Shown piece after piece: positions 1 through 64,000 of a DNA stretch of 64,000 bases (position 1 is the first letter of the stretch; every line of letters starts with the position of its first letter). The notes under the pieces are model-generated. The model saw only the letters and a list, made by a program, of their open reading frames with translations, was not told the origin of the DNA and searched no databases. Both the position numbers and the translations under genes were made by a program. Source of the DNA: Mycolicibacterium sp. TY81 (GTDB lineage: Bacteria > Actinomycetota > Actinomycetes > Mycobacteriales > Mycobacteriaceae). The stretch spans positions 5,704,001-5,768,000 of the forward strand of contig NZ_AP023362.1 of NCBI RefSeq assembly GCF_018326285.1. The letters run 5' to 3'.

Positions 1-114
1 CAGCCCGCAGGCCAACTACGGGTGTGGGGCGCGGCACTGACGCTCATCATCGTGGTCGCCATTTTGATCCTCGCCGCCGCGGCCACGACCCGGCTGCTCA
101 CTCGCAAACGCTGA
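1..114 (+). CDS. pstA: PstA phosphate permease, C-terminal end (partial)
   Basis: Frame 1 is open from the window edge and reads 37 residues to a TGA. It contains [19 protein letters not shown], a hydrophobic last membrane helix, and ends in a basic RLLTRKR tail. A complete pstB follows 19 bp later, and the aligned WGAALTL segment recurs in the truncated pstA at 17580-17867, so this is the end of the inner-membrane permease of a Pst phosphate ABC importer. The last helix and tail differ from the second copy, so the two pstA genes are distinct paralogues. The rest of the gene lies outside the window. Confidence 0.8.
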
Positions 115-133
115 ATCGACAGGAACTTTCGTC

Positions 134-910
134 ATGGCCAAACGTATCGACCTCAAAGACGTCAACATCTTCTACGGCGCGTTCCACGCCGTAGCGGATG
201 TCTCGCTGTCGGTGCAGCCGCGTAGCGTCACCGCGTTCATCGGGCCCTCGGGTTGCGGCAAGTCCACGGTGCTGCGCTCGCTGAACCGCATGCACGAGGT
301 CACCCCCGGTGCCCGCGTTCAGGGCTCGGTGCTGCTCGACGGCGAGGACATCTACGCCGCCGGTGTGGACCCCGTCGGGGTGCGCCGCACCATCGGCATG
401 GTGTTCCAGCGGCCGAACCCGTTCCCCACCATGTCCATTCGCGACAACGTCATCGCGGGGTTGAAGCTGCAGGGTGTGCGCAACAAGAAGACCCTCGATG
501 AGGTCGTCGAGCGCTCGCTCAAAGGCGCCAACCTGTGGAACGAGGTCAAAGACCGCCTCGACAAGCCGGGGTCGGGCCTTTCGGGTGGTCAGCAGCAGCG
601 GCTGTGCATCGCTCGGGCGATCGCGGTGCAGCCCGATGTGCTGCTGATGGACGAGCCATGCTCGGCGCTGGACCCGATCTCCACGTTGGCGATCGAGGAC
701 CTGGTCGCCGAGCTCAAGCAGGACTACACCATCGTGATCGTCACGCACAACATGCAGCAGGCTGCCCGGGTCAGCGATCAGACGGCGTTCTTCAACCTGG
801 AAGCCACCGGTAAGCCGGGCCGGCTGATCGAGATCGACGACACCGAGAAGATGTTCTCCAATCCCGGCAAAAAGGCGACAGAGGATTACATTTCCGGACG
901 GTTCGGTTAG
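134..910 (+). CDS. pstB: Phosphate ABC transporter ATP-binding protein PstB (copy 1)
   Basis: This 258-residue ATPase energises Pst phosphate import on the cytoplasmic side. It has the Walker A motif GPSGCGKST, a Q-loop in [10 protein letters not shown], the signature LSGGQQQR, Walker B VLLMDEP followed by CSALDP, and the switch histidine in [11 protein letters not shown]. Length is normal for the family. It follows pstA by 19 bp and so belongs to a pst operon that starts left of the window. A hand alignment with the second PstB at 17883-18659 shows 22 differences over 258 residues (about 91% identity) with no gaps. The ATG at 134 matches the start of copy 2. Confidence 0.96.
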
Positions 911-978
911 CGTCAGCGTGCCGCTCACGGTAGGGGCATGAGCGGCATCAGCGGCACAGGAAGGGTGGGCGGCACGCG

Positions 979-1713
979 TTGACCATCGAGGTGCGGCGAA
1001 CGAACGCGCCGATGGAGCCGGGGACCTACCGCGCGGCACTGGGTGCGCCGCGCGGCAGCCTGGTGTTGTGTGAAGTCGACTCCCGCATCGCCGCGGACCT
1101 GATGGATGAGGCCGCACGAGCGGGGATCGACACCACCTGGTGCCGCAACGGCGCTGAGACCCTGCTGGCGGTCGGCGCCGGCGCTCCGGATGTGTTGATC
1201 ATGGCCGCCCGCACCGCCACCGTCGCCGCCGCCAGCATCACCTCGGCGGTGCGCGCGACCTCCGATCTGCCAATCCTGGTGGGTGCCGCGCCCGGCGAGG
1301 AAGACCTGGCGCGTCCGGTGCTGGCGGCCGGCGCGTCAGCGGTGATCGCTCGGCCCTATGCCATCGCCGCGATTACCCCCTTCGCCCTCACCGGCGAACC
1401 CGGGCCGGCGATCCTGGTCGCCGGACCGATCCACGTCGACCGGCACGGCTACGAAACCCAGGTTCGGGGCCGCGAAGTCCAGCTCACCCACCGTGAACTG
1501 GAGCTGCTGGTGTTTCTCATCGAGCGGCGCGGCAAAGTCGCCAGCAGCGAAGAGATCAGCCGCGCGGTGTGGGGGCACCCGTCGGACACCAATACTGTTG
1601 CGGTGCATGTCAAACGACTCCGCCGGAAACTGGGCGACGATCCCGAACATGGCGAGTTCATCCGCACCGTCCGCGGGGTTGGCTACCGGCTGGCACCGTC
1701 TGTGTGCGCGTGA
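979..1713 (+). CDS. Atypical OmpR/PhoB-type regulator without the phospho-acceptor aspartate
   Basis: This 244-residue protein has a receiver-like N-terminal half (about residues 25-125, beginning SLVLCEVDSR) and a winged-helix DNA-binding C-terminal half (about 150-240) with LTHRELELLVFLIERRG, VAVHVKRLRRKLGDD and the wing motif IRTVRGVGYRL. Where receivers have the aspartate (PDVLIMD) this one reads PDVLIMAAR, so phosphorylation by a histidine kinase looks impossible. No kinase gene is adjacent. The TTG at 979 is the only start that keeps the receiver intact. It lies 68 bp after pstB and its stop overlaps the start of the HA-repeat gene, so it probably regulates local genes independently of phosphorylation. 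Confidence 0.8.
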   Translation: MTIEVRRTNAPMEPGTYRAALGAPRGSLVLCEVDSRIAADLMDEAARAGIDTTWCRNGAETLLAVGAGAPDVLIMAARTATVAAASITSAVRATSDLPILVGAAPGEEDLARPVLAAGASAVIARPYAIAAITPFALTGEPGPAILVAGPIHVDRHGYETQVRGREVQLTHRELELLVFLIERRGKVASSEEISRAVWGHPSDTNTVAVHVKRLRRKLGDDPEHGEFIRTVRGVGYRLAPSVCA

Positions 1714-2768
1714 GCGTCCCGGACACCGCGCCGCACTGGAACGATGCCCTGGCCGCCCTGCAGCGCTATCAGAGCCAGCGCGGCACCACCGACGTCGGCC
1801 CGAACATCCGCGCCTACGGCATCGATCTGGGCAAGTGGGTCGCCCGCTGCCGTGACGAGTACTGGGACGGGATCCTGGACCTCGATCACCTCGCTGCGCT
1901 GGAGGCGGTCACCGGCTGGCACTGGGGGCCGCCGCGTCCGGGCAGTTGGCGCCACGGGCACGATGCGCTCGCGACCTTCGCGCGCCAATCCGGCACGACG
2001 AGGATGCTGGCCGGCACCGTCGTCGACGGCGTCGACCTGCACGCCTGGGTGACCGCACAGCGCCAGGCCTTCACCGGCCTGGAACTGTCCGCGCCGCAAA
2101 TCCGGCTGCTGGCGGCGCTGCCGGAGTGGGACTGGGACATCGAGACAGCCCGCTGGGACCACGGTATCGCCGCCGCGACCGCCTGGATCGCCGAGCACCA
2201 CACGCTCGCCTCGGTGCAGCGCGACACCCGACTCGCGGACTATCCGCTCGGCCAATGGCTGCACCGCTGTCGCGAAGATTTTCGGGCCGGCACGCTGCTC
2301 GCTGACCGCGTCGCCGAGCTCGAAGCGCTGCCCGGTTGGAGCTGGGGCCGCCACCACGACAGCTGGGAGGAAGGGCTGCGGGTGTTGCGTGCCTACCTCG
2401 CCGAGACCGGCCACGCGTGCCCGCCGCAAAAGACGGTCTTTGACGGCCACCCCATCGGCTGGTGGGTCACCCATCGCCGCCGCGAGCATCGCAACGGCAC
2501 ACTGCCCGTCGACCGCGCCGAACTGCTCGCCGCCCTGCCGGGGTGGCGATGGACACCGACGCAGGACCGCTGGCAGGAGGGCCTCGATGCCCTCACCACC
2601 TACGTCAGCCGGCACGGCGCCGCCACCCCTGGCCGCAGCGACACCGTCGACGGCTACCCACTCGGTGCGTGGGTGAACACCCAAAAGAGCGCGCACAAGG
2701 CGGGCCGGCTGCCTGCCGATCGGGCCGCCAAACTTGCGGCCCTACCGGGCTGGCGCTGGCGAACCTGA
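1710..2768 (+). CDS. Stand-alone protein of five tandem helicase-associated (HA) repeats
   Basis: This 352-residue protein consists of five copies of a 65-70 residue unit with the pattern W-x2-G-x3-L at the start, LG-x-WV-x3-R in the middle, G-x-L-x2-DR, and ALPGW-x-W at the end. Four linkers read GWHWG, EWDWD, GWSWG and GWRWT. This matches the HA domain usually found C-terminal to DEAD-like helicases in actinobacterial mobile regions; no helicase domain is present here. The GTG at 1710 shares a GTGA overlap with the regulator's stop, implying translational coupling. GTG 1704 is an alternative. HA domains are thought to bind nucleic acid; the role here is unknown. Confidence 0.75.
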   Translation: MSVPDTAPHWNDALAALQRYQSQRGTTDVGPNIRAYGIDLGKWVARCRDEYWDGILDLDHLAALEAVTGWHWGPPRPGSWRHGHDALATFARQSGTTRMLAGTVVDGVDLHAWVTAQRQAFTGLELSAPQIRLLAALPEWDWDIETARWDHGIAAATAWIAEHHTLASVQRDTRLADYPLGQWLHRCREDFRAGTLLADRVAELEALPGWSWGRHHDSWEEGLRVLRAYLAETGHACPPQKTVFDGHPIGWWVTHRRREHRNGTLPVDRAELLAALPGWRWTPTQDRWQEGLDALTTYVSRHGAATPGRSDTVDGYPLGAWVNTQKSAHKAGRLPADRAAKLAALPGWRWRT

Positions 2769-2793
2769 CCCGGTTGCCACGCAACTGTCTCGA

Positions 2794-4215
2794 TCAGGCT
2801 GACGCCGACGTGCCCAGGGCGCTGCGCTGGTGACGGGTCCAGGTTTGAGCGGCCATCTGCACCGCATCCCAGGGCGAGCCCAGCGGTGGGGTGTAGGACA
2901 AGTCGAGTTCGCTGAGCCCGTCGATAGTCATCCCGTGAAACAGGGCGGTGGCGTAGGTGTCGACGCGTTTGGCGACCTCGGCGCTGCGGTGCCCGACCAG
3001 TTGAGCGCCCAGCAACGCGCCGCTGGCGGTGTCACCGGTAATCCGGATGTGGATCGGGGTGGCGCCCGGGTAGTACGCCTTGTGATCATCGGGACTGGCC
3101 GCGACAGTGGCCGGGATCCAACCCCGTTGCGCGGCAATGACTTCATGTTCCCGTAGCCCGGTGCGGGCGGCGACCAGGTCGAACACCTTGACCACCTGGG
3201 TGCCCAGGCTGCCGGCGTAGCGGGCGTTGCCCCCGATGGCGTTCTCGCCGGCGACGCGGCCCTGCTTGTGAGCGGTGGTGCCCAGCGGGAGCCACGTCAG
3301 GCCCAACAGGCGGTGGTGCGTGTGGACGCAGTCACCGGCGGCGTACACGTCGGGCAGATTGGTACGCATCGCCTCGTCGACCACGATCGCGCCTTTGGTT
3401 CCGAGTTCGGCGCCGGCGTCGGCGGCCAGTTCGACATCCGGGCGCACGCCCACCACGACCAGCACGAAATCAACAGTGCGGGCGATGGTCTCGCCATCGT
3501 GGCTGCCGGTCACCGTCAGGGCGCCGGCATCGGTGCGACTGATCGCCTGCACGGTGGTGCTGGTCAGCACCTCAACCCCATGACGCTCTAGCTCGGTGTG
3601 GACCAGGGCGCCCAACTCGGCGTCGACGGTGGGCAGCACTTCGGGCAACGCTTCGATCTGGGTGACCGCGATACCGCGGGTGGTGAGCGCTTCGGCCATT
3701 TCCAGGCCGATGTATCCGGCACCGATGATCACCGCGCGTTTCGGGTCGCGCTTGTGCAGGGATTCCATCACCGCGAAGGTGTCGCCCATGGAATGCAGCA
3801 GGTGCACACCCTCGGCGGGGCCGAGGGCATCCGGACCGGTCAGACCGGCGATAGGAGGCCGGGCCGACACCGCGCCGGTACCGACCACCAGGGCGTCGTA
3901 GGCCAACTGCTGGGGTGTGCCGTCGGCGCCCAGGACATCGAGGGTGTGCTCGGTGACGTTGATCCGGGTGGCGGTGGTGTCGGTGAGCACCCGCATCCCG
4001 GTCGCGGCGAGATCGGCGGCGGTGCGGTGCGCCAGGTTGCTCCAGTGGGTGACTTCACCGGAGACGTAGTACGGGATGCCGCAGATGGAGAAGTTCGGGA
4101 AAGCGTCGGCGACCACGACGGTGACGTCGGTGGTGGGGTCGAGTTCACGGATGCGTAGGGCGGCGCTGATACCGGCATCACTGCCACCAATGGCGACAAC
4201 TCGGCGGTCAGACAT
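2794..4215 (-). CDS. FAD-dependent pyridine nucleotide-disulfide oxidoreductase (CoA-disulfide-reductase-like), ars-linked
   Basis: This 473-residue flavoprotein has an N-terminal FAD Rossmann motif (VVAIGGSDAGISAALRI), the single-cysteine motif SICGIPYYVSG near residue 45 typical of CoA-disulfide reductase and NADH-oxidase-like enzymes, an NAD(P)H-binding motif VIIGAGYIGLEMAEAL, and the second FAD motif VYAAGDC. The C-terminal dimerisation domain includes a conserved tyrosine. Such genes are common in actinobacterial arsenic clusters; a role in thiol or arsenic redox chemistry is inferred. It is transcribed in the same direction as the ars operon, 113 bp after arsC, and may be its last gene. 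Confidence 0.85.
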   Translation of the reverse strand: MSDRRVVAIGGSDAGISAALRIRELDPTTDVTVVVADAFPNFSICGIPYYVSGEVTHWSNLAHRTAADLAATGMRVLTDTTATRINVTEHTLDVLGADGTPQQLAYDALVVGTGAVSARPPIAGLTGPDALGPAEGVHLLHSMGDTFAVMESLHKRDPKRAVIIGAGYIGLEMAEALTTRGIAVTQIEALPEVLPTVDAELGALVHTELERHGVEVLTSTTVQAISRTDAGALTVTGSHDGETIARTVDFVLVVVGVRPDVELAADAGAELGTKGAIVVDEAMRTNLPDVYAAGDCVHTHHRLLGLTWLPLGTTAHKQGRVAGENAIGGNARYAGSLGTQVVKVFDLVAARTGLREHEVIAAQRGWIPATVAASPDDHKAYYPGATPIHIRITGDTASGALLGAQLVGHRSAEVAKRVDTYATALFHGMTIDGLSELDLSYTPPLGSPWDAVQMAAQTWTRHQRSALGTSASA

Positions 4216-4328
4216 CAGGGGTGCTCCTCACAGGAGTGGGCGGGCGATCAAGGGATTGCCAGACGGCGGCTGCCGCGATGAAGCACCGTCTATGTCAACG
4301 ATTTTCGTGATCAATGGCCCGATCGGGC

Positions 4329-4748
4329 CTAGTGGCCGTTGAGTCGGGAAGCCAATTCCGTGACGCGGGCGGCGATGTCGTCGCGGACCAGTCGCATCCG
4401 TTCGATGCCGTCGATGCCGCGGTCGGACGGTTCGTCGGTGTCCCAATTCTCGATCGGGGTGCCCTGTACCGGTTCGACGACGGCTTCGCGGCCCAGCGTC
4501 ACGACCAGATCAACCTGGCTCAGCAGATCAGGGTCGATCGGTTTGGGCTTCTCGCCGGTGATATCCACGCCGATCTCGGTCAGCACCTGTGCCGACAGCG
4601 CGTTGATTGCACCGCCGGGTTTGGTGCCAGCCGAGTAGACGGCGACAGTGTCGCCGGCCGTATGGCGCATGAGGCCTGCGGCCATTTGGGACTTTCCGCC
4701 GTTCTTCACGCAGACGAAAAGCACGGCGGGTGTTTGGGGTTGGGTCAT
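4329..4748 (-). CDS. arsC: Low-molecular-weight phosphatase-fold arsenate reductase-like protein
   Basis: This 139-residue protein has the LMW-phosphatase/ArsC fold. The N-terminal loop reads FVCVKNGGKSQMA: the catalytic Cys is present, but the Arg of the CX5R phosphate loop is Lys. The later DLVVTLG motif and a WDTDEPSD segment supply the usual general-acid region. It is shorter than the neighbouring ArsC and lacks the extra N-terminal helical domain. The ATG at 4748 overlaps the GNAT stop (ATGA); a longer upstream frame would run back into GNAT and is rejected. Arsenate reduction is inferred from family and operon. Confidence 0.8.
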   Translation of the reverse strand: MTQPQTPAVLFVCVKNGGKSQMAAGLMRHTAGDTVAVYSAGTKPGGAINALSAQVLTEIGVDITGEKPKPIDPDLLSQVDLVVTLGREAVVEPVQGTPIENWDTDEPSDRGIDGIERMRLVRDDIAARVTELASRLNGH

Positions 4749-5272
4749 GTCGGGTCCTGTGGTGTGGGTGAGAGGCCGGTGCGGGTGCTGCGCCGTTCGA
4801 GCAGGGTGACGTCGCGCCAGCGGCCGTGGTGTTGGCCGAGGTGGTGTTGGGTGCCGACGACGCGGAAGCCGGCCTTCTCGTGCAGGGCCAGGCTGGCGGT
4901 GTTCTCGGGGAAGATGCCGCACTGCAGCGTCCAGATGCCGGCGTTCTCACTGGAGGAAATCAGGGTCTGCAGCAGACGGGTGCCCAGGCGCTGGCCGCGG
5001 GCGGCGGCGCTGACGTAGACGCTGTGCTCGATAACACCGGCGTAGACGCATCGCGATGAGATCGGCGCGGCGGCAACCCATCCCAGGACAGTGCCGGTGT
5101 CGTCGCAGGCGACGTATCGGTGCTCGGATAGGTGCCCTGCGTCGAAAGCGGCCCAGTCGCCGGCGGTGCTGGCGAAGGTGGCCTGCGCAGTATCGATCCC
5201 CTCCTGGTAGATGGCCAGCACCGCGTCGGCATGGGCTGCCGTCATCGCCACGATGGACGGGGTCGGGTTCAT
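4745..5272 (-). CDS. GNAT N-acetyltransferase (ArsN1-type) in the ars operon
   Basis: This 175-residue GNAT protein contains the acetyl-CoA pyrophosphate loop SAAARGQRLGTRLL, followed by the C-terminal ENTASLALHEKAGFRVVGT motif seen in phosphinothricin/ArsN-type acetyltransferases. The end IGRWRDVTLLERR-like segment (here HHGRWRDVTLLERR) also fits that family. The ATG at 5272 starts 4 nt after the upstream arsC stop, and its stop overlaps the next arsC start, so it is translated within the ars operon. ArsN1 proteins detoxify arsenical amino-acid analogues; that substrate is inferred from family and context, not seen. Confidence 0.85.
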   Translation of the reverse strand: MNPTPSIVAMTAAHADAVLAIYQEGIDTAQATFASTAGDWAAFDAGHLSEHRYVACDDTGTVLGWVAAAPISSRCVYAGVIEHSVYVSAAARGQRLGTRLLQTLISSSENAGIWTLQCGIFPENTASLALHEKAGFRVVGTQHHLGQHHGRWRDVTLLERRSTRTGLSPTPQDPT

Positions 5273-5276
5273 GCGG

Positions 5277-5945
5277 TCAGCCGCTGGTGGTGACGTTGAG
5301 GTCGGCGAGCAGCCGACGGACGAGCCCTTCGATATCGTCGCGGATCGGACGCACCGCATCGACGCCTTGGCCGGCCGGGTCGGGCAGTTCCCAGTTCAGG
5401 TACCGCTTCCCGGGGAACACCGGGCAGGCGTCCCCGCAGCCCATCGTGATGACGACGTCGGCGGCCTGCACGATCTCCTCGGTCCACGGCTTGGGGTACT
5501 CGCCGGTGATGTCGATACCAACCTCGGCCATCGCGTCGATCGCAGCGGGGTTGATCTCGTTGCCGGGCTCGGATCCCCCCGACCAGGCGACCGCCCGGTC
5601 ACCGGCCAAGTGGGTGAAGTACCCCAACGCCATCTGCGAGCGTCCGGCGTTGTGAGTGCACAGGAACAGGACGGTGGGTTTGCCGTCGACGATCTTGCCT
5701 TCCACGCGGGCCAGGGCGTGCAGGCGCTGGCGGGCGAATCGCTCGGCCAGCAGCGGCAGGAAGTTGGGAATGGTTGCCCGGCCGGCGAATTGGTCATAGG
5801 ACGTGTGCAGGAACCGTTCGATGGTCTCCACCCCGAAGGTGTCCTCGAACTCGGCCCGCAGCCGGGTCGCCGCGGTCTTGAGGGCGAGCTTCTGGTCGAT
5901 GGACAGGTCGTCGCGCAGTTGGTGGGTGACAGGGGTGCCGGTCAT
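5277..5945 (-). CDS. arsC: Arsenate reductase with N-terminal three-helix domain (mycothiol-dependent type)
   Basis: This 222-residue protein has an N-terminal helical region (about residues 1-85, including LKTAATRLRAEFEDTFG) followed by a canonical LMW-phosphatase ArsC domain beginning TVLFLCTHNAGRSQMA, with the CX5R loop intact. MGCGDACPVFPG and NWELPDPAG follow; the latter carries the general-acid aspartate. The layout resembles actinobacterial mycothiol-dependent arsenate reductases, which couple arsenate to mycothiol and use mycoredoxin. Stop and start codons interlock with acr3 (ATGA at 5942-5945), so it is co-translated with the arsenite exporter. Confidence 0.9.
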   Translation of the reverse strand: MTGTPVTHQLRDDLSIDQKLALKTAATRLRAEFEDTFGVETIERFLHTSYDQFAGRATIPNFLPLLAERFARQRLHALARVEGKIVDGKPTVLFLCTHNAGRSQMALGYFTHLAGDRAVAWSGGSEPGNEINPAAIDAMAEVGIDITGEYPKPWTEEIVQAADVVITMGCGDACPVFPGKRYLNWELPDPAGQGVDAVRPIRDDIEGLVRRLLADLNVTTSG

Positions 5946-7063
5946 GACGCGGATTCCGTTCTCGTCGCTGAGTCGCTGGGCAGATGCTGGGACGTGTGGT
6001 GGCTGAACCGCTTTCGCAAGGCCAGGGAGACGTAGACCAGCGCGACCAGAACCGGTACCTCGATCAGCGGCCCGACGACACCGGCCAGGGCTTGGCCTGA
6101 GGTGGCGCCGTACGTGGCGATCGCTACAGCGATGGCCAGCTCGAAGTTGTTGCCCGCGGCAGTGAACGCCAGCGTGGTGGTGCGCTCATAGCCCAGCCCC
6201 GCCGCGGCGCCGAGCAAGTACCCGCCGCCCCACATGATGGCGAAGTACGCCAGCAGCGGCAGCGCGATCCGGGCGACATCCCACGGGCGGTTGATGATCT
6301 GGTCGCCCTGCAGCGCGAACAGGATCACGATCGTGAACAGCAGCCCGTAGAGCGCCCACGGTCCGACGGTCGGGAGGAACTTGGTCTCGTACCATTGCCG
6401 GCCCTTGGCGCGTTCGCCTAGACGCCGCGACAGATAGCCGGCCAACAGCGGAATCCCCAGGAAGATCAGCACCGACTTGGCGATCTGCCAGGGCGAGGTG
6501 TCGATCGTGGTTTGTTCCAGCCCGAGCCAGCCCGGCAGCACCGACAGGTAGAACCAGCCCAGGACGGCGAACATGACGACCTGGAAGATCGAATTCAAGG
6601 CCACGAGCACGGCGGCGGCTTCGCGGTCGCCGCAGGCCAGGTCATTCCAGATGATCACCATCGCGATACAGCGGGCGAGGCCGACAATGATGAGGCCGGT
6701 GCGGTACTCGGGCAGGTCGGGCAGCAGGAGCCAGGCCAGGGCGAACATCAGCGCCGGGCCGAGTACCCAGTTCAGCAGCAGTGAACTGATCAACAGTTTG
6801 CGGTCACCGGTGACGGTGTCGAGGCGGTCGTAGCGGACCTTGGCCAGCACCGGGTACATCATGATCAACAGACCCAACGCGATGGGCAGGGATATCCCGT
6901 CCACCTGAATCGCTTCGAGCGCGGTGTTCATGCCCGGAATCCAATGGCCCAGCAGCAGGCCGGCAGCCATCGCGATACCGATCCACAGCGGCAGGAATCG
7001 GTCCAGGGTGGAAAGTTTGCCCATCACATGCGCGTCGGCGGGGCTGGGGGCGGTATCGGTCAC
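5942..7063 (-). CDS. acr3: Arsenite efflux permease Acr3
   Basis: This 373-residue polytopic protein of the Acr3/bile-acid-transporter superfamily exports arsenite. About ten hydrophobic segments are visible, starting FLPLWIGIAMAAGLLLGHW. The family motif around the conserved Cys is present in GLARCIAMVIIWNDLACGD, and GNNFELAIAVAIATYG matches the second inverted repeat. The GTG at 7063 shares a GTGA overlap with the arsR stop; the longer open frame upstream would overlap arsR out of frame and is rejected. It sits between the sensor and the reductase in a tight operon. Confidence 0.93.
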   Translation of the reverse strand: MTDTAPSPADAHVMGKLSTLDRFLPLWIGIAMAAGLLLGHWIPGMNTALEAIQVDGISLPIALGLLIMMYPVLAKVRYDRLDTVTGDRKLLISSLLLNWVLGPALMFALAWLLLPDLPEYRTGLIIVGLARCIAMVIIWNDLACGDREAAAVLVALNSIFQVVMFAVLGWFYLSVLPGWLGLEQTTIDTSPWQIAKSVLIFLGIPLLAGYLSRRLGERAKGRQWYETKFLPTVGPWALYGLLFTIVILFALQGDQIINRPWDVARIALPLLAYFAIMWGGGYLLGAAAGLGYERTTTLAFTAAGNNFELAIAVAIATYGATSGQALAGVVGPLIEVPVLVALVYVSLALRKRFSHHTSQHLPSDSATRTESAS

Positions 7064-7440
7064 AGGGTCACCTCGGTGGAAACGTCGATGTCGATGGGGG
7101 CGAAGAAAGCGGACAGGCCGATCAGGGCTTCGGGGACCACGGAGTAGTACACCCATGACGCCCGGCGTTGCGATGTGAGCAGGCCGGCGTCGCGGAGGAC
7201 CTTCAGATGATGCGAAATCGTGGGTTGGCCGACGTCAAGGCCGTCGGAGACATCGCACACGCACGCCTCGCCGCCAGCGCGGGTGGCGACTGCACTGAAC
7301 AGACGCAGTCGTACCGGATCGGCCAATGCCTTGAGTTTGACTGCCATCTCCGTGGCAGCCGCTGTGGTCAGCGGCTCGCGAAGAAGTGATGTGGTTTCGC
7401 AGCAGGCGTCAGCGTCGACCCCTGCCGGTGAATTCGACAT
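7060..7440 (-). CDS. arsR: ArsR/SmtB-family arsenic-responsive repressor
   Basis: This 126-residue winged-helix protein has the ArsR recognition region SDGLDVGQPTISHHLKVLRDAGL and a beta-hairpin wing (RRASWVYYSV). Its candidate metal-binding cysteines are ACVCDV in the helix before the recognition helix and a CC pair at residues 13-14, which suggests As(III) sensing. It is the first gene of the ars operon, with its stop overlapping the acr3 start. ATG 7440 lies directly beside the repeated ATCGAT sites at 7443-7464, consistent with autorepression. Confidence 0.9.
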   Translation of the reverse strand: MSNSPAGVDADACCETTSLLREPLTTAAATEMAVKLKALADPVRLRLFSAVATRAGGEACVCDVSDGLDVGQPTISHHLKVLRDAGLLTSQRRASWVYYSVVPEALIGLSAFFAPIDIDVSTEVTL

Positions 7441-7442
7441 TC

Positions 7443-7464
7443 ATCGATATTGACAGAGATCGAT
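7443..7464 (-). promoter_or_regulatory. Candidate ArsR operator/promoter
   Basis: Two ATCGAT palindromes (7443-7448 and 7459-7464) lie 16 bp apart, start to start, immediately upstream of the arsR start at 7440. Spacing by about one and a half helical turns and the position over the likely promoter suggest an operator for the divergent edge of the ars operon. The assignment is inferred from position and symmetry only. Confidence 0.45.
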
Positions 7465-7556
7465 ACCGCCTGCCAAGCGAACAGTTCATGAACGCCTGCG
7501 ACGTGGACCTCGGCAAGGACGACGTTGAGGCCGGCCTTCCTGGCGGGCACCCGGCC

Positions 7557-8558
7557 TTAGTAGGACCACGGCTCACTGTTGCGGTATCGATCGGCAATAG
7601 TCGCTGGGGCGACATCAGCGAGTTTGTATGGACCGGGCCCGGTATTGAGACCACCCTTGGTCTCCACCGTCTTGGTCATGCGGAGGCCGTCTGCCAACGG
7701 TTTGAGAGTTGGGTCGTTGAGCGCCAGGCGATTCCACAACAGGCCGATGAAGTTGGTCAACGGCGACAGGGTCGTCTGCTCATAGTCGTGCCGCATACCC
7801 GACAAGACAAGCGATTGAGCCTGGGCGCTTCCCGTGAAAGCGATCATTGCTTCTTCCGGCCATTTCTGCCGCGCGATAAATCGCTCAGGCAGTACCGCAG
7901 TTGTCCGGCCCCAGGTCGCTAGGTCGGCTACGCACAGAAGATCGAGCCCCTCGCGCGGCGACAGCACCAGGTCTCGATCGAACTCGTTGGTGATGTCTTT
8001 GACGTTGTCTTTCGGTGTGCTGCCTGGGTTCTTCCAGTTATGGGATTCGGCGAGCAGTCCGTAGAACACAGGCGGTATCAGATAGGACTGCAGGCCGTCT
8101 CCACGTATCCGTATCCCCCGACGGAGCGCGATGCCCTCTTTGTAGGCCTCTTCAATGTCGTTTCGCCCGATGGTGCGCCTGACGCTAAAAGCCGCAGCTA
8201 CACCCGAGGCAAGAATGTAGTTCTTCTTTCGCATCTTCTCCGGATAGTGAGGGTGATAGACAACGACGTCGGTTTCCTTGGGGAGCGACGTACCCTCGTC
8301 GTTTTCGAGCAAGATGTACTTCCGCTTCGCAACCTCGTACTGCGGCGGCAGCCAATCGGTGAGTACGACGTCCCAGAGTGACTCGACTACGTGCCCCGTC
8401 TCCTGGGTGCGCCCCTTGGTCTGGGCCATCTTCTGCTCGCGCTCGTAATCCCTGACGATCGAGTCGTTCACATCGGTCAGCCACTCGTGGTGTTTGTGGA
8501 TCATGTCCCGAGCGTAGTGAGATGCTCCGACGCTTTTGACGAGCTTGACAATATCCAT
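7557..8558 (-). CDS. DUF6602-like protein, possible nuclease-fold accessory protein
   Basis: This 333-residue protein has a helical N-terminus with RDYEREQKM, then a core GHVVESLWDVVLTDWLPPQYEV, KRKYILLENDEG and PKETDVVVYHPHYPE, then a strand ASGVAAAFSVRRTI. The order resembles DUF6602 proteins, whose core looks PD-(D/E)xK-like with a D-V-V-Y strand and a later E-V-K-like strand; the last strand here carries no clear ExK, so catalysis is doubtful. Base composition is less GC-rich than the neighbours. It stands alone between the ars operon and pstS, transcribed toward ars. A defence function is possible but unproven. Confidence 0.5.
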   Translation of the reverse strand: MDIVKLVKSVGASHYARDMIHKHHEWLTDVNDSIVRDYEREQKMAQTKGRTQETGHVVESLWDVVLTDWLPPQYEVAKRKYILLENDEGTSLPKETDVVVYHPHYPEKMRKKNYILASGVAAAFSVRRTIGRNDIEEAYKEGIALRRGIRIRGDGLQSYLIPPVFYGLLAESHNWKNPGSTPKDNVKDITNEFDRDLVLSPREGLDLLCVADLATWGRTTAVLPERFIARQKWPEEAMIAFTGSAQAQSLVLSGMRHDYEQTTLSPLTNFIGLLWNRLALNDPTLKPLADGLRMTKTVETKGGLNTGPGPYKLADVAPATIADRYRNSEPWSY

Positions 8559-9207
8559 CTATTTTCAACGTTCGTAGTCAATCGCGTAGCTTGCGCACAC
8601 GAGATTCGACGTCCAGGGAAGTGAACCTGCGGATCGCTCGAAGTGGTTCTATGGCGAAATGCTCTCGGGCACTTAGTGATTGATGGGCGCGCGTCGCGAG
8701 ATGTGCCCAATCTCGCCCTTGGTGGTCCGCGCTCCAGATCTGTTCGCAGCGGCCGGAGCCTAACCACGCGCAGCGACAACCACGGCGTTCTTGCTGCGGA
8801 CATTCAACCGAGCGCGGCTGATGCGTCGCGGCAGGTCGGCTGCTGGTGACGACCGAGGGTATGCGTGATGAACGCTGCATGACACTGTCGGGTGCGCACC
8901 TGCTGCGTCTTGACCCGGTAGCTATGTCAGTGAATATTGACTCAATGATGGTTGAGCAATTATCGGGGTGGTGCAGCGGCACGGGGGCTGCGGGCCGTTC
9001 ATGGGTGATCGGGGCAGCGGGCAGCATCGCATTGGCCGGCCTGTGTGCTCGACGTTGTTCACTCGCAGGCCTTAATCCCGTTAGGCGGCTGCACCGGCCA
9101 CGCGTCACCCGCCCCGTTCACCGCGATGCCCACCGCGATGCCCACCGACGCGGTGCCGCGCGCTCGGCGCGTCAATCCACCAACCGGTACCTGATCGAGG
9201 AGTCGAC
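8559..9207. other. Intergenic stretch between DUF6602-like gene and pstS
   Basis: No convincing gene is visible; the open frames here lack ribosome sites and protein-like composition. The right end carries the pstS ribosome-binding site (AGGAG near 9197) and a short tandem repeat of CGATGCCCACCG near 9125-9147. The left end must hold the promoter of the DUF6602-like gene. A pho-type promoter for pstS is expected here but I cannot place it. Confidence 0.4.
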
Positions 9208-10299
9208 ATGTTGATGAACCCCGCCAAAGCTGGTGCTATCGCCAGCCTGATCGCCGTCTCTGCCCTCGGCTTGTCCTCATGCGCCAGGACGCCGGTCCAG
9301 CCTTACGCGCAGAACGCCACCATTGACTGCGGAGGCAAACAGGGCCTGGTGGCCAGCGGTTCCACGGCGCAAGCCAACGCGATGACCCGCTTCATCGCCA
9401 GCTACCAGAAGGCGTGCCCCGGCCAGACATTGACCTACACCTCCAACGGATCAGGCGCTGGCGTCCGCGAATTCGTTGCCGGGAAAACCGATTTCGGCGC
9501 ATCCGACTCTCCGCTTCGCGACCAGGAATACACTACTGCCAAAGGGCGGTGCAACGGCGCGGACGCGTGGAACCTGCCCGTGGTCTTCGGGCCTCTGGCG
9601 GTGACGTTCAACCTCAAGGACGTCAACGTGCTGACCCTCGATGCGCCCACCATCGCCAGGATCTTCATCGGTGCTATCACCCGCTGGAACGATCCGGCCA
9701 TCACCGCGCTCAACGGGCAGATGCCCGCCGAAGACATCCACGTGGTCTACCGCAGTGATGACTCGGGCACCACCGACAACTTCCAGCAGTACCTGCAGGC
9801 CGCTTCCGGCGGCGTGTGGAACCGGGGCGCGGGCAAGGCATTTCACGGCGGCACCGGCCAGGGGGCAGCCGGGAACGAAGGCACCTCAGCGGCGGTCGCC
9901 AAAACCGAAGGCGCCATCAGCTACAACGAATGGTCCTATGCCCTCAACCAGAACATGGCCGCCGCCGACATCAAAACACCTGCCGGCATCGTCCACATCG
10001 GCGACGACTGGGTCGGCAAGACCCTCGCCGACGCCAAGATCACCGGCAACGGCGACGACCTGACCGTCGACCTCTCGGCGATCTACAACACCACGACAAA
10101 GGGCGTGTACCCGATCATGTTGGCCAGCTACGAAATCGTCTGCTCCAAGAACCCCGACGCCCAGGTCGGCAAGGCCGTCAAGGCGTTCCTGCAGTCCACC
10201 ACGACCGTCGGGCAGACCGACCTGACCAAGAGTGGCTACATCCCGCTGCCCCCGGAATTTCAATCCAAAGTGGCTGCCGCCGTGAACAAACTCACCTAA
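9208..10299 (+). CDS. pstS: Phosphate-binding lipoprotein PstS
   Basis: This 363-residue extracytoplasmic phosphate receptor has a lipoprotein signal peptide with lipobox LSSC (Cys25), then GLVASGSTAQANAM, TSNGSGAGVREF and FGASDSPL, which form the phosphate-binding loops of PstS, and later RSDDSGTTDNFQQYL. It delivers phosphate to PstCA. A good SD sequence precedes ATG 9208. Unusually, pstC and pstA do not follow; a toxin-antitoxin-like pair does, and a 5'-truncated pstA appears 7.3 kb downstream. It may be the first gene of a broken operon or an orphan receptor serving the other Pst system. Confidence 0.95.
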   Translation: MLMNPAKAGAIASLIAVSALGLSSCARTPVQPYAQNATIDCGGKQGLVASGSTAQANAMTRFIASYQKACPGQTLTYTSNGSGAGVREFVAGKTDFGASDSPLRDQEYTTAKGRCNGADAWNLPVVFGPLAVTFNLKDVNVLTLDAPTIARIFIGAITRWNDPAITALNGQMPAEDIHVVYRSDDSGTTDNFQQYLQAASGGVWNRGAGKAFHGGTGQGAAGNEGTSAAVAKTEGAISYNEWSYALNQNMAAADIKTPAGIVHIGDDWVGKTLADAKITGNGDDLTVDLSAIYNTTTKGVYPIMLASYEIVCSKNPDAQVGKAVKAFLQSTTTVGQTDLTKSGYIPLPPEFQSKVAAAVNKLT

Positions 10300-10460
10300 C
10301 GCCAAACCCGAGCAGCGCGACCCACACGAACGGCCAACGCCTCCCGGGCATGCGCTCGACCGTGTGCGGCCGTGGCGATGGATCAGCACCGAAGGCCACC
10401 GGGGCGACCGCGATGGAGAACTAGAATGCGTCAGCATCGAGACGTCATGGGGCCTGGAGT

Positions 10461-11150
10461 GTGAGCCATGCACGAAAATTGCCTGCGATCGCACGAAACT
10501 CGTCGCGTCAGGCGAGTTTCGTGACGCCGGCCGAGGCCATCGAGCAGCGTGCCGCCGGCATCATCAGCACCGACGAGATGATGCAGAGTCTGTTGAGCTG
10601 GTCTTACACCTTCGGTGACGTCGCTCGTGTCGATGGCGTTGCCACCGACGCCTGGATCCGTGGTGACTGGGACTGCGTGGAAATGGCCTTCTATGTCGAT
10701 AAGCTGACCGACGACGAGTTCGAGCGCGTGGCCGAGTATGCCCGCCTTCAGTTGCCGGCGGCTGGGCACGAGCAGCGGCTCACGGGTAGCGCCTTTACCG
10801 CGCAGGACGTCGCGGCAGGACTGGAGCTCAACTATGCCCAGGTCCACCACATGCGGATGGCACGCCAGCTCTGGGCGGTCTCGGATGGGCAGTCGTGGCG
10901 ATTCCCGGCAGCCCAATTCGATATCGACATCGTGGCCTGGCGGCCGATCCGTCAGATCAGCGGCCTCGCTGACGTGCTGGCCGCGCTGCCAGCTGACCTA
11001 CGTCCGGTAGCGATCGAAGGCTTTCTGTACACGCCGCAACCGGACCTTGTCCGTGGCCGGGCTCAATCGACTCTGGCCTGGCTGCGCGGCGGCGGTGATA
11101 TCGACGCGGCGGTACGCGCCGCGCGGGCTTATCCGTGGTACGGCCGCTGA
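10461..11150 (+). CDS. Antitoxin-like protein with Xre-MbcA-ParS-like C-terminus (tentative)
   Basis: This 229-residue protein has an N-terminal region with EAIEQRAAGIISTDEMMQSL, an internal helix-turn-helix-like stretch (FTAQDVAAGLELNYAQVHHM, about residues 110-130), a phrase SWRFPAAQFD, and a C-terminus LADVLAALPADLRPV followed by LVRGRAQSTLAWLRGGGD. The C-terminal pattern resembles toxin-binding domains of Xre-MbcA-ParS antitoxins. The next gene overlaps it by 16 bp, as in toxin-antitoxin pairs. The family call is tentative; the two-gene architecture is clear. Confidence 0.5.
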   Translation: MSHARKLPAIARNSSRQASFVTPAEAIEQRAAGIISTDEMMQSLLSWSYTFGDVARVDGVATDAWIRGDWDCVEMAFYVDKLTDDEFERVAEYARLQLPAAGHEQRLTGSAFTAQDVAAGLELNYAQVHHMRMARQLWAVSDGQSWRFPAAQFDIDIVAWRPIRQISGLADVLAALPADLRPVAIEGFLYTPQPDLVRGRAQSTLAWLRGGGDIDAAVRAARAYPWYGR

Positions 11151-11500
11151 GTACCGAACCGACGGGCGTCGTTTTCTACCTCGCCAAGGACGGTGACCGC
11201 ACCATCGCTCTGGTCGCCGAGCGCGACGGCAGACTGTTCTGCTACATCCCCAACGTCGACGCCTTCGTCTACAACAAGCCGATGAGCGTCGACTTCCTGA
11301 TCGACCGCAGCCGCCGATACGACCAGATCAACACCGCCGACGCCGCACGGATCATCGGTGAGGGCCGCATCGGCAGAATCGACGGCGGCGAGTACGTCAC
11401 GCTATGGGAGTGGGCAACATCTGAGCCACTGCGGATGAATCCGGAGGCGGTGCTCGGCGCGCCGGATCCCGAAGAACCGAGAAAGCGCCCGCACCGATGA
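11135..11500 (+). CDS. Unknown protein, partner of the upstream antitoxin-like gene
   Basis: This 121-residue protein begins at GTG 11135, overlapping the previous gene by 16 bp, so the two are almost certainly co-translated. It has a beta-rich start (VVFYLAKDGDRTIALVAERDG), a central MSVDFLIDRSRRYDQIN helix and a short basic tail (EEPRKRPHR). I do not recognise the family; RES, PIN and RelE signatures are absent. If the upstream protein is an antitoxin, this is the candidate partner, but it could equally be an accessory regulator. Confidence 0.55.
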   Translation: MVRPLSTEPTGVVFYLAKDGDRTIALVAERDGRLFCYIPNVDAFVYNKPMSVDFLIDRSRRYDQINTADAARIIGEGRIGRIDGGEYVTLWEWATSEPLRMNPEAVLGAPDPEEPRKRPHR

Positions 11501-11680
11501 CCAACGCACGTTGAGCTTGCCGCGGGCGGCGGTCTTAGCAGGGGCGCAGCCGCCCTCCGACACGGCCGTTGGATACCCCAAGAGTCCGAGAAGCCGGAGT
11601 GCGTCCTGATATGAAATCTGGGTGCCGCAGCGTCGCAAACCGCCCACCGAACGGGACTGGATGCAGGCCCCCGTCAACGC

Positions 11681-13168
11681 GTGGCCACAGGTGCTGGTCC
11701 CGTGAAGATCGATGTGCCCGCTCAGATGTTTGGCGGCGACCCGGCGGGGTTCATTGAGCACTTGGGCTTGCGCATCACCGGTCGCCCATCGCCCTCTGAG
11801 ACCGTCTGGGACATCGCCGCACCTGCGGCAACGCTGGTCGCGGGACAGACGCTGCACGGTCCGGCGCTCAAGCGCAGCAGATTCGATGTCTCAACGGCAC
11901 CGGAGCCTTCGGTGCCGGGCGGCGTGCCGGCCGAACTGGCCGGCAGATTCGAACAGCTCGCCGCACTCCTTGACGAACACCCAACGCTGCCTTCGCGATT
12001 CGACCGGATCGTCCAGACACTCATTGCAGTACCCGACGACCAAGTACCCACCGCGATCAGATGGGGCAGCAACATGCTCGCGGCCATGCCGCTGCAGAAC
12101 GAGGACGGCACGACCGAGCCGCTGTTTCCTCGGCATTCGGTCCACGACATTCGCATCAGCGAGAGCGTCTACCGCTGGACCAAACTCCCCCAGGTGTTCC
12201 TCCTCCTCAAGCGCCACAGTCTGTCCGAGGTGATCGCCGCTTCCCGAACGAATTCGTTCGAGCAGGTCTTCCAGTCCTCCGGAGCCCTGCTGGAGGGCAG
12301 CGTATTTGGCGGCCTCTACTTCGCCCCGCTGCTGGGCAACCAATCCCCGCTGATGTGGGGCATCGGAGCCCCGCGCATCGGCCAGGTCATCATCTACACC
12401 TTCGGACGGCTGATCGGTGGACGAAGCGACGGCGCCAGCCGCGACGGCCTGGATTCTCTTCAACCCCTTACCCACTTCACCGCCAGCCGCGAGTTCGCAA
12501 CCGGACTCCAACACGAAACCACCATGCACAAGGCAGTGTTCTCAGAGGCGGTGGACTGGTGGACCTCACGAATCAACAACGCCATCGTCGACCTCTACTC
12601 ACCGACCACCTACGTCAACAGTAACGGCTTCTACGTGCCCGAAGCGCACCAACGATGGATGCTCAACTTCGAACAGCTCCTGGTGCGTATCGCGGCAATA
12701 CTGCGTCACCCTCGCGATCAAGCGGCCCAACTGACCTTGCTGTTCCCGGCGATGGACATGCTCGCAGACAGCTTGATCAGGAGCAGCGGCATCGGCCAGC
12801 TCATGACTCCCACCCGCATCCGCAAGCGTATCGTTGCCATAGAACAGCATGTGCCCCAACGTATTAGGCAACTCATCATGGAGCCCGCCCACCGTGCTCT
12901 GGCCGCGGCAGAACACGTCGCCGACGAGTTCTTCGTCGAAAGCCTCAACGCGGACGCCACTACCGAGTCGCGGCTCACCACGCTGTGGAACGCCAGGCGC
13001 AACGCCACCCACGGCTTCAACAGCAACGCGGAAATCCTCGCCGAGCACAGTGGGCGACTGCCCTCCGACATCGTGCTGGTGCCGATGGTGTACCTGTTGG
13101 ACATCCTGACCGACCGGCAGTATCTGCTCAGGCACATCGAGAGCAGTTGCGCACGGAATCCGGCATAG
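11681..13168 (+). CDS. Large unknown protein with HEPN-like C-terminal motif
   Basis: This protein is up to 495 residues from GTG 11681; GTG 11702 is an equally good start. Most of it is predicted helical without recognised domains. Near the C-terminus it reads LWNARRNATHGF, which fits the Rx4H-type RN...H motif and hydrophobic context of HEPN domains such as the ApeA type; the following helix (PSDIVLVPMVYLLDIL) fits too. HEPN proteins are often RNases in toxin or defence systems. It lies 180 bp downstream of the antitoxin-like pair in the same orientation. The HEPN call is an inference from one motif. Confidence 0.5.
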   Translation: MATGAGPVKIDVPAQMFGGDPAGFIEHLGLRITGRPSPSETVWDIAAPAATLVAGQTLHGPALKRSRFDVSTAPEPSVPGGVPAELAGRFEQLAALLDEHPTLPSRFDRIVQTLIAVPDDQVPTAIRWGSNMLAAMPLQNEDGTTEPLFPRHSVHDIRISESVYRWTKLPQVFLLLKRHSLSEVIAASRTNSFEQVFQSSGALLEGSVFGGLYFAPLLGNQSPLMWGIGAPRIGQVIIYTFGRLIGGRSDGASRDGLDSLQPLTHFTASREFATGLQHETTMHKAVFSEAVDWWTSRINNAIVDLYSPTTYVNSNGFYVPEAHQRWMLNFEQLLVRIAAILRHPRDQAAQLTLLFPAMDMLADSLIRSSGIGQLMTPTRIRKRIVAIEQHVPQRIRQLIMEPAHRALAAAEHVADEFFVESLNADATTESRLTTLWNARRNATHGFNSNAEILAEHSGRLPSDIVLVPMVYLLDILTDRQYLLRHIESSCARNPA

Positions 13169-13245
13169 CCACCGGACAACCGCGGACGACCCACCCACGC
13201 CGCGGCTGCCCGAGTCGGCCGACTGCCGGAGCATCGAAGCGCGAG

Positions 13246-13560
13246 TTATTCCGCCGGGGGCAGTTCCAGTTCAACAACGGCGCCGTCGCCGACCATCAGA
13301 AACTCATGGGGCGAGACTTCAAGGGCGGCGGCTAGATCGAACAAGCGCTCATAGAGCAGGCCGCTCTTGCCGAGTTCCACGTCGACCAGCAGGTTTCGCG
13401 AAAACCCGGAGCGTAGTGCCAGAGCTTCCTGAGTTAGACCGCGACGGGTACGCACTTGGCGGATCCGCTGTCCCACAAGGGCGCGAGCCCGGGCCCACTC
13501 TGCAACGCGTTCTGGGTCGGACTGATCTCGCGGTTTCGGCACCCAACCAAGTAGCAGCAT
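13246..13560 (-). CDS. XRE-family helix-turn-helix regulator
   Basis: This 104-residue protein has a clear Cro/CI HTH: VGQRIRQVRTRRGLTQEALA, then LRSGFSRNLLVDVELGKSG, with a final helix LFDLAAALEVSPHEFL. An upstream extension of the open frame to 14319 has no protein-like features, so ATG 13560 is chosen. It is divergent from the small RHH-like gene at 13640, leaving about 80 bp for a shared operator, and may regulate that gene. Confidence 0.75.
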   Translation of the reverse strand: MLLLGWVPKPRDQSDPERVAEWARARALVGQRIRQVRTRRGLTQEALALRSGFSRNLLVDVELGKSGLLYERLFDLAAALEVSPHEFLMVGDGAVVELELPPAE

Positions 13561-13639
13561 CGCACCACCAAAGGTCTGCCAAGCTAGCTTGGCATGAGAT
13601 CTATACTTTGCCGGGTCGCGAATGAGAGGGAAGTAACGA

Positions 13640-13843
13640 ATGCCGGATAGTGCCAGTGCAAAGAGGGGTCGCAGTGGATCGGAAACGCGACAGCGCACCG
13701 ATACCGTGACCCTTCGGCTTCTACCGGCGGAAGGTGCTGCGCTCAGCATCTTGGCGAAGAAGCATGGACACGCGAGCCGCCAAGCGCTAATACTTGCTGC
13801 GCTGCAGCCGCTCATTTCTGATTCTTCGCAAACGCCGTCGTAA
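13640..13843 (+). CDS. Small ribbon-helix-helix-like protein
   Basis: This 67-residue basic protein reads RTDTVTLRLLPAEGAALSIL, then AKKHGHASRQALILAALQPL, the beta-strand-helix-helix pattern of RHH antitoxins and partition regulators. An AGAGGGAAG stretch gives a ribosome-binding site before ATG 13640. It is divergent from the XRE gene. No toxin follows directly, so it may be a lone regulator. Confidence 0.5.
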   Translation: MPDSASAKRGRSGSETRQRTDTVTLRLLPAEGAALSILAKKHGHASRQALILAALQPLISDSSQTPS

Positions 13844-14028
13844 TCGGCTGTACCATGCGCTATTCCGGCGGCGTGCCCTCCACGATCATCGCGGGACGGG
13901 CGTATTCCATCGCTTCGGCTAGGGTGCGACGATGATGAAAGCACATGAAACGTCAGCTGTTTCGGTATTTCGATGAGGAGAACGTTGCCACGTAACGTGC
14001 AGTATCCAGTCGCCGAGCCGTCGTCGAT
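13844..14028. other. Non-coding gap before the zinc-ribbon gene
   Basis: No gene of normal size is seen. A 23-codon frame (13973-14044) preceded by GGAG-like sequence overlaps the start of the next gene and could be a leader peptide, but nothing else supports it. Confidence 0.3.
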
Positions 14029-14304
14029 GTGGCCAGATACGTGATACTGCGCCACATCTGCGAAGTGTGCGGTATCGAAGAACACCTCACGCCCGAAGCG
14101 GCCCACGAAGCCGGCTGGGACTACCCGCCGAAAATGGGCACATTCGGCGTGATCAGCCCACGAACCTGCCCCAATTGCGTGGTCAACCAGACTCTGTGGT
14201 GGGCGGTCGTGGTTGAGAAATGCACAGTCGACATGCTCACTACGCGCCAGCGAGAAACGTTCGTCCGGATCACCGGCGAGCCTGGCAACATCACAGTCCC
14301 GTAG
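14029..14304 (+). CDS. Small zinc-ribbon protein
   Basis: This 91-residue protein has two Cys pairs, CEVC near residue 11 and CPNC near residue 47, spaced as in a treble-clef or zinc-ribbon fold, with conserved-looking linkers (HEAGWDYPPKMGTFGVISP). The function is unknown; similar small proteins occur in actinobacterial mobile regions. The start is GTG 14029. It is convergent with the IS-interrupted gene, whose stop lies 16 bp away. Confidence 0.55.
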   Translation: MARYVILRHICEVCGIEEHLTPEAAHEAGWDYPPKMGTFGVISPRTCPNCVVNQTLWWAVVVEKCTVDMLTTRQRETFVRITGEPGNITVP

Positions 14305-14918
14305 ATCGGTCGGACGCATTCATTCGTTGTGTCCCAACGCTTCACGGCGCTCCTCGTCCGGGAGTAAGCCGCCCATCGGTGACGCTTCACGCATTTCGAT
14401 TGCGTGGCGATGCAGGCCAATCAATGCGAGGCGCAGTGCCGCCAGATCGTTGCTCTCCACGATGCGTTGCCGACAGTCGAGGTTCGCAATGTGAGGCTGG
14501 CCGTGAACACCGGTGCGCAAGCGTGCGATGTTGGCGAGGATGGTCAATGCCCAATCGCCGAGTGACGATTGGGTCTGCTGCACGAATAGGTGACATCTGA
14601 GTTGGCTTGCCCAGCATGGGCGGGCTGGAAGGATGTCCCCATGGCAAGGCCCTACCCCCGCGAGTTCCGCGACGACGTCGTCCGGGTCGCTCGCAACCGC
14701 GATGACGGTGTAACGATCGAGCAGATCGCCACCGATTTCGGAGTGCACCCGATGACGCTGCAGAAATGGCTCCGTCAGGCCGACATCGACGAAGGCACCA
14801 AGCCCGGCAAGAGCGCCAGCGAGTCCGGTGAGCTGCGCGAAGCCCGACGGCGGATCAAACTGCTAGAGCAAGAGAACGAGGGGGCCTTGCCCCCATGTAG
14901 TGGACACGGGATTTGTGG

Positions 14919-15818
14919 TTACGCGGCTACTGGCAGCGTAGCCGGTGTTAGGGTCCTTTCGTAGGTCGCAGGGCTGGAATAGCGGCACCGGGAGTGCCGT
15001 CGTTTGGTGTTGTAGCGAGCCAGCCAGCGGAACACTTCGCGGCGGCAGGTAGCAGCGTCGGGCCAGTGGCTGCGGTCCTGCAGGATCTCGCGTTTGAGGG
15101 CGGCGTTGAACGATTCGGCCAGCGCGTTATCGGCACTTGACCCGACGCCACCCATAGACTGGGTGACCTCCAAGTCACGGCAGAGGTTCGCGAAATCCCT
15201 TGAGGTGTACTGACTTCCGTGATCTGTGTGGAACACTGCACCGGTCAGGGAGCCGCGCAGCGCCGCAGCGGCTTTGAGGGCATCTTCGACCAGTTCGGTG
15301 CGCATGTGCTCGGCGATCGCCCACCCCGCCACCCGTCCGGAGAAGCAGTCGATCACGGTCGCCAGATACAGATTCGAACCGTTTGCCAATGGCAGGTAGG
15401 TGATGTCGCCGACGTACTTGACGTTGGGTGCCGCGGCGGTGAAGTCCCGGTTGAGCAGGTCCGGGACTTTCTGTTTGGCCGGATCCGGCGTGGTGGTCTT
15501 CACCCGTCGCCGGCGGCGGTAGCCGGCGATCCCGGCACTGCGCATGACCCGGGCCACCCGCTTGTGGTTGACCCGCTCACCGTCGGGTGCACCGTCGTTG
15601 AGTTCAGCGGTGATCCGCGGCGCCCCGTAGGTGTTGTCCTCATCGTGCACGGTGCGGATACGCGCGGCCAGCGCCTTGTCAGCGGCCTGGCGGGCGGCGC
15701 GTCCGTCGGCAGCGGCCAACCAGGCGTAGAACGATGAACGCGCAACCTCGACGACTGCGCACAGCCACTTCACCTCGAAGGTGTGCAGGTGGTCGGCGAC
15801 GAACTGGAAGCGGCTCAC
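14919..15818 (-). CDS. Inner IS3 transposase OrfB (DDE integrase)
   Basis: This 299-residue protein has an N-terminal HTH_21-type region (EVARSSFYAWLAA) and an intact rve core: VGDITYLPLANG (D), FHTDHGSQYTS (D) and DNALAESFNAALKRE (E). Full length and uninterrupted. It is translated from GTG 15818 or by frameshift from OrfA. Confidence 0.93.
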   Translation of the reverse strand: MSRFQFVADHLHTFEVKWLCAVVEVARSSFYAWLAAADGRAARQAADKALAARIRTVHDEDNTYGAPRITAELNDGAPDGERVNHKRVARVMRSAGIAGYRRRRRVKTTTPDPAKQKVPDLLNRDFTAAAPNVKYVGDITYLPLANGSNLYLATVIDCFSGRVAGWAIAEHMRTELVEDALKAAAALRGSLTGAVFHTDHGSQYTSRDFANLCRDLEVTQSMGGVGSSADNALAESFNAALKREILQDRSHWPDAATCRREVFRWLARYNTKRRHSRCRYSSPATYERTLTPATLPVAA

Positions 15819-16147
15819 CAGTTCGTCTCCCCGGCGAAATACTTGGCCGCCGACCGCAGAATGTCACGCTCGGTAGACAACCGAGCCTCCGTGGCGCGTA
15901 ACGCCTTGTTCTCGGCCCGTAGCCGGGCCAGCTCCTGCTCTGGGGTCTCAACGCCGGGGCTCGGCTGTGCTGCTGCGGTGGGGTTGCGGTGCCTGATCGG
16001 CACCCCGGCGGCTTTGCACCACGCTGAGAGCGTCACACCGGAGATGCCGAGTTCGTCGGCGATCTGCGTGATCGTGGCGCCCTCGGTGTCTCGGTACAGC
16101 GCTACCGCGTCCCGTTTGAACTCGTCAGGGTAATTTTTCCTTGCCAT
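15815..16147 (-). CDS. Inner IS3 transposase OrfA
   Basis: This 110-residue HTH_Tnp_1 protein starts MARKNYPDEFKRDAVALY, has a TITQIADELGISGVTLSAW helix-turn-helix and ends in a coiled region LARLRAENKALRATEARL. Its stop overlaps the orfB GTG (GTGA at 15815-15818), where -1 frameshifting would produce the OrfAB fusion transposase. Confidence 0.92.
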   Translation of the reverse strand: MARKNYPDEFKRDAVALYRDTEGATITQIADELGISGVTLSAWCKAAGVPIRHRNPTAAAQPSPGVETPEQELARLRAENKALRATEARLSTERDILRSAAKYFAGETNW

Positions 16148-16274
16148 CGTGGTGGATCATCTCGCTTCCCCCGCCAACCTTGCGGGATTCAGCGTGTCCA
16201 ACACACGGGGTCAAGTCCCAGGTGCTGCGTCGGGCCGCAGCGTATTTATCGCAGGCCAATCTGCCGGGAAAAGG

Positions 16275-17145
16275 GTCTACCCGCTCGTGAAAGAGCTCGC
16301 CGCCGACGGGATCCCCGTCGCGGTGACGTGCCGGGTACTCAAGCTCTCCCGCCAACCGTATTACCGCTGGCTGGCCGACCCCATCACCGAGGCCGAACTC
16401 ATCGAGGCCTACCGCGCCAATGCGCTGTTCGACGCGCACGCAGACGATCCGGAGTTCGGCTACCGCTACCTCGTGGAGGAGGCGCGCGATGCCCGGCGAG
16501 CCGATGGCCGAGCGCACCGCATGGCGGATCTGCTCGCAGAATCGACTGTGGAGCGTGTTTGGTAAGAAACGCGGCAAGAACGGCAAAGTCGGGCCGCCGG
16601 TGCACGACGATCTTGTCGAGCGTGACTTCACCGCTGAAGGGCCAAATCAGTTGTGGCTCAGTGACATCACTGAGCACCGCACCGGTGAGGGCAAGCTCTA
16701 CCTCTGTGCGATTAAGGACGTGTTCTCCAACCGGATCGTCGGCTACAGCATCGACTCCCGAATGAAGTCACAACTGGCCATCCGGGCACTACACAGCGCG
16801 GTAGCCCGACGCGGAGATGTCGCGGGGTGCATTCTGCACTCGGATCGCGGATCTCAGTTCCGGTCAAGGAAATTCGTACACGCCTTGAATCAACACGAGA
16901 TGGTCGGCTCTATGGGCCGTGTCGGAGCCGCCGGCGACAACGCCGCCATGGAGAGCTTCTTTAGCCTGCTGCAGAAGAACGTGCTCGACCGCCGCCGCTG
17001 GGACACCCGAGAACAACTCCGCATCGCGATCGTCACCTGGATCGAGCGCACCTACCACCGGCGCCGCCGCCAGTCCGGCCTCGGGCGGTTGACCCCGATC
17101 GAATTCGAAGCAATCATGACCACACCGGCCAGTCAGGCCGCGTGA
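16275..17145 (+). pseudogene. Outer IS3 transposase orfB (DDE integrase), frameshifted
   Basis: The first segment reads VYPLVKELAADGIPVAV to FGYRYLVEEARDA. Near CCC at 16492-16494 one extra base moves the frame, and the second segment continues GEPMAERTAWRICSQ through the rve domain: LWLSDITEH (first Asp), LHSDRGSQF (second Asp) and DNAAMESFFSLLQKN (Glu). All catalytic residues survive but are separated from the N-terminus by the frameshift. Confidence 0.85.
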
Positions 17146-17251
17146 CCGAAACTGTCACCTGATCGTGCAGCAGACCCATTCGGTTAGGTCTGTAGCGAGC
17201 TGGCGATGGACAAGCCACGAGCGCCGCTCGGATCGGGTCAGTTCGACATCG

Positions 17252-17575
17252 TCAACGTGGCGCATCGGCTCGCTGGCCTCGACCATAAGTTCCTCCAGAT
17301 GAACGTCCCGAGCTGAACGCCTCACCATGCTGGCGCTCAACGGGTTTCACGGCTGAATCGGCGTTCACTGACGAGCTGAAGGTGAAGGCTGGCCCTCGGT
17401 CATAGACGGCGCTGCTCGCCGCCTCAGTCAAACGGTCTTGCTTGAAGCGGTGCTCAAGGAGCGACACACGTCGCCCCTGGTGCTGTTGTAGACGGATCAA
17501 GGCACGATATAGCTGTTGAAGTGTACGTTCGATGCTACAAGCGATGATGTGTACAACAGAAAAAAGTAGCGAAAG
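17252..17575 (-). pseudogene. Possible 3' remnant of an unknown gene cut at the pstA junction
   Basis: The minus-strand frame reads SIERTLQQLYRALIRL, then SLLEHRFKQDRLTEAASSAV, then SVNADSAVKPVERQHG, with protein-like composition but no start codon before the sequence turns into pstA near 17576. It overlaps the start of the interrupted gene downstream by 35 bp. It could be the tail of a gene truncated when the island joined pstA, or non-coding. Confidence 0.3.
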
Positions 17576-17576
17576 A

Positions 17577-17867
17577 ATGTCGGGCATCGTCACGGGCGTC
17601 ATGCTGTCGCTGGCCCGCGTCATGGGTGAGACGGCCCCGCTGCTGGTCCTGGTGGGCTACGCACAGGCCATGAACTTCGACATGTTCGGCGGCTTCATGG
17701 GTTCGCTGCCGGGCATGATGTACGACCAGATCGGCGCCGGTGCCGGCGCCAACGAGGTCCCCACCGACCGGATGTGGGGAGCGGCACTGACCCTGGTGCT
17801 GCTGATCGCGCTGCTGAACGTGGCGGCGCGGTTGGGCGCCAAGTTCTTTGCCCCGAAGAAAGTTTGA
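17577..17867 (+). pseudogene. pstA: pstA, C-terminal third only (5'-truncated)
   Basis: From codon 17580 the sequence reads SGIVTGVMLSLARVMGETAP, LLVLVGYAQAMNFDMFGG and WGAALTLVLLIALLNVAARL, the last two membrane helices of a PstA permease. About 95 of an expected 300 or so residues remain; upstream sequence is unrelated. The EAA loop that contacts PstB is missing, so it cannot work. It lies 15 bp before the second pstB and may now serve only as that gene's leader. Confidence 0.85.
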
Positions 17868-17882
17868 GCAGGAGTACCGTCA

Positions 17883-18659
17883 ATGGCCAAGCGTCTGGAT
17901 CTCAAAGATCTCAACATCTACTACGGCTCGTTCCACGCCGTGCAGAGCGTCAGCCTGTCGGTGGAGCCGCGCAGCGTGACGGCGTTCATCGGGCCGTCGG
18001 GCTGCGGTAAGTCGACGGTGCTGCGCACCCTCAACCGCATGCACGAGGTCATCCCCGGCGCCCGCGCCACCGGATCGGTGCTGCTCGACGGTGACGACAT
18101 CTACGCCCCCGGCGTGGACCCCGTCGGCGTGCGCAAGACCATCGGCATGGTGTTCCAGCGCCCGAACCCGTTCCCCACCATGTCCATTCGCGACAACGTG
18201 GTGGCCGGGCTGAAGCTGCAGGGCGTGCGCAACAAGAAGACGCTCGACGAGGTCGCCGAGCGGTCGCTCAAGGGCGCCAACCTGTGGAACGAGGTCAAGG
18301 ACCGCCTCGACAAGCCCGGTGGTGGTCTCTCCGGTGGTCAGCAGCAGCGTCTGTGCATCGCCCGCGCCATCGCGGTGCAGCCCGACGTGCTCCTGATGGA
18401 CGAGCCGTGCTCGGCGCTGGACCCGATCTCGACGCTCGCCATCGAGGACCTGATCGCAGAACTGAAGCAGGACTTCACAATTGTGATCGTCACGCACAAC
18501 ATGCAGCAGGCAGCGCGTGTCAGCGACCAGACCGCGTTCTTCAATCTCGAGGCCACCGGCAAGCCCGGCCAGCTGATCGAGATCGACGACACCGAGAAGA
18601 TCTTCTCCAACCCGTCCAAGAAAGCCACCGAGGACTACATCTCCGGCCGCTTCGGTTAG
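17883..18659 (+). CDS. pstB: Phosphate ABC transporter ATP-binding protein PstB/PhoT (copy 2)
   Basis: This 258-residue ATPase has all motifs intact: [34 protein letters not shown] and [11 protein letters not shown]. It is about 91% identical by hand count to PstB copy 1. Its downstream neighbours (phoU, LCP, dus, desA1) match the phoT locus of mycobacteria, so this is the backbone copy. With its own pstA truncated and no pstC in the window, it may depend on a promoter within the island junction and on permeases of the other Pst system. Confidence 0.95.
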
Positions 18660-18701
18660 GTCGCCCGCGGATATGCGCGGGGGTTCGCGGTCACTTTCTC
18701 T

Positions 18702-18762
18702 CGCGAGCAGACGTAAAACTGTCGTTTTTGGTTGAAACTTGACAGTTTTGCGTCTGTTCGCG
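18702..18762. repeat. Long palindrome, left copy flanking the DUF559 gene
   Basis: The 22-bp arm starting CGCGAGCAGACGTAAAACTG pairs with 18741-18762 around a 17-nt loop, with two mismatched or G-T positions. The left arm is identical to that of the palindrome at 19708-19768. It ends 8 bp after the DUF559 stop and may also end pstB transcription. Confidence 0.8.
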
Positions 18763-18769
18763 CAGGAAC

Positions 18770-19642
18770 TCATGCCGCGCGATCAAAGTGACGTCTGATT
18801 CTTGTGCACAGCTCGACCGGGTATTGCCTGATGTCGTCGACGACAGCCGGAACGCTGGTCCAGCTCATTTCCTGTAGCCGTGCCGTCTTGATGCGATCAT
18901 GTTTGACCGCAGCGGGATTCGAGTGCCATTCCATACTGTCGTACTCAGCTGCCACGCGGTATTCGGGCCAGGCGAAATCGAGTCGCCATAGTTGACCGTG
19001 GAGATCGCGTACCTCGTACTGCAATTCGGGAGTCGGAAGCTGCCATTCGATGAAGACCAACCGCATCTCGGATTCCATTGGAGACTCGGCTCGCGCGTCA
19101 GCCAGTGGCAGCAGCTCCCGGACATTGACCACGCCGCGACGGCCACGTTGTTCCTCAAGGGCCTGCAGCAGTTCCGCCCTGCTGCAGGTGCCGCTGCGGA
19201 GAGCGGCATCCAATACCGCCAGCACCCGCGGACGTTTCAGTGTCCGGGCGACTTCTATCGCTGTCCATGCGGGCGCGGTGGCGAGTCGGCCGTCAAGTTT
19301 CTTGAGCGGCGCGCCAATTCGCTGGTGCACGATGAGGTCGAGCGAAGTCCGTATGCGCACGCCCGGGTCGAGGATGTGGGTGCGATCGTCCTGTTCGGTA
19401 TCGAAGCCGTACATCGCGGCAGCAGTATTCATACAGGCGACGATGGGGACGTCGGACAGCAGGTCCAGTGCTCTGAGCCGGCTTGTCGTGTCTGGAGGCC
19501 GCGCGGAGTAGACGCCGTGGCACACCCGGAAGACTTCTCCCTCCCGGACTCTGCGTGCGAGTGCCCGATCGGTCATCGTCGCGAGCAACTGCTGTGCTGT
19601 CGCAACGCCGTTGTGGACGGCGAATACGTCTTCGAGCGTCAT
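18770..19642 (-). CDS. DUF559/Vsr-like protein with AbiEi-type N-terminus
   Basis: This 290-residue protein has an N-terminal winged-helix-like region resembling AbiEi-family antitoxins (MTLEDVFAVHNGVATAQQL, RRVREGEVFRVCHGVYSA) and a C-terminal DUF559 endonuclease-like fold with ESPMESEMRLVFIEW, WRLDFAWPEYRVAAEYDSME and HDRIKTARLQEMSW. These supply the E-x-D-E-like residues of the Vsr-type nuclease fold. Such genes are common and multicopy in mycobacteria. It sits exactly between two long palindromes of the same sequence. ATG 19642 removes 13 poorly supported residues. Confidence 0.75.
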   Translation of the reverse strand: MTLEDVFAVHNGVATAQQLLATMTDRALARRVREGEVFRVCHGVYSARPPDTTSRLRALDLLSDVPIVACMNTAAAMYGFDTEQDDRTHILDPGVRIRTSLDLIVHQRIGAPLKKLDGRLATAPAWTAIEVARTLKRPRVLAVLDAALRSGTCSRAELLQALEEQRGRRGVVNVRELLPLADARAESPMESEMRLVFIEWQLPTPELQYEVRDLHGQLWRLDFAWPEYRVAAEYDSMEWHSNPAAVKHDRIKTARLQEMSWTSVPAVVDDIRQYPVELCTRIRRHFDRAA

Positions 19643-19707
19643 GCGTCGATGGTGGCGGCCGCATCCCATCGCCGCCAGCATCCGGCCTCCAGCCCTGTGG
19701 ATAACTC

Positions 19708-19768
19708 CGCGAGCAGACGTAAAACTGTCATTTTTCGCTCGAAAACGACAGTTTTGCGTCTGCTCGCG
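19708..19768. repeat. Long palindrome, right copy flanking the DUF559 gene
   Basis: A 22-bp arm identical to the left copy's arm pairs with 19747-19768 with a single G-T position. The inner part extends pairing (TTTTCG/CGAAAA). It lies 65 bp upstream of the DUF559 start and 23 bp past the quinone reductase stop. Confidence 0.8.
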
Positions 19769-19791
19769 AGGGGAGGTGACCCAACTGCGTC

Positions 19792-20766
19792 CTACGGCGT
19801 GATGACGACGCGGGTGCCGGAGGGTTCCTTTGCCGCCCAGACGTTTTCGATGTCGGCGAGGGGACGGGCGGCGGTGGTCAGCTGCAGCTCACCGGCGTCG
19901 AGCATCGCGAACATCCGGGGCAGGCCTTCGGTGCGGGCGCGCTGCAGGGCCTCGGGCGGGACGCTGCCGATGCCCACGCCTTGAAGCGTGATGCCCGTGC
20001 TGCGCAACGTCGCGGCGTCGACGCTGATGCTCGCGCCGGTCATCGAACCGACCTGGATGAAGCGCGTGGCGTGGAAATGGGTCGACGGATGCGCGGCGGC
20101 CAGGGCGGTCAGCGTCTGCTCCGCGGGTGTGCCCCACAGGTAGTCGATGACGGCGTCGAACGGCCGCGCCGAGTGTTGGGCCACAACGCTTTCCGCGAGA
20201 TCGTCGGTGCCGAGCGCGATGACGTCGTCGGCTCCGACGGTGCGGAGCCACTCCAGCCGTTCGGGGTTGCGGCCGGCCACCACAACGCGTCCCGCCCCGA
20301 AGACGAACTTGGCCAACTGCACTGCCACTGATCCCGTGACGCCGGTGGCGCCGAGGACCAGCACGTGGTCGCCGGGTTTGGTCTGGGCCGCGTAGTCCAG
20401 GCTCATCCACGCCGACATGCCGGGGTTGGGCACCGCCGCCGCGGTCACCGAGTCGACGTGCTCGGGCACCGGGACGGCGCCGGCCGGGACGACGAGGGTG
20501 CGTTCGGCCATCAGCCCGTACGGGGCGAGCGATCCGGTGTACACCCGTGAGCCGTCGTCGAGGCGGGCGACGCCGTCGACCCCGGCGATGGCGGGGAGCT
20601 GAACCTCCTTGCTGCTGTAGTGCTTTCCCATGATGACCATGCGACTGAGGTTGGTCAGCGCCGACGCCTCAACGGTGGCGACGACGGCGCCGTCGCGCGG
20701 CTGGGGCTCGGGGAAATCCAGGTACCGGGGCTGCTGGCCCCACTCGTGCACGACCGCTGCCTTCAT
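19792..20766 (-). CDS. Zinc-independent quinone oxidoreductase-like MDR protein
   Basis: This 324-residue medium-chain reductase has an N-terminal GroES-like domain (MKAAVVHEWGQQPRYLDF) and a nucleotide-binding motif HVLVLGATGVTGSVAVQLAK. Catalytic zinc-ligand cysteines are absent, as in quinone reductases and acrylyl-CoA-type enzymes. ATG 20766 is preferred over an upstream extension that would run across the divergent operator. It is divergent from marR, which probably represses it in response to an electrophile or quinone-like ligand. Confidence 0.85.
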   Translation of the reverse strand: MKAAVVHEWGQQPRYLDFPEPQPRDGAVVATVEASALTNLSRMVIMGKHYSSKEVQLPAIAGVDGVARLDDGSRVYTGSLAPYGLMAERTLVVPAGAVPVPEHVDSVTAAAVPNPGMSAWMSLDYAAQTKPGDHVLVLGATGVTGSVAVQLAKFVFGAGRVVVAGRNPERLEWLRTVGADDVIALGTDDLAESVVAQHSARPFDAVIDYLWGTPAEQTLTALAAAHPSTHFHATRFIQVGSMTGASISVDAATLRSTGITLQGVGIGSVPPEALQRARTEGLPRMFAMLDAGELQLTTAARPLADIENVWAAKEPSGTRVVITP

Positions 20767-20788
20767 GTGCGCTCCTCGACTCAGAATA

Positions 20789-20852
20789 TGGTTTCTGTGG
20801 AAACTATATGCCGATGGCTCGCCGGATGGCAAGATGGTTTCCATGAAAACCA
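20789..20852. promoter_or_regulatory. Two MarR operator palindromes in the divergent promoter
   Basis: Two matching inverted repeats occur: TGGTTTC-N4-GAAACTA at 20789-20806 and TGGTTTCCATGAAAACCA at 20835-20852. The second covers the marR start codon (20843), so repressor bound there would block its own expression; the first lies between the genes and can control the reductase. Confidence 0.65.
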
Positions 20853-21355
20853 AATCCGCGCTGATCGCCGACATCAGTGCGTTGGTCGGCGCGGTGGGGG
20901 ACAAGTTCGACACCGACGAGGTTGATGCCGAGCGCGACTACCTCGCCGCGCACTGCCCGCCGCGGCTGGAACGCACCGTGCGTGAGCTGCCCACCCTGGG
21001 CCTGCATCTGCTGGCGGAGCTCGCTGACGGCCCGATCAGTGTGGTGGGCCTGGCCGCCCGCGCCGGGCAGCTCAAGGGCACGGTGTCGAAGCACGTCCAA
21101 AGACTCGTCGACGCCGGGCTCGTGACCCGCACACCGGTGCCGGGCAACCGCAAAGAGCTGCAGCTGACCCCCACCGCGGATGGAAAACGCCTCATCGAGG
21201 TACACCAGCGCATGCACGACGAGATGGACGCCGGCCGGCACGACTTCCTGTCGCGCTACACCGCCGCGGAACTGTCGGTGCTGGAGAAGATGCTGCAGGA
21301 CCTGCTGGCCGCCGGCCGCGACGGCGTGCGGCTGGTACCCGCCGAACGGGCCTAG
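20843..21355 (+). CDS. MarR-family transcriptional regulator
   Basis: This 170-residue winged-helix protein has [20 protein letters not shown] as its helix-turn-helix and a wing with [21 protein letters not shown], typical of MarR. ATG 20843 is chosen because the domain begins soon after it; the open frame upstream is the promoter. It probably represses itself and the divergent quinone reductase. Its stop overlaps the convergent phoU stop by 3 bp. Confidence 0.85.
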
Positions 21356-22020
21356 CTGATGGTGGGCAGGCCGTCGTCGTCGGAGAACCGGCCGGTGACC
21401 TGGAAGATCACCCGCCGCGCGACCTCGACGGCGTGGTCGGCGAAGCGCTCGTAGAAGCGGCTGAGCAGCGTCACGTCGACCGCCGCGGTCACGCCGTGCT
21501 TCCACTCGCGGTCCATCATCACGCTGAACAGATGACGGTGCAGGTCATCCATCGCGTCGTCTTCTTCCTGGATGCGGGCCGCGCGCTCCGGGTCCCGGGT
21601 GAGCAGCACCTCTTGCGCGGTGTTGCCCAATTCGACTGCGAGGCGGCCCATTTCGGCGAAGTAGCCGTTGACCTCCTCGGGCAGCGCGTGCTGCGGGTGC
21701 CGGCGGCGGGCGATCTTGGCGACGTGGAGCGCCAGCGCACCCATGCGGTCGACGTCGGCGACGATCTGGATGGACCCGACGACGGACCGCAGGTCACCGG
21801 CGACGGGGGACTGCAGGGCCAGCAGGACGAAGGCCTGTTCCTCGGCCTGCGCGCTCAGGGCGGAGATGTGCTCGTGGTCGGAGATGACCTGCTCGGCCAG
21901 CACCAGATCGGCCTGCAACAGGGCCTGGGTCGCGCGCTCCATGGCAACGCCGGCCAGGCCGCACATCTCTCCGAGGCGGTTGGTCAGGCCTTCAAGCTGC
22001 TCGTGGTACGCGGTACGCAT
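21352..22020 (-). CDS. phoU: Phosphate signalling regulator PhoU/PhoY
   Basis: This 222-residue all-helical protein contains two PhoU repeats. The first has [20 protein letters not shown] and [19 protein letters not shown]; the second has [12 protein letters not shown] and [20 protein letters not shown]. The E/DxxxD motifs bind metal clusters and inhibit the PhoR-type kinase when phosphate is plentiful. Position between pstB and the LCP gene matches phoY2. It is separated from pstB here by the DUF559 and MarR insertions. Confidence 0.93.
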
Positions 22021-22098
22021 GGGCTCCAGACTACTTTCTGGCCCTTGGACATGCCGTGATCTGGCAATGAACGGCCGGTGAATGGGACAGGTCAGATG

Positions 22099-24198
22099 CT
22101 ATTTGCAGGTGGTGTCGGCCGCGTTGGTGATGCTGAGGTCTTCCGGCAGCTTGGTCGGCTCACCCGACAGGCTGCCATGGGTCACCCGCATCTGGGCGGC
22201 TGAACCGCTGGCGGCCGGGGTTCCCACCGCGGTGAAATCGGTCCCGAGCACCACGCGCACCACGTCTCCCAGGCCCGACACCCGCTCGACGTGGGCATTG
22301 GGCAACGTGGACGCCACGGTCGCGGCGGCCTGTTCGTGCCCTGCCGAGTAGAACACCGTCGTCGACGTCACCTGGCCCTGGTAGTCGTCCGGCGAGTTGA
22401 CCGTGAAGCCGTGCTGCTCGAGTTCCTTGGTCGCCGTCGCGGCCAGGCCGTCCTGCCCGGTCGAGTTGGACACCCGGACCGTCACCTGGCTCGGGTCGGT
22501 CGTCGTGGTGTTGACCTCTTCGCCGTCCGGGGTGGCCGCGGTGCTGCTGGGGGCAGCCGACGTGGCGGGGACCGGGGTGTTGTCGGAGTTGCGTTCCTCG
22601 GGCAGCGGTTCGTCGTTGATGATCGCGTCGAACAGCGCGCGCATGTCGTCGACCCGCGGCGGTTCGTTGCCCTCGGAGTCGGTGACGCCGGTGGGCACGG
22701 TGACGAAGGTGACGCGGCCGGCGCTGACGCCCTGGATGGACTGGCCGAGCTGCACCAGGTCCTTGGTGGTGACGTTGTCGACCGAGGAGTCGTTGATGAA
22801 CAGGTTGACGACGTTGTTGAGCTTGCCGATGTTGAAGAACGTGTCCTTGGAGATCATCGACCGCAGCAGGGAGGACAGGAACATCTGCTGGCGCTTGATG
22901 CGGCCGTAGTCACCGTTGACCTCGGTGGTGACCTGGCGGGCGCGCACGTACTGCAGCGCGGTGTGACCGTCGATGACCTGGCGGCCGGAGTGCTCCAGCA
23001 CGGTGCCCAGTTCGTAGTCCTCGAGCGGTGTGCTGCTGCAGACCTCGACGCCGCCGACGGCGTCCACGAGTTTGGAGAAGCCGGCGAAATCGACTGCCAT
23101 GAACCGGTTCACCGACAGGCCGGACAGCTTCTGGATCACCTTCACCAGGCACTTCGGCCCACCGAACGAGTAGGCCGAATTCAGCTTGGTCTCGGTGTAA
23201 ACCTGGTCGGGCCCATAGCTTTTCGTGTCTTCGTCATAGATGGGCCCGTAGCCGCCGGTCTTCGGATCCCAGGCTTCGCACTGTGTCGACTTGATGGCCA
23301 GGTCGCGCGGGAACGACACCGCCACAACACGTTTGCGGTTCGCCGGGATGTTCACCAGCATGATCGTGTCGGAGCGGGTGCCGCCCGCGTCTTCGGTGGT
23401 GCCGGCACCCATGTCGGCGTTCTGGCCGTAGCGGCTGTCCACGCCGACGATCAGGAAGTTCTCGTCGCCGAACTGCGCGTTGGGGTCGATGATGTCGCGG
23501 GAGTTGAGGTCCAGCGCCGAGACCCGGTTCATGTTGTTGTTCTTGATGTTTTGCCACTGCCAGGCGGCGCCGGTCATCGACAGCGCGATGACGGCCGCCA
23601 ACGCCATGAGGATGCGACCGGCAACCGCGAACCGGTGGCGGGTGTGGTGATCGACCGGTGGGGGCGCGTCGATGTGCGCCGGCCGCTCGGGATGGTCGAT
23701 GTAGTTCCGGACGTCCGTGCGCACCACGGCCCGCGGCCGTTCGGGCAGCGCGTCGGGGTCGGCCAGCGGCGCGCCGAAAACCTCTGTGACGGGCTCGGAT
23801 TCGACTCGACGGCGAGCGGTGCGCGCCGGCTCCTCGGCCGCTGGCGGGGCGACGGGCTCGAGCTTCGGCGCGTTCCGTGGCGCCGGCGCCGGCTTCGGCG
23901 CGGGCCGCTGGGGCTTCGGTGGCTCGGGTGGTGCGGGTGCCTCGATGACAGGTGCTGACGGGACCGCGCCGCCCGAGAGCCGGGCGATGAGTTCGGCGAC
24001 GGTGACGCCACCGCCGCCGTGGCTACCGGTTTCCTCGTCGTCCGCGCTCTCGTCGTCCGGCTGGCTCTGCAGGCGACCGGCCCGTTCCCACGGCGCCCGG
24101 ACGGGGCCCGCGGCCCGCGTCGTACGGGTTACCCAGGGGTTGTCGCCGGCAGCATCGCCGTCACCCTCACCGGGGGTGGTCCGGTCGCGGTCGCTCAC
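22099..24198 (-). CDS. LytR-CpsA-Psr (LCP) family cell-wall ligase
   Basis: This 699-residue protein has a Pro-rich cytoplasmic N-terminus, one membrane helix at about 191-213, an LCP catalytic domain (about 247-440) with DSRYGQNADMG, RSDTIMLVNIPANRKRV and the SFPRDL loop that binds polyprenyl pyrophosphate, and a LytR_C domain (about 580-665). LCP enzymes of mycobacteria attach arabinogalactan to peptidoglycan. The location next to phoU and dus corresponds to M. tuberculosis Rv0822c. It starts 2 bp after the dus stop. Confidence 0.93.
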   Translation of the reverse strand: MSDRDRTTPGEGDGDAAGDNPWVTRTTRAAGPVRAPWERAGRLQSQPDDESADDEETGSHGGGGVTVAELIARLSGGAVPSAPVIEAPAPPEPPKPQRPAPKPAPAPRNAPKLEPVAPPAAEEPARTARRRVESEPVTEVFGAPLADPDALPERPRAVVRTDVRNYIDHPERPAHIDAPPPVDHHTRHRFAVAGRILMALAAVIALSMTGAAWQWQNIKNNNMNRVSALDLNSRDIIDPNAQFGDENFLIVGVDSRYGQNADMGAGTTEDAGGTRSDTIMLVNIPANRKRVVAVSFPRDLAIKSTQCEAWDPKTGGYGPIYDEDTKSYGPDQVYTETKLNSAYSFGGPKCLVKVIQKLSGLSVNRFMAVDFAGFSKLVDAVGGVEVCSSTPLEDYELGTVLEHSGRQVIDGHTALQYVRARQVTTEVNGDYGRIKRQQMFLSSLLRSMISKDTFFNIGKLNNVVNLFINDSSVDNVTTKDLVQLGQSIQGVSAGRVTFVTVPTGVTDSEGNEPPRVDDMRALFDAIINDEPLPEERNSDNTPVPATSAAPSSTAATPDGEEVNTTTTDPSQVTVRVSNSTGQDGLAATATKELEQHGFTVNSPDDYQGQVTSTTVFYSAGHEQAAATVASTLPNAHVERVSGLGDVVRVVLGTDFTAVGTPAASGSAAQMRVTHGSLSGEPTKLPEDLSITNAADTTCK

Positions 24199-24200
24199 GT

Positions 24201-25313
24201 TTACCCGCCGGAGTTGACCATGTCGGCGCCGAACGGCACCGTGCAGTCGTCGGGGTCGTCCAGCCAGCCTTCGGGCAGCACCACGGAACCCGGCGACCCC
24301 TGCCGGCCTCGTGGGCCCTCTGCGCAGTCCGGGAACGGCACATCGGAATCCAGTTGGGTGAGCAGCTCGTCGAGTTCGGCCAGGGTTTTCACCAGGGCCA
24401 GTGCGCGACGCAGCTCAGCGCCGGCGGGCAGCCCGTGCAGGTACCAGGCGACGTGCTTGCGGATGTCGCGCATGCCCTTGTCCTCGCCGAAATGATCGGC
24501 GAGCAGCTGGCCGTGCCGGCGGATGATGTCCCCGATCTCGCCGAGCGTCGGCGGGGTGGGGCGGGGCTGGCCGTTGAAGGCGGCCGACAGTTCGGCGAAC
24601 AGCCAGGGCCGGCCCAGGCAGCCGCGGCCGATGACGACGCCGTCGCAGCCGGTCTCGGCCATCATCCGCAGTGCGTCGTCGGCGTCGAAGATGTCGCCGT
24701 TACCGAGCACCGGGATGCCGGTGACGTGCGCTTTCAATGCGGCGATCTGGTCCCAGTCGGCGGTGCCGGAGTAGCGCTGCGCGGCGGTGCGGGCATGCAG
24801 TGCGACTGCCGCGGCACCTTCCTCGGCGGCGATCCGGCCGGCATCGAGGTGCGTGTGGTGGGCGTCGTCGATCCCGATCCGGAACTTCACGGTGACGGGA
24901 ATGTCGGTGCCTTCGGTCGCGCGGACGGCTGCCGCCACGATCTGGCCGAACAGCTTGCGTTTGTAGGGCAGGGCCGAACCACCGCCGCGGCGCGTGACCT
25001 TGGGCACCGGGCAGCCGAAGTTCATGTCGATGTGGTCGGCCATGTTCTCGTCGACGATCATCTTGGCCGCAGCGTACGTGGTCGCCGGGTCGACGGTATA
25101 GAGCTGCAGGGAGCGGGGCGATTCCTCGGGCGCGAACGTCGTCATGTGCAGCGTGGCGGCGTTGCGCTCGACGAGGGCCCGCGCGGTGACCATTTCGCAG
25201 ACGTACAGGCCGCTCACGGTGCCCACGCGGGCGAGCTCCTGCTCGCGGCACAGGGTGCGGAAGGCGACGTTCGTCACACCGGCCATCGGCGCGAGGACGA
25301 CCGGAGAACGCAA
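24201..25313 (-). CDS. dusB: tRNA-dihydrouridine synthase (DusB family)
   Basis: This FMN enzyme reduces specific tRNA uridines. It starts SPVVLAPMAGVTNVAFR (FMN-binding loop), has MNFGCPVPKVTRRGGGSAL with the catalytic Cys, HARTAAQRYSGTADW, and GNGDIFDADDALRMMAETGCDGVVIGRG. Residues LRIGPISL, normally part of Dus proteins, are encoded just upstream of TTG 25313 with no ATG, GTG or TTG in that frame, so the real start may be non-canonical. It sits between desA1 and the LCP gene, as in M. tuberculosis. Confidence 0.9.
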   Translation of the reverse strand: MRSPVVLAPMAGVTNVAFRTLCREQELARVGTVSGLYVCEMVTARALVERNAATLHMTTFAPEESPRSLQLYTVDPATTYAAAKMIVDENMADHIDMNFGCPVPKVTRRGGGSALPYKRKLFGQIVAAAVRATEGTDIPVTVKFRIGIDDAHHTHLDAGRIAAEEGAAAVALHARTAAQRYSGTADWDQIAALKAHVTGIPVLGNGDIFDADDALRMMAETGCDGVVIGRGCLGRPWLFAELSAAFNGQPRPTPPTLGEIGDIIRRHGQLLADHFGEDKGMRDIRKHVAWYLHGLPAGAELRRALALVKTLAELDELLTQLDSDVPFPDCAEGPRGRQGSPGSVVLPEGWLDDPDDCTVPFGADMVNSGG

Positions 25314-25319
25314 CGAGAT

Positions 25320-25345
25320 CGGCCCGATCCGAAGGGATCGGGCCG
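25320..25345 (-). terminator. Perfect 11-bp hairpin between desA1 and dus
   Basis: CGGCCCGATCC and GGATCGGGCCG pair around a 4-nt loop, 19 bp after the desA1 stop. There is no obvious T-run. It overlaps the codons that look like the conserved Dus N-terminus, so it may be a desA1 terminator, an attenuator controlling dus, or simply coding sequence. Confidence 0.5.
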
Positions 25346-25363
25346 TCTCGTTGACAGCTTCGG

Positions 25364-26365
25364 TTACGACGCTGATGTCGACACCAGGAGGTTCTTCATG
25401 GCCTTCTTCTCGGCCATCTTCCGCTCACGCTCGAGGCGACGTTCCTTGGCCACCTCGAACTTCGCGCAGGTGTCCTCGAGCTCCTTGATGATCCGGCCGA
25501 GGTCGTCGCGCAGGCGCGCGCCCTCACCGGTGAAGTCCTCGCGCTCGAAGATGCGCCACTTCTTGAGCACCGGCATGAGGACGTCGTCGAGGTGGATGCG
25601 CGGGTCGTAGACGCCACCGACGGCGATGATGACGGCCTTGCGGCGGAAGTCGGGCACGGTGTACCCGGGCATCTTGAAGTTCTCCACGATGCGGTGCAGC
25701 GAGGCCATCGCCTGGTTCGGGTTGATGTCCAGGCCGGCGGCCGAGACATCGCGGTAGAAGATCATGTGCAGGTTCTCGTCACCCGAGATGCGCTGCAGCA
25801 GCTGGTCGGCGACGGGGTCGTTGCAGGCCTTGCCGGTGTTGCGGTGCGAGACGCGGGTGGCCAGCTCCTGGAACGAGACGTACATGACCGAGTCGAACAG
25901 GCTCTCGGCGAACAGGTCGCCCTGCAGGTTCTGGCCGGGCGAGAAGCCGCGGGTGACCTGCTCGACGCGCAGTTCCTCGAGTTCGACCGGGTCGCAGTTG
26001 CGGGTGACGACGAGGTAGTCGCGCAGGGCGATGCCGTGGCGGTTCTCCTCGGCGGTCCACCGGTTCACCCAGTAGCCCCAGGCGCCGTCCATGCCCATGT
26101 TCATCGCGATCTCGCGGTGGTAGGACGGCAGGTTGTCCTCGGTCAGCAGGTTCTGGACCATGGCGGTCTGGGCGACCTCGGAGAGCTTCGACTGCTCCGG
26201 ATCCCAGTCCTGGCCGCCGAGGGCGTAGTAGTTCTTGCCCTCTTTCCAGGGGATGTAGTCGTGCGGGTTCCAGTCTTTCCGCATGCTCATGTGGCGGTCG
26301 ACGAGCGTCTCGACGACCGGCTCCAGCTCATGCAGCAGCTGAAGGTCGGTGTAGTCGGCTGTCAT
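25364..26365 (-). CDS. desA1: Acyl-[acyl-carrier-protein] desaturase DesA1
   Basis: This 333-residue ferritin-like di-iron desaturase has its two E-x2-H iron motifs in NRWTAEENRHGIALRDYL and SGDENLHMIFYRD. Length and the order desA1-dus-LCP match M. tuberculosis desA1 (Rv0824c). It introduces a double bond into long acyl-ACP, on the route to mycolic acids. The start MTADYTDLQLLHELEPV is preceded by a GGGAGGCG ribosome site. The C-terminal helix is highly charged. Confidence 0.94.
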   Translation of the reverse strand: MTADYTDLQLLHELEPVVETLVDRHMSMRKDWNPHDYIPWKEGKNYYALGGQDWDPEQSKLSEVAQTAMVQNLLTEDNLPSYHREIAMNMGMDGAWGYWVNRWTAEENRHGIALRDYLVVTRNCDPVELEELRVEQVTRGFSPGQNLQGDLFAESLFDSVMYVSFQELATRVSHRNTGKACNDPVADQLLQRISGDENLHMIFYRDVSAAGLDINPNQAMASLHRIVENFKMPGYTVPDFRRKAVIIAVGGVYDPRIHLDDVLMPVLKKWRIFEREDFTGEGARLRDDLGRIIKELEDTCAKFEVAKERRLERERKMAEKKAMKNLLVSTSAS

Positions 26366-26495
26366 GGCGCCTCCCGATTAGATATCTGTACCTGTTGGTA
26401 GCAGTCAGAGTATCTGTGTCCCGTAGTGACATCAAGTTGCTGTGACGCATGTCCGATCGGTGAATCTGAACTGTGATGTCGCGGCTTCGTAGGTG

Positions 26496-27083
26496 TTACC
26501 GGTGCGACGGGACCCGGCTCATCAGCATGTCGACGCAGTAGTCGACGAACTGCTCGCGGGTGACGGGCAGCTTGCCGCCGAGATATCCGGTGAACAGCGC
26601 GGTGAGGGCGCCGATGAGGCTGGTGGCCTCGAGTGCCCGCCGCGCCGGATCGCCGTCGGGGAACATCTTGTGCTGCAGCAGTTCGATGAAGCTCGGCATC
26701 CAGTCGGCGCCCGACCGGGTGAGGACCGGCTCCTGCGCCGGGGCGATGAGCAGTACGCGGCCGCGGGTGGGGTCGTCGACCATCATGGTGACGAATCGCT
26801 CGACGGCGTCGCGCGGACTCTGTGAGGTGGTCAGTGCCGCCATGGCCGTCGTGCATACTTCGTCGTACACGGCGCGGACGAAATCCTCACGGTCGGTGAA
26901 GCTTTCGTAGAAATAACGCTCGGTCAGGCCGGCGGTGCGGCACACCGTCCGGACCGTCGCGGCCGGGCCGTCGGAATGGCCGAGGGCGGCGATGCCGGCT
27001 TCGATGAGCGCCTCGCGGCGCCGCGTCGGGCGGTCCGCCAGGGGGACGGCGGACCAGCGGCCCTGTCGTTGACCGGAAGGCAC
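26496..27083 (-). CDS. TetR-family transcriptional regulator
   Basis: This 195-residue regulator has an N-terminal TetR HTH: RREALIEAGIAALG, TVRTVCRTAGLTERYFYESF and DREDFVRAVYDE. The ligand-binding half is divergent. GTG 27083 is selected; the longer open frame to 28019 is antisense to the divergent DUF2236 gene and is an artefact. It is transcribed toward desA1, in the position of Rv0825c, and is divergent from the DUF2236 protein it probably controls. Confidence 0.85.
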   Translation of the reverse strand: MPSGQRQGRWSAVPLADRPTRRREALIEAGIAALGHSDGPAATVRTVCRTAGLTERYFYESFTDREDFVRAVYDEVCTTAMAALTTSQSPRDAVERFVTMMVDDPTRGRVLLIAPAQEPVLTRSGADWMPSFIELLQHKMFPDGDPARRALEATSLIGALTALFTGYLGGKLPVTREQFVDYCVDMLMSRVPSHR

Positions 27084-27101
27084 GTGACTCCTAAGCTGTG
27101 G

Positions 27102-27121
27102 CTGACAACGCGTGTAGTCAG
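27102..27121. promoter_or_regulatory. Candidate TetR operator
   Basis: The 20-bp near-palindrome CTGACAACGCGTGTAGTCAG lies in the 63-bp gap between the divergent tetR and DUF2236 genes. Most positions are symmetric about ACGCGT. Binding by the adjacent TetR protein is inferred from position. Confidence 0.45.
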
Positions 27122-27146
27122 GATACCCGCTGACATCCAGGAAAGA

Positions 27147-28157
27147 ATGCCGGTGACTCAAAATACTTCCGACGCATGCCCCATGACCAGCGACTCTGCG
27201 CCCGTGGCGGCCGGCTGCCCGGTCACTTCCGGTGGTTATGACGCGGTGCCGCTGGGGCCCGACTCGCTGACGTGGAAGTACTTCGGCCAGTGGACCGGGC
27301 TGTTCCAGGGCACCTGGGCGGGCTCGATGCAGAACATGCATCCGCAGCTCGGGGCGGCAGTCGAGGAGCACTCGATCTTCTTCATGGAGCGGATTCCGCG
27401 GCTGCTCCGGTCGATCTACCCGATCGGCGGCGTGGTGTTCGACGGTGACCGCGCGCCCCAGACCGGCGCCGAGGTGCGGGACTACCACATCGGGATCAAG
27501 GGCGTCGACAAGCAGGGACGCCGTTACAGCGCGCTGAACCCCGACGTCTTCTACTGGGCCCATTCGACGTTCTTCAAGTCCACCCTGCTGGCCGCCGAGA
27601 AGTTCGGCGGCGGCATCTCCGAAGCGGACAAGCGACAGCTGTTCGACGAGCACGTGCAGTGGTACCGCATGTACGGCATGAGCATGCGGCCCGTGCCGAA
27701 GAGCTGGGAGGACTTCGAGGCCTACTGGGATCACATGTGCCGCAACGTCCTGGAGAACAACTATGCGGCGCGCGAGGTCATGGATTTGTCGACCATGCCC
27801 AAACATCCATCGCTGCAATGGATTCCGGACTGGCTGTGGGCTCAGAACCTCAAGGTGATGCAGCGCTTCCTGACCTTCATGACGGTGGCCCTCTACGACC
27901 CGCCGGTGCGCGAGTTGATGGGCTACACGTGGTCTGCGCGCCAGCAATGGGTGCATGACCGCCTGTGCCAGGTCATCACGCTGGTCTCGAAATACGGCCC
28001 GAAGCGCAGGCTCATGCATCCGCGCAAGCGATCGGCGATCGACCGGGCGACCGGCCGGCTGCCCATCGATTCACCGCTGGTGGAGACGCCCGCACGTAAC
28101 CTGCCGCCGGTCGAGTACCGCGGCCAGCCGCAGTTCTACTGCCCAAAGGTGGACTGA
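27147..28157 (+). CDS. DUF2236 (oxygenase MpaB-like) protein
   Basis: This 336-residue protein is typical of the DUF2236/MpaB-Lcp haem oxygenase-like superfamily: LTWKYFGQWTGLFQGTWAGS, the conserved GIKGVDKQGRRYSALN, then FYWAHSTFFKSTLLAAEKFGG with the characteristic histidine, and WYRMYGMSMRPVPKSWEDF. ATG 27147 is chosen, ATG 27183 is possible. It corresponds in position to Rv0826. The substrate is unknown; lipid-type oxidation is possible. Confidence 0.85.
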   Translation: MPVTQNTSDACPMTSDSAPVAAGCPVTSGGYDAVPLGPDSLTWKYFGQWTGLFQGTWAGSMQNMHPQLGAAVEEHSIFFMERIPRLLRSIYPIGGVVFDGDRAPQTGAEVRDYHIGIKGVDKQGRRYSALNPDVFYWAHSTFFKSTLLAAEKFGGGISEADKRQLFDEHVQWYRMYGMSMRPVPKSWEDFEAYWDHMCRNVLENNYAAREVMDLSTMPKHPSLQWIPDWLWAQNLKVMQRFLTFMTVALYDPPVRELMGYTWSARQQWVHDRLCQVITLVSKYGPKRRLMHPRKRSAIDRATGRLPIDSPLVETPARNLPPVEYRGQPQFYCPKVD

Positions 28158-28268
28158 CCCAGGCGTTTTGCGGTACTCGCAGCATTTCGAGGGGTCTGTG
28201 AGATCGATTTAGTCGCTGGGTCACCGTCGAGCAATGGTTAGGCAACACGGCCGGTGTTGGCTCGACGC

Positions 28269-28634
28269 ATGACGAGCATCTATGAACAGATCGGAGGGGC
28301 AGAGGCGCTCGAACAGGTGGTGGCGGACTTCTACGAGCGCGTGCTGGCCGACCCGGAACTCGCCGGCTTCTTCGCCGGCGCCAACATGTCACGGCTCAAA
28401 GGTCGGCAGGTGGAATTCTTCGCCGCGGCATTGGGTGGGCCCGAGCCCTACACGGGCGCATCCATGCGGGACATCCACCGCGGCCGGGGGATCTCCAGGC
28501 AGCACTTCAATCTGGTCGCCGCATATCTGAGTGAAAGCCTGGCTGCGGCAGGCGTTCCGGCGCGGACAGTGCAGCGAATCATGGCAGCGATCGCGCCGCT
28601 GGCCGACGACATCGCCACCGCAAAGAGCGCCTGA
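28269..28634 (+). CDS. glbN: Group I truncated haemoglobin (GlbN/TrHbN-type)
   Basis: This 121-residue globin starts [18 protein letters not shown], has [16 protein letters not shown] with the B10 region, [17 protein letters not shown], and [18 protein letters not shown] carrying the proximal histidine. Length and motifs fit 2-on-2 haemoglobins that detoxify nitric oxide. ATG 28269 gives the usual start. A Ser/Thr kinase follows 61 bp downstream. Confidence 0.9.
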
Positions 28635-28695
28635 GCGCCCACGGCACCGACTCTGCCTGGGCCCGCGGGGTGGCATCAGGACTAGCGTTGAGGCC

Positions 28696-29838
28696 ATGTC
28701 AGTGCCGGGCGTTCTCGCCGACCGCTACCAATTGCGGGGGACGCTGGGCCACGGCGGCATGGCAGAGGTGCGCGACGCCTGGGACACCCAGTTGCAGCGC
28801 CCGGTGGCCGTCAAACTGCTGTACGCGCAGTTCAGTAATCAGCCGGACTTCCGGCATCGCTTCCAGGTCGAGGCCCGCGCGGCGGCCGGGCTGAACCATC
28901 CGCACGTCGTTGCGGTGCACGACTACGGCGAGCAGGACGGCACCCCGTTCATCGTCATGGAACGGCTGCCGGGACGGACGTTGGCCGACGTGATCGCCGC
29001 CGGTCCGCTACCCCAACACGTGGTCCGAGCGGTCCTCGACGGCGTGCTCTCGGCGCTGGCCGCGGCCCACGCGGCAGGCATCCTGCATCGCGACATCAAG
29101 CCGGGAAACATCCTGTTGGCCGATTCGGGAGCGGCGAAGATCGCCGATTTCGGCATCGCCAAGAGCGCCGACTCGAACCACACCGTGGCCGGCCAGGTGG
29201 TCGGCACGATGGGCTATCTCAGCGCCGAGCGGCTGTCGGGACGGCCCGCGACGGTGGCCGACGACCTCTACGCCGTCGGGGTCGTCGGGTACGAGGCACT
29301 CACGGGCCGGCGGCCCTTTCCGCAGGACAACCTCGTCGACCTGGCGCGGGCCGTCACCGAGGGGCATCCGGTGCCACTGCGGGCGTTGCGTCCCGATGCC
29401 GACCCGGCGCTGGCGGCCGTCGTCGAACGGGCGATGGCCCGTGACCCGCGGGTGCGCTTCGGCAGTGCCGACGAGATGCGTGCGGCGCTGCACGGTGCTG
29501 TGCCCGCCGGTCGTCCCCCGACGCTGGTGCTCGGCCAGCCGCTACCGGACCCGACGACGTCGATGCTGCCGGTCGCCGCACCGCGGCGCCGCTCGCGACT
29601 GCTGCTCTGGGGTGCGGCTGCCATCGTGGTACTCGTGACGGTCGTCGCGGTGATCGTCGACGCTGCGTCACGGCCGTCGACGCCGACTCCGGTCGGGACG
29701 AGCACGCCAGAGCCGACCCCGACGTCCACGTCGGCCCCGCCGCTGACCTCGACCCCGGTGCCCATCGATGACCGTCCCACGCCCAACGGCCCGGGCAACG
29801 GGCACGGCAAAGGCCCGAAGAACAAGCACCGCGACTGA
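28696..29838 (+). CDS. Transmembrane Ser/Thr protein kinase
   Basis: This 380-residue eukaryotic-type kinase has a glycine loop GTLGHGGMAEV, catalytic Lys in VAVKLLYAQF, active-site ILHRDIKPGNILL, and IADFGIAKSAD with the Mg-binding Asp. One membrane helix (about 300-320, LLLWGAAAIVVLVTVVAVIV) separates it from a short Pro/Thr-rich external tail ending in HGKGPKNKHRD. No PASTA or other sensor domain is present, unlike PknB. Its partner is unknown. Confidence 0.92.
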   Translation: MSVPGVLADRYQLRGTLGHGGMAEVRDAWDTQLQRPVAVKLLYAQFSNQPDFRHRFQVEARAAAGLNHPHVVAVHDYGEQDGTPFIVMERLPGRTLADVIAAGPLPQHVVRAVLDGVLSALAAAHAAGILHRDIKPGNILLADSGAAKIADFGIAKSADSNHTVAGQVVGTMGYLSAERLSGRPATVADDLYAVGVVGYEALTGRRPFPQDNLVDLARAVTEGHPVPLRALRPDADPALAAVVERAMARDPRVRFGSADEMRAALHGAVPAGRPPTLVLGQPLPDPTTSMLPVAAPRRRSRLLLWGAAAIVVLVTVVAVIVDAASRPSTPTPVGTSTPEPTPTSTSAPPLTSTPVPIDDRPTPNGPGNGHGKGPKNKHRD

Positions 29839-29857
29839 ACCGCGATAGCGCGCAGAG

Positions 29858-29893
29858 TGTACATAGATTTATGGATACAGAATTTCATGTACA
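29858..29893. promoter_or_regulatory. AT-rich operator candidate for the CmtR-like regulator
   Basis: TGTACAT (29858-29864) and ATGTACA (29887-29893) form an inverted pair with AT-rich sequence between them, ending 9 bp before the regulator start. The AT richness stands out sharply in this genome and suits an ArsR/SmtB-family site. Confidence 0.5.
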
Positions 29894-29902
29894 TTTCAAG
29901 AC

Positions 29903-30241
29903 GTGGCAACCGCGCAGCACACCGACGCCCTGTCTCGTTTCGGGCATGCCCTGTCGGATTCGACGCGGGCGCGAATCTTGTTGAGCCTCAACCGGTCTCC
30001 CGGGTATCCGTCGGAGCTCGCTGACCAGCTCGGCGTCTCTCGGCAGATCCTCTCCAATCACCTGACATGCCTGCGCGGCTGCGGGCTGGTGGTCGCAGTA
30101 CCGGAAGGTCGCCGCATGCGATACGAGCTGGCGGACCACCGCATCGGGCGTGCGCTCGACGACCTCATGGGTTTGGTCCTTGCGGTGGACCCCGACTGCG
30201 TGTGCGTCGGTGCCGACGGCGAGCCGTGCGGGTGCGCTTGA
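29903..30241 (+). CDS. CmtR-like metal sensor (ArsR/SmtB family)
   Basis: This 112-residue repressor has LADQLGVSRQILSNHLTCLRGCGLVVAVPEGRRMRYEL, a winged helix with a CLRGC cysteine pair in the recognition helix, and further cysteines at the C-terminus (DPDCVCVG, PCGCA). This arrangement matches the Cd/Pb sensor CmtR, which uses two Cys in that helix and one near the C-terminus. The downstream transporter overlaps by ATGA coupling. The start is GTG 29903. Confidence 0.85.
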   Translation: MATAQHTDALSRFGHALSDSTRARILLSLNRSPGYPSELADQLGVSRQILSNHLTCLRGCGLVVAVPEGRRMRYELADHRIGRALDDLMGLVLAVDPDCVCVGADGEPCGCA

Positions 30242-30900
30242 TGACGCTCACCGAGCCCCGTCGCGGGCAGCTGGCGCGACGCATCCGGTGGCTGGTCGCG
30301 GCGACCATCTCCTACAACGTCATCGAGGCCGTCGTGGCGCTGTCGGAAGGGGCCCGGGTGTCATCGGCTGCGTTGGTCGGTTTCGGCCTCGACTCGGTGA
30401 TCGAGGTGTCTTCGGCTGCGGCGGTCGCCTGGCAGTTCGCGGGCGCCGATCCGGAAGCCCGCGAGAAGGCCGCCCTGCGCGTCATCGCGTTCTCGTTCTT
30501 CGCGCTGGCCGCCTACGTGACGGCCGACGCGATCCGTGCCCTGCTGGGTTTCGGCGAAGCCCGGCACTCGACTGTCGGCATCGTGCTCGCGGCGGCAAGC
30601 CTGATCGTCATGCCGGTGCTGTCGTACGCACAACGACGGGCCGGCCGGGAACTCGGATCGCGTTCGGCGGTGGCTGATTCCAAGCAGACACTGCTGTGCA
30701 CCTACCTGTCGGCCGTGCTGTTGATCGGTCTCGTGGTCAACAGTGTTCTGGGCTGGTCGTGGGCCGACCCGATCGCGGCGTTGGTGATCGCCGGGATCGC
30801 GGTGAGGGAAGGTGTGGGCGCCTTGCGAGGCGATGTGTGCTGTGCGCCGGCCGTCCGCGAGCCCGCCGCAGCACCCGACGGGTGTGGCTGCTCTGACTGA
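30241..30900 (+). CDS. Compact CDF-like cation efflux protein with Cys-rich tail
   Basis: This 219-residue membrane protein has at least five hydrophobic segments and cation-diffusion-facilitator features: SAALVGFGLDSVIEVSSAA, then VADSKQTLLCTYLSAVLL and WSWADPIAALVIAGIAVREG. It lacks the usual cytoplasmic C-terminal domain and ends in Cys-rich GDVCCAPAV and GCGCSD. ATG 30241 overlaps the sensor's stop, so cation export controlled by the CmtR-like protein is inferred. Confidence 0.85.
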   Translation: MTLTEPRRGQLARRIRWLVAATISYNVIEAVVALSEGARVSSAALVGFGLDSVIEVSSAAAVAWQFAGADPEAREKAALRVIAFSFFALAAYVTADAIRALLGFGEARHSTVGIVLAAASLIVMPVLSYAQRRAGRELGSRSAVADSKQTLLCTYLSAVLLIGLVVNSVLGWSWADPIAALVIAGIAVREGVGALRGDVCCAPAVREPAAAPDGCGCSD

Positions 30901-30913
30901 GTCCGACGGGCCC

Positions 30914-32536
30914 TCAGTCGTTCCGGGCGACCAGATCCCGCTTGAGCACCTTGCCCGTCGGGTTGCGAGGCAGCTCGTCGAGGAACACCACCTCGCGCGG
31001 CACCTTGTAGCGGGCCAGGTTGTCCTTGACGAACTGCTTGACCTCATCCTCCGACACCTCGGTCCCCTCGACGGTGACCACGAAGGCGCGCAGGCGTTTT
31101 CCGAACTCCTCGTCGTCGACGCCGACGGCGGAGGCCTCCACGATGGCGGGGTGGGTGATCAGCAGTTCCTCGACCTCGACGGGGAACACGTTCTCGCCGC
31201 CGGAGACGATCATGTCGTCGTCCCGGCCGTCGATGTAGAGGCGGCCCTTGTCGTCGAAGTGCCCGACGTCGCCGCTGGCCATCAAGCCGTCGATGAACTC
31301 TTTGGTGCCGCCACCGGTGTAGCCCTCGAATTGCGTTGCCGCACCGACGAATATCCGGCCTGTTTCAGGGGCAGGCACCTCGTGGCCGTTATCGTCGAAG
31401 ATCTTGATCCGGCAGCCGAGCATCGGCTTGCCGACAGAAGTGGGTGCCTCGCGGATGTCAGCGGGTGTCGCCATGGTCGCGAGCGCCACTTCCGTTGAGC
31501 CGTAGAGGTTGTAGACCACCTCACCGAGCAGGTCTTGCGCCGCGGTTGCGACGGCGGCCGGCAACTGGGAACCGGCGCAGAAGATGGCGCGCAGGCTCGT
31601 GGTGTCGTAGCTGCGGACGGTGTTCTCGCCGAGGCCCAGCACCCGCTGCAGCATGATCGGCACGACGCACACTGTGGTGGCTTTGTGCCGCTCGATGTCC
31701 GCGACCAGTTGTTCGGCCTCGAACTTGCGCCGCAGCACCAACTTCGAGCCCAGCGCGATCGTCATGATGGCGATCAGCAGGCCCGTGCCGTGGAACAGGG
31801 GCGGCCCGATGATGGTGGCTTCACGAGCACGCATCGGCAGCCGCTCCAACAGACCGCCCGGGAGGATGAAGCTGCGCGGCTCGGCGCGCGGTGCGCCCTT
31901 GGGTGTGCCGGTCGTGCCGCTCGTCAGCAGGATGATCCGGCCCTGCTTGGCCGGAGCCGGCGGCGCCTTCGGCGACGCGTCGGCCGCGAGGGCGTCGAGA
32001 TCGTCACTGGCGCTGTCGATATCGGTGACGTACGTGCCGCGCGGGGCCTCGATGTCGGCGACCAGATCGGTGAACTCGACGTCATGCACCAGCAGGTCGA
32101 CGCCTTCGCGGTTGGCGACCTCTGCGGCCTGGCGGGCCGAGAACGCCGTGTTGAGCCACACCGCGTTGACCCCGGCGCGCGACGCGGCGAACGCCACGAT
32201 CAGGGGTGCGCGGTGGTTGCGGCAGAGGATGCCGACGGTGGCTCCGGGGGCCAGGCGAGCACGCAATGCGTTGGCAATCCGGTTGACCGCCTGATCGAAT
32301 TCGGCGTACGTCAGCTCGCCGCGCTCGTCGGCGATCGCCGGATAGGCGCCGTGCCGGATCGCGGCGATGCGCGGTGCGGCGCCGAACGGCCCGTAGGTGT
32401 TGAGTGCCGCCAGGACCTGCACCAACCGGTGCGGCAGGTCGACGCCGATGGCGCCGGCCCGCACCAATGCCACGAGGGCGCGGGTTTCGGGACCGGCCCG
32501 CCGGGCCGGCTCGGCAAGCAGTGAGTTCAGGTCCAT
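30914..32536 (-). CDS. Fatty-acyl-CoA synthetase (FadD family)
   Basis: This 540-residue adenylate-forming enzyme has the P-loop IILLTSGTTGTPKGAPR, a YNLYGSTEVALAT motif, the C-terminal hinge GRLYIDGRDDDMIVSGGENV and the catalytic lysine region RNPTGKVLKRD. It activates fatty acids to acyl-CoA (or acyl-AMP). It lies 12 bp after the frameshifted SDR, the third gene of an operon repressed or activated by the divergent MerR regulator. I cannot assign a FadD number. Confidence 0.88.
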   Translation of the reverse strand: MDLNSLLAEPARRAGPETRALVALVRAGAIGVDLPHRLVQVLAALNTYGPFGAAPRIAAIRHGAYPAIADERGELTYAEFDQAVNRIANALRARLAPGATVGILCRNHRAPLIVAFAASRAGVNAVWLNTAFSARQAAEVANREGVDLLVHDVEFTDLVADIEAPRGTYVTDIDSASDDLDALAADASPKAPPAPAKQGRIILLTSGTTGTPKGAPRAEPRSFILPGGLLERLPMRAREATIIGPPLFHGTGLLIAIMTIALGSKLVLRRKFEAEQLVADIERHKATTVCVVPIMLQRVLGLGENTVRSYDTTSLRAIFCAGSQLPAAVATAAQDLLGEVVYNLYGSTEVALATMATPADIREAPTSVGKPMLGCRIKIFDDNGHEVPAPETGRIFVGAATQFEGYTGGGTKEFIDGLMASGDVGHFDDKGRLYIDGRDDDMIVSGGENVFPVEVEELLITHPAIVEASAVGVDDEEFGKRLRAFVVTVEGTEVSEDEVKQFVKDNLARYKVPREVVFLDELPRNPTGKVLKRDLVARND

Positions 32537-32548
32537 CAGGTTCCTTTT

Positions 32549-33537
32549 CTATTCAGCCGCAACGGGTTCGGCGGACTCTGCCGGTGCCGCCTGCGCAGCG
32601 GCGGACTCACCGAACATCGAGTAGACCTTGTTCCGCACCAGGTCGAACGGACGCGGGCTGAGGGCGTCGGTGAGGGCCGTCAGCTGTCCGGACGGCGGGC
32701 TCAGGCGGCGCGGCCGGTGCATGATCGCGTCGCACAGCGTGGCCGCGGCCTGCTCGGGCGTCAGGGTGGGGAAGCGGTCGTACATCTTGGTCGGGGCGAT
32801 CATCGCGGTCCGCACCAACGGCATGTGCACCGTCGTGAAGGTGATGTTCTCCACACCGTCTCACCTTGCAACGTGTCGCACAGTCCGTCCAGTGCCGACT
32901 TGCTGGCGATGTAGGCGCCGAAGCGCGGCAGCTTGGTCTGCACGCCGATCGAGGACACGTTGATGATGTGCCCGAAGCCGCGCTCGCGCATGCCCGGCGT
33001 GAACTTCAGGATCAGCTGGACGGGCGCGAAGTAGTTGAGCTGCATGGTCCGCTGGTAGTCGTGCATGCGGTCGTGGGACAGCTCCAGCGAGCGGCGGATG
33101 GACCGGCCGGCGTTGTTGATGAGGATGTCGACGTGACCCAGGTCGGCCAGCACCTGGTCGGCCATGGCGCCGATGGCGTCGAGGTCGCTCAGGTCGCAGG
33201 GGTACACGTGCGCGGTGCCGCCGTCGGCGCGGATGTCCTCGGCGACGCGTTCGAGGTTCTCCCGGGTGCGGGCCACCAGCACGACCTCGCCGCCGGCGGC
33301 GCCGATGCGGCGGGCGGTGGTCTCGCCGATACCGGCCGAGGCGCCCGTGATCACCACGATCTTCCCCGCGACGGCGTCCTCGAGCGTGTAGCCGGTGAGG
33401 GCGTCGACCACGGTCTGCAGGTAGATCGGGCGGGTCTTGATCGGCGTGTTCATGACGCTGGCGAACACGGCGAGCGGCTTGGCGCTGACGGCGGCGACGG
33501 GCTTGGTCGCCAGGGCGGTGATGTCGGAGAGGTTCAT
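32549..33537 (-). pseudogene. Short-chain dehydrogenase with internal frameshift
   Basis: From ATG 33537 the protein reads MNLSDITALATKPVAAV, VVITGASAGIGETTARRIG, LINNAGRSIRR and FGAYIASKSALDGLCDTLQ (the YxxxK active site). At about 32855-32862, after LQGETV, the frame is lost; the continuation ENITFTTVHMPLVRTAMIAPT lies in another minus-strand frame and runs to 32549. Length and order match intact SDRs if one base is restored. Either a true mutation or a sequencing error. The membrane-bound C-terminal tail of the family is present. Confidence 0.85.
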
Positions 33538-33569
33538 GGCAGGGGTCCGTTCTTGAGTGGGGTCGGTTT

Positions 33570-34361
33570 TCAGCCGAGGGCCCGGCGGGCCAGGCGCAGG
33601 GCGGGCAGCAGCAGGGCGTGGGGAGTGATCGAGCCTGTGATGGCCATGAGCTTCACGACGGCGCCGGGCACGATCTGGCGGGCGCCGCCCTGCATGCCGT
33701 CGACGGCCTGCGTCGCGACGTCGACAGGGGAGACCTGAGCCGGTCGCAGGCTGAACTCGTGTGCCGAGGCGACCTCGGCCCATTCGGTGGGAACCGGTCC
33801 GGGGCACAGCGAGGTGAAGGAGACGCCCGTGCCGCGCAGTTCTTCGTGCACGGCTTCGGAGAACGAGTTGACGAACGCCTTGGATGCGCCGTAGGTCGCC
33901 ATCGACGGCATGGGCTGGAAGGCCACGACGGAGGCGACGTTCAGGACGGCGCCGGCGCCGCGCTCCACCATGCCGGGCAGCACGGCGTGCGTGAGTTCTT
34001 GCAGCGCAACAACATTGACCTCGACCTGCTCGCGCTCGCGGTCCATCGGCAGCGTGTGGAAGGCGCCGCTGGTGCCGAAGCCGGCGGAGTTGCAGAGGCC
34101 GGCGACCGGCCGGGTGCGCAGTTCCTCGATCAGCGTCTGGCGCTGCGCGGCGTCGGCCAGATCGCACGGCCGCACCGTCACGCCGACGCTGTGGTCGGCG
34201 CGCAGCTCGTCGGCGAGGGCGTCGAGGCGGTCCTGCCGGCGCGCGACGAGGAGGAGGTTGTAGCCGCGGGCGGCGAGCACGCGGGCCAGTTCGGTTCCGA
34301 TTCCGGAGGAGGCGCCAGTGATGACGACCTCGGTGGTGCCATCGGGCTTCGGCAGGGTCAT
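33570..34361 (-). CDS. Short-chain dehydrogenase/reductase
   Basis: This 263-residue SDR has VVITGASSGIGTELARVLAA (TGxxxGxG cofactor motif), LCNSAGFGTSG, and the catalytic SMATYGASKAF (YxxxK) with a preceding VASVV serine region. It is the first gene of the operon with the frameshifted SDR and FadD, and is divergent from merR. A role in lipid or aldehyde/ketone metabolism is inferred. Confidence 0.88.
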   Translation of the reverse strand: MTLPKPDGTTEVVITGASSGIGTELARVLAARGYNLLLVARRQDRLDALADELRADHSVGVTVRPCDLADAAQRQTLIEELRTRPVAGLCNSAGFGTSGAFHTLPMDREREQVEVNVVALQELTHAVLPGMVERGAGAVLNVASVVAFQPMPSMATYGASKAFVNSFSEAVHEELRGTGVSFTSLCPGPVPTEWAEVASAHEFSLRPAQVSPVDVATQAVDGMQGGARQIVPGAVVKLMAITGSITPHALLLPALRLARRALG

Positions 34362-34389
34362 GTGGCTCTCATTTCATAGTGACGTGTGA

Positions 34390-34412
34390 CTGTGCCAGTA
34401 ACACTGGCACAG
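34390..34412. promoter_or_regulatory. Perfect MerR operator palindrome
   Basis: Ten-base arms CTGTGCCAGT and ACTGGCACAG are perfectly inverted around AAC, in the divergent promoter between the SDR operon (start 34361) and merR (start 34442). Such spacing fits a MerR-type activator acting on an elongated promoter. Confidence 0.65.
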
Positions 34413-34441
34413 TGTGAATGTTGGTGTCTATACTTCGTGGA

Positions 34442-35164
34442 ATGACAGATGTCACAGTCGAGGAATTCACCATCGACGAACTGGCCGCGCGTACCGGCAC
34501 GACGGTGCGAACCATTCGCTTCTACAACGAGAGCGGCCTGCTGCCGCCGGCCGAGCGGCGTGGCCGGCTCGCGTATTACGGTGCGCCGCACCGCATTCGG
34601 CTCGAGTTGATGCAGCAGTTGCAGCAGCACGGCTACACGCTGGCCGCCATCACCAAGGTGCTGGCGCGGCTGCCGGAAGGTGCGACGGCCCACGACCTCG
34701 CGGTGCGTGCGGCACTTCTCACACCGTGGAGCCCGGCTGACGACGAGGCCGTCGACCTACGCGAACTCGAACAACGTGCCGGTCTGGCGCTGGACGACCG
34801 GGCCCTCGACACGCTCGAAGCGTTGGGGGCGATTCGACGCCTGGATGACGGCCGTTTCAGCGTCCGGCAGTCGGTGCTCGGCGCCGCCATGAACCTGCGC
34901 GACACCAACGTGCCGGCCGACGACATCCGGCGCCTGGCCGGCGTCGTCGACAAGCACATCGATGCCCTCGCCAATGAGGTCACGGACGTCGTGTTCAGCC
35001 GGATTCGCGAGGCCGAGGACCCCAATGTGTACCTCGGGCGGATCGCCAAGGTGGTGCCGAACCTGCGGCCGCTGGCGGCGCAGATGATGGCCGACCGCTT
35101 CACCGCCGCGATCAGTCAGGCGGTGCAGGAACGCGTGGCGGAACTGGAGATTCCGGCGAAGTAG
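34442..35164 (+). CDS. MerR-family transcriptional regulator
   Basis: This 240-residue regulator has an N-terminal MerR HTH (TIDELAARTGTTVRTIRFYNE and YYGAPHRIRLELMQQLQQHG), a coiled linker and a long ligand-binding C-terminal region. ATG 34442 is chosen since MTDVTVEEFT directly precedes the domain. The adjoining palindrome and divergent lipid-metabolism genes suggest it senses a lipid-like or organic ligand. Confidence 0.88.
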   Translation: MTDVTVEEFTIDELAARTGTTVRTIRFYNESGLLPPAERRGRLAYYGAPHRIRLELMQQLQQHGYTLAAITKVLARLPEGATAHDLAVRAALLTPWSPADDEAVDLRELEQRAGLALDDRALDTLEALGAIRRLDDGRFSVRQSVLGAAMNLRDTNVPADDIRRLAGVVDKHIDALANEVTDVVFSRIREAEDPNVYLGRIAKVVPNLRPLAAQMMADRFTAAISQAVQERVAELEIPAK

Positions 35165-35187
35165 GTCGGCGTTGCAACGCTTTACGT

Positions 35188-35246
35188 CGAGCGTGGGGGT
35201 TGCCGAGGCGACACGCCGGGTGGCTTCCCGAAAAGCCCCACGCTCG
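35188..35246. terminator. Inverted repeat downstream of merR
   Basis: CGAGCGTGGGG (35188-35198) and CCCCACGCTCG (35236-35246) are perfect inverted copies separated by 37 bp, between the merR stop and the convergent tRNA-Lys. It may terminate transcription from both sides; the long loop makes it weak as a classical terminator. Confidence 0.45.
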
Positions 35247-35265
35247 GCGTCGGGCGAGGTATTTG

Positions 35266-35338
35266 TGCCCCCACCAGGGCTCGAACCTGGGACCTGCGGA
35301 TTAAAAGTCCGTAGCTCTACCGACTGAGCTATAGGGGC
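35266..35338 (-). tRNA. tRNA-Lys(TTT)
   Basis: The minus strand folds as a cloverleaf: acceptor GCCCCTA pairs with TGGGGGC, D-arm CTCAGTCGGTAGAG, anticodon loop ACTTTTAA with TTT, and GGTTCGAGC T-loop. CCA is not encoded. The neighbouring tRNA genes are on the opposite strand. Confidence 0.95.
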
Positions 35339-35502
35339 GTGGGACACAGGATACTGCGTCCCGTGAGGCCGCCTCCGCGGGTAGGTGGTTGAGCGGCCGT
35401 TGGTGGTCTGAAGTGCCGATTTGGGCCGTGGGGCGGTCGTGCCCTAAGCTATCGAAGCTCCCAACGGAAACGTTGAGAGTGCCCCCGAAGAGATTCGGAT
35501 TG

Positions 35503-35575
35503 GCCCCCATCGTTTAGTGGCCTAGGACGCCGCCCTTTCACGGCGGTAGCACGGGTTCGAATCCCGTTGGGGGTA
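35503..35575 (+). tRNA. tRNA-Glu(TTC)
   Basis: A cloverleaf with acceptor GCCCCCA/TGGGGGT, anticodon stem GCCGCC/GGCGGT flanking the loop CTTTCAC (TTC anticodon) and T-arm GGGTTCGAATCCC. Followed by tRNA-Asp and tRNA-Phe on the same strand in the usual actinobacterial order. Confidence 0.95.
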
Positions 35576-35608
35576 CGCAACGCGAAAGCGAAGCAACGCA
35601 GTATGTAA

Positions 35609-35682
35609 GGCCCTGTGGCGCAGTTGGTTAGCGCGCCGCCCTGTCACGGCGGAGGTCGCGGGTTCGAGTCCCGTCAGGGTCG
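35609..35682 (+). tRNA. tRNA-Asp(GTC)
   Basis: A cloverleaf with acceptor GGCCCTG/CAGGGTC, D-arm GCGCAGTTGGTTAGCGC, anticodon loop CTGTCAC (GTC) and T-arm GGGTTCGAGTCCC. Thirty-three bases separate it from tRNA-Glu. Confidence 0.95.
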
Positions 35683-35710
35683 CCAGAACGGCGAGGCAAC
35701 TTGCCCTTCC

Positions 35711-35784
35711 GGCCAGGTAGCTCAGTTGGTACGAGCGTCCGCCTGAAAAGCGGAAGGTCGCCGGTTCGATCCCGGCCCTGGCCA
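35711..35784 (+). tRNA. tRNA-Phe(GAA), integration target
   Basis: A cloverleaf with acceptor GGCCAGG/CCTGGCC, D-arm GCTCAGTTGGTACGAGC, anticodon loop CTGAAAA (GAA) and T-arm CCGGTTCGATCCCGG. The 3' half is repeated at 51293-51335, so the element to the right integrated here by its attP and restored the gene. Confidence 0.96.
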
Positions 35785-35788
35785 CTTC
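35746..35788 (+). repeat. attL: 43-bp direct repeat of tRNA-Phe 3' end
   Basis: This 43-bp stretch, from the anticodon loop to 4 bp past the tRNA end, recurs without mismatch at 51293-51335. It marks the left boundary of the integrated element. Confidence 0.93.
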
Positions 35789-35808
35789 ATAGGCTGTATC
35801 TAGCCTAT
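35789..35808. terminator. Small hairpin at the left end of the element
   Basis: ATAGGCT and AGCCTAT (arms at 35789-35795 and 35802-35808) flank GTATCT just inside attL and downstream of the integrase. It may end int transcription or be an arm-type integrase site. Confidence 0.35.
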
Positions 35809-35829
35809 CTCGCTAAGTCCATCTGACGT

Positions 35830-37038
35830 TTATTCGTTGCTTATGCCGACCGCTCGATCGAGCGCGTCGGCTACTTCTGTATGCACCTGGCCACGCTTCA
35901 TGTAGGTGTCTGTCGTCATCGACACCTTGGCGTGCCCGAGCTGGTCGGCCGCGACTCGAGCCGACAGGCCGGCGTCGTCGATCAGCGTGGCAACGCTCTT
36001 GCGGAAGCTGTGGGACGACACGTCGGGCAGCCCGAGGCTGTCCCGTACCTCACGCCACTGCTTACCGAAGTTGTCCGGGTCGCGCAGTGTGCCCGTGGAT
36101 GACGGGAAGATCACCTCGGCGGTGTTCGGCCCGGACCATTCCGCCTTACGCCGGCGGAGCGCATCGACAGCGAACCGGGGGAGCGGCAACGTACGCTCGT
36201 TGCCGCCCTTTGTAGTGTCCTGCCGAACGAGGCCCTTGCCCTTGATGCGCACCACCGAGAACGCGGCCGTCAGCACGCAGTCATCGAGGTCGACGTCCTC
36301 CCACTTCAATGCAAGCAGCTCGGATCGGCGCAGCCCAGTGGCCGCGAACAGAATCACCGGGTCACGAAGATCCTTGCGCTGGCATACCTCGGACTCATTG
36401 AGGCCACTCAGCAGGGCCCGTACCTGACCAACGTCCAGTGCGGGCGCACCCTGCGGCTTCTTCTCTGCCTTCGTTCGCCGCCGTCGCGGGAGCTGAAGAA
36501 TCGGGTTGGCGGGGATCGCGTTGGCGAGTACTGCATCCGTCAGAACCGCATTCAATGCCACCTTGGTGTGTCGCTCACGGGTCGCACCGTGATCCCTCCG
36601 GATGCCGGCGAGGATGTCGTTCATCAATGCTGGTCCGCCCTCGCCCCCTGAGTCCGGCCCGAGATCACCGACACGTATGCCAGTCATCCGCGGCTTGACG
36701 GCCGTCAGTGTCGCTTCATAGGTGTCGACCGACTTGGGTGCCAACTCGCCATCAGATCGGCATCGCTCGATGTATCGGTCAAGGAGTTCGACCAGTAGCG
36801 TGGCCGAGGTGATCGACCCAGTGCCGGGAGGTCTCCGCTCAGCCAGCGCACCCCACAACGCACCCTCGGCCTTGTCTCCGTACTCGTCTTCCGTGCCGCT
36901 CGGCGTCATCCGTTCGACACGCCGGGTCACTCCGTCGCGGTCTCGGTAACGGCACCTCGCAACCCAGACATTCTTAGCCACTTGGGTTCTCGTGATCTTG
37001 CCGTGCTGCCCGATCCTCAAAGGAGGCCTACCGGCCAT
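35830..37038 (-). CDS. int: Tyrosine-family integrase (attL side)
   Basis: This 402-residue recombinase starts MAGRPPLRIGQHGKI, has a core-binding SAM-like domain (TSATLLVELLDRYIERCR) and a catalytic domain with Arg in FAATGLRRSELLALKWEDVD, HxxR in VSSHSFRKSVATLID, and the Tyr in GHAKVSMTTDTYMKRG. It lies 42 bp from attL, so it is the probable integrase for tRNA-Phe. TTG- or ATG-type starts up to 37068 are possible; ATG 37038 overlaps the repressor gene by 11 bp. Confidence 0.93.
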   Translation of the reverse strand: MAGRPPLRIGQHGKITRTQVAKNVWVARCRYRDRDGVTRRVERMTPSGTEDEYGDKAEGALWGALAERRPPGTGSITSATLLVELLDRYIERCRSDGELAPKSVDTYEATLTAVKPRMTGIRVGDLGPDSGGEGGPALMNDILAGIRRDHGATRERHTKVALNAVLTDAVLANAIPANPILQLPRRRRTKAEKKPQGAPALDVGQVRALLSGLNESEVCQRKDLRDPVILFAATGLRRSELLALKWEDVDLDDCVLTAAFSVVRIKGKGLVRQDTTKGGNERTLPLPRFAVDALRRRKAEWSGPNTAEVIFPSSTGTLRDPDNFGKQWREVRDSLGLPDVSSHSFRKSVATLIDDAGLSARVAADQLGHAKVSMTTDTYMKRGQVHTEVADALDRAVGISNE

Positions 37039-37639
37039 TGCGGTGATCCAACCTGTCTTGCAAGTCATCGATTCGCATCTGGACGTCAGCGACGGCCTGT
37101 AATCCTTGCCAGTAGTCGTCGTCGTCCCAGCCGGATCGCGACTCGCGTGCCTTCATCAGGCGTGTCTTCGTCAGTTCCAAATCGGCAATCTCGCGAGCGA
37201 TGCGCAGGCACGCCATGTTGTGGTCGTATCGCTTCCAGGACTCAATCTGCTCGTCTTCATCGGCTCCCTCGTGCCGGTGCGCGAAACCGCAGAACTGGGC
37301 GACTGCCGTCAGCTGATCGAACGAGTCACCAGGTAGCGCTTCAACTTCCTCCTCGTAAGGGCCGGGGTACAGCAAGCTGATCGGGGCAGTGTCCAGAGCT
37401 TGAGCCAGGACGATCAACTCCGCTGTGGTTACGTAGCGCCGTCGTCCGACTTCCAAATCCGAGATGACCGTCCGCGTAATCGGGTATCCGATTCTCTGCG
37501 TCCTGTCAGCAATCCATTGCGCCGACCGTTCACCGCGTAATCGCTTGATCTCCAGTGATATTCGGTACGCCTGCTGTTCGGCCCAGTCGCGTGGGGGCAC
37601 CGCGGACCAGCTGAGTCGCGGTCGGTCTGTTTGCGCCAT
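37028..37639 (-). CDS. XRE-family repressor of the element
   Basis: This 203-residue protein has a Cro/CI-type HTH (ISLEIKRLRGERSAQWIADR, GYPITRTVISDLEVGRRRYV) and a helical C-terminal region with long charged coils (WKRYDHNMACLRIAREIADL). ATG 37639 is chosen. It is divergent from excisionase, the classic immunity-repressor position, with about 110 bp between them for operators. It co-reads into int. Confidence 0.8.
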   Translation of the reverse strand: MAQTDRPRLSWSAVPPRDWAEQQAYRISLEIKRLRGERSAQWIADRTQRIGYPITRTVISDLEVGRRRYVTTAELIVLAQALDTAPISLLYPGPYEEEVEALPGDSFDQLTAVAQFCGFAHRHEGADEDEQIESWKRYDHNMACLRIAREIADLELTKTRLMKARESRSGWDDDDYWQGLQAVADVQMRIDDLQDRLDHRNGR

Positions 37640-37748
37640 GGCACGCAGAATACGCCGATCTTGCACCGTTGGGCGCAATGGGCTAATAATGAGTGCAAGC
37701 GCGCGAAAAATAATGAAAACCGCGCGGTTGCACGTAGATAGGAGTCAG

Positions 37749-37940
37749 ATGAGCGACGATGTGTGGCTGTCGCGGGCTGAGGTGTCCGAACGAACGAAGA
37801 TTCCGATTGCCACGCTCGCTGTATGGGCGCATTACGGCAAGGGGCCCAAGTATTCGCGTTTCGGTCGGCATACGCGATACCGCGTCAGCGACGTGATCGC
37901 TTGGGAGGAAGCGCAATACGTCGGCGGTGGCGGCGCGTGA
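37749..37940 (+). CDS. xis: Excisionase-like helix-turn-helix protein
   Basis: This 63-residue protein reads VWLSRAEVSERTKIPIATLA, VWAHYGKGPKYSRFGRHTRY and RVSDVIAWEEAQ, the winged-helix pattern of MerR/AlpA-type excisionases. ATG 37749 follows GGAGTCAG. It is the first rightward gene, opposite the repressor. Confidence 0.85.
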   Translation: MSDDVWLSRAEVSERTKIPIATLAVWAHYGKGPKYSRFGRHTRYRVSDVIAWEEAQYVGGGGA

Positions 37941-37957
37941 CACCACTCAATGAAAAC

Positions 37958-37989
37958 GCCCCGACTGGTGCTCGAACACCTGCCGGGGC
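37958..37989 (+). promoter_or_regulatory. Hairpin between xis and the next gene
   Basis: GCCCCG (37958-37963) pairs with CGGGGC (37984-37989), with an inner GGTG/CACC pair. It may act as a weak terminator or mRNA-stability element ahead of the early operon. Confidence 0.35.
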
Positions 37990-38035
37990 AGCGAACCCAC
38001 CAACCAGTCATCAGAGCCAAGAAGGAGATTCACCA

Positions 38036-38443
38036 ATGACGATACAGGCCGAGTGCGTGCACTGCACCGTGCCGACCGGCGACGGCGACGTCTGCACGTT
38101 CTGCAAGACGTATCAGCCGCCTGCTCAGATGGTCACCGGTTGCACCCCCGACGAGTGCGACTGCCGCTGCCAGGACTGCATCAACCATGACCACCATGAC
38201 GGCGGGCTCGAGGTCGCAATGCTTCTCGCCGAAGGGTCGCGTTCGGAATGCGACTCTTTCTGTGAGGATCTTGTTGCACGAATTGTCAACGCGTCCATCG
38301 CGTTTCCGCTCGCCGGTTTCGCGTGCTTCGTTACCGCTGACGGCAACCGCATCACCGTCACCGCGACCAGTCGTGACCCGCGGACGGGTAAGAACTCCAC
38401 CCGTGAGTTCGCGGCCGAGATGCAGGAGGCCGTCGAACGATGA
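38036..38443 (+). CDS. Cys-rich early protein, unknown
   Basis: This 135-residue protein begins MTIQAECVHC with several Cys pairs (CVHC, CTFC, CDCRCQDC) that suggest one or two zinc sites, followed by His-rich NHDHHDGG and a beta-rich C-terminus. AAGGAG precedes ATG 38036. It opens the early operon and is coupled (ATGA) to the next gene. Function not recognised. Confidence 0.6.
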   Translation: MTIQAECVHCTVPTGDGDVCTFCKTYQPPAQMVTGCTPDECDCRCQDCINHDHHDGGLEVAMLLAEGSRSECDSFCEDLVARIVNASIAFPLAGFACFVTADGNRITVTATSRDPRTGKNSTREFAAEMQEAVER

Positions 38444-38670
38444 GTGACACCCACGTTTCGGCGAGGCCACGATTGACCGTTGTCGGAGGGAAAGCGTCAC
38501 GCCCGTTACGGCCAGACGCCCGACGCGTTCCTCCGCCCGTGGATCCCCTCGAAGCCGAAGCCGCGGCTCTGCCGGCCGAGCTCCACCGCGAAGAGGTCGA
38601 CGCCGTGATCGCGCTGTTCCGGCTGATCCGTTTGTCTCGGAGCCGCCAAGTCGGTGGCGGAGGCGCGTGA
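38440..38670 (+). CDS. Small early protein, unknown
   Basis: A 76-residue basic protein (VSARPRLTVVGGKASRPLRP) with a C-terminal helix EEVDAVIALFRLIRLSRS. It starts in an ATGA overlap with the Cys-rich gene and its last codons overlap the DUF2742 gene. No family recognised. Confidence 0.5.
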   Translation: MSDTHVSARPRLTVVGGKASRPLRPDARRVPPPVDPLEAEAAALPAELHREEVDAVIALFRLIRLSRSRQVGGGGA

Positions 38671-39017
38671 TTGTGCAAGCCGACAGCCTCATCGTCACAC
38701 GGACCGTGGACTGGTTCCATGTCCACCGCCTCGTGGCGCCAGTCCTCGAGCAGATCGAATCCTGGCCGCTTGCAGGCACATTGGCATGGCACCGACTGGC
38801 CGACACCGACCCAGCAAAATGGGCGGCGGTCCTCGATCTGGGCCGCCATTTCGCGCTGCGCCTGGACTCCGAGCAGCGGGCGCTAACTGACGCATCCCGC
38901 GAAATCGCCACTGCCGAAGAATGCTGGTCCGCGATGGCACGCCGCGTCCACGACGGCCGCGGTCATGCCTACATCAAGCGAGAACGCTCAATCTCCCCCC
39001 GAAAGCGGAGTGCATGA
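38667..39017 (+). CDS. DUF2742 protein
   Basis: This 116-residue protein reads VDWFHVHRLVAPVLEQIESW, PLAGTLAWHRLADTDPAKWA and AVLDLGRHFALRLDSEQRAL, matching the W-x-V-H and DAGxHxAL-type pattern of DUF2742, known from M. tuberculosis prophages such as phiRv2. Its GTG overlaps the previous stop and its stop overlaps the ATPase start. Function unknown; likely an early phage function. Confidence 0.65.
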   Translation: MIVQADSLIVTRTVDWFHVHRLVAPVLEQIESWPLAGTLAWHRLADTDPAKWAAVLDLGRHFALRLDSEQRALTDASREIATAEECWSAMARRVHDGRGHAYIKRERSISPRKRSA

Positions 39018-40639
39018 CAGACGACGAATTCTGGTCAGCTACAAAGGAACTCAAGCTCATCCACCAGTGGGCGAGGTCCCGCTATACCGCTCCTTGGGCG
39101 GTACTCGGTGCTGTCCTGCTGCGGGTACTGGCCAGCTCAGGACCACACGTACAGCTCCCGGGCGTCATCGGCGGCCGAGCCTCCCTGAACTTGGGTGTCG
39201 TATTCGTCGGCCCGTCTGGAGCGGGGAAAGGCAACAGCGACCGCGTGGCTCGCGAAGCCTGGCCGACTCAAGAGTTCGAAGAACGACCGCTCGGCTCGGG
39301 CGAAGGTATTGCGGCGTTGTTCCAGAAGCCGAAAGACGAAGCAGCGAAGCGGATTACCCGGGCGATCTTCTCCGCTGGTGAGATCGACACTTTGACCGGC
39401 ATCGCCGCCCGTCAAGGCTCAATCCTGTTGGCGCAGTTGAAGTCCGCACTCATGGGAGAGCTGATTGGCCAATCCAACGCCTCCGAAGCGACAAGCCGCG
39501 TCGTAGCGGCGCATTCGTACCGCTGCTGCCTATCCATCGGCGCACAACCCGGGCACGCGGGCGTTGTTTTCAACGACACCACGGGCGGCACTCCGCAGCG
39601 CCTGCTGTGGCTGCCGACAACCGACCCCACAATGCCCGCGGACCGAACACCTCCCCCCGATGCCCTCGATAGCCAGTTGCCTGGTTTGCTGTCCCGTCGG
39701 CACGACAACCCGGAGATCGTGACTGAGATCGTCTACGGCACCGAGGTCATCGCTGAGACGATCCTCGCAGCCCACCTGGCACGGCAGCGAGGGGAAGGCG
39801 AAGCCCTCGATGGCCACGCGCTGTTGACGCGTTGCAAGGTCGCTGCTGCGCTCTCGATCATGGCCCACCGCTCGGTTGTGACTGAGAAGGACTGGGACCT
39901 GTCTGGCACCGTGATGACGAAGTCCGATTCGACTCGCACGTGGATGCTCGAGCACGCTCGGCAAGCCGATCGAGCAAAGATTCGCAAGCGCGCAATGTCT
40001 CAGGCGTACGGGGAAGAGATCATCGACGGTCGCCGCGCCGAGGTGGTGCGGCGACGGATTCTTCGCATTCTCGGCGAGGGCCCTGCGACCCACGGCACGG
40101 TCCATAGCCGCATCGGAAAGCGCGAGTACAAGGAGCTGTTCCCGGACGTCATTGAGAGTTTGCTGAACTCGAATGAAGTGACCGCGGAAGCGACTCAGCG
40201 CGGTAAGCGGTATTCGTTGGGGGCCGGGGTCAACGTTGACTCCGGGGTCAAGGTTGATAACCCCAGGTCAGGTACGTTGACCCCACGAGTCAACGTTGAC
40301 CCCCTGGGCGATGACACCAGTTTCAATAATCCCAGCTCGGCGCCTGGCTACAAGCTAGTTCCCGCAGCTTCGCCGGCAGAGTTCCTCGCGTCATACATGG
40401 CGTCGAATGCCGGCCAAGACGGCTGGATCAGAGTTAGCCAGCTACGGGCGGCCGCAGGGGCTGCTGGCCATAACTGGGACTCGATCCGGACTGCGAGCAA
40501 GCGTTTCACTGACCCGTCGATCGTCAGCGACAACAAGGGCAAGAACTCAAGCTGGCGGTTCAACATGGCCACCGCTGAGGACGAGGTTCAGCAAACTCCC
40601 CCCGACGGCGATCGGCAGCCTTCCGAGGTGTCATCGTGA
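39014..40639 (+). CDS. Phage P-loop ATPase, replication (DUF3987-like) protein
   Basis: This 541-residue ATPase has Walker A in VFVGPSGAGKGNSDRVA (about residue 70), a Walker B-like RAIFSAGEIDTLTG, and a helical region with RILGEGPATHGTVHSRIG that resembles the winged helix of primase/helicase proteins. It corresponds in position to replication proteins of small mycobacterial prophages. The linker at about 405-435 (VNVDSGVKVDNPRSG) is encoded by palindromic repeats. ATG 39014 overlaps the DUF2742 stop. Confidence 0.7.
   Translation: MTDDEFWSATKELKLIHQWARSRYTAPWAVLGAVLLRVLASSGPHVQLPGVIGGRASLNLGVVFVGPSGAGKGNSDRVAREAWPTQEFEERPLGSGEGIAALFQKPKDEAAKRITRAIFSAGEIDTLTGIAARQGSILLAQLKSALMGELIGQSNASEATSRVVAAHSYRCCLSIGAQPGHAGVVFNDTTGGTPQRLLWLPTTDPTMPADRTPPPDALDSQLPGLLSRRHDNPEIVTEIVYGTEVIAETILAAHLARQRGEGEALDGHALLTRCKVAAALSIMAHRSVVTEKDWDLSGTVMTKSDSTRTWMLEHARQADRAKIRKRAMSQAYGEEIIDGRRAEVVRRRILRILGEGPATHGTVHSRIGKREYKELFPDVIESLLNSNEVTAEATQRGKRYSLGAGVNVDSGVKVDNPRSGTLTPRVNVDPLGDDTSFNNPSSAPGYKLVPAASPAEFLASYMASNAGQDGWIRVSQLRAAAGAAGHNWDSIRTASKRFTDPSIVSDNKGKNSSWRFNMATAEDEVQQTPPDGDRQPSEVSS
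40226..40304. repeat. Iteron-like palindromes inside the ATPase gene
   Basis: Four GTCAA-type units lie within 79 bp: GGGGTCAACGTTGAC (40226-40240), GGGGTCAAGGTTGAT (40244-40258), an inverted GTTGACCCC (40276-40284) and GTCAACGTTGACCCC (40290-40304). Three or four copies of GTCAACGTTGAC-like palindromes with GGGG/CCCC ends look like iterons of an origin, or binding sites for the encoding protein. Confidence 0.65.
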
Positions 40640-40920
40640 GCGGCCTCGGCCCGGCCTACGAGACCACGGGCGCCGCTCTGGTTCCGTGTCCGAACTGCGG
40701 AGCTGCTGTGGGGGAATGGTGTGTGACAAACGACGGCGTGCGCCGTGTCCGGGGTCGTCGGGTGCCGTGTGTGCAGCGGCTGCTCGCCGCTGAGCGAGCG
40801 GGCCAGCGCCAGGTGGGCGACGAGTGGTCGCCGACGTCGGTCCTGGCTTCGACACCGGATGCCTGCGGCCGCGTCGACGCTTTCACTGAACCACTTCATC
40901 CGCGAGAGGACCCCCAATGA
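40636..40920 (+). CDS. Small zinc-finger protein of the element
   Basis: This 94-residue protein has VPCPNCGAAVGEWCVTNDGV followed by GRRVPCVQRLLAAERAG, a CPxC...C...C zinc finger common in mycobacteriophage genes. GTG 40636 overlaps the ATPase stop (GTGA). Possible nucleic-acid binding. Confidence 0.65.
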   Translation: MSGLGPAYETTGAALVPCPNCGAAVGEWCVTNDGVRRVRGRRVPCVQRLLAAERAGQRQVGDEWSPTSVLASTPDACGRVDAFTEPLHPREDPQ

Positions 40921-41324
40921 ACTCCGAGGTGTCAGGCGCCGACTGGCTGAGATACGCCGCAGCGATCGGTTGGCAGGCCGTCGGGATGGCCACCGGCGCC
41001 CTCGAGCGCGCTGCCGGAGACAATCCTGGCCTGTTGACCGTGGCGACCGGGTTCGACGTGACAGCCGCGGAGATCGGCACCATCATGACGCGGTCGGGCG
41101 ACATCGAGTGGTACGACGCGGGCTGGCCGGTGGCCACCGTCGTCGACTTCGAGGATTGCGACTGCACGTGGGCGCATGTGTGGCATCCCGACCCGGTACA
41201 TGACCGCAATCGCTATCAGCCTGAGCTGGCACTGATTTCGTGCCCCCACGGCGGCGTGCACCGGCTGATCGTGCTGCTCCCAGGCATGATCGAGACCGCC
41301 ACAGAGGCGGCGCCTGGTGGGTGA
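40917..41324 (+). CDS. Unknown small phage protein
   Basis: A 135-residue protein coupled by ATGA to the zinc-finger gene. It contains DWLRYAAAIGWQAVGMATG and a Cys/His stretch (EDCDCTWAHVWHPDPVH, LISCPHGGVH). No family recognised; possibly metal-binding. Confidence 0.5.
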   Translation: MNSEVSGADWLRYAAAIGWQAVGMATGALERAAGDNPGLLTVATGFDVTAAEIGTIMTRSGDIEWYDAGWPVATVVDFEDCDCTWAHVWHPDPVHDRNRYQPELALISCPHGGVHRLIVLLPGMIETATEAAPGG

Positions 41325-41733
41325 AGAGCGTGTCGTCGAGGTTGCCGGTGTCAGCGGGGTCATGATCTCGCGGCGGGTCGCAGCGCAGATCGTCGGTGTA
41401 GTCGACGTGCTCGAGGAGCTTCTACGCCGGCGCAGCAGCGTTCTACCGGCCTCGATCCGCGAGTTGCGGCAGGAATTGGACTACCACAGCAGGGCTCGTG
41501 CTGAGCCTCGCGTGAACGCGAGCGCGCGAATCGATGGTGAGGCGTTGCCGCACGATTCGACTGCAGTGGTATCCGTCGCAACCGCGGCCGGGCAGCTCGG
41601 CATTACGCAGGACGCAGTCCGATGGCATTGCCGGCGTGGATGTTTCGCGCGGGTGGCGTTCCGGAAGTCCGGACGTTGGTGGATACCGGAGGACGAAGTG
41701 AACGCAGTAGTAGCTGCGCGACAACAGATTTGA
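41317..41733 (+). CDS. HTH protein of the element
   Basis: This 138-residue protein ends in a winged-helix domain: VSVATAAGQLGITQDAVRWH, CRRGCFARVAFRKSGRWWIP, EDEVNAVVAARQ. That is the excisionase/MerR-like pattern. It overlaps the previous gene by 8 bp and precedes the capsid gene, so it could regulate late transcription. Confidence 0.6.
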   Translation: MGEERVVEVAGVSGVMISRRVAAQIVGVVDVLEELLRRRSSVLPASIRELRQELDYHSRARAEPRVNASARIDGEALPHDSTAVVSVATAAGQLGITQDAVRWHCRRGCFARVAFRKSGRWWIPEDEVNAVVAARQQI

Positions 41734-41746
41734 AGGGTGGCACCAA

Positions 41747-43031
41747 GTGGACGACTTGACGTACCGCGGGGATGGCAGGTATGGCCCGTCGGCCTACGAG
41801 GCCGAGGTCATTCAGCGGAAGCGGGAAGCCGCCGGGCAGTCCGCCCAGAGTCCGTCGCTGGACCAGGAACCCGACGTCAGCCCGAGCGAGCCTCGGTCGC
41901 AATCCACAACTTCAGGAGGTCAAGCCACAGTGACAATGTTTTCGGTAAAGGAGCCGGCGACGTACGCCAAGGGCGGCGGCCAGTCCTACTTCCGCGACCT
42001 GATCCGATCATCGATGCGGAGCGGGGGGCCACGTCGAGGCCGACGAGCGTCTACGCCGGCACAAAACCGACGTCGCGACCGACAAGGCCTATCGCGCGCT
42101 GGATACCACTCCCGGCAACGGTGGGCATTTCGTTCCGCCCATCTATTTGGTCGACCAGTACGTGGCGCTGGCCCGCGCGTCCCGCGTCTACGCCAACCTG
42201 GCGACCAATCAGCCGCTGCCGGCCGGTACGAACTCGATCAACTTCCCCCGGATCACTTCCGGCACGGCGACCGGCATCCAGGCGGCGGAGAACACCGCGG
42301 TGGCGAGCGCTGATCCCGACGAGGATGAGATCGAAGCCAAGGTGCGGACCATCGCCGGCAACACCGACGTTTCGCTGCAGCTGCTGGAGCAGTCGCCCGT
42401 CAACTACGACGAGGTGATCTTCCAGGACCTGTACGCCGACTACGCCATGCGGACGGACGTCCAGTGCCTCCGTGGCACCGGTGCTGCGGGGCAGGTCTTG
42501 GGTGTCCACGCCACCCCGGGCATCGGCACCGTTGCGATCACGGGCGGTGTCACCTTGGCGAAGTTCTACGCCGCGGTCGCCGACGCGATCCAGCGCGTGA
42601 ACACCGGCCGCATGCAGGCCGCACAGCACATCGCCATGCACCCGCGTCGGTGGGCCTGGATGACCGGCATCCTGGACGCCAACCAGCGGCCTCTGGTCGT
42701 GCCGTCGGCGCAGAGCCCGCAGAACTCGGTCGCCGCGTTCGAGCGCGTCACGCCTGAGGGCTTCGTCGGTGCGATGCAGGGCCTGCCCATCGCGCTGGAT
42801 CCGAACATCGGCACTACCTACGGCGCCGGCAACGACGAGGACGTGGTCTACGTGCAGCGGTCCATGGACATCCTGCTGTACGAGTCGGGCATCCAGTCTC
42901 GAGTGCTCAAGGAGATCGGAGGCAAGAGTCTGACCGTGACCCTGCAGGTCTACGGCTTCGCCGCGTTCACCGCTGAGCGCTACCCGACTTCGATCGTCGA
43001 GATCGGCGGTCTGACCCCTCCAATCTTCTGA
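41747..43031 (+). pseudogene. HK97-type major capsid protein, frameshifted
   Basis: The N-terminal part (MDDLTYRGDGRYG..., with a second start MFSVKEPATYAKGGG at GTG 41931/ATG 41937 after AGGAGG) reads to YFRDLIRSSMRSG; a run of six G at 42023-42028 then breaks the frame. The other frame continues HVEADERLRRHKTDVATD, PPIYLVDQYVALARASRVYA, LPAGTNSINFPRITSG and MHPRRWAWMTGILDANQRP to 43031, a clear HK97 fold coat. With five G instead of six the two halves join in frame. Sequencing error, slippage or decay are all possible. Confidence 0.8.
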
Positions 43032-43248
43032 TCTTGGGCCCTTCCGGTTGGGTGGGGGCCCAGTTGGGGTGCGCGACCGCTTGTTCCTCCACGGTGACGC
43101 GCTCTCCAACACTCCTTTGGCAAATGTCGGGGTTTCCGGCCGCTTACCCGGCACCAGCCAAAGGTCTCGGTTCGGGGAGCTGATTGGACATAGTGCCCAC
43201 TGATGGCCAATCAGCTCCCCGAACCACCGTCGTGCGAAAGGCGAAGAT
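43032..43248. repeat. Gap with perfect 19-bp inverted repeat before the tape measure
   Basis: Arms GGTTCGGGGAGCTGATTGG (43169-43187) and its exact complement (43207-43225) surround a 19-bp loop, 23 bp before the tape-measure start. In a phage this gap should hold head-tail and tail-tube genes, none of which remain. The repeat could be a terminator, an operator or the scar of a deletion. Confidence 0.7.
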
Positions 43249-46200
43249 GTGAGCAATGCCGTTGAGCTGGCCCAGGTTTGGGTGCCGCTCATGCCGGAGG
43301 CGTCTCGTATCGCCGCGGGCGTGGAGAAGATCGGCAAGGAAGCCGCCACCCGGTTCAATCGACAAACCCAAGTCATGGGCTCCGCAATGGCCAAGTCGAT
43401 CGACACCAACGGCGCGAAAGTCGTTGAGTCGCTCCGAAAGGTCGAGCGCCAGACGATCTCTGTGCAGAAGGCACGCAAGGCCGACGCCGACGCTCTCGGC
43501 CGCCTCGAGCTCGCGCAGAAGCGCTACCAGCAGGTCTCGAGCAATGCGAAGGCGACGGAGCTGCAGCGGGCCACCGCGGCGGAGTCGGTGGCGCGGGCGC
43601 AGCGCACGCAGGAGCTGACCGCTGACGGCCTGACTCGCGCGACCAAGGGGCTCACGCAGGCGCAGAAGGCCCAGGCTTCAGCGCAACGTGAGGCCAACGC
43701 CGCGCAGGCTGCCGCGAGCCGGTCTGGCGCGAGAACGCCTCTGGGGTACAACTTCTCGGCCGCTGGGCAGCAGGCCGAACAGGCCGGCACCGAGTCGGCC
43801 ACCCGGTTCGCCGCCGGGTTCAAGAAGGTGATCGGCCCGGCGATGGCATTGGTCGGCGGCGCGGGTCTCTTCTCGACCATCAAGCAGTCGGTCAAGGCCG
43901 GCGTCGACATGGAGTCGAACTTGAACCGGCTGCAAGGCGTCACCGGGGCGAGCGCCCAGATGATGGCCAAGGCGTCGGAGAAGGCTCAGCAGCTCGGCGC
44001 CGACACCACCATCGTCGGTGCCTCCGCAGCGGACGCCGCAGCGGCGATGCTCGAGCTCGCCAAGTCCGGCCTGAATATGAATCAGGCGATGGGCGCGGCG
44101 CCCGGCACCTTGCGGCTCGCCGCCGCCGCGTCGATCGACGCCGCTACCGCCGCGGAGGCGCAGGGCAACATCATCAACGCCTACCAACTCAAGGCCGAGG
44201 ACGCGAACCATGTCGCGGACGCCCTGGCGAACGTCGCGAATGCTGCGGCCGGCGAGGTGCCTGACTTCATGCTGGGCCTGCAGCAGGCCGCCACTGTGGC
44301 GCACGGCTTCGGCATCTCCATGGACGACACCGTCGCCACTCTGGGGCTGTTCGCCAACGCAGGTATCCGCGGTTCCGACGCCGGTACGTCGCTGAAGACG
44401 ATGCTCACCCACCTGGCGGCGCCGTCGGATCAGGCCGGCAAGGCCATGGACGCGCTGGGCTTGAACATTCGGAATACCAAGGGCGAGTTCGTCGGTATGC
44501 GCGAGCTGTTCCGGCAGATCGGCGAGGCGTCGAGCCGTATGCGGCCCGACGATTTCCAGGAGAACGTCGCGACGGTGTTCGGCACCGACGCGATCCGCGG
44601 CGCGATGATCGCCGGCAGCCAGGGCATCGAGACGCTCGACAAGATGAAGAAGTCGGTCATCGAGGTCGGTGGCGCGACCAAGATGGCCGCCGCCAACATG
44701 CAGGGCGTCCCTGGCGTCATGGAGAAGATCTCCAACGCGACCGACGGTGCCAAGCTGGCCTTCTACGACCTGCTCAAGCCTGCGTTGCAGTCCGGCGGCG
44801 ACAAGCTGCTGACGGTGATCCAGGGCATCGGCGATAGCTTCGCCAGCCTCAAGAAGGGAACGGCCACAGGCGGATTGGCCGTCGTCGCTGACGTGTGGCG
44901 CGATATCTCCGGTGCCGCAAAGGATCTCGCGCCCACGCTCGGCAAGGCGATCAAGGCGCTCGCTACCGGTGCTGGTGGTGTCGCGGTCGTTGGCTGGCAG
45001 GCGCTCGGCATGGCGATCAAGGCCGTCGAGCCGCCGCTGCGGATCATCGCCGACCTGTTCGGCAGCAATCAATGGCTGTCGACAGGCCTGATGGCGGCAA
45101 TTGCGATGTTCATCGCGAAGACGAAACTTCTTCCCCCCGTGCTGAATTCGGTGAACAGCACCGTCACGCGGGCCAAGGGAGTGTGGTCGGAGCTGCGCAC
45201 GCCGCTCAACGACGTCAAGGACCGGACGACGGGCCTGGTCACGCAGCAAGGTCTGCTGACGCGCGCCACCGAGGGCACTCTCGGCCCAGTGGGCCGCATG
45301 CGCGCGGCCTACCTGGAGGGGGCGCAGCAGGCCAAGACGTTCGCGCAGAACAACACCTTCCTGCGCACCCAGTTGGTCCAGAATGTTGGCCCGCTGCAAC
45401 GGATTCAGCAGGCCGGGTCGAACGCGGTGACGTCGATCAGGGGCATGAGCACGGTGATGGGCGCCGCTCGGGCGGCCGGATCGGGCCTGTCCATGGCTGC
45501 CGGCGGGCTGATGTCGGCACTCGGCGGCCCGTGGGGCATCGCGATCATGGGCGCTACCGCGCTGGTCGGTGGACTCGCTGCGGCGCACGCCGACGCGGCG
45601 AGGAAGGCCGGCGAACAGCAGGCCGCGGAGAATGCTCTGAAGGACACGCTGGCCGCCGGCCGCCTCACCGAACGGACCCGCCACGACATCAACACCGCGC
45701 TCGGCGAGCGCAAGGACGGCGCTCCGTCGGCGCTGGACCGCGAACAGTCGTTCAAGCTGCCCGCCGGGACGGTCCTCGGCGCCGCGACCGGCAGCGACTC
45801 GGCGCGGGCGCTGCTGAACAAGACGCTCACGGACAACCTCACGGCTGCCGGCAAGGGCAACGGCGATGTGCAGAAGATGCTCGACACCGCACAGGCCGCC
45901 GGGATCAGCACCGAGGAGCTGTCCAAGGCGCTGTCCAAGGAGGGCTTCAACTGGGACATCGTCACCCAGAAACTGAAGGCGTACAACGACGCCCAGCAGG
46001 CAGCGCTCGAACGGGAGCACCCTGGCGGAAAGGTCGAGCGCACCTACGAGCCGGTGCTGCGTGACCTCGACCAGTTGATGGCGAAGCTGCCCGACGCCGC
46101 GGAGTCGGCGGCCACGATGAACCAGGCGATGAACCAACAGGCGCTCACCGCGACGCGCGCAGCAGAAGGCTGGGCGCAGGAAAACCGCTCGCTCAACGGC

Positions 46201-48108
46201 GTGTGGGAGGCCTCGGCGCGTGGTGTGGAGGCCTTCAAGGCGCTCGGCGCCGCGGTCGTCGCGGTGCCGTCGGACAAGCAGATCGTGGTGAGCGTTCCCG
46301 ACGAAAAGAAGGCTGCGTTCATGCAGCAGATGAAGGACATCGGCAACGAGGTCCTCAAGCTGCCGGACGGCCAGATCGTCGTCACCGCGAACGACGACGC
46401 CGCCGTGGAGCGCTGGAAGGCGTACGTCAAGAAGGTCGAGGGCACGCCGGTCCAGGTACCGATCGAGCTGCAGGTGCAGAACTACGACGCCGCGCTCAAA
46501 GCGTGGGTCCAGCGCCTGCAGTCGGGCCAGAACCCGGGTGCGATGCCACAGGCACCGGTCACGCCCGGCCAGACGGTCGGCGGCCGCGCGACCGGCGGCC
46601 GGATCGACCCGTCGGGCCGGATCAGCGGGCCTGGCAGCGGCACGAGCGATTCGATCCTCGCGCAGGTGATGGGCGGCGGCTTCGTCAAGGTGTCCAACAA
46701 GGAGTCCGTGAACACCGCGGCGTCGACGGCGAAGAACTGGCCGCTGATCAATGCGATGAACAACGGCTACGTGCCCCCGATCTCGTTGCTGCGCGACCTG
46801 TCCGGGTTGAAGGGATACGCCGAGGGCGGTGCTTTCGCACTGGAGGACGCGGCCGAGGCGATGGTCGGTACCCCCTACAGCCAGGGCGCGCGTAACGACT
46901 GTTCCGGCAGCATCGCCCAGCTCGTGAACGCGGCGCTGGGCGGTGGTGACGGCAGTTTGATGACGACGAAGACGGCTGCCACTTGGCTGGCCGCGCGCGG
47001 CTTCAAGGTGGGCAACGGGCCAGCCGGGTCGTTCCGGATCGGCTGGTATGACCACGGCCCGGGCAACAACGACGGCCACATGGCCGCGACCCTGCCCGAC
47101 GGCCGCAACGTCGAATCTGGCGGCAAGAACGGCGTTTTCACCCTCGGTGCGGGCGCGGCCGGTGCATCCGACCCGCAATTCGACCAGCACATGTACCTGC
47201 CCGAGGAAGCCCTGTACCCCGAGGGGTCCGGCGGCGGCGGTGGCGGCTACGGGGGCAGCTATGGCGGCGGCGGTGGGGGAGGCGGCTACGGCGGCTCGGG
47301 CGGTGGTCCTACTCGCGCTGAGCAGCGAGCGCTGCGCAACGCGGCGCAGAAGGTCGACGACACCGCCAAGGCTGTCGAGATCGCCAAGCAGCACCTGGAC
47401 GAAGTCAACGCCAACCCCAAGGCGAAGCCGTCGGCCCAGGCAGCGGCACAGGAGCGGTTGAACAAGGCCGAGCGCGAACACCAGGACGCCCTGGACGACC
47501 AGGCATCCAAGCAAGAAGAGGTCAACGAGAAGTCCGCGAAACGCGGATCCCGTGGCACCGGCCGCGGCGACCGAACCAGCGACGGCGGCCCGGACGGCAA
47601 GTCATTCGGCAAGGACCTGCTGTCCGGGGCCATGGAGGTGCTCGGGTTCGACGGCTCAGTGTTCTCGGACCCCACCCAGTGGGGCATCTGGAAGCTGTTC
47701 ACTGGTGGCGCGAATTACGTTGGCGGACTGCTGAAGAACTTCGGTGGCGGACCGGACGGCCAAGGCGACCAGCGCATGCTGCGCCCGCGCCCGGGAGAAG
47801 ACCCCAACCGCACCCAGCACTACGGCAACGGCGCCATGCCCGGGCCCGCTGGTGCCGGCGGCGACGGCGGCTTCGGCAACCTGGCCACGGGGCTTCTCGA
47901 TTCCGTGCTGCCGCAGGCGTCGGACTGGCTGCCCAACGCCACCAACGGTGGCGGCACCACCAACACCAACACGACGAACAACTCGAACAGCAACAACACG
48001 ACCAACACGGGCGTCGCGATCTACGGGCCGGTCACCATGCAGGCACCCGCAGGCATGCCCTCGCAGCCCGACCGCATGGCCACGCGCCAGTCGGGGCTGC
48101 CGAAGTGA
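43249..48108 (+). CDS. Phage tail tape measure protein with C-terminal peptidase
   Basis: This 1619-residue protein has an N-terminal coiled region, a PhageMin_Tail/TP901 core at about 225-450 (GVDMESNLNRLQGVTGASAQ, TVATLGLFANAGIRGSDAG), several hydrophobic segments (for example VVADVWRDISGAA region and MAAIAMFIAKT), and a C-terminal NlpC/P60-like domain (about 1210-1330) with its Cys in ARNDCSGSIAQLVN and His in NDGHMAATLPDG. A Gly/Tyr-rich linker and charged coil follow. It is GTG-initiated. Such proteins set tail length and aid cell-wall penetration. Confidence 0.9.
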   Translation: MSNAVELAQVWVPLMPEASRIAAGVEKIGKEAATRFNRQTQVMGSAMAKSIDTNGAKVVESLRKVERQTISVQKARKADADALGRLELAQKRYQQVSSNAKATELQRATAAESVARAQRTQELTADGLTRATKGLTQAQKAQASAQREANAAQAAASRSGARTPLGYNFSAAGQQAEQAGTESATRFAAGFKKVIGPAMALVGGAGLFSTIKQSVKAGVDMESNLNRLQGVTGASAQMMAKASEKAQQLGADTTIVGASAADAAAAMLELAKSGLNMNQAMGAAPGTLRLAAAASIDAATAAEAQGNIINAYQLKAEDANHVADALANVANAAAGEVPDFMLGLQQAATVAHGFGISMDDTVATLGLFANAGIRGSDAGTSLKTMLTHLAAPSDQAGKAMDALGLNIRNTKGEFVGMRELFRQIGEASSRMRPDDFQENVATVFGTDAIRGAMIAGSQGIETLDKMKKSVIEVGGATKMAAANMQGVPGVMEKISNATDGAKLAFYDLLKPALQSGGDKLLTVIQGIGDSFASLKKGTATGGLAVVADVWRDISGAAKDLAPTLGKAIKALATGAGGVAVVGWQALGMAIKAVEPPLRIIADLFGSNQWLSTGLMAAIAMFIAKTKLLPPVLNSVNSTVTRAKGVWSELRTPLNDVKDRTTGLVTQQGLLTRATEGTLGPVGRMRAAYLEGAQQAKTFAQNNTFLRTQLVQNVGPLQRIQQAGSNAVTSIRGMSTVMGAARAAGSGLSMAAGGLMSALGGPWGIAIMGATALVGGLAAAHADAARKAGEQQAAENALKDTLAAGRLTERTRHDINTALGERKDGAPSALDREQSFKLPAGTVLGAATGSDSARALLNKTLTDNLTAAGKGNGDVQKMLDTAQAAGISTEELSKALSKEGFNWDIVTQKLKAYNDAQQAALEREHPGGKVERTYEPVLRDLDQLMAKLPDAAESAATMNQAMNQQALTATRAAEGWAQENRSLNGVWEASARGVEAFKALGAAVVAVPSDKQIVVSVPDEKKAAFMQQMKDIGNEVLKLPDGQIVVTANDDAAVERWKAYVKKVEGTPVQVPIELQVQNYDAALKAWVQRLQSGQNPGAMPQAPVTPGQTVGGRATGGRIDPSGRISGPGSGTSDSILAQVMGGGFVKVSNKESVNTAASTAKNWPLINAMNNGYVPPISLLRDLSGLKGYAEGGAFALEDAAEAMVGTPYSQGARNDCSGSIAQLVNAALGGGDGSLMTTKTAATWLAARGFKVGNGPAGSFRIGWYDHGPGNNDGHMAATLPDGRNVESGGKNGVFTLGAGAAGASDPQFDQHMYLPEEALYPEGSGGGGGGYGGSYGGGGGGGGYGGSGGGPTRAEQRALRNAAQKVDDTAKAVEIAKQHLDEVNANPKAKPSAQAAAQERLNKAEREHQDALDDQASKQEEVNEKSAKRGSRGTGRGDRTSDGGPDGKSFGKDLLSGAMEVLGFDGSVFSDPTQWGIWKLFTGGANYVGGLLKNFGGGPDGQGDQRMLRPRPGEDPNRTQHYGNGAMPGPAGAGGDGGFGNLATGLLDSVLPQASDWLPNATNGGGTTNTNTTNNSNSNNTTNTGVAIYGPVTMQAPAGMPSQPDRMATRQSGLPK

Positions 48109-48761
48109 CAACCCCGGCGAAGATGGCAGAGGCCCTGTACCGCGCTGGCTGCGCGCCGTGGGACATCGGTGGACCCCAACCGATGATCCGGCGACTCGTC
48201 GCGCTCGGCGCTGTCCAGGGCCGCGTGCTCGACCCTGGCTGCGGAACAGGCTGGCACGCCATTGAGTACGCCCGGGCGGGTTGTGCCGTCACCGGGATCG
48301 ATGCAGCGATGCCGGCCATCGCGACGGCACGGCGCAACGCCCGTGGAGCAGGCGTCACTGTCGACTTCCAGATCGGTGACGTCGCCACCGTGCTCGATGG
48401 ATACGACGAGGCTCAGTTCGACGTCGTCGTGGACAGCAAGTGCTATGACAACCTCGATCCGGCAGCCCGTCGCCGATACCTCGCTGGTCTACGGCACGTC
48501 CTCAAGCCCACCGGCAAGCTGTTCCTGTACGCCTTCGGAGGCGGACACATCAACGGGGTGCACAACCACGAGCTGGAAGATCTACTCCTGCAAGAAGCCT
48601 TGCAGGACAAAGGATTACATGTAACGTATGTCGGCGACACTACCTACCAGCTCGACGCCACACGCTGGGAACCGATCTGCAACGAATGCCCACGACGGTT
48701 ACCGAAGGACCGCATGACCATCCCGGTCACCGAAATCCACGCCCGCGCCGCGAAGGAGTGA
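48105..48761 (+). CDS. Class I SAM-dependent methyltransferase
   Basis: This 218-residue enzyme has VQGRVLDPGCGTGWHAIEYA (SAM motif I), VTGIDAAMPAIATARRNA (motif II) and FDVVVDSKCYDNLD. GTG 48105 overlaps the tape-measure stop (GTGA). The substrate is unknown; small thiol or carboxylate methylation, or a phage modification, are possible. It directly precedes the second integrase. Confidence 0.85.
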   Translation: MTTPAKMAEALYRAGCAPWDIGGPQPMIRRLVALGAVQGRVLDPGCGTGWHAIEYARAGCAVTGIDAAMPAIATARRNARGAGVTVDFQIGDVATVLDGYDEAQFDVVVDSKCYDNLDPAARRRYLAGLRHVLKPTGKLFLYAFGGGHINGVHNHELEDLLLQEALQDKGLHVTYVGDTTYQLDATRWEPICNECPRRLPKDRMTIPVTEIHARAAKE

Positions 48762-48763
48762 CG

Positions 48764-49939
48764 ATGGCTGAGCGCCGCCAACTGCCGCCGCAGATCAAAC
48801 GGATCGAACTGGACGCGCGGTCCTGCGGCCGGCCCGTTGTTCGCTACCAGCTCACCGTCGACGTCGGATGGGACGGCACGAAGCGGCTCCGGTTCCGCAA
48901 GCGATACAAGACCGAGCGCGAAGCCCGCGACGCCCTGGACTCGATTCGGGGCGACGTGGTCAGAGGCATGTACGTGCACGCCAACAAACGGACGATCAAC
49001 CATGCGTGCGACGACTACATCGCCGGCAAGGTCGCCGCCGACCGGAAGCGATCGACCGTCAACGGCTACGAGGAGAAGCTGACGGTGGTGCGAGCGGAGC
49101 TCGGCGCCATCTTGGTGCAGAAGCTGACCAAGCGGCACCTCGATGACCTCGTGACCGCGCTGCGGGCCGGGGGCCTGTCCTCCCCCACTGGCAAGACGCG
49201 GAAGCCGTGGTCGCCACGGTCGATCAACTACCTGCTCGGGCTGCTCGACTCGATCCTCGAGAGCGAGAGGAAGCAGGGCCACGTCGCCCGTAACGTGGCC
49301 GCTCTCGTCGACCGTGCCGACGCGTATCCGAAGCCACCAGACACGCTGACCCCAGAAGAGGTCGAGACCGTCGAGAAGTACTTCACGGGAGACCAGTACG
49401 CGATCGCGTGGACGTTGGCGCTGTGCGGCATGCGGCGCGGCGAGATCGCCGGCCTGCGTTGGGAGCACGTAGACCTCCAGCGCGGCACGCTCACGGTCGC
49501 TCAGACACGGTTGCGGTTCGGTAAGCACCTCGTCGAGGACACCCCGAAGTCGCGCGCCAGCCGGCGCGAGCTTCCGCTGCCCGATCACCTGGTGGCCGCG
49601 CTCAAGACAGCCAAGGCGCTCCAGGCCGCCCAGCAGCTCGCGCTGGGCCCTGACTACCAGGCGTCCGGGTTCGTCGTCGTCAACGAAGCCGGGGAGGCCC
49701 TGAGCCCGCACACATTGACCTCCCGGTGGGCCCGGCTGCTCAAGGCGGCCGGCGTCCGCCACGTCCGACTGCACGACGCCAGACACACCTGCGGCACCGC
49801 AATGCACCTCAAAGGCGTACCCATCGCCGTCATCGCCGCATGGCTCGGGCATGCGTCCAAGGCCTTCACGATGCAGACGTACGTCCACTCCCAGCCCCAG
49901 GCGTTGGCCGCCGCTGCACAGAGTTTCGCGCGGCGTTAA
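48764..49939 (+). CDS. Second tyrosine-family integrase
   Basis: This 391-residue recombinase differs from the attL-side integrase in sequence. It has an AP2-like arm-binding N-terminus (WDGTKRLRFRKRYKTEREA), a core-binding domain (HACDDYIAGKVAADRKRST), catalytic Arg in LALCGMRRGEIAGLRWEHVD, HxxR in LHDARHTCGTAMHLKGV, and Tyr in LGHASKAFTMQTYVHS. ATG 48764 follows GAAGGAGTG. Two integrases in one element suggest a composite. Confidence 0.93.
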   Translation: MAERRQLPPQIKRIELDARSCGRPVVRYQLTVDVGWDGTKRLRFRKRYKTEREARDALDSIRGDVVRGMYVHANKRTINHACDDYIAGKVAADRKRSTVNGYEEKLTVVRAELGAILVQKLTKRHLDDLVTALRAGGLSSPTGKTRKPWSPRSINYLLGLLDSILESERKQGHVARNVAALVDRADAYPKPPDTLTPEEVETVEKYFTGDQYAIAWTLALCGMRRGEIAGLRWEHVDLQRGTLTVAQTRLRFGKHLVEDTPKSRASRRELPLPDHLVAALKTAKALQAAQQLALGPDYQASGFVVVNEAGEALSPHTLTSRWARLLKAAGVRHVRLHDARHTCGTAMHLKGVPIAVIAAWLGHASKAFTMQTYVHSQPQALAAAAQSFARR

Positions 49940-49957
49940 GCGCCTACCATCAGAGCC

Positions 49958-50122
49958 ATGGACGAGCGCCGCCTCACCGACGCCGAGTACGCCGAGCTAG
50001 CTGCCGACTACGCCGCCAACCCCGTCACTGCCAACGAGGTGGCCACCTGCGGACAAACGTCCACCTCGCGCACTTCGAATGCAACTGGCGGAAGGCGGCA
50101 GGCGGAGGCGGCGAGCAGTTAG
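49958..50122 (+). pseudogene. Truncated small phage ORF
   Basis: Fifty-four codons begin MDERRLTDAEYAELAADYAA, then NPVTANEV. The start is protein-like and resembles the N-terminus of small mycobacteriophage proteins that follow integrases, but after NEV the sequence becomes low-quality (ATCGQTSTSRTSNATG) and stops. Probably cut at a recombination joint. Confidence 0.45.
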
Positions 50123-50555
50123 CTCTCATCGGATAGGGCTCGCAGCCAGCAAACGTCTTGATCGACGGATGTTCGAACAGTTCCCCCGCTCGTCGGCGGG
50201 TGGTCGGACGTCCGTAGAGCGCCCTGCGTGCCCACGTGCGCGGCGACGTGCTGTGGGCACCTTCTGACCTGCTCTTGGTCTCGATCGGGGCGCACGTCCG
50301 CCGGTAGCCTGCCGCCAAGCCCGGCCGGGGAGGCGCGCGAGGTGGGGGGCGGGTCAAGACTCTACGGCCCACCCTGGGCGGCCCCTCGCCGCGGCAAGGG
50401 CCCTCTCCCCCCGAAGTCTGAACGAAATCCGAGGCCGATTTCGAACGCTCCAGCAAACTTTCGATCAATCCCAGAAACATGAGCTGAACTGGGTTGACAT
50501 TCCGGTCGGCAGACGTCCCAGGAACCAGCTGCGATTGGTCATAAACTGAACGCCG
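50123..50555. other. Non-coding stretch before the small-terminase-like gene
   Basis: No convincing gene is present. It is rich in G/C runs (around 50330-50420) with short palindromic bits and comes just before a terminase-like gene, so it could include a packaging (cos or pac) site, but no cohesive-end motif can be identified. Confidence 0.35.
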
Positions 50556-50954
50556 ATGGCGACCGCGGCTGAACGAGCACGACGAGACCAAAAGGTCCTC
50601 GGCCTGTATCTCGCCGGGATGACCTACCGTGACATCGCCTCCGTGGTCAACGTCTCGGCGTCTCGGGTTCATCAGATCGTGGAGCGGGAGCTGGATGCCG
50701 GCGCGGACCGTCGCGAATTGCTGACGACCAAGGCCGCCGACATGTTGATCGAGCGGACCGAGGCACTGCTGCGGGCAAACTGGGCGAAGGCCATGAGGGG
50801 CGATTACAGGGCCGGCCTGCTGGTCGACCGCATGTTGGCACGCCAGAGCCGTCTGTTCGGTCTCGACCGGGCTGGCGGCGCGGTGCCGGAGCCCACGTCC
50901 CCGGATGTCGAGGACGAGCTCACAGCGTGGCGACAGCGCCGCGGAAGAGGCTGA
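50556..50954 (+). CDS. Terminase small subunit-like protein
   Basis: This 132-residue protein has an N-terminal HTH (VLGLYLAGMTYRDIASVVNV, SASRVHQIVERELDAG) and a C-terminal helical region (YRAGLLVDRMLARQSRLFGLD) resembling the small terminase subunit of mycobacteriophages. No large terminase follows; attR is 340 bp away. It may redirect a helper phage's packaging machinery, or be a remnant. Confidence 0.55.
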   Translation: MATAAERARRDQKVLGLYLAGMTYRDIASVVNVSASRVHQIVERELDAGADRRELLTTKAADMLIERTEALLRANWAKAMRGDYRAGLLVDRMLARQSRLFGLDRAGGAVPEPTSPDVEDELTAWRQRRGRG

Positions 50955-50968
50955 TTGCCGGCGCGCGG

Positions 50969-51148
50969 TTAAGCGCTTTCCAAGCGTTGGATGTAGTAGT
51001 CAGCGATCTGGTGGCCGCTGCTGAATCGTCGCCGGCCGATCGTCACTGATGCCAGCGCGCCGGACTTCCAGAGGTCGAACACCGTGCGTCGGCTGATGCC
51101 GCCGAGCTTGGTCGCTGTCACGTTGCAGTCGTTCAGCCAATTGTCCAT
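50969..51148 (-). CDS. Second excisionase-like HTH protein
   Basis: This 59-residue minus-strand gene, shorter than most annotated ORFs, reads MDNWLNDCNVTATKLGGISR, RTVFDLWKSGALASVTIGRR and RFSSGHQIADYYIQRLESA, the winged-helix pattern of MerR-like excisionases. Its start at 51148 is preceded by suitable A/G-rich sequence. It may pair with the second integrase and lies near attR. Confidence 0.65.
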   Translation of the reverse strand: MDNWLNDCNVTATKLGGISRRTVFDLWKSGALASVTIGRRRFSSGHQIADYYIQRLESA

Positions 51149-51292
51149 CGCCGATCATCTGACGCTTATTGGTCGTAATTGCCCGCAACACGCCGAAAAT
51201 CGTTGAAAAGCGATAGCAACCGAGATCGCTCGAATGCCGTTGTGCCGCAAAACTATCCGAAATCATTGCGGCGTGTTGAAAATCCCCGACCT

Positions 51293-51335
51293 AAAAGCGG
51301 AAGGTCGCCGGTTCGATCCCGGCCCTGGCCACTTC
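51293..51335 (+). repeat. attR: 43-bp copy of the tRNA-Phe 3' end
   Basis: Exact copy of 35746-35788, but without the 5' half of the tRNA; the sequence before it is unrelated. It marks the right end of the element. Confidence 0.93.
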
Positions 51336-51336
51336 G

Positions 51337-51362
51337 AGAACCACCTGGTAACGGGTGGTTCT
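51337..51362. terminator. Hairpin just right of attR
   Basis: AGAACCACC and GGTGGTTCT pair over an 8-nt loop, directly after the attachment site. In the unoccupied chromosome it would follow tRNA-Phe, so it is probably the tRNA operon terminator. Confidence 0.6.
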
Positions 51363-51533
51363 TCTCGTAACTGGGCCGGGTTCTGGCAGGGCGCCGATGA
51401 CCCAGAGTGACCCATTCTGGATCTAGTCGCCAACGCGGTGGCCCTGATGACCCGCAGCTGGATCATTTCGAAGCGTCGATGGCTCGTCGGAACGGACCGA
51501 AAGCTGGGTGGGCGGCGGTACCCTCAGCGCACT

Positions 51534-51842
51534 ATGAGAGCACGACTGCTCGCCGCGACTGCGATGCTCGCCGCGTTCACAATCAGCAACGCGGGCACGG
51601 CATCCGCCAACGAATACTCATGCGCCAACGCAGCTGCGGCGAACGGCTACGTCAACTCGAACAAGTTCCTTGCGGAGGTCCAACAGGACTGTGCCGTCGC
51701 ATACGGGATCGCCAACGCGAAGGGCGTAGGCACTCAGTCTGAGGCCAGCGCCGCTGTCGCCGCCGCTAATCAGTACCTACGTTCCCGCGGGTACGACGCG
51801 GCTACGGTTGAGCAGATGGACATCGCTGGACACGGAGTGTAG
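51534..51842 (+). CDS. Small secreted protein, unknown
   Basis: This 102-residue protein has a signal peptide (MRARLLAATAMLAAFTISNA, cleavage near ASA-NE) and a mature domain with two Cys (YSCANAAA, VQQDCAVAYG) and a helical C-terminus. ATG 51534 is chosen to begin the signal peptide. Family not recognised; one disulfide is likely. Confidence 0.6.
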   Translation: MRARLLAATAMLAAFTISNAGTASANEYSCANAAAANGYVNSNKFLAEVQQDCAVAYGIANAKGVGTQSEASAAVAAANQYLRSRGYDAATVEQMDIAGHGV

Positions 51843-52020
51843 CCGCGGCGCGTTACTCCGCGGCTCTGTCTCGGGATCAGCCGGGCATCTGCCTACCGCA
51901 TCGTGAGGGATGCCGCTCTCGACGGCGCCGTCGCAGAGTTAGGCACCGCATGACCGCCTAGACTGTGTGGCGAGGTTTCCGGCTTTGAGCTCACCGATGC
52001 CGCTGAAGTACCCCAGCCTG
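51843..52020. other. Gap downstream of the secreted protein
   Basis: Contains the convergent ends of the small secreted protein and the DUF6882-like gene. No gene or clear terminator is seen. Confidence 0.3.
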
Positions 52021-52788
52021 CTATTGACCACCAGGGTCACTCACGATCGTGGTGATCCGCCCGGCCTCGTCAATTCCGATCACAACCTGTCCGTCCGGTG
52101 CCTGCAGGACCATGCGGTCGTGCCCGGGGATATCCAACGAAATCCCTTGCCGGCGTTGAGCATAGGCGGTCACCGCCAGGCGGTGATCGGTGATGTCGCC
52201 GGTTCGCAGCGCGCGGGTAATCGCCGCCGTGGTGGACACAGCGGCGGCGGTGGGCATCGAGAACTCGTCAGGGTTGTCAAGCAGAAACCAGCTGTATCCG
52301 TTCCCATTCGGGGCTCGGTAGTAGACCGGGGCGGGCAGCTCGGAGAGTGCTTGTGCGCAGTAGACGTAGACGGCTTCGGGCATGCCGCGTGCGATCAGCC
52401 CCTCGTAGACCCGTTCGGCCGGTTGAAGGTTCTGATACGCGGTCGTCAGCTCCGCCGCGCCGAGTCGCTCGCCTGCCTCCCGGACGTACTGGGCGAGGGA
52501 GACTACTGAGTCCGGGAAGTCGTTGATGTTTTCCCAGGCCCACAGCCACGTGTTGGTGCGCGTCGAGGTGGAGCCGATGAAATGTGGGCGGAACACCGCC
52601 GCGGGCTCGCGCTCGAACCAGAACACCGGCGGCTCGGACAGGTCTACGCGCCAAGACAGCCCCGAGTACCGGGCGATGAGTTCGGTCTGCGCCTCGATGG
52701 ACAGGATGAGCGTGTGGTCGACGAGCTGGCCGACGACGTCGCGGTCTCTCGTCAAGGTGAACTCGAAGCTCGGTGGCTCGCCTGTCAC
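52021..52788 (-). CDS. DUF6882-like protein, possible accessory immunity protein
   Basis: This 255-residue protein contains the block FRPHFIGSTSTRTNTWLWAWEN followed by SLAQYVREAGERLGAAELTT, resembling DUF6882 proteins with their W-x-W-A/E-N signature. It follows the Imm52-like gene by 4 bp on the same strand in the toxin cassette, so it may add immunity or be an accessory. The family call is tentative. Confidence 0.5.
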   Translation of the reverse strand: MTGEPPSFEFTLTRDRDVVGQLVDHTLILSIEAQTELIARYSGLSWRVDLSEPPVFWFEREPAAVFRPHFIGSTSTRTNTWLWAWENINDFPDSVVSLAQYVREAGERLGAAELTTAYQNLQPAERVYEGLIARGMPEAVYVYCAQALSELPAPVYYRAPNGNGYSWFLLDNPDEFSMPTAAAVSTTAAITRALRTGDITDHRLAVTAYAQRRQGISLDIPGHDRMVLQAPDGQVVIGIDEAGRITTIVSDPGGQ

Positions 52789-52792
52789 GTGC

Positions 52793-53497
52793 TTAGTGCG
52801 GCACTTCGTCGAGCCCGTTGGCGCTCAAGGTCTCTGTCAGCGCAGCAACCACCCGTTCGGCCGGCCAGTTGTCCGGAGCCGAAATGAGCGTTCCCCCAGC
52901 CAGTTCGGACGCCGTGAGCCCATCGGCGACTCGACTGACCGTCCCGACCTCGGCGCTGATCCAGGTGCGGTAGCCGATGCCGATCTTCCAGTTGCCGCGG
53001 CGCGCGGCGCTCCGCGTCGGGTCGTCCGCTAGGGCGAACATGGCCGGTCCCCAGGTCCGCGCCACCGCCGCGCACACGATGTCACCGTCCTCTGCGGTGA
53101 TCGCACCGGTATACATCTCGCGAAGCTCCACCGTCATGTGGTGGCTCGGAAGTCGCCCGCCCGTGGAGACGGATCCCGCAGACACCCTGATCCGCGGCGC
53201 CACCCGCGGTCCCGCACCGGCGACCGAGAACACGTATCCGTTCTCGGGCTCGGGGTCACCGTCTATGCCGGTGCCGACGAAGCCGCGCACGATGTCGGCC
53301 AGGGCCTCCGGTGAGCCCTCCCAACGCTGATCCTTCGACGTCCGCCAATACGACACATCGAACGCCGCCTGAAGCTCACTTAGCAACGCGTCGGTGCGTT
53401 GCGCGATCCATTCGGGGGACTCTCCGGTCGCGACCCACACGGAGCGCAGGATCGCATCCCGGCTCCCCCATACCGGCGCGGTGCCTGCGGTGCTCAT
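52793..53497 (-). CDS. Imm52-family immunity protein
   Basis: This 234-residue protein has the Imm52-like opening VWVATGESPEWIAQRTDALL followed by FDVSYWRTSKDQRWEGSPEAL and a C-terminal helical wing (APDNWPAERVVAALTETLSA). Imm52 proteins are the usual partners of Tox-REase-5 toxins, and this one is 19 bp downstream of such a toxin. It probably blocks the toxin's nuclease in the cytoplasm. Confidence 0.7.
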   Translation of the reverse strand: MSTAGTAPVWGSRDAILRSVWVATGESPEWIAQRTDALLSELQAAFDVSYWRTSKDQRWEGSPEALADIVRGFVGTGIDGDPEPENGYVFSVAGAGPRVAPRIRVSAGSVSTGGRLPSHHMTVELREMYTGAITAEDGDIVCAAVARTWGPAMFALADDPTRSAARRGNWKIGIGYRTWISAEVGTVSRVADGLTASELAGGTLISAPDNWPAERVVAALTETLSANGLDEVPH

Positions 53498-53516
53498 GAT
53501 CTGTCAATCCTAACTT

Positions 53517-55697
53517 TCACGGCATCCTTGGGGTGTAGATGACCGAGACGTCATAGATGCCGTTGGCCTCAAACAGTTTTCGTATCGCCGCAGCGCCGTA
53601 CGGGTCGGAGACGTGCCATTCGAGAATCGCATCGGGTGGCAGCGCGCGAAGCTGGCGCTCGACCTGTTCGAGCGTCTTGTCGGCCCGGCCTTCCCAGTAG
53701 GTGCTATCCGGCGCGAAAGCCATACCGCGATGCCCGTCTTTCGCTTCGAGGTAGACCTCCTGCGGCCCTCTGAACACCTGTGCGTCGTATTCGACGGGTC
53801 TCCCGGTCGTGGGGTCGATCCGGACGTACTCCGGGAGGTGGCCCTCCGGGGTGCGTTCAATACCGCCGACCTGGCCCTGGAAGTCCATCCAAGGCTTGTC
53901 CGGGCCGCGGTTCACGTGCCGCCAACCGGGTTCGGTGTCGCCCTTCTGCCAGGTCGACTCGGGAGTATGCGGTGGCCAGTTACCTGGGTGGTACGGATCG
54001 CCGGAGTTGTAGTGCGACCCCTGCCCGAGGTCGAAGGCGTCGGGCGACGGCGGGGTGTGCGTCGGCGGAACCTCAACCGGATTCGCATCGTGATGCCCGC
54101 CGAGCAGCATGTCCTCGAGCGGACTGTGATGCTCCAGTGGCGGTGGCGCGGTGTCACTGCCGTGCCCGATCAGCCCGTGGTCCCCGGTCGCCGGTACCTC
54201 GACGGGTCCGTGCGGAGCGACTGGCAGGTCGGCAGGCGGGTGTGGGGCGACCGGCGCCGCGTCGTGGACGACCCCGTGCTCGATGCCGTGCTCCAGGCCG
54301 TGGGTGACGGCGCCCTCGGCTGCCCCGCGTGCCAGTAGGCCTTCCCCGGCCAAAGGTGCAGTGGCTGCCGCGACGGTGCCGTCGAAGAGCGTCTTGCCGG
54401 CGTAGCGACCGGGGTCTTCGACCATCGCATGCCCCTCACGCTGCGCAGCCTGGTAGCGCAGGGGATCGCTGCGGATGTCGTCGATCGTGCCGTGCACGAG
54501 CTGTTTCCAGGACTCGCCCACACCCGGATGCCCCGGCCCGCCTAGGCCGGTCAGGTTCTCGATACCGGTGAGGGTTTCGCGTCCTCGCTCGTAGAACCCC
54601 TCTTGCATGCTGTTGGTGAAGTTGTTGAACTTGTCGCCGAGTCGTTCCCCGAGGCCGGGGATCGGTGGCTTCGGGCCGGGTTCTTGCACAGGTGGCGGCG
54701 GCAACGGCTGCTGCGCCTGCGCCGTCATCGCGGCCAGGCGCTGCTCAACCTCCCCGGGCGGTACCCGGGGATCGTTCATCAACACTTGACGCGCCATCGC
54801 CAGACCCGCCCGACCCTCGGGGGTTTTGGGATCGAACTTCGGCTCCGAAGCTGGTCCAGCCGCGGCGGGCGGACCACCCGGCAGCATCATGTCCTGCAGC
54901 GTGCGGGGATGCTCAGACGCCGCGTCGCTCTTGCCGTCCTTGCCGGCCAGCAGATCCAGCGGATTCGTCGGCTTGTCCGGCTGCGCGGGAGGTCGCTGCT
55001 GCGTCCAGGGCGATTTCTCGTCGGGTTTCTTTGCAGGATCCGGTACGCCCAGAAGCCCTGCGAGTCCGCCATTGTCGTCGTCGCCCGGCTTGTCCTGCGG
55101 TGGCTCTTTCGGCTTCTGGTAGTCCACGGCCTTCACCGTTGGCTCGTGCTTCCCGTCGCCGTCGTGACCTGGGAACGCGACCCCGTTCAGCGGGGAGAGT
55201 GCGCCGTGGATCCGGTCGGCGGTCTGTTTGTCGGCGTCGACCAGCTGCTGCACAGCGGTTTGGATCGCGTGCGCGTGTTCCTTCGCCTTCGACTGCCGGT
55301 CCGATCCGTCGCTGAGGAGAGACGGCGTCGACGTGTCCTTCACGGCGAAGTCCTGGCCGACAGTGAACCCGTCCTCCTCCGCCTCGACGATCGCGTTCAG
55401 GGCCTGTCGCTTCGCCCACGCCACGTCGCCAGACCCGGTGGTGGCGTGCGCGCTCGCGCTGTGCAGCGCGTCCGCGGCGCCCCGGACTGTCACCAGGTCC
55501 GCCCAGGAGCGTTCGGCGGCAGCGTCAGCCCCGGCGCCCTCCCAGGTCGTCCCGCCCGGCCGAGTCATGCCGTTGTGGATGGTCGTGAAGTGCTCCTCCC
55601 ACGCCTGGGCTGTGCTCGACCAGTGCGTCGCCGCGGCGTCGAGGTGCTCGGTGTTCCACGCTTCGACATCGGCGCGGGTCAGGGATCCGCCGGCCAA
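53517..55697 (-). CDS. ESX-type polymorphic toxin with Tox-REase-5-like nuclease domain
   Basis: From TTG 55697 the 726-residue protein opens with a helical T7SS-type domain (SLTRADVEAWNTEHLDAAA, WSSTAQAWEEHFTTIHNG), continues through a long Pro-rich linker, and ends in a nuclease-like domain (about 625-726) with EYVRIDPTTGRPVEYDAQVF, QEVYLEAKDGHRGMAF (E-x-K) and YWEGRADKTLEQVERQ. The end domain resembles Tox-REase-5, a restriction-endonuclease-fold toxin. It is preceded by an EspC-like gene and followed by an Imm52-like gene. The open frame up to 56234 is overlapping artefact. Confidence 0.75.
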   Translation of the reverse strand: MAGGSLTRADVEAWNTEHLDAAATHWSSTAQAWEEHFTTIHNGMTRPGGTTWEGAGADAAAERSWADLVTVRGAADALHSASAHATTGSGDVAWAKRQALNAIVEAEEDGFTVGQDFAVKDTSTPSLLSDGSDRQSKAKEHAHAIQTAVQQLVDADKQTADRIHGALSPLNGVAFPGHDGDGKHEPTVKAVDYQKPKEPPQDKPGDDDNGGLAGLLGVPDPAKKPDEKSPWTQQRPPAQPDKPTNPLDLLAGKDGKSDAASEHPRTLQDMMLPGGPPAAAGPASEPKFDPKTPEGRAGLAMARQVLMNDPRVPPGEVEQRLAAMTAQAQQPLPPPPVQEPGPKPPIPGLGERLGDKFNNFTNSMQEGFYERGRETLTGIENLTGLGGPGHPGVGESWKQLVHGTIDDIRSDPLRYQAAQREGHAMVEDPGRYAGKTLFDGTVAAATAPLAGEGLLARGAAEGAVTHGLEHGIEHGVVHDAAPVAPHPPADLPVAPHGPVEVPATGDHGLIGHGSDTAPPPLEHHSPLEDMLLGGHHDANPVEVPPTHTPPSPDAFDLGQGSHYNSGDPYHPGNWPPHTPESTWQKGDTEPGWRHVNRGPDKPWMDFQGQVGGIERTPEGHLPEYVRIDPTTGRPVEYDAQVFRGPQEVYLEAKDGHRGMAFAPDSTYWEGRADKTLEQVERQLRALPPDAILEWHVSDPYGAAAIRKLFEANGIYDVSVIYTPRMP

Positions 55698-55701
55698 GGC
55701 T

Positions 55702-55989
55702 TCAGACCTGAACGGCGGAGATCGCCTGGCCGGAGTCGCCGTCGGTGCGCGTGTAGCGGGCCGCCGCCGCGCGCAGCTTCTCCCCAGTGCTGGTGGCTCG
55801 GCCGGAGAGAGTTGAGGTGATGGTGTCGACCAGCGAGTGGCCCATGGTGACGGCAGACGTGCTGGCCTGAGTGTGGTGCCCGGCCGAGGCTGCGGGTGCG
55901 GCGCTGCCGGCGAGGGCTGCGGCGGCGGTATCGCAGACGTTGGCGTGCGACTGCAGCCCCTCGGCGTCGACCTTGATGGCATCTGCCAC
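55702..55989 (-). CDS. EspC-like ESX secretion-associated protein
   Basis: This 95-residue protein begins MADAIKVDAEGLQSHANVCD, the opening of the EspC-type T7SS family (related to WXG100), with a second helix GHSLVDTITSTLSGRATSTG. It is transcribed 4 bp before the toxin and should form its co-secreted partner or chaperone. ATG 55989. Confidence 0.75.
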   Translation of the reverse strand: MADAIKVDAEGLQSHANVCDTAAAALAGSAAPAASAGHHTQASTSAVTMGHSLVDTITSTLSGRATSTGEKLRAAAARYTRTDGDSGQAISAVQV

Positions 55990-56014
55990 GACGGATCCCC
56001 CTCCTCCCCAGGAG

Positions 56015-56028
56015 ATCCAAGGATAAGG
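56015..56028 (-). promoter_or_regulatory. Promoter motif of the toxin cassette
   Basis: ATCCAAGGATAAGG (plus strand) gives TATCCT as a minus-strand -10 element, 26 bp before the EspC-like start. The same 14-mer occurs at 56942-56955 ahead of the small membrane gene, suggesting shared control. Confidence 0.6.
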
Positions 56029-56191
56029 CTAGATCTGGTGTGGGGTCCGACGCTGATTTGTTCGGATCCGCGGCCGAGCAGGGGCGGATCAGGAAGCCGA
56101 CGACGAATACGCGATGGACCACCACTCCACGCGTCGTTCAGTGCGGCCCTCTGCGCCGTGGAGAACCGCGTCACCGCCAATCCGGGTGAGG

Positions 56192-56737
56192 TTATTCGGC
56201 CCGGGTCGGGCGAGGCGCCCACACCCGGCTCCACACTTCACGAATCGCGACGCCGAGCAGAACCAGCGCAAACACCACCAGCAAGCTCAACTTGAGACCA
56301 CCGCCGAATCCCGTGCCGTAGTGGAGCGCACAGAGGATGATGGCGGCACCGGTGATCGGCGCGAGAATCGTGACAATGCCCGCGGGCCATCGCGCGACGG
56401 ATATCGCTTCGACCACGGCGGCAATGGTAGTGATGGCCAGCGCCACGACCGCGACGGTCGAGAGGCCGTTCACGATGAAGAACCCATCGTTCAGCGCCGG
56501 CGGATGGCCGGTCAGCGGCTCGTACGCCGTCCAGCCAAAGTCTTTGTGTCCCAACCCGACTCCGAATATCGACTCGTCGGAGTCGGCGTACCGCCGCGGC
56601 AGGCCGAAGTTCAATGGCGCCGAATTCATCTCCGTCATGAGACGTGCGACGACGAACACCCACCACGACACGGCCCCGGTGACGTGAGCGATGCGCGCCG
56701 TAACGAAGCGCCGGCCGTGGAGTTCAACGCAGCTCAT
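56192..56737 (-). CDS. Membrane protein, unknown
   Basis: This 181-residue protein has about four hydrophobic segments: VTGAVSWWVFVVARLM, FIVNGLSTVAVVALAITTIAA, GIVTILAPITGAAIILC and LKLSLLVVFALVLLGVAI. ATG 56737 (MSCVELHGRRF) is preferred to earlier starts. It follows the 42-residue membrane gene and may share its promoter. It lies upstream of the toxin cassette. Confidence 0.55.
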   Translation of the reverse strand: MSCVELHGRRFVTARIAHVTGAVSWWVFVVARLMTEMNSAPLNFGLPRRYADSDESIFGVGLGHKDFGWTAYEPLTGHPPALNDGFFIVNGLSTVAVVALAITTIAAVVEAISVARWPAGIVTILAPITGAAIILCALHYGTGFGGGLKLSLLVVFALVLLGVAIREVWSRVWAPRPTRAE

Positions 56738-56792
56738 CCGAGTACCGCCGCGCCGTTCGGGCCGATCTGTGGCGCCGGCACGAAGCAGCGAG

Positions 56793-56921
56793 TCATAGTT
56801 CGTCGTCTTCGTCCTCAAGCCGCGGGCGTGGCTTGCGCATCACGACCACTGCCCAGATCACGCCGCCGATGAGCGCCGCGACGATGGCCAAGAAGACGAG
56901 CTGTCCCGCCAGGTAGTCCAT
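56793..56921 (-). CDS. Small single-span membrane protein
   Basis: Forty-two codons from ATG 56921: MDYLAGQLVFLAIVAALIGG, VIWAVVVMRKPRPRLEDEDD, one membrane helix followed by a basic then acidic tail. A duplicated promoter motif lies just upstream. Too short for most gene finders. Confidence 0.55.
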   Translation of the reverse strand: MDYLAGQLVFLAIVAALIGGVIWAVVVMRKPRPRLEDEDDEL

Positions 56922-56941
56922 CGCATCCCCCTGCCCCCGAA

Positions 56942-56955
56942 ATCCAAGGATAAGG
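56942..56955 (-). promoter_or_regulatory. Second copy of the toxin-cassette promoter motif
   Basis: ATCCAAGGATAAGG identical to 56015-56028, here 21 bp before the small membrane gene start, with a similar pyrimidine-rich GATCCCC stretch between motif and gene. Confidence 0.6.
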
Positions 56956-57083
56956 GGATCGCCGGCATGGTTCCCGCGGAGATTGGGCGTCACCCGCTGA
57001 GGTGACAGCAGGACGGAACACGCGCACTCACTCAGCCAACTCGCGGGTGTACCTCGAACCGTGGCGCCGGACTATGTTGGCCA

Positions 57084-57359
57084 GTGAATGGGCGAAAGCG
57101 GGCAATGATGGCCGGTCTCCTTCGGCTGGGCACGTACCTGGCGACATGCGGGGCGCCGGCCCTCGGCCTGTCACCGGTAGCGGCAGCTGACGCGGCTTAC
57201 GACCCGACCGGCAACCGATCAGGCGGCCCGGTACCGACTGTCAATGGTGTGCCGTGTGTCGGCGGTGGCCTGGGTGTTTGCGTGAGTATGCGGCAGAACC
57301 GTCCGCCCGCTTCGGTGCCGCAGTTCGGTGTGGGGCACAGTCCGACGGTGCGCCGCTGA
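57084..57359 (+). CDS. Small exported protein, unknown
   Basis: This 91-residue protein starts at GTG 57084 (ATG 57105 also possible) and has a signal-peptide-like segment MMAGLLRLGTYLATCGAPAL ending near VAAADAAY, then a Gly/Pro-rich short mature part with two Cys. No family recognised. Confidence 0.5.
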   Translation: MNGRKRAMMAGLLRLGTYLATCGAPALGLSPVAAADAAYDPTGNRSGGPVPTVNGVPCVGGGLGVCVSMRQNRPPASVPQFGVGHSPTVRR

Positions 57360-57420
57360 GTGTCGAGCCGCCCGACGCGCAACCGGCGGCCGACGAGTTC
57401 AGCTGGGTAAGGTGCTGGCA

Positions 57421-58449
57421 ATGACCAATTTCCCGGAGCCGGCCGACGACCTCGAGCCGCAGCTCGAACCGGTCGCGGCCCGGCTCCTCGATGCGCAGGT
57501 GGCGTTCGCCATGCAGCAGCTGCGCGGCGAGAACTACCACAGCCTGGTCCTCGACGAGATCGAGCACGCCCTGTCGGAGGCGTCGGAGATCACGCTGTCC
57601 GACGCCGTGACGCCCACGATGATCAAGAACGTCGCCGCGAAGTACGCCGTGCAGGTCCCGGTGGAAGGCGGCATCGCGGAACTGGTCAGTGAGGTCGCTG
57701 CCCGGCTCTATCAGCTCACCGCGTCCTCGGACACCCGCTTCGGCGACGTCATCGACGGGCGTCGTTTCAGTGAGCTCAGCGCGATGGTGCTCGAGATGGG
57801 CGTCACGCAGCGAGTGCTGGAGCGGATTCTGAGCAGCGAGGCGTTCACCGAATTCTGCGTGACGCTGGTCCAGCACTCGCTCGCCGAATCCGTCACGCAG
57901 GGTGGCAGGTCGTTGGCCCGTGGTCGACTGGGCCGCGTGTTCGGCGCAGTCGGTGCCCGGATGCCACAGGGCCCGGTCGAACGGCTGGAGCTGCGCGCCG
58001 AGGATCTGGCGCGCCGCGGCGCCCGCTTTCTGCTCGCCCACACGCATGCGGACGAAGACGTGCTCGCCGAGGCGCTCAACGATCTGTGGCGCAGCAACCT
58101 GAACAGCCCGCTGTCGTCGGCGATTTCGGTGATTTCGGCCGACGACGTCGAGGACGCGGTCGTGCCGATCTACGAGTTCTGGCGCACCTTCCGGGACACC
58201 GACTACTTCCGCGCGCTCCTCGACGAGGGCATCGATCATGTCTTCGAAAAGTACGGCGATGTCAGCCTTTACGATCTGCTGCTCGATCTCGGGGTCGGCC
58301 GTGAGGACATGATCGAGGAAGCGCTGCGCTTCGGCCCGCCGGTGATCGCCCTGCTCGATGAGCGCGGTTATCTGGAGTCGGTGCTGCGACGCCGTCTCAT
58401 CCCGTTCTACGCCTCGGATCAGTTCCGGGAGGCCCTGGCTGGCGGCTGA
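57421..58449 (+). CDS. Conserved-type helical protein, unknown
   Basis: A 342-residue, mostly helical soluble protein: MTNFPEPADDLEPQLEPVAA, RFLLAHTHADEDVLAEALND, and a C-terminal repeat-like helix region (EGIDHVFEKYGDVSLYDLLL). ATG 57421 with GGTAAGG upstream. Composition is typical of mycobacterial core genes, but I do not recognise the family. Confidence 0.6.
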   Translation: MTNFPEPADDLEPQLEPVAARLLDAQVAFAMQQLRGENYHSLVLDEIEHALSEASEITLSDAVTPTMIKNVAAKYAVQVPVEGGIAELVSEVAARLYQLTASSDTRFGDVIDGRRFSELSAMVLEMGVTQRVLERILSSEAFTEFCVTLVQHSLAESVTQGGRSLARGRLGRVFGAVGARMPQGPVERLELRAEDLARRGARFLLAHTHADEDVLAEALNDLWRSNLNSPLSSAISVISADDVEDAVVPIYEFWRTFRDTDYFRALLDEGIDHVFEKYGDVSLYDLLLDLGVGREDMIEEALRFGPPVIALLDERGYLESVLRRRLIPFYASDQFREALAGG

Positions 58450-58486
58450 GCCGTTTGGCTGTGCAGCACCCGGGTAACCACCCGTC

Positions 58487-58753
58487 ATGGCTTCCGACAG
58501 ACAGCCGAACCAGGCACCACCGGACCCGGATCCGACATTGACCCCGGGCCTGGCACCTGGCGGCGGCACCGAACCCGGCGACACGCCGCCCGATTCCGGG
58601 CAGGAATCGGCGACGAGCAATCCCGATCCGACCCCGCCGGCCGGCGGCCCGAAAAAGGTGATCGCCCCGACGGTTGTGATCGCGATCTACGTCATCATCT
58701 TCCTGACCATTGCGGTCCTGTTCATCCTGAAGATCGCCGGCGTCTTCAACTGA
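58487..58753 (+). CDS. DUF6480-like small membrane protein
   Basis: This 88-residue protein has a Pro/Gly-rich cytoplasmic N-terminus (PPDPDPTLTPGLAPGGG, PGDTPPDSG) and one C-terminal membrane helix (VVIAIYVIIFLTIAVLFILK). The pattern matches DUF6480. Its stop is adjacent to the convergent oxidoreductase stop. Confidence 0.65.
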   Translation: MASDRQPNQAPPDPDPTLTPGLAPGGGTEPGDTPPDSGQESATSNPDPTPPAGGPKKVIAPTVVIAIYVIIFLTIAVLFILKIAGVFN

Positions 58754-59386
58754 CTACTTGTACGGCGGATACGGCGCGTCGTGCAGCACGCGGGCCAGGT
58801 GTGCGGCGTTGCGGGCCGCCGCGGCGGTGGCCGACGCGACCGCTTCCGGGACCTCGTCGAGATCGTTGTAGTCCGTCGACTCCATCGCGGCGCCGTTCCA
58901 GTACGTGCAGCCCTGAGCGGGGATGTTGAAGCCAATGTCGTTGAGGCCCTGGAAGATATCGGCGACGGTTTTGTGGGCACCGTCCTCGTTGCCGACGACG
59001 CTGACGATCGCGACTTTCTGCGAGACGGCCGGCCGGCCCTGATCATCCTTGTTGGAAAGCTCGGCGTCGAGGCGCTCGAGAACCCGTTGTGCGACCGACG
59101 ACGGGTGCCCCAGCCAGATGGGCGTGCTGATCAGCAGGATGTCGGCGTCGAGGACCTGGGCCCGGATCTGTGGCCACTGATCGCTGTCACCCATGTCCGC
59201 CTCGACGCCGGGCGCGATGTTGTAGTCCACGCACCGGACGGTTTCGCACGCGACGCCCTGCTCCCGCAGCACGGCCAGGACATGCTCGGCGATGAGGTCA
59301 CTGCTCGACGGTGCCGGGCCCGGTTTGAGGGTGCAGATCAATGCTGTCGCGCGAAGCGGAATCTGAGGCACGGTGGATTCGGTCAT
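58754..59386 (-). CDS. NADPH-dependent FMN reductase-like flavodoxin-fold protein
   Basis: This 210-residue protein has ATALICTLKPGPAPSSSDLI (phosphate loop), ADILLISTPIWLGHPSSVAQ and KVAIVSVVGNEDGAHKTVAD, which bind FMN as in NAD(P)H-dependent flavin reductases. ATG 59386. The electron acceptor is unknown. Confidence 0.8.
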   Translation of the reverse strand: MTESTVPQIPLRATALICTLKPGPAPSSSDLIAEHVLAVLREQGVACETVRCVDYNIAPGVEADMGDSDQWPQIRAQVLDADILLISTPIWLGHPSSVAQRVLERLDAELSNKDDQGRPAVSQKVAIVSVVGNEDGAHKTVADIFQGLNDIGFNIPAQGCTYWNGAAMESTDYNDLDEVPEAVASATAAAARNAAHLARVLHDAPYPPYK

Positions 59387-59477
59387 GACGGGCGGGTACC
59401 CGCGACGGACTGTGACAAACGGAACGGGCGGGGATCACTACTTCCGGAGCCATGCCAGGCGGAGCATCCTCAGCCGG

Positions 59478-60101
59478 TCACGCGTGGGGTGAGCGCGCCT
59501 CCAACTCCGCCACCCGTGCCTTGAGCGCGTCGATCTCGGCCTGCAGTTCGGCCTCGCGGCCGTCGAACCTGGCCTGGTATGCCTCGCCGAGTTCGCGCAG
59601 GTACTCGCGGTCGAAGCGGGGAATGATGGAGCGTGAGCAGTTCCAGTCGAAGGCCTCGACCGCGATCTCGATCTCGCGCTGCGGTCCATCCTCGATGACG
59701 GTCCCGCGGCCGAAGACCTTGAGACGGGTGCGTCGCGGGTAGTCCACGAAGAACATCGCCAGCCGGTCGTCGGCGGCCAGATTGCCCAGGGTGACGAACT
59801 GGTTGTTGCCGGGCAGATCGATGAAGCGCAGCCGGTCGGTCTCGGGCAAGTACCGCACGAATCCGGCTGGGCCGCTGCGGTATTGGAGGTACGGCCAGCC
59901 GTTGGGTGTGACGGTGGCCAGACAGAACTGGTCTGCGCGCCGGATCATCAGCAGCTCGCGGTCGTCGAGGCGCTGCGGTCCGTCGTCGGCGCGCTCGGTG
60001 TGCCGGCCGTACGCCAGATAGCTGCCGTTGCGCTGCTGACGATCCAGGGCATCGGGGCCGAATGCCAGGTGGTGGTAGTGATTGTTGGGTTCGGCGGACA
60101 C
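59478..60101 (-). CDS. Pyridoxamine 5'-phosphate oxidase-family protein
   Basis: This 207-residue split-barrel protein has ADQFCLATVTPNGWPYLQYR and RLRFIDLPGNNQFVTLGNLA followed by DDRLAMFFVDYPRRTRLKVF, the FMN-binding pattern of the PNPOx-like family, and ends in a coiled helix (LQAEIDALKARVAELEARS). GTG 60101. An antioxidant or cofactor role is possible. Confidence 0.8.
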   Translation of the reverse strand: MSAEPNNHYHHLAFGPDALDRQQRNGSYLAYGRHTERADDGPQRLDDRELLMIRRADQFCLATVTPNGWPYLQYRSGPAGFVRYLPETDRLRFIDLPGNNQFVTLGNLAADDRLAMFFVDYPRRTRLKVFGRGTVIEDGPQREIEIAVEAFDWNCSRSIIPRFDREYLRELGEAYQARFDGREAELQAEIDALKARVAELEARSPHA

Positions 60102-60140
60102 AACGGCTACGCTACGCCCGCCTTCGAGCCCGACGATCGG

Positions 60141-60800
60141 CTAGCGCGGCGGATTGAACGTGTTCGGGGTTTCCGGGTGGATGCGCTGCACCGTGGGGGC
60201 CGGGCGCGTGCCCTGTGGGCTGCCGGGATGTAGCGTCACCTGCCAAATACTGCTCAGGTCATTGGGTGTGAAGCACGTCTTGTCCAGGCACGGCACGCAT
60301 TGCTGGTCGGGGCCGCATCCCGCCACCACGGGAATGCCGAGGAGATTCATGATGCGGAAGATGTTCTCGGTGTTGCCGCCCACGAGTGCGACCGATCCGG
60401 CGGGAAGGCTCGAGACTGCTTGGGCCAGCGGTTCGGCGGCCGCGGCGGACGGAGTGCTGGGATCCGCGTTGGGCAACTGCTGAACCGCCAGTCCGCGCGC
60501 GGCGGCGGTGTACGACACGGTCTGCTTCGACCGCAGCGCACTCGATGCGTACACGTTGTTGAACCTGATGTCCTGCAGGACCTTGGCGACGGCCTTCGCG
60601 TATTGAATCCCGTTGCTCGACAGCGGGAGGGTGGGATCGGAGAACACGGGTTCGCCGTGCTCGACGATGTACACGACGGTCGGCGCCCGGTTGGGTGCGT
60701 CGGCTTGCGCGGGATTGCTCGCCACCGCGATCGGTAGTGCGCACACAGTGCCCGCGATCGCGATCGAAGCTCGGGTTGTGAGCTTGCGTCGTGCCGCCAT
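60141..60800 (-). CDS. Exported histidine-phosphatase-fold protein lacking the canonical Arg
   Basis: This 219-residue protein has a signal peptide (MAARRKLTTRASIAIAGTVC) and a histidine-phosphatase-like domain: PTVVYIVEHGEPVFSDP, LSSNGIQYAKAVAKVLQD and NNVYASSALRSKQTVSYTA. The hallmark RHG is EHG, so normal phosphate binding is doubtful. Cys residues near QCVPCLDKTCF suggest a disulfide-stabilised secreted form. ATG 60800. Confidence 0.65.
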   Translation of the reverse strand: MAARRKLTTRASIAIAGTVCALPIAVASNPAQADAPNRAPTVVYIVEHGEPVFSDPTLPLSSNGIQYAKAVAKVLQDIRFNNVYASSALRSKQTVSYTAAARGLAVQQLPNADPSTPSAAAAEPLAQAVSSLPAGSVALVGGNTENIFRIMNLLGIPVVAGCGPDQQCVPCLDKTCFTPNDLSSIWQVTLHPGSPQGTRPAPTVQRIHPETPNTFNPPR

Positions 60801-60923
60801 CGTTGTCCTCCTGGCTGTGAATGATGTTTGCAGGCACCATCTTTCGGTGCGCGCTGAACGGTACGACCGGAGCTGACGAGGCAGCGGGAGAGTTCCGCTG
60901 GATGGGATCACGGTCCGGCAACG

Positions 60924-63497
60924 CTACGGCGCGGCGGTCACCACGACCTGAACGAGACCGGTGTCGGCGTCCGACGCGATCACCAATGTCGGTGCGTTCG
61001 CGGCCGAGACGACGTGGCCGCCGGTGACGCTGACGGTGTACCCGTTCGGGTAGGCGATGGCCGGCACCGACATGGCGCTCAACGAGCCGGCCGCGAAGTT
61101 ACCCGAACCGTCCGCCTTGGCGGTCGAGTAACTGAAAGTGAAGGCGCCATTGGCATTTGACAGCTTGAGCGGCGTACCGGACACTGCCTGTGGATACGGC
61201 GCGGCCAGCACCTGCAGGTTGCCGGTGTTGATGTTGTCGCCGGTCGGCGGCAGGGCCGGGTCGTAGACCACCGCCTCGCCGTCGGTGCTGCCGCTGGTGG
61301 TGATGTCACCGACACCGGAGTAGGCCCATTCGGACCAGCTCATCAGGTACCGGTCGGCGGCATTCATCTCGGCTCTCAGATCCGATGGCAGGTGGGAGGC
61401 GCCGAATTCGTCCATGAACACCGGGATGTTGTTGGCTTTCCCGTAGGCGTGCGCGGTGGCGGCCTGCTGCGTGGCCAGCCATCCGCAGATGCTGCTGGTG
61501 GCCGAGCCGGCGCAATAGTCATGAAACGCCAGAACGACTTTCGCGTCGTCGATGGTGCCCAACTGGATGGGTAGGCCGAGGATCGCGGGAACTTCGGACA
61601 CCGCGGGATTGGCGGGTTCGACGAAGAGCGCGGTGTTCGGATCGACGGCCCGGATGGCGGCGGCCACCTGGTTGTACATCGGCGTCAGCTGCTGAGTCGC
61701 GTAGAACGGACTCCCCAGCAGCGTCGGCAACCACGACGTGCCCGGGAAGGGTTCGTTCATGATGTCGTACCCGATGACGCTGGTGTTGCCGGCGACGGCG
61801 GCAGCGACCGTCTCCCAGGCCTTGGCGTAGTTGTCCTCGAGGCCGATTCCGTTGGCGGCAGTTGTGTTGTTCCAGAAGCCATCCCACGCCGCGGTCTCGG
61901 CGGGGTTCAGGTAGTAGCTGCCGGGGAAACCGAAACTCCGGTTGGGCAGCCAACCGGTCTTGGTTGCCCACTCCGGAGCGCCTTCGCCGCCGAGAGATGC
62001 GCTGTAGAGGTCCTGGTGCATGTCGATGATCGTGTAGATGCCGTGCGCCGCGAGCATGTCGACGGTCTGCCGGATCGAGTCGACATAGGCGGTGTCGTAC
62101 ACGCCGGGCTGGGGTTCGACCCCGGCCCAGATGACCCCGAGCCGCACCACGTTGAAACCGTTGGCCGCCAGGAATGCGGCGTCGTCCTCGCTGAATCCGC
62201 TGGCCGCCGGATCGTAGGGCGCCAGCTTGTACACCTCGTTGAACCCGTGCAGCAGGACGACCTGCCCGTCGCTGTTGGTCAGCCAGACGCCGGTCGGCGT
62301 CACGGACAGCATGGAGCTGTTCACGCCGGTCTGCACGAGGGTGGCGCCGGTACCGGACTTGCCGACCGCGCCGTGGTTGCCCAGCAGGCCCGCGTTGCCG
62401 CCGGCGCCGCCGAGCGCCGGCAGGCCCGTGGAGCTGCCGCCGACGCCGCTGTTTCCGGCGCCGCCGCCGCCACCACCGATACCCAGGATGAAGGCACCGT
62501 TGCCGCCGTTCCCGCCGCGGCCGCCGTCGGCCCCGTCGCCGCCGCGGCCACCACCGCCGCCGGCGCCGAACAGCAGACCGCGCCCGTTTCCGCCCTTGCC
62601 GCCCGGCCCTCCGGTGCCGCCGGCCTGGGCACCGCCCGCACCGCCATGGCCGCCGATACCCATCAGCATGCCGCCTGGGCCACCGGCGCCGCCCGATGCT
62701 CCGGCGCCCCCGGAACCGCCGCGCCCGCCGTTGCCGACCATGCCCGCCGCGCCGCCGTTGCCGCCGCGGACCGCGGCATCGGTGCTGTCCCAGCCGGCGC
62801 CGCCGTCTCCGAACAACCATCCTCCCGCGGTGCCGTCGGGTGCGGTCGCGGTGCCGGTGCGGCCGTTGCCGATCACGTAGGTGCCGGCCAGTCGGTTGAT
62901 GACGCCGTCCACGCCCTGCCCTAGCGGACTGTTGATCCAGCCTTGGATGCCGGTGTGGAGCGGGTTGTAGATCACCGCCTGGAACCACCCGGCCGCGTTG
63001 GTGGGTAGGGCCGGCACGGCGCTCGGCGCCGCCTGTGTCGCCGCGGAGGGGAGCGTCGCGGCGACAGTGGTGGCGCTGGTGCTGGTGGCCTGTGGGGTCA
63101 CCGCAGGCGCTGCGGACGCCGCCTTGGCCGCTGACTTCGGTTTGGGGACAACGGGATTCGACGGGGTCTGGGGTCGCGATGACGACGCGCCGGTGGTCGG
63201 TGCGGCCGTGCGGTGCGACCGTTCACCGGCCGAACTCGCCGCAGGTTTGGTGCGGACGGGGGAGCGGGTGCCGCTCGAGCGGGGCGGTGCGGAACGCGCC
63301 GGTCGGCCGGTGGGCGGGGCTGAACTGTCGCTGCCGGCGTGCGCCGCGGCACTGGCCGCCGAGGCGGCGGGACTGCTTGCCCCGTCGTGGCCGGGTTCGT
63401 TGTCCGCCCATGCGACGGCGGTCCCGGTGGTGAGTGCTGCCCCGATGATGGCCGCCGCGAGTCCGCCGACGCCGTACCAGCCGGCGCTTACCGTCAT
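60924..63497 (-). CDS. PGRS-like Gly-rich protein fused to family-5 glycoside hydrolase
   Basis: This 857-residue protein has a signal peptide (MTVSAGWYGVGGLAAAIIGA), an Ala/Pro-rich linker, a PGRS-like region with GNGGAAGMVGNGGRGGSGG-type repeats (about 225-430), a GH5 domain with acid/base Glu in GYDIMNEPFPG and nucleophile Glu in FMDEFGASHLP, and a beta-rich C-terminus. ATG 63497. No PE domain precedes the PGRS region. The hydrolase may act on cellulose-like or glycolipid substrates. Confidence 0.85.
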   Translation of the reverse strand: MTVSAGWYGVGGLAAAIIGAALTTGTAVAWADNEPGHDGASSPAASAASAAAHAGSDSSAPPTGRPARSAPPRSSGTRSPVRTKPAASSAGERSHRTAAPTTGASSSRPQTPSNPVVPKPKSAAKAASAAPAVTPQATSTSATTVAATLPSAATQAAPSAVPALPTNAAGWFQAVIYNPLHTGIQGWINSPLGQGVDGVINRLAGTYVIGNGRTGTATAPDGTAGGWLFGDGGAGWDSTDAAVRGGNGGAAGMVGNGGRGGSGGAGASGGAGGPGGMLMGIGGHGGAGGAQAGGTGGPGGKGGNGRGLLFGAGGGGGRGGDGADGGRGGNGGNGAFILGIGGGGGGAGNSGVGGSSTGLPALGGAGGNAGLLGNHGAVGKSGTGATLVQTGVNSSMLSVTPTGVWLTNSDGQVVLLHGFNEVYKLAPYDPAASGFSEDDAAFLAANGFNVVRLGVIWAGVEPQPGVYDTAYVDSIRQTVDMLAAHGIYTIIDMHQDLYSASLGGEGAPEWATKTGWLPNRSFGFPGSYYLNPAETAAWDGFWNNTTAANGIGLEDNYAKAWETVAAAVAGNTSVIGYDIMNEPFPGTSWLPTLLGSPFYATQQLTPMYNQVAAAIRAVDPNTALFVEPANPAVSEVPAILGLPIQLGTIDDAKVVLAFHDYCAGSATSSICGWLATQQAATAHAYGKANNIPVFMDEFGASHLPSDLRAEMNAADRYLMSWSEWAYSGVGDITTSGSTDGEAVVYDPALPPTGDNINTGNLQVLAAPYPQAVSGTPLKLSNANGAFTFSYSTAKADGSGNFAAGSLSAMSVPAIAYPNGYTVSVTGGHVVSAANAPTLVIASDADTGLVQVVVTAAP

Positions 63498-63589
63498 TGC
63501 TCGTGTATACGTGACGGGTCCGTGCGCTGCGGCCAAAATGGCGCGGCTGTCTGAATTTGAGGACGCCCGCAGCCGCTCGGCCACGAACG

Positions 63590-63627
63590 GATTCGGGCCC
63601 GTCAACCGGAGTTGACGGGCCCGAATC
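63590..63627. terminator. Strong bidirectional hairpin
   Basis: A perfect 16-bp stem (63590-63605 with 63612-63627) over a 6-nt loop lies just downstream of the right-edge gene and upstream of the GH5 gene's promoter. It should end transcription of the right-edge gene. Confidence 0.75.
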
Positions 63628-63633
63628 AGTTGT

Positions 63634-64000
63634 TCAGTTGGCGGGTGCCGGCGGAACCGGCGGCACCGGTGCCCCAGGCGGGGGCGGGACATCGGCGGGG
63701 TCCGGACGGAACTCCACCAGGCCCGGCGGGATGTTGGTCCCGGGAGGCGGTGCCGTGCCGGGCAGGGATTCACCGAGCTGTTCGCGCGGCATCTGCCCGA
63801 GCAGTCCGCCCTTCAGGCGACCGTCGCGGTACATGTCGATGTAGCGACCCAGCCACGTACGCCCGTTGACGTCGGCGTTCTCCTCACCGGGTTCGACGTC
63901 GAACTGCTCGCACTTACCGGGAGCCGACGGCTTGATGCACTGCTGCGGGCCGTAGGCGTTGTTGAAGGCCCGGAGATTCGGTGTCGTGACGGGCGAGGGC
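63634..64000 (-). CDS. C-terminal part of an exported protein (partial)
   Basis: The minus-strand frame is open to the window edge and reads PNLRAFNNAYGPQQCIKPSA, EPGEENADVNGRTWLGRYID and MYRDGRLKGGLLGQMPREQL, then a Pro-rich tail (PPPGTNIPPGLVEFRPDPAD, PPPPGAPVPPVPPAPAN). The mixture of conserved segment and Pro-rich tail is typical of mycobacterial exported or Mce-like proteins, but the N-terminus is outside and I cannot name the family. Confidence 0.6.
   Translation of the reverse strand, partial: PSPVTTPNLRAFNNAYGPQQCIKPSAPGKCEQFDVEPGEENADVNGRTWLGRYIDMYRDGRLKGGLLGQMPREQLGESLPGTAPPPGTNIPPGLVEFRPDPADVPPPPGAPVPPVPPAPAN

Follow-up and report, generated by a model that had tools for sequence, protein, structure and literature searches.

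Vibrio cholerae PLE satellites put their own tape measure protein (TMP) in chimeric tails. When the TMP was deleted from three PLEs, transduction fell by 96%, 99% and about 99.9%, and the satellite TMP was detected in PLE11 virions (PMC12987554, Nature 2026). Another PLE11 product, Rta, stops assembly of the helper tail via the helper TMP (PMC12987554). Capsid-carrying satellites are known as well: the cf-PICIs have their own capsid and use helper tails, and some of them have putative TMPs (PMC10690885; PMC12987554, legend of Extended Data Fig. 10). In mycobacteria, candidate PICIs including phiRv1 and phiRv2 have been described (PMC10654092); the term "tape measure" does not occur in the main text of that paper, and nothing on tape measures in candidate mycobacterial PICIs was found in the literature searched.

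An element in the tRNA-Phe gene of Mycolicibacterium sp. TY81

The DNA analysed (the window) is a stretch of 64,000 nucleotides, to which all coordinates refer. An intact host tRNA-Phe gene (gaa; 35711..35785, + strand; ARAGORN and Rfam) is the integration target of an element, E1, flanked by perfect 43-bp direct repeats, as a first-pass annotation had proposed. The attL copy (35746..35788) overlaps the end of the tRNA gene and attR (51293..51335) is the second copy; with perfect identity at a start-to-start spacing of 15,547 bp, chance is excluded as their source. Adjoining attL is int1 (35830..37068, − strand), a tyrosine integrase gene (Phage_integrase, 1.4e-20) with relatives of 71% and 74% identity in the tRNA-Phe elements of genomes G081 and G087. 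Next come a repressor-like protein (37028..37678, − strand; weak HTH match, below the cut-off), whose relatives lie beside integrases in three other elements (E2, E3 and G185), and an excisionase-like HTH_17 protein (37707..37940, + strand; HTH_17, 1.8e-07; phrog_66, excisionase and regulator, 4.9e-07). They are followed, all on the + strand, by a DUF2742 protein (38667..39017; PF10888, 3.3e-34), a primase/polymerase-like protein (38921..40639, start perhaps at 39014 according to the gene caller; phrog_28894, 1.1e-58), a phage zinc-finger protein (40636..40920; PF24623, 3.2e-08), a 135-aa protein (40917..41324) with a 75% aa relative in E2, and a 138-aa HTH-like protein (41317..41733) showing 0 synonymous and 3 nonsynonymous differences from E2.

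A capsid gene had been noted in the first-pass annotation, and it is indeed present (Pfam Phage_capsid, 8.5e-21; PHROG 2263); it is not intact, being broken into two frames by a frameshift near 42021-42031. The 5' part (41747..42031, + strand) corresponds to residues 1-95 of the E2 capsid (98%) and the 3' part, in the other frame (42021..43031, + strand; PF05065; own ORF from 42147), to residues 92-427 (96%). A programmed frameshift is thought unlikely because the intact E2 copy reads throughout in one frame; the E1 frameshift may be a sequencing error. The 1619-aa TMP gene (43249..48108, + strand), also recognised earlier, matches tape-measure PHROGs (best 4.2e-201) and Pfam PhageMin_Tail. 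Its product is 53% identical to the Bipper TMP and has a match to an endolysin PHROG over residues 1109-1556. Compared with PDB sequences, it gave a single hit to a solved phage tape measure (9g8s, residues 119-568, 1.1e-18), the other matches being of low complexity.

Downstream on the + strand are a methyltransferase (48108..48761; PF13649, 8.1e-19) and int2 (48686..49939, start perhaps at 48764), a second tyrosine integrase with about 70% aa identity to that of phage Sbash; the two integrases of E1 are thus on opposite strands. The region downstream of int2, considered as a candidate attP, has a good match in E2 and only weak short stretches elsewhere in the host genome. A match of the att core in phage Peterson was rejected as attP, the matching sequence being a tRNA-Phe gene that adjoins a serine integrase. 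The gene at 50556..50954 (+ strand), near attR, is where a small-terminase-like product had been proposed. The gene stands, and its assignment is indirect: it falls in PHROG 645, a family named "RNase E", and we infer a small terminase (TerS) from the position of its relative in phage Bipper (gp8), immediately upstream of the terminase gene and overlapping it. A 59-aa protein (50969..51148, − strand) with relatives in E2, E3 and G185 ends the series. Among the scanned E1 ORFs of more than about 250 codons, those matched to families were the two integrases, the primase-like protein, the capsid and the TMP; other long ORFs, overlapping these in other frames, were left out of the scan.

Missing virion genes and the search for a helper

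Neither panel tblastn nor HMMs, built from 12 mycobacterial phages and prophages, detected portal, large terminase, tail tube, connector or lysin genes in E1, which bears out the earlier remark that portal, large terminase, tail tube and lysis genes were not visible. Panel tblastn gave no match for a minor tail gene, and no tail assembly chaperone (TAC) was recognised by panel or HMM, chaperones being divergent and the panel small. E1 is thus without genes for autonomous virion formation, as satellites are. It has neither the full structural gene set of an intact prophage nor that of a cf-PICI, which besides its capsid has terminases, portal, protease and connectors of its own. It encodes a TMP, as the PLEs with chimeric tails do, and it contains both features used for candidate mycobacterial PICIs as described in PMC10654092, namely integration machinery in a phage-like region (int1 and the att repeats) and a major capsid gene (frameshifted in E1, intact in E2).

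We looked at other occupied tRNA-Phe sites, full prophages at the same site having been set beforehand as the finding that would favour simple decay. The att core occurs as at least 19 same-contig pairs in other genomes, five of the 19 listed being spaced at 4-7.6 kb. The other 14 sites, in 13 genomes, were inspected, and no prophage combining capsid, tail tube and tape measure was present at any of them. G087 is the sole one of the 14 with portal and large terminase, and it has only those two. Some tRNA-Phe islands have no recognised capsid or TMP and measure 15.5-16.4 kb, so uniform size is weakened as an argument for packaging.

In the host genome, PF04860 (portal) and PF03354 (terminase) gave no match while control genomes did match; PF04860 misses some portals, as in G092 and G162, where it gave no match although the panel identifies portals in their prophages. 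Bipper-type portal and TerL also gave no match, empty answers that are uninformative on their own. No resident helper of these kinds was therefore found.

Sister elements, selection and tape measure loci in the genus

The same genome holds two further elements, E2 and E3, as a tandem pair at a tRNA-Gly gene, with repeat copies of 41-45 bp. E2 is 92% identical to E1 across 9.1 kb and its capsid and TMP genes are intact. The capsid and TMP of E1 and E2 are Bipper/Typha-like (53-59% aa to Bipper), and those of E3 belong to another phage group, Sbash/MooMoo-like (40-57% aa to Sbash and MooMoo). In all three elements the capsid and TMP genes adjoin and the TMP reading frame is open; in Bipper and Sbash eight annotated coding sequences separate the two genes. 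E3 also bears apparent insertion sequences, and with the frameshifted capsid of E1 this means that there is some decay in both elements.

Comparison of the E1 and E2 TMP genes gave 192 synonymous and 72 nonsynonymous differences (dN/dS of 0.114), with a ratio of at most 0.18 in all windows (the last of only 19 codons). Purifying selection thus acts on the TMP along its whole length; part of this signal could predate capture by the elements. The corresponding ratios are 0.085 for int2 and 0.226 for the C-terminal 294 residues of the capsid.

Within the genus, 22 of the 42 TMP loci examined are without portal, large terminase and tail tube. The 42 are the 47 above-cut-off TMP places minus five near contig starts (G254, G121:C61, G262, G019 and G032); G014, a full prophage whose TMP is unmatched by PF10145, served as an extra control outside them. 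At least 4 of the 22 reduced loci reach contig ends or have short flanks, and G009 and G083 are doubtful members. Ten of the 22 are bounded by repeats duplicating a tRNA end, six of these ten pairs being spaced 14-18 kb; none of 16 full prophages has such repeats at 7-26 kb. Neither capsid nor clear protease was seen in 12 of the 22. G069 and G063 have a TMP and no capsid found. Within the same sample, four related capsid-bearing elements (G185, G146, G151 and G134) show no TMP, and G039, G121 and G065 more closely resemble cf-PICIs with a TMP. Streptomyces justiciae has the layout of E1 as well, there flanked by 43-bp repeats at a distance of 14,458 bp.

Two TMP trees were built from the 20 (19 used) and 16 of 54 TMPs that passed two domain filters, the others being on neither tree; G087c, a long branch, was omitted from the first. 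Element TMPs are not gathered in a single group: there are 5 and 4 changes between element and phage labels on the two trees, at least 3 on each being forced by well-supported branches. Nor does the label cluster clearly on either tree, as few changes being obtained in 93/500 and 89/500 label shuffles. The AU p-value of the first tree was given no weight, since G038 lies on a very long branch that inflates it. Since elements and phages are mixed on these trees, the capsid-plus-TMP design likely arose repeatedly; a single gain with reversals could also produce the forced changes.

Readings of E1 and comparison with known satellites

Altogether, it is probable that E1 is a helper-dependent, PICI-like phage satellite of a recurrent capsid-plus-tape-measure type, with no recognised portal, large terminase, connector, tail tube or tail tip gene, that supplies its own shell and TMP. 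Of the two options left by the first-pass annotation, satellite or decayed prophage, the former is favoured because E2 has intact capsid and TMP genes, the TMP is under purifying selection and many like elements exist. Upon infection by a helper phage, or induction of one, E1 would excise via int1 and be replicated by its own primase, and the small-terminase-like protein would steer the helper large terminase onto island DNA. Portal, connectors, tube and tip would come from the helper and the shell protein from the island, in TY81 possibly from E2 since the E1 capsid gene is frameshifted. The helper tail protein would polymerise around the island tape measure, giving a chimeric particle whose shell and tail length are set by the satellite and from which a satellite-specified protein would enter the next cell first. 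Counted against the satellite reading are the frameshifted E1 capsid, the lack of a helper of the searched kinds in the host genome, the insertion-sequence-like parts of E3, the lack of a recognised TAC in E1, the tRNA-Phe islands of about 16 kb in which no structural genes were recognised and, among the 22 reduced loci, those with neither capsid nor clear protease, those at contig ends or with short flanks and the two doubtful ones.

An unlikely alternative is that the elements are mobile islands whose TMP is a host-protective interference or exclusion factor, titrating helper tail chaperones or tip complexes outside particles. Tail-assembly interference is known in satellites from Rta of PLE11 (PMC12987554), and G069 and G063 would fit such a role. 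Yet selection keeps the whole TMP, endolysin-like part included, when a decoy needs less, and PLE11 virions contain the satellite protein (PMC12987554). Slightly more doubtful is a Bipper-like prophage that lost most of its genes, with capsid and tape measure as remnants. The two genes are clearly of phage ancestry, and the capsid frameshift, the apparent insertion sequences in E3 and the failure to find a resident helper agree with decay; but the long TMP is open in three elements and under selection in E1 and E2, the capsid-TMP adjacency involves at least two phage groups, E1 has perfect att repeats and its own replication and regulation genes, att-bounded elements are many, and full prophages were absent from the 14 inspected tRNA-Phe sites. 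That the TMP is a passenger linked to the capsid gene of ordinary capsid-carrying PICI-like elements, as the four TMP-less relatives might suggest, is very improbable given that the TMP, although the longest gene, is kept where the intervening phage genes were lost, and that some elements have a TMP without a capsid.

On the satellite reading, the elements form a natural set of TMP bearers in a phylum other than that of the Vibrio PLEs. They likely have several independent origins, there is evidence of selection, and one cell contains a pair of closely similar sister elements. Candidate source phages (Bipper-like and Sbash-like) are recorded on Mycobacterium smegmatis, and the question is therefore testable in a tractable host. 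A tape measure without a tail tube is also a simple marker for satellites missed by capsid-based searches. The chances seem about even that actinobacterial satellites have, in several independent events, pared phages down to a capsid and TMP kit or to the TMP alone, keeping their own shell and tail core and stealing portal, terminase, tube and tip, and that TMP swapping is a strategy of satellites in general, not one peculiar to vibrio PLEs.

The closest capsid and TMP relatives, the Bipper/Typha and Sbash/MooMoo mycobacteriophages, are full phages of 55-78 kb. The candidate mycobacterial PICIs likewise have tRNA integration, a tyrosine integrase, capsid and replication genes; as described in PMC10654092 they are defined by integration machinery plus capsid, whereas the present elements keep the TMP as their tail gene, some of them with no capsid gene found. 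The cf-PICIs encode terminases, portal, protease and connectors (PMC10690885), unlike E1-E3, in which portal, large terminase and connector were not detected. With the PLEs the likeness is a satellite TMP combined with helper tail parts, demonstrated there and proposed here. PLEs encode a TAC, and PLE11 also a baseplate hub, whereas E1 and E2 have no recognised TAC; PLE11 particles contain the helper capsid protein (PMC12987554), whereas E1 and E2 carry a capsid gene.

Organization of E1 and of two sister elements

E1, the element integrated at tRNA-Phe of this 6.47-Mb genome (positions 35746-51335), is bounded by repeats 15,547 bp apart that are perfect over 43 bp, as the first-pass annotation had reported. 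Read from the left, it begins with the attL-proximal integrase gene (int1) and with genes for a repressor-like protein, an excisionase-like HTH protein, a DUF2742 protein, a primase-like protein and a zinc-finger protein; small genes, the capsid gene and the gene of the tape measure protein (TMP, 1619 aa) come next, and the right part holds a methyltransferase gene, a second integrase gene (int2), a gene resembling that of a small terminase and, beside attR, a small gene. The capsid gene and the 1619-codon TMP gene that had been described are both present, but the frame of the former is broken near 42021-42031 and its halves lie in two frames. The reported absence of portal, large terminase and tail tube genes was upheld, since tblastn and an HMM panel gave no match to them. 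Elsewhere in the window, an ASdes small RNA was detected at 25980-26047 (64.7 bits for a gathering score of 40).

When the genome was searched at the DNA level, a second copy of positions 40932-50041 came up with 92% identity. The 56 kb read there contain two tandem elements, E2 (15,515 bp) and E3 (18,876 bp), delimited by a 41-45-bp repeat that occurs three times, its last copy lying in tRNA-Gly. Besides an intact capsid gene (427 aa) and a 1617-aa TMP, E2 carries a methyltransferase, a copy of int2, a terminal integrase of its own and genes resembling those of a replication initiator and a small terminase. E3 encodes a protease, a capsid and a 1170-aa TMP. In all three elements the same panel gave no match to portal, large terminase, connector, tail tube or minor tail genes.

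The internal int2 is kept beside the terminal integrase in both E1 (48686-49939) and E2 (L009:8710-9969); it is about 70% identical to the integrase of phage Sbash, and the terminal integrase of E3 is a 45-47% relative of it. Two apparent insertion sequences were seen by eye in E3. One of them (L010:11952-13217; S 31952-33217), which by eye looks IS3-like, is 99.9-100% identical to window positions 14571-14881 and 16220-17177, two stretches about 1.3 kb apart that look like an interrupted copy. In E3 it adjoins, and may have split, a gene that gives a short primase-like match.

TMP loci and the tRNA-Phe site across the genus

Of 297 genomes in the genus, 38 have a match to Pfam PhageMin_Tail that exceeds the cut-off of this family, at 47 listed places in all. 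We examined 42 of these places, with at most 20 kb per side, by means of tblastn queries and HMMs taken from 12 mycobacterial phages and prophages. Sixteen are full prophages with tail-tube and packaging genes (portal undetected in one, G177), three have portal and large terminase without tail tube (G039, G065, G121:C6), and one has only the large terminase of these three genes (G062). All three genes went undetected at 22 loci (E1, E2, E3, G035:C36, G035:C59, G088, G069, G063, G201:C35, G201:C64, G196, G216, G038, two in G087, G083, G021, G248, G253, G286, G027 and G009), and the panel may miss divergent genes. Its sensitivity is fair, because its HMMs recovered portal and terminase in Streptomyces loci. 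For at least four of the 22 (G216, G027, G201:C64, G035:C59) the flanks are short, either because the contig ends or in the stretch fetched. G009, with minor-tail and lysin matches, may be a divergent prophage, and the G083 locus is surrounded by long repeats. A capsid gene was detected in seven of the 22 (E1, E2, E3, G088, G201:C35, G027, G253); three (G035:C36, G021, G286) gave a protease and no capsid, and 12 gave neither, including two (G038, G035:C59) with weak, tblastn-only protease matches.

Exact 23-46 bp repeats copying a tRNA end enclose 10 of the 22 loci, with spans of 15.5 (E1), 15.5 (E2), 18.9 (E3), 16.0 (G035), 16.1 (G088), 16.1 (G021), 17.6 (G248), 19.0 (G038), 12.0 (G087c) and 11.4 kb (G253). 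Repeats without a tRNA enclose two more (G069, 15.7 kb; G063, 14.4 kb), and G286 has a palindromic repeat only. tRNA repeats also occur at G039 (17.0 kb), G121 (15.8 kb) and G062 (21.0 kb). In the same scan, no enclosing repeat at 7-26 kb was found for the 16 full prophages, the fetched flanks being shorter in some.

Elements of 14-16 kb with a TMP and no detected capsid include G035:C36 (L186, L187), G069 (L204, L205) and G063 (L202, L203); the G035 element has a head protease, and that of G063 a tail assembly protein (phrog_17360) upstream of the TMP. Islands with an E2-related capsid and repeats 15-17 kb apart occur in G185 (L042-L043), G146, G151 and G134 (L046-L051), where no TMP match was found.

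The att core of E1 is present in 201 of the 297 genomes, and tRNA-Phe is an island hot-spot in the genus. Close int1 relatives lie there in G081 (71%) and G087 (74%). In G081, as in G175, G092, G049 and G016, the site holds an island of 15.5-16.4 kb in which no phage structural gene was recognised. The 10.6-kb element of G087 (G087:C1:6247001-6259000, L287), with int1, excisionase and repressor relatives (74%, 65% and 44%), carries portal and large terminase and gave no capsid or TMP match, the reverse of the virion genes chosen by E1.

Source phages, divergence and spread

All 10 records matched in the phage search are mycobacterial phages, which together with the ASdes RNA indicates that the host is a mycobacterium. 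Capsid and TMP of E1 and E2 are nearest to Bipper and Typha (E1 TMP, 53% and 45%; capsid, 53-59%). The E3 capsid is 57% identical to that of Sbash and 53% to that of Brujita, its TMP 46.5% to MooMoo and 39.7% to Sbash over about 70% of the TMP length, and its protease is nearest to prophiGD02-2 (68%). Eight annotated coding sequences, one being the frameshift form of a chaperone, separate capsid from TMP in Bipper and in Sbash, and none does in E1, E2 or E3; two phage groups were thus reduced to the same neighbour pair.

In a TMP-domain tree of 10 elements and 9 phages or prophages (19 rows), the element label needs five changes, at least three forced by well-supported branches; in a second tree, which covers 7 elements and 9 phages or prophages (16 rows) and is built on the E3-type domain, it needs four, at least three forced. 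Neither tree distinguishes gains from reversions, and regain of a full phage by an element seems the less probable course.

Nei-Gojobori estimates (own script) for E1 and E2 gave a dN/dS of 0.114 for the TMP (192 synonymous and 72 nonsynonymous differences; every window at or below 0.18), 0.226 for the capsid (294 common residues), 0.085 for int2, 0.176 for the methyltransferase and 0.280 for a 135-aa gene. Synonymous divergence is 0 in the HTH gene, 0.13-0.18 in capsid and TMP, and 0.40-0.63 in int2, methyltransferase and the 135-aa gene, an unevenness that points to recombination between such elements.

Relatives of the E2 capsid were also considered at 28 loci of named genomes. Streptomyces justiciae (L072) has an integrase, regulator-like genes and a capsid gene followed directly by TMP between 43-bp repeats 14,458 bp apart; in Nonomuraea jabiensis (L070) a protease-like gene accompanies capsid and TMP; capsid and TMP are 3.5 kb apart in an Actinomycetota MAG (L076); and viral contigs L100 and L105 carry integrase, capsid and TMP. 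Portal, terminase and tail tube gave no match in these five loci.

Satellite or decayed prophage

Decay of a prophage in place was the alternative to a satellite, and an intact prophage at the same site had been set beforehand as the observation that would favour it. We fetched 14 occupied tRNA-Phe sites (13 genomes) from at least 19 same-contig pairs besides the window's own, and at none of the 14 was a prophage found that has capsid, tail tube and TMP together. We consider it fairly probable that E1 is a satellite rather than a product of random decay.

In such a satellite the TMP would likely have a structural role. A TMP of its own could possibly serve selective tail capture or set tail length, or allow escape from blocks directed at the helper TMP; passage through the cell wall is a further possibility (the E1 TMP resembles an endolysin family over residues 1109-1556). 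In the literature searched, which took in few subscription papers, we found no description of tape-measure-bearing mycobacterial satellites. Candidate phage satellite islands (PICIs) of Mycobacterium have been reported, defined by integration machinery and capsid, and "tape measure" does not occur in the main text of that report (PMC10654092); "mycobacter" is likewise absent from the main text of a study on the PLE satellites of Vibrio cholerae (PMC12987554). The PLE family is the nearest experimentally tested precedent: PLE incorporate their own TMP in chimeric tails, and deletion of the TMP gene lowers transduction by 96 to about 99.9% (PMC12987554).
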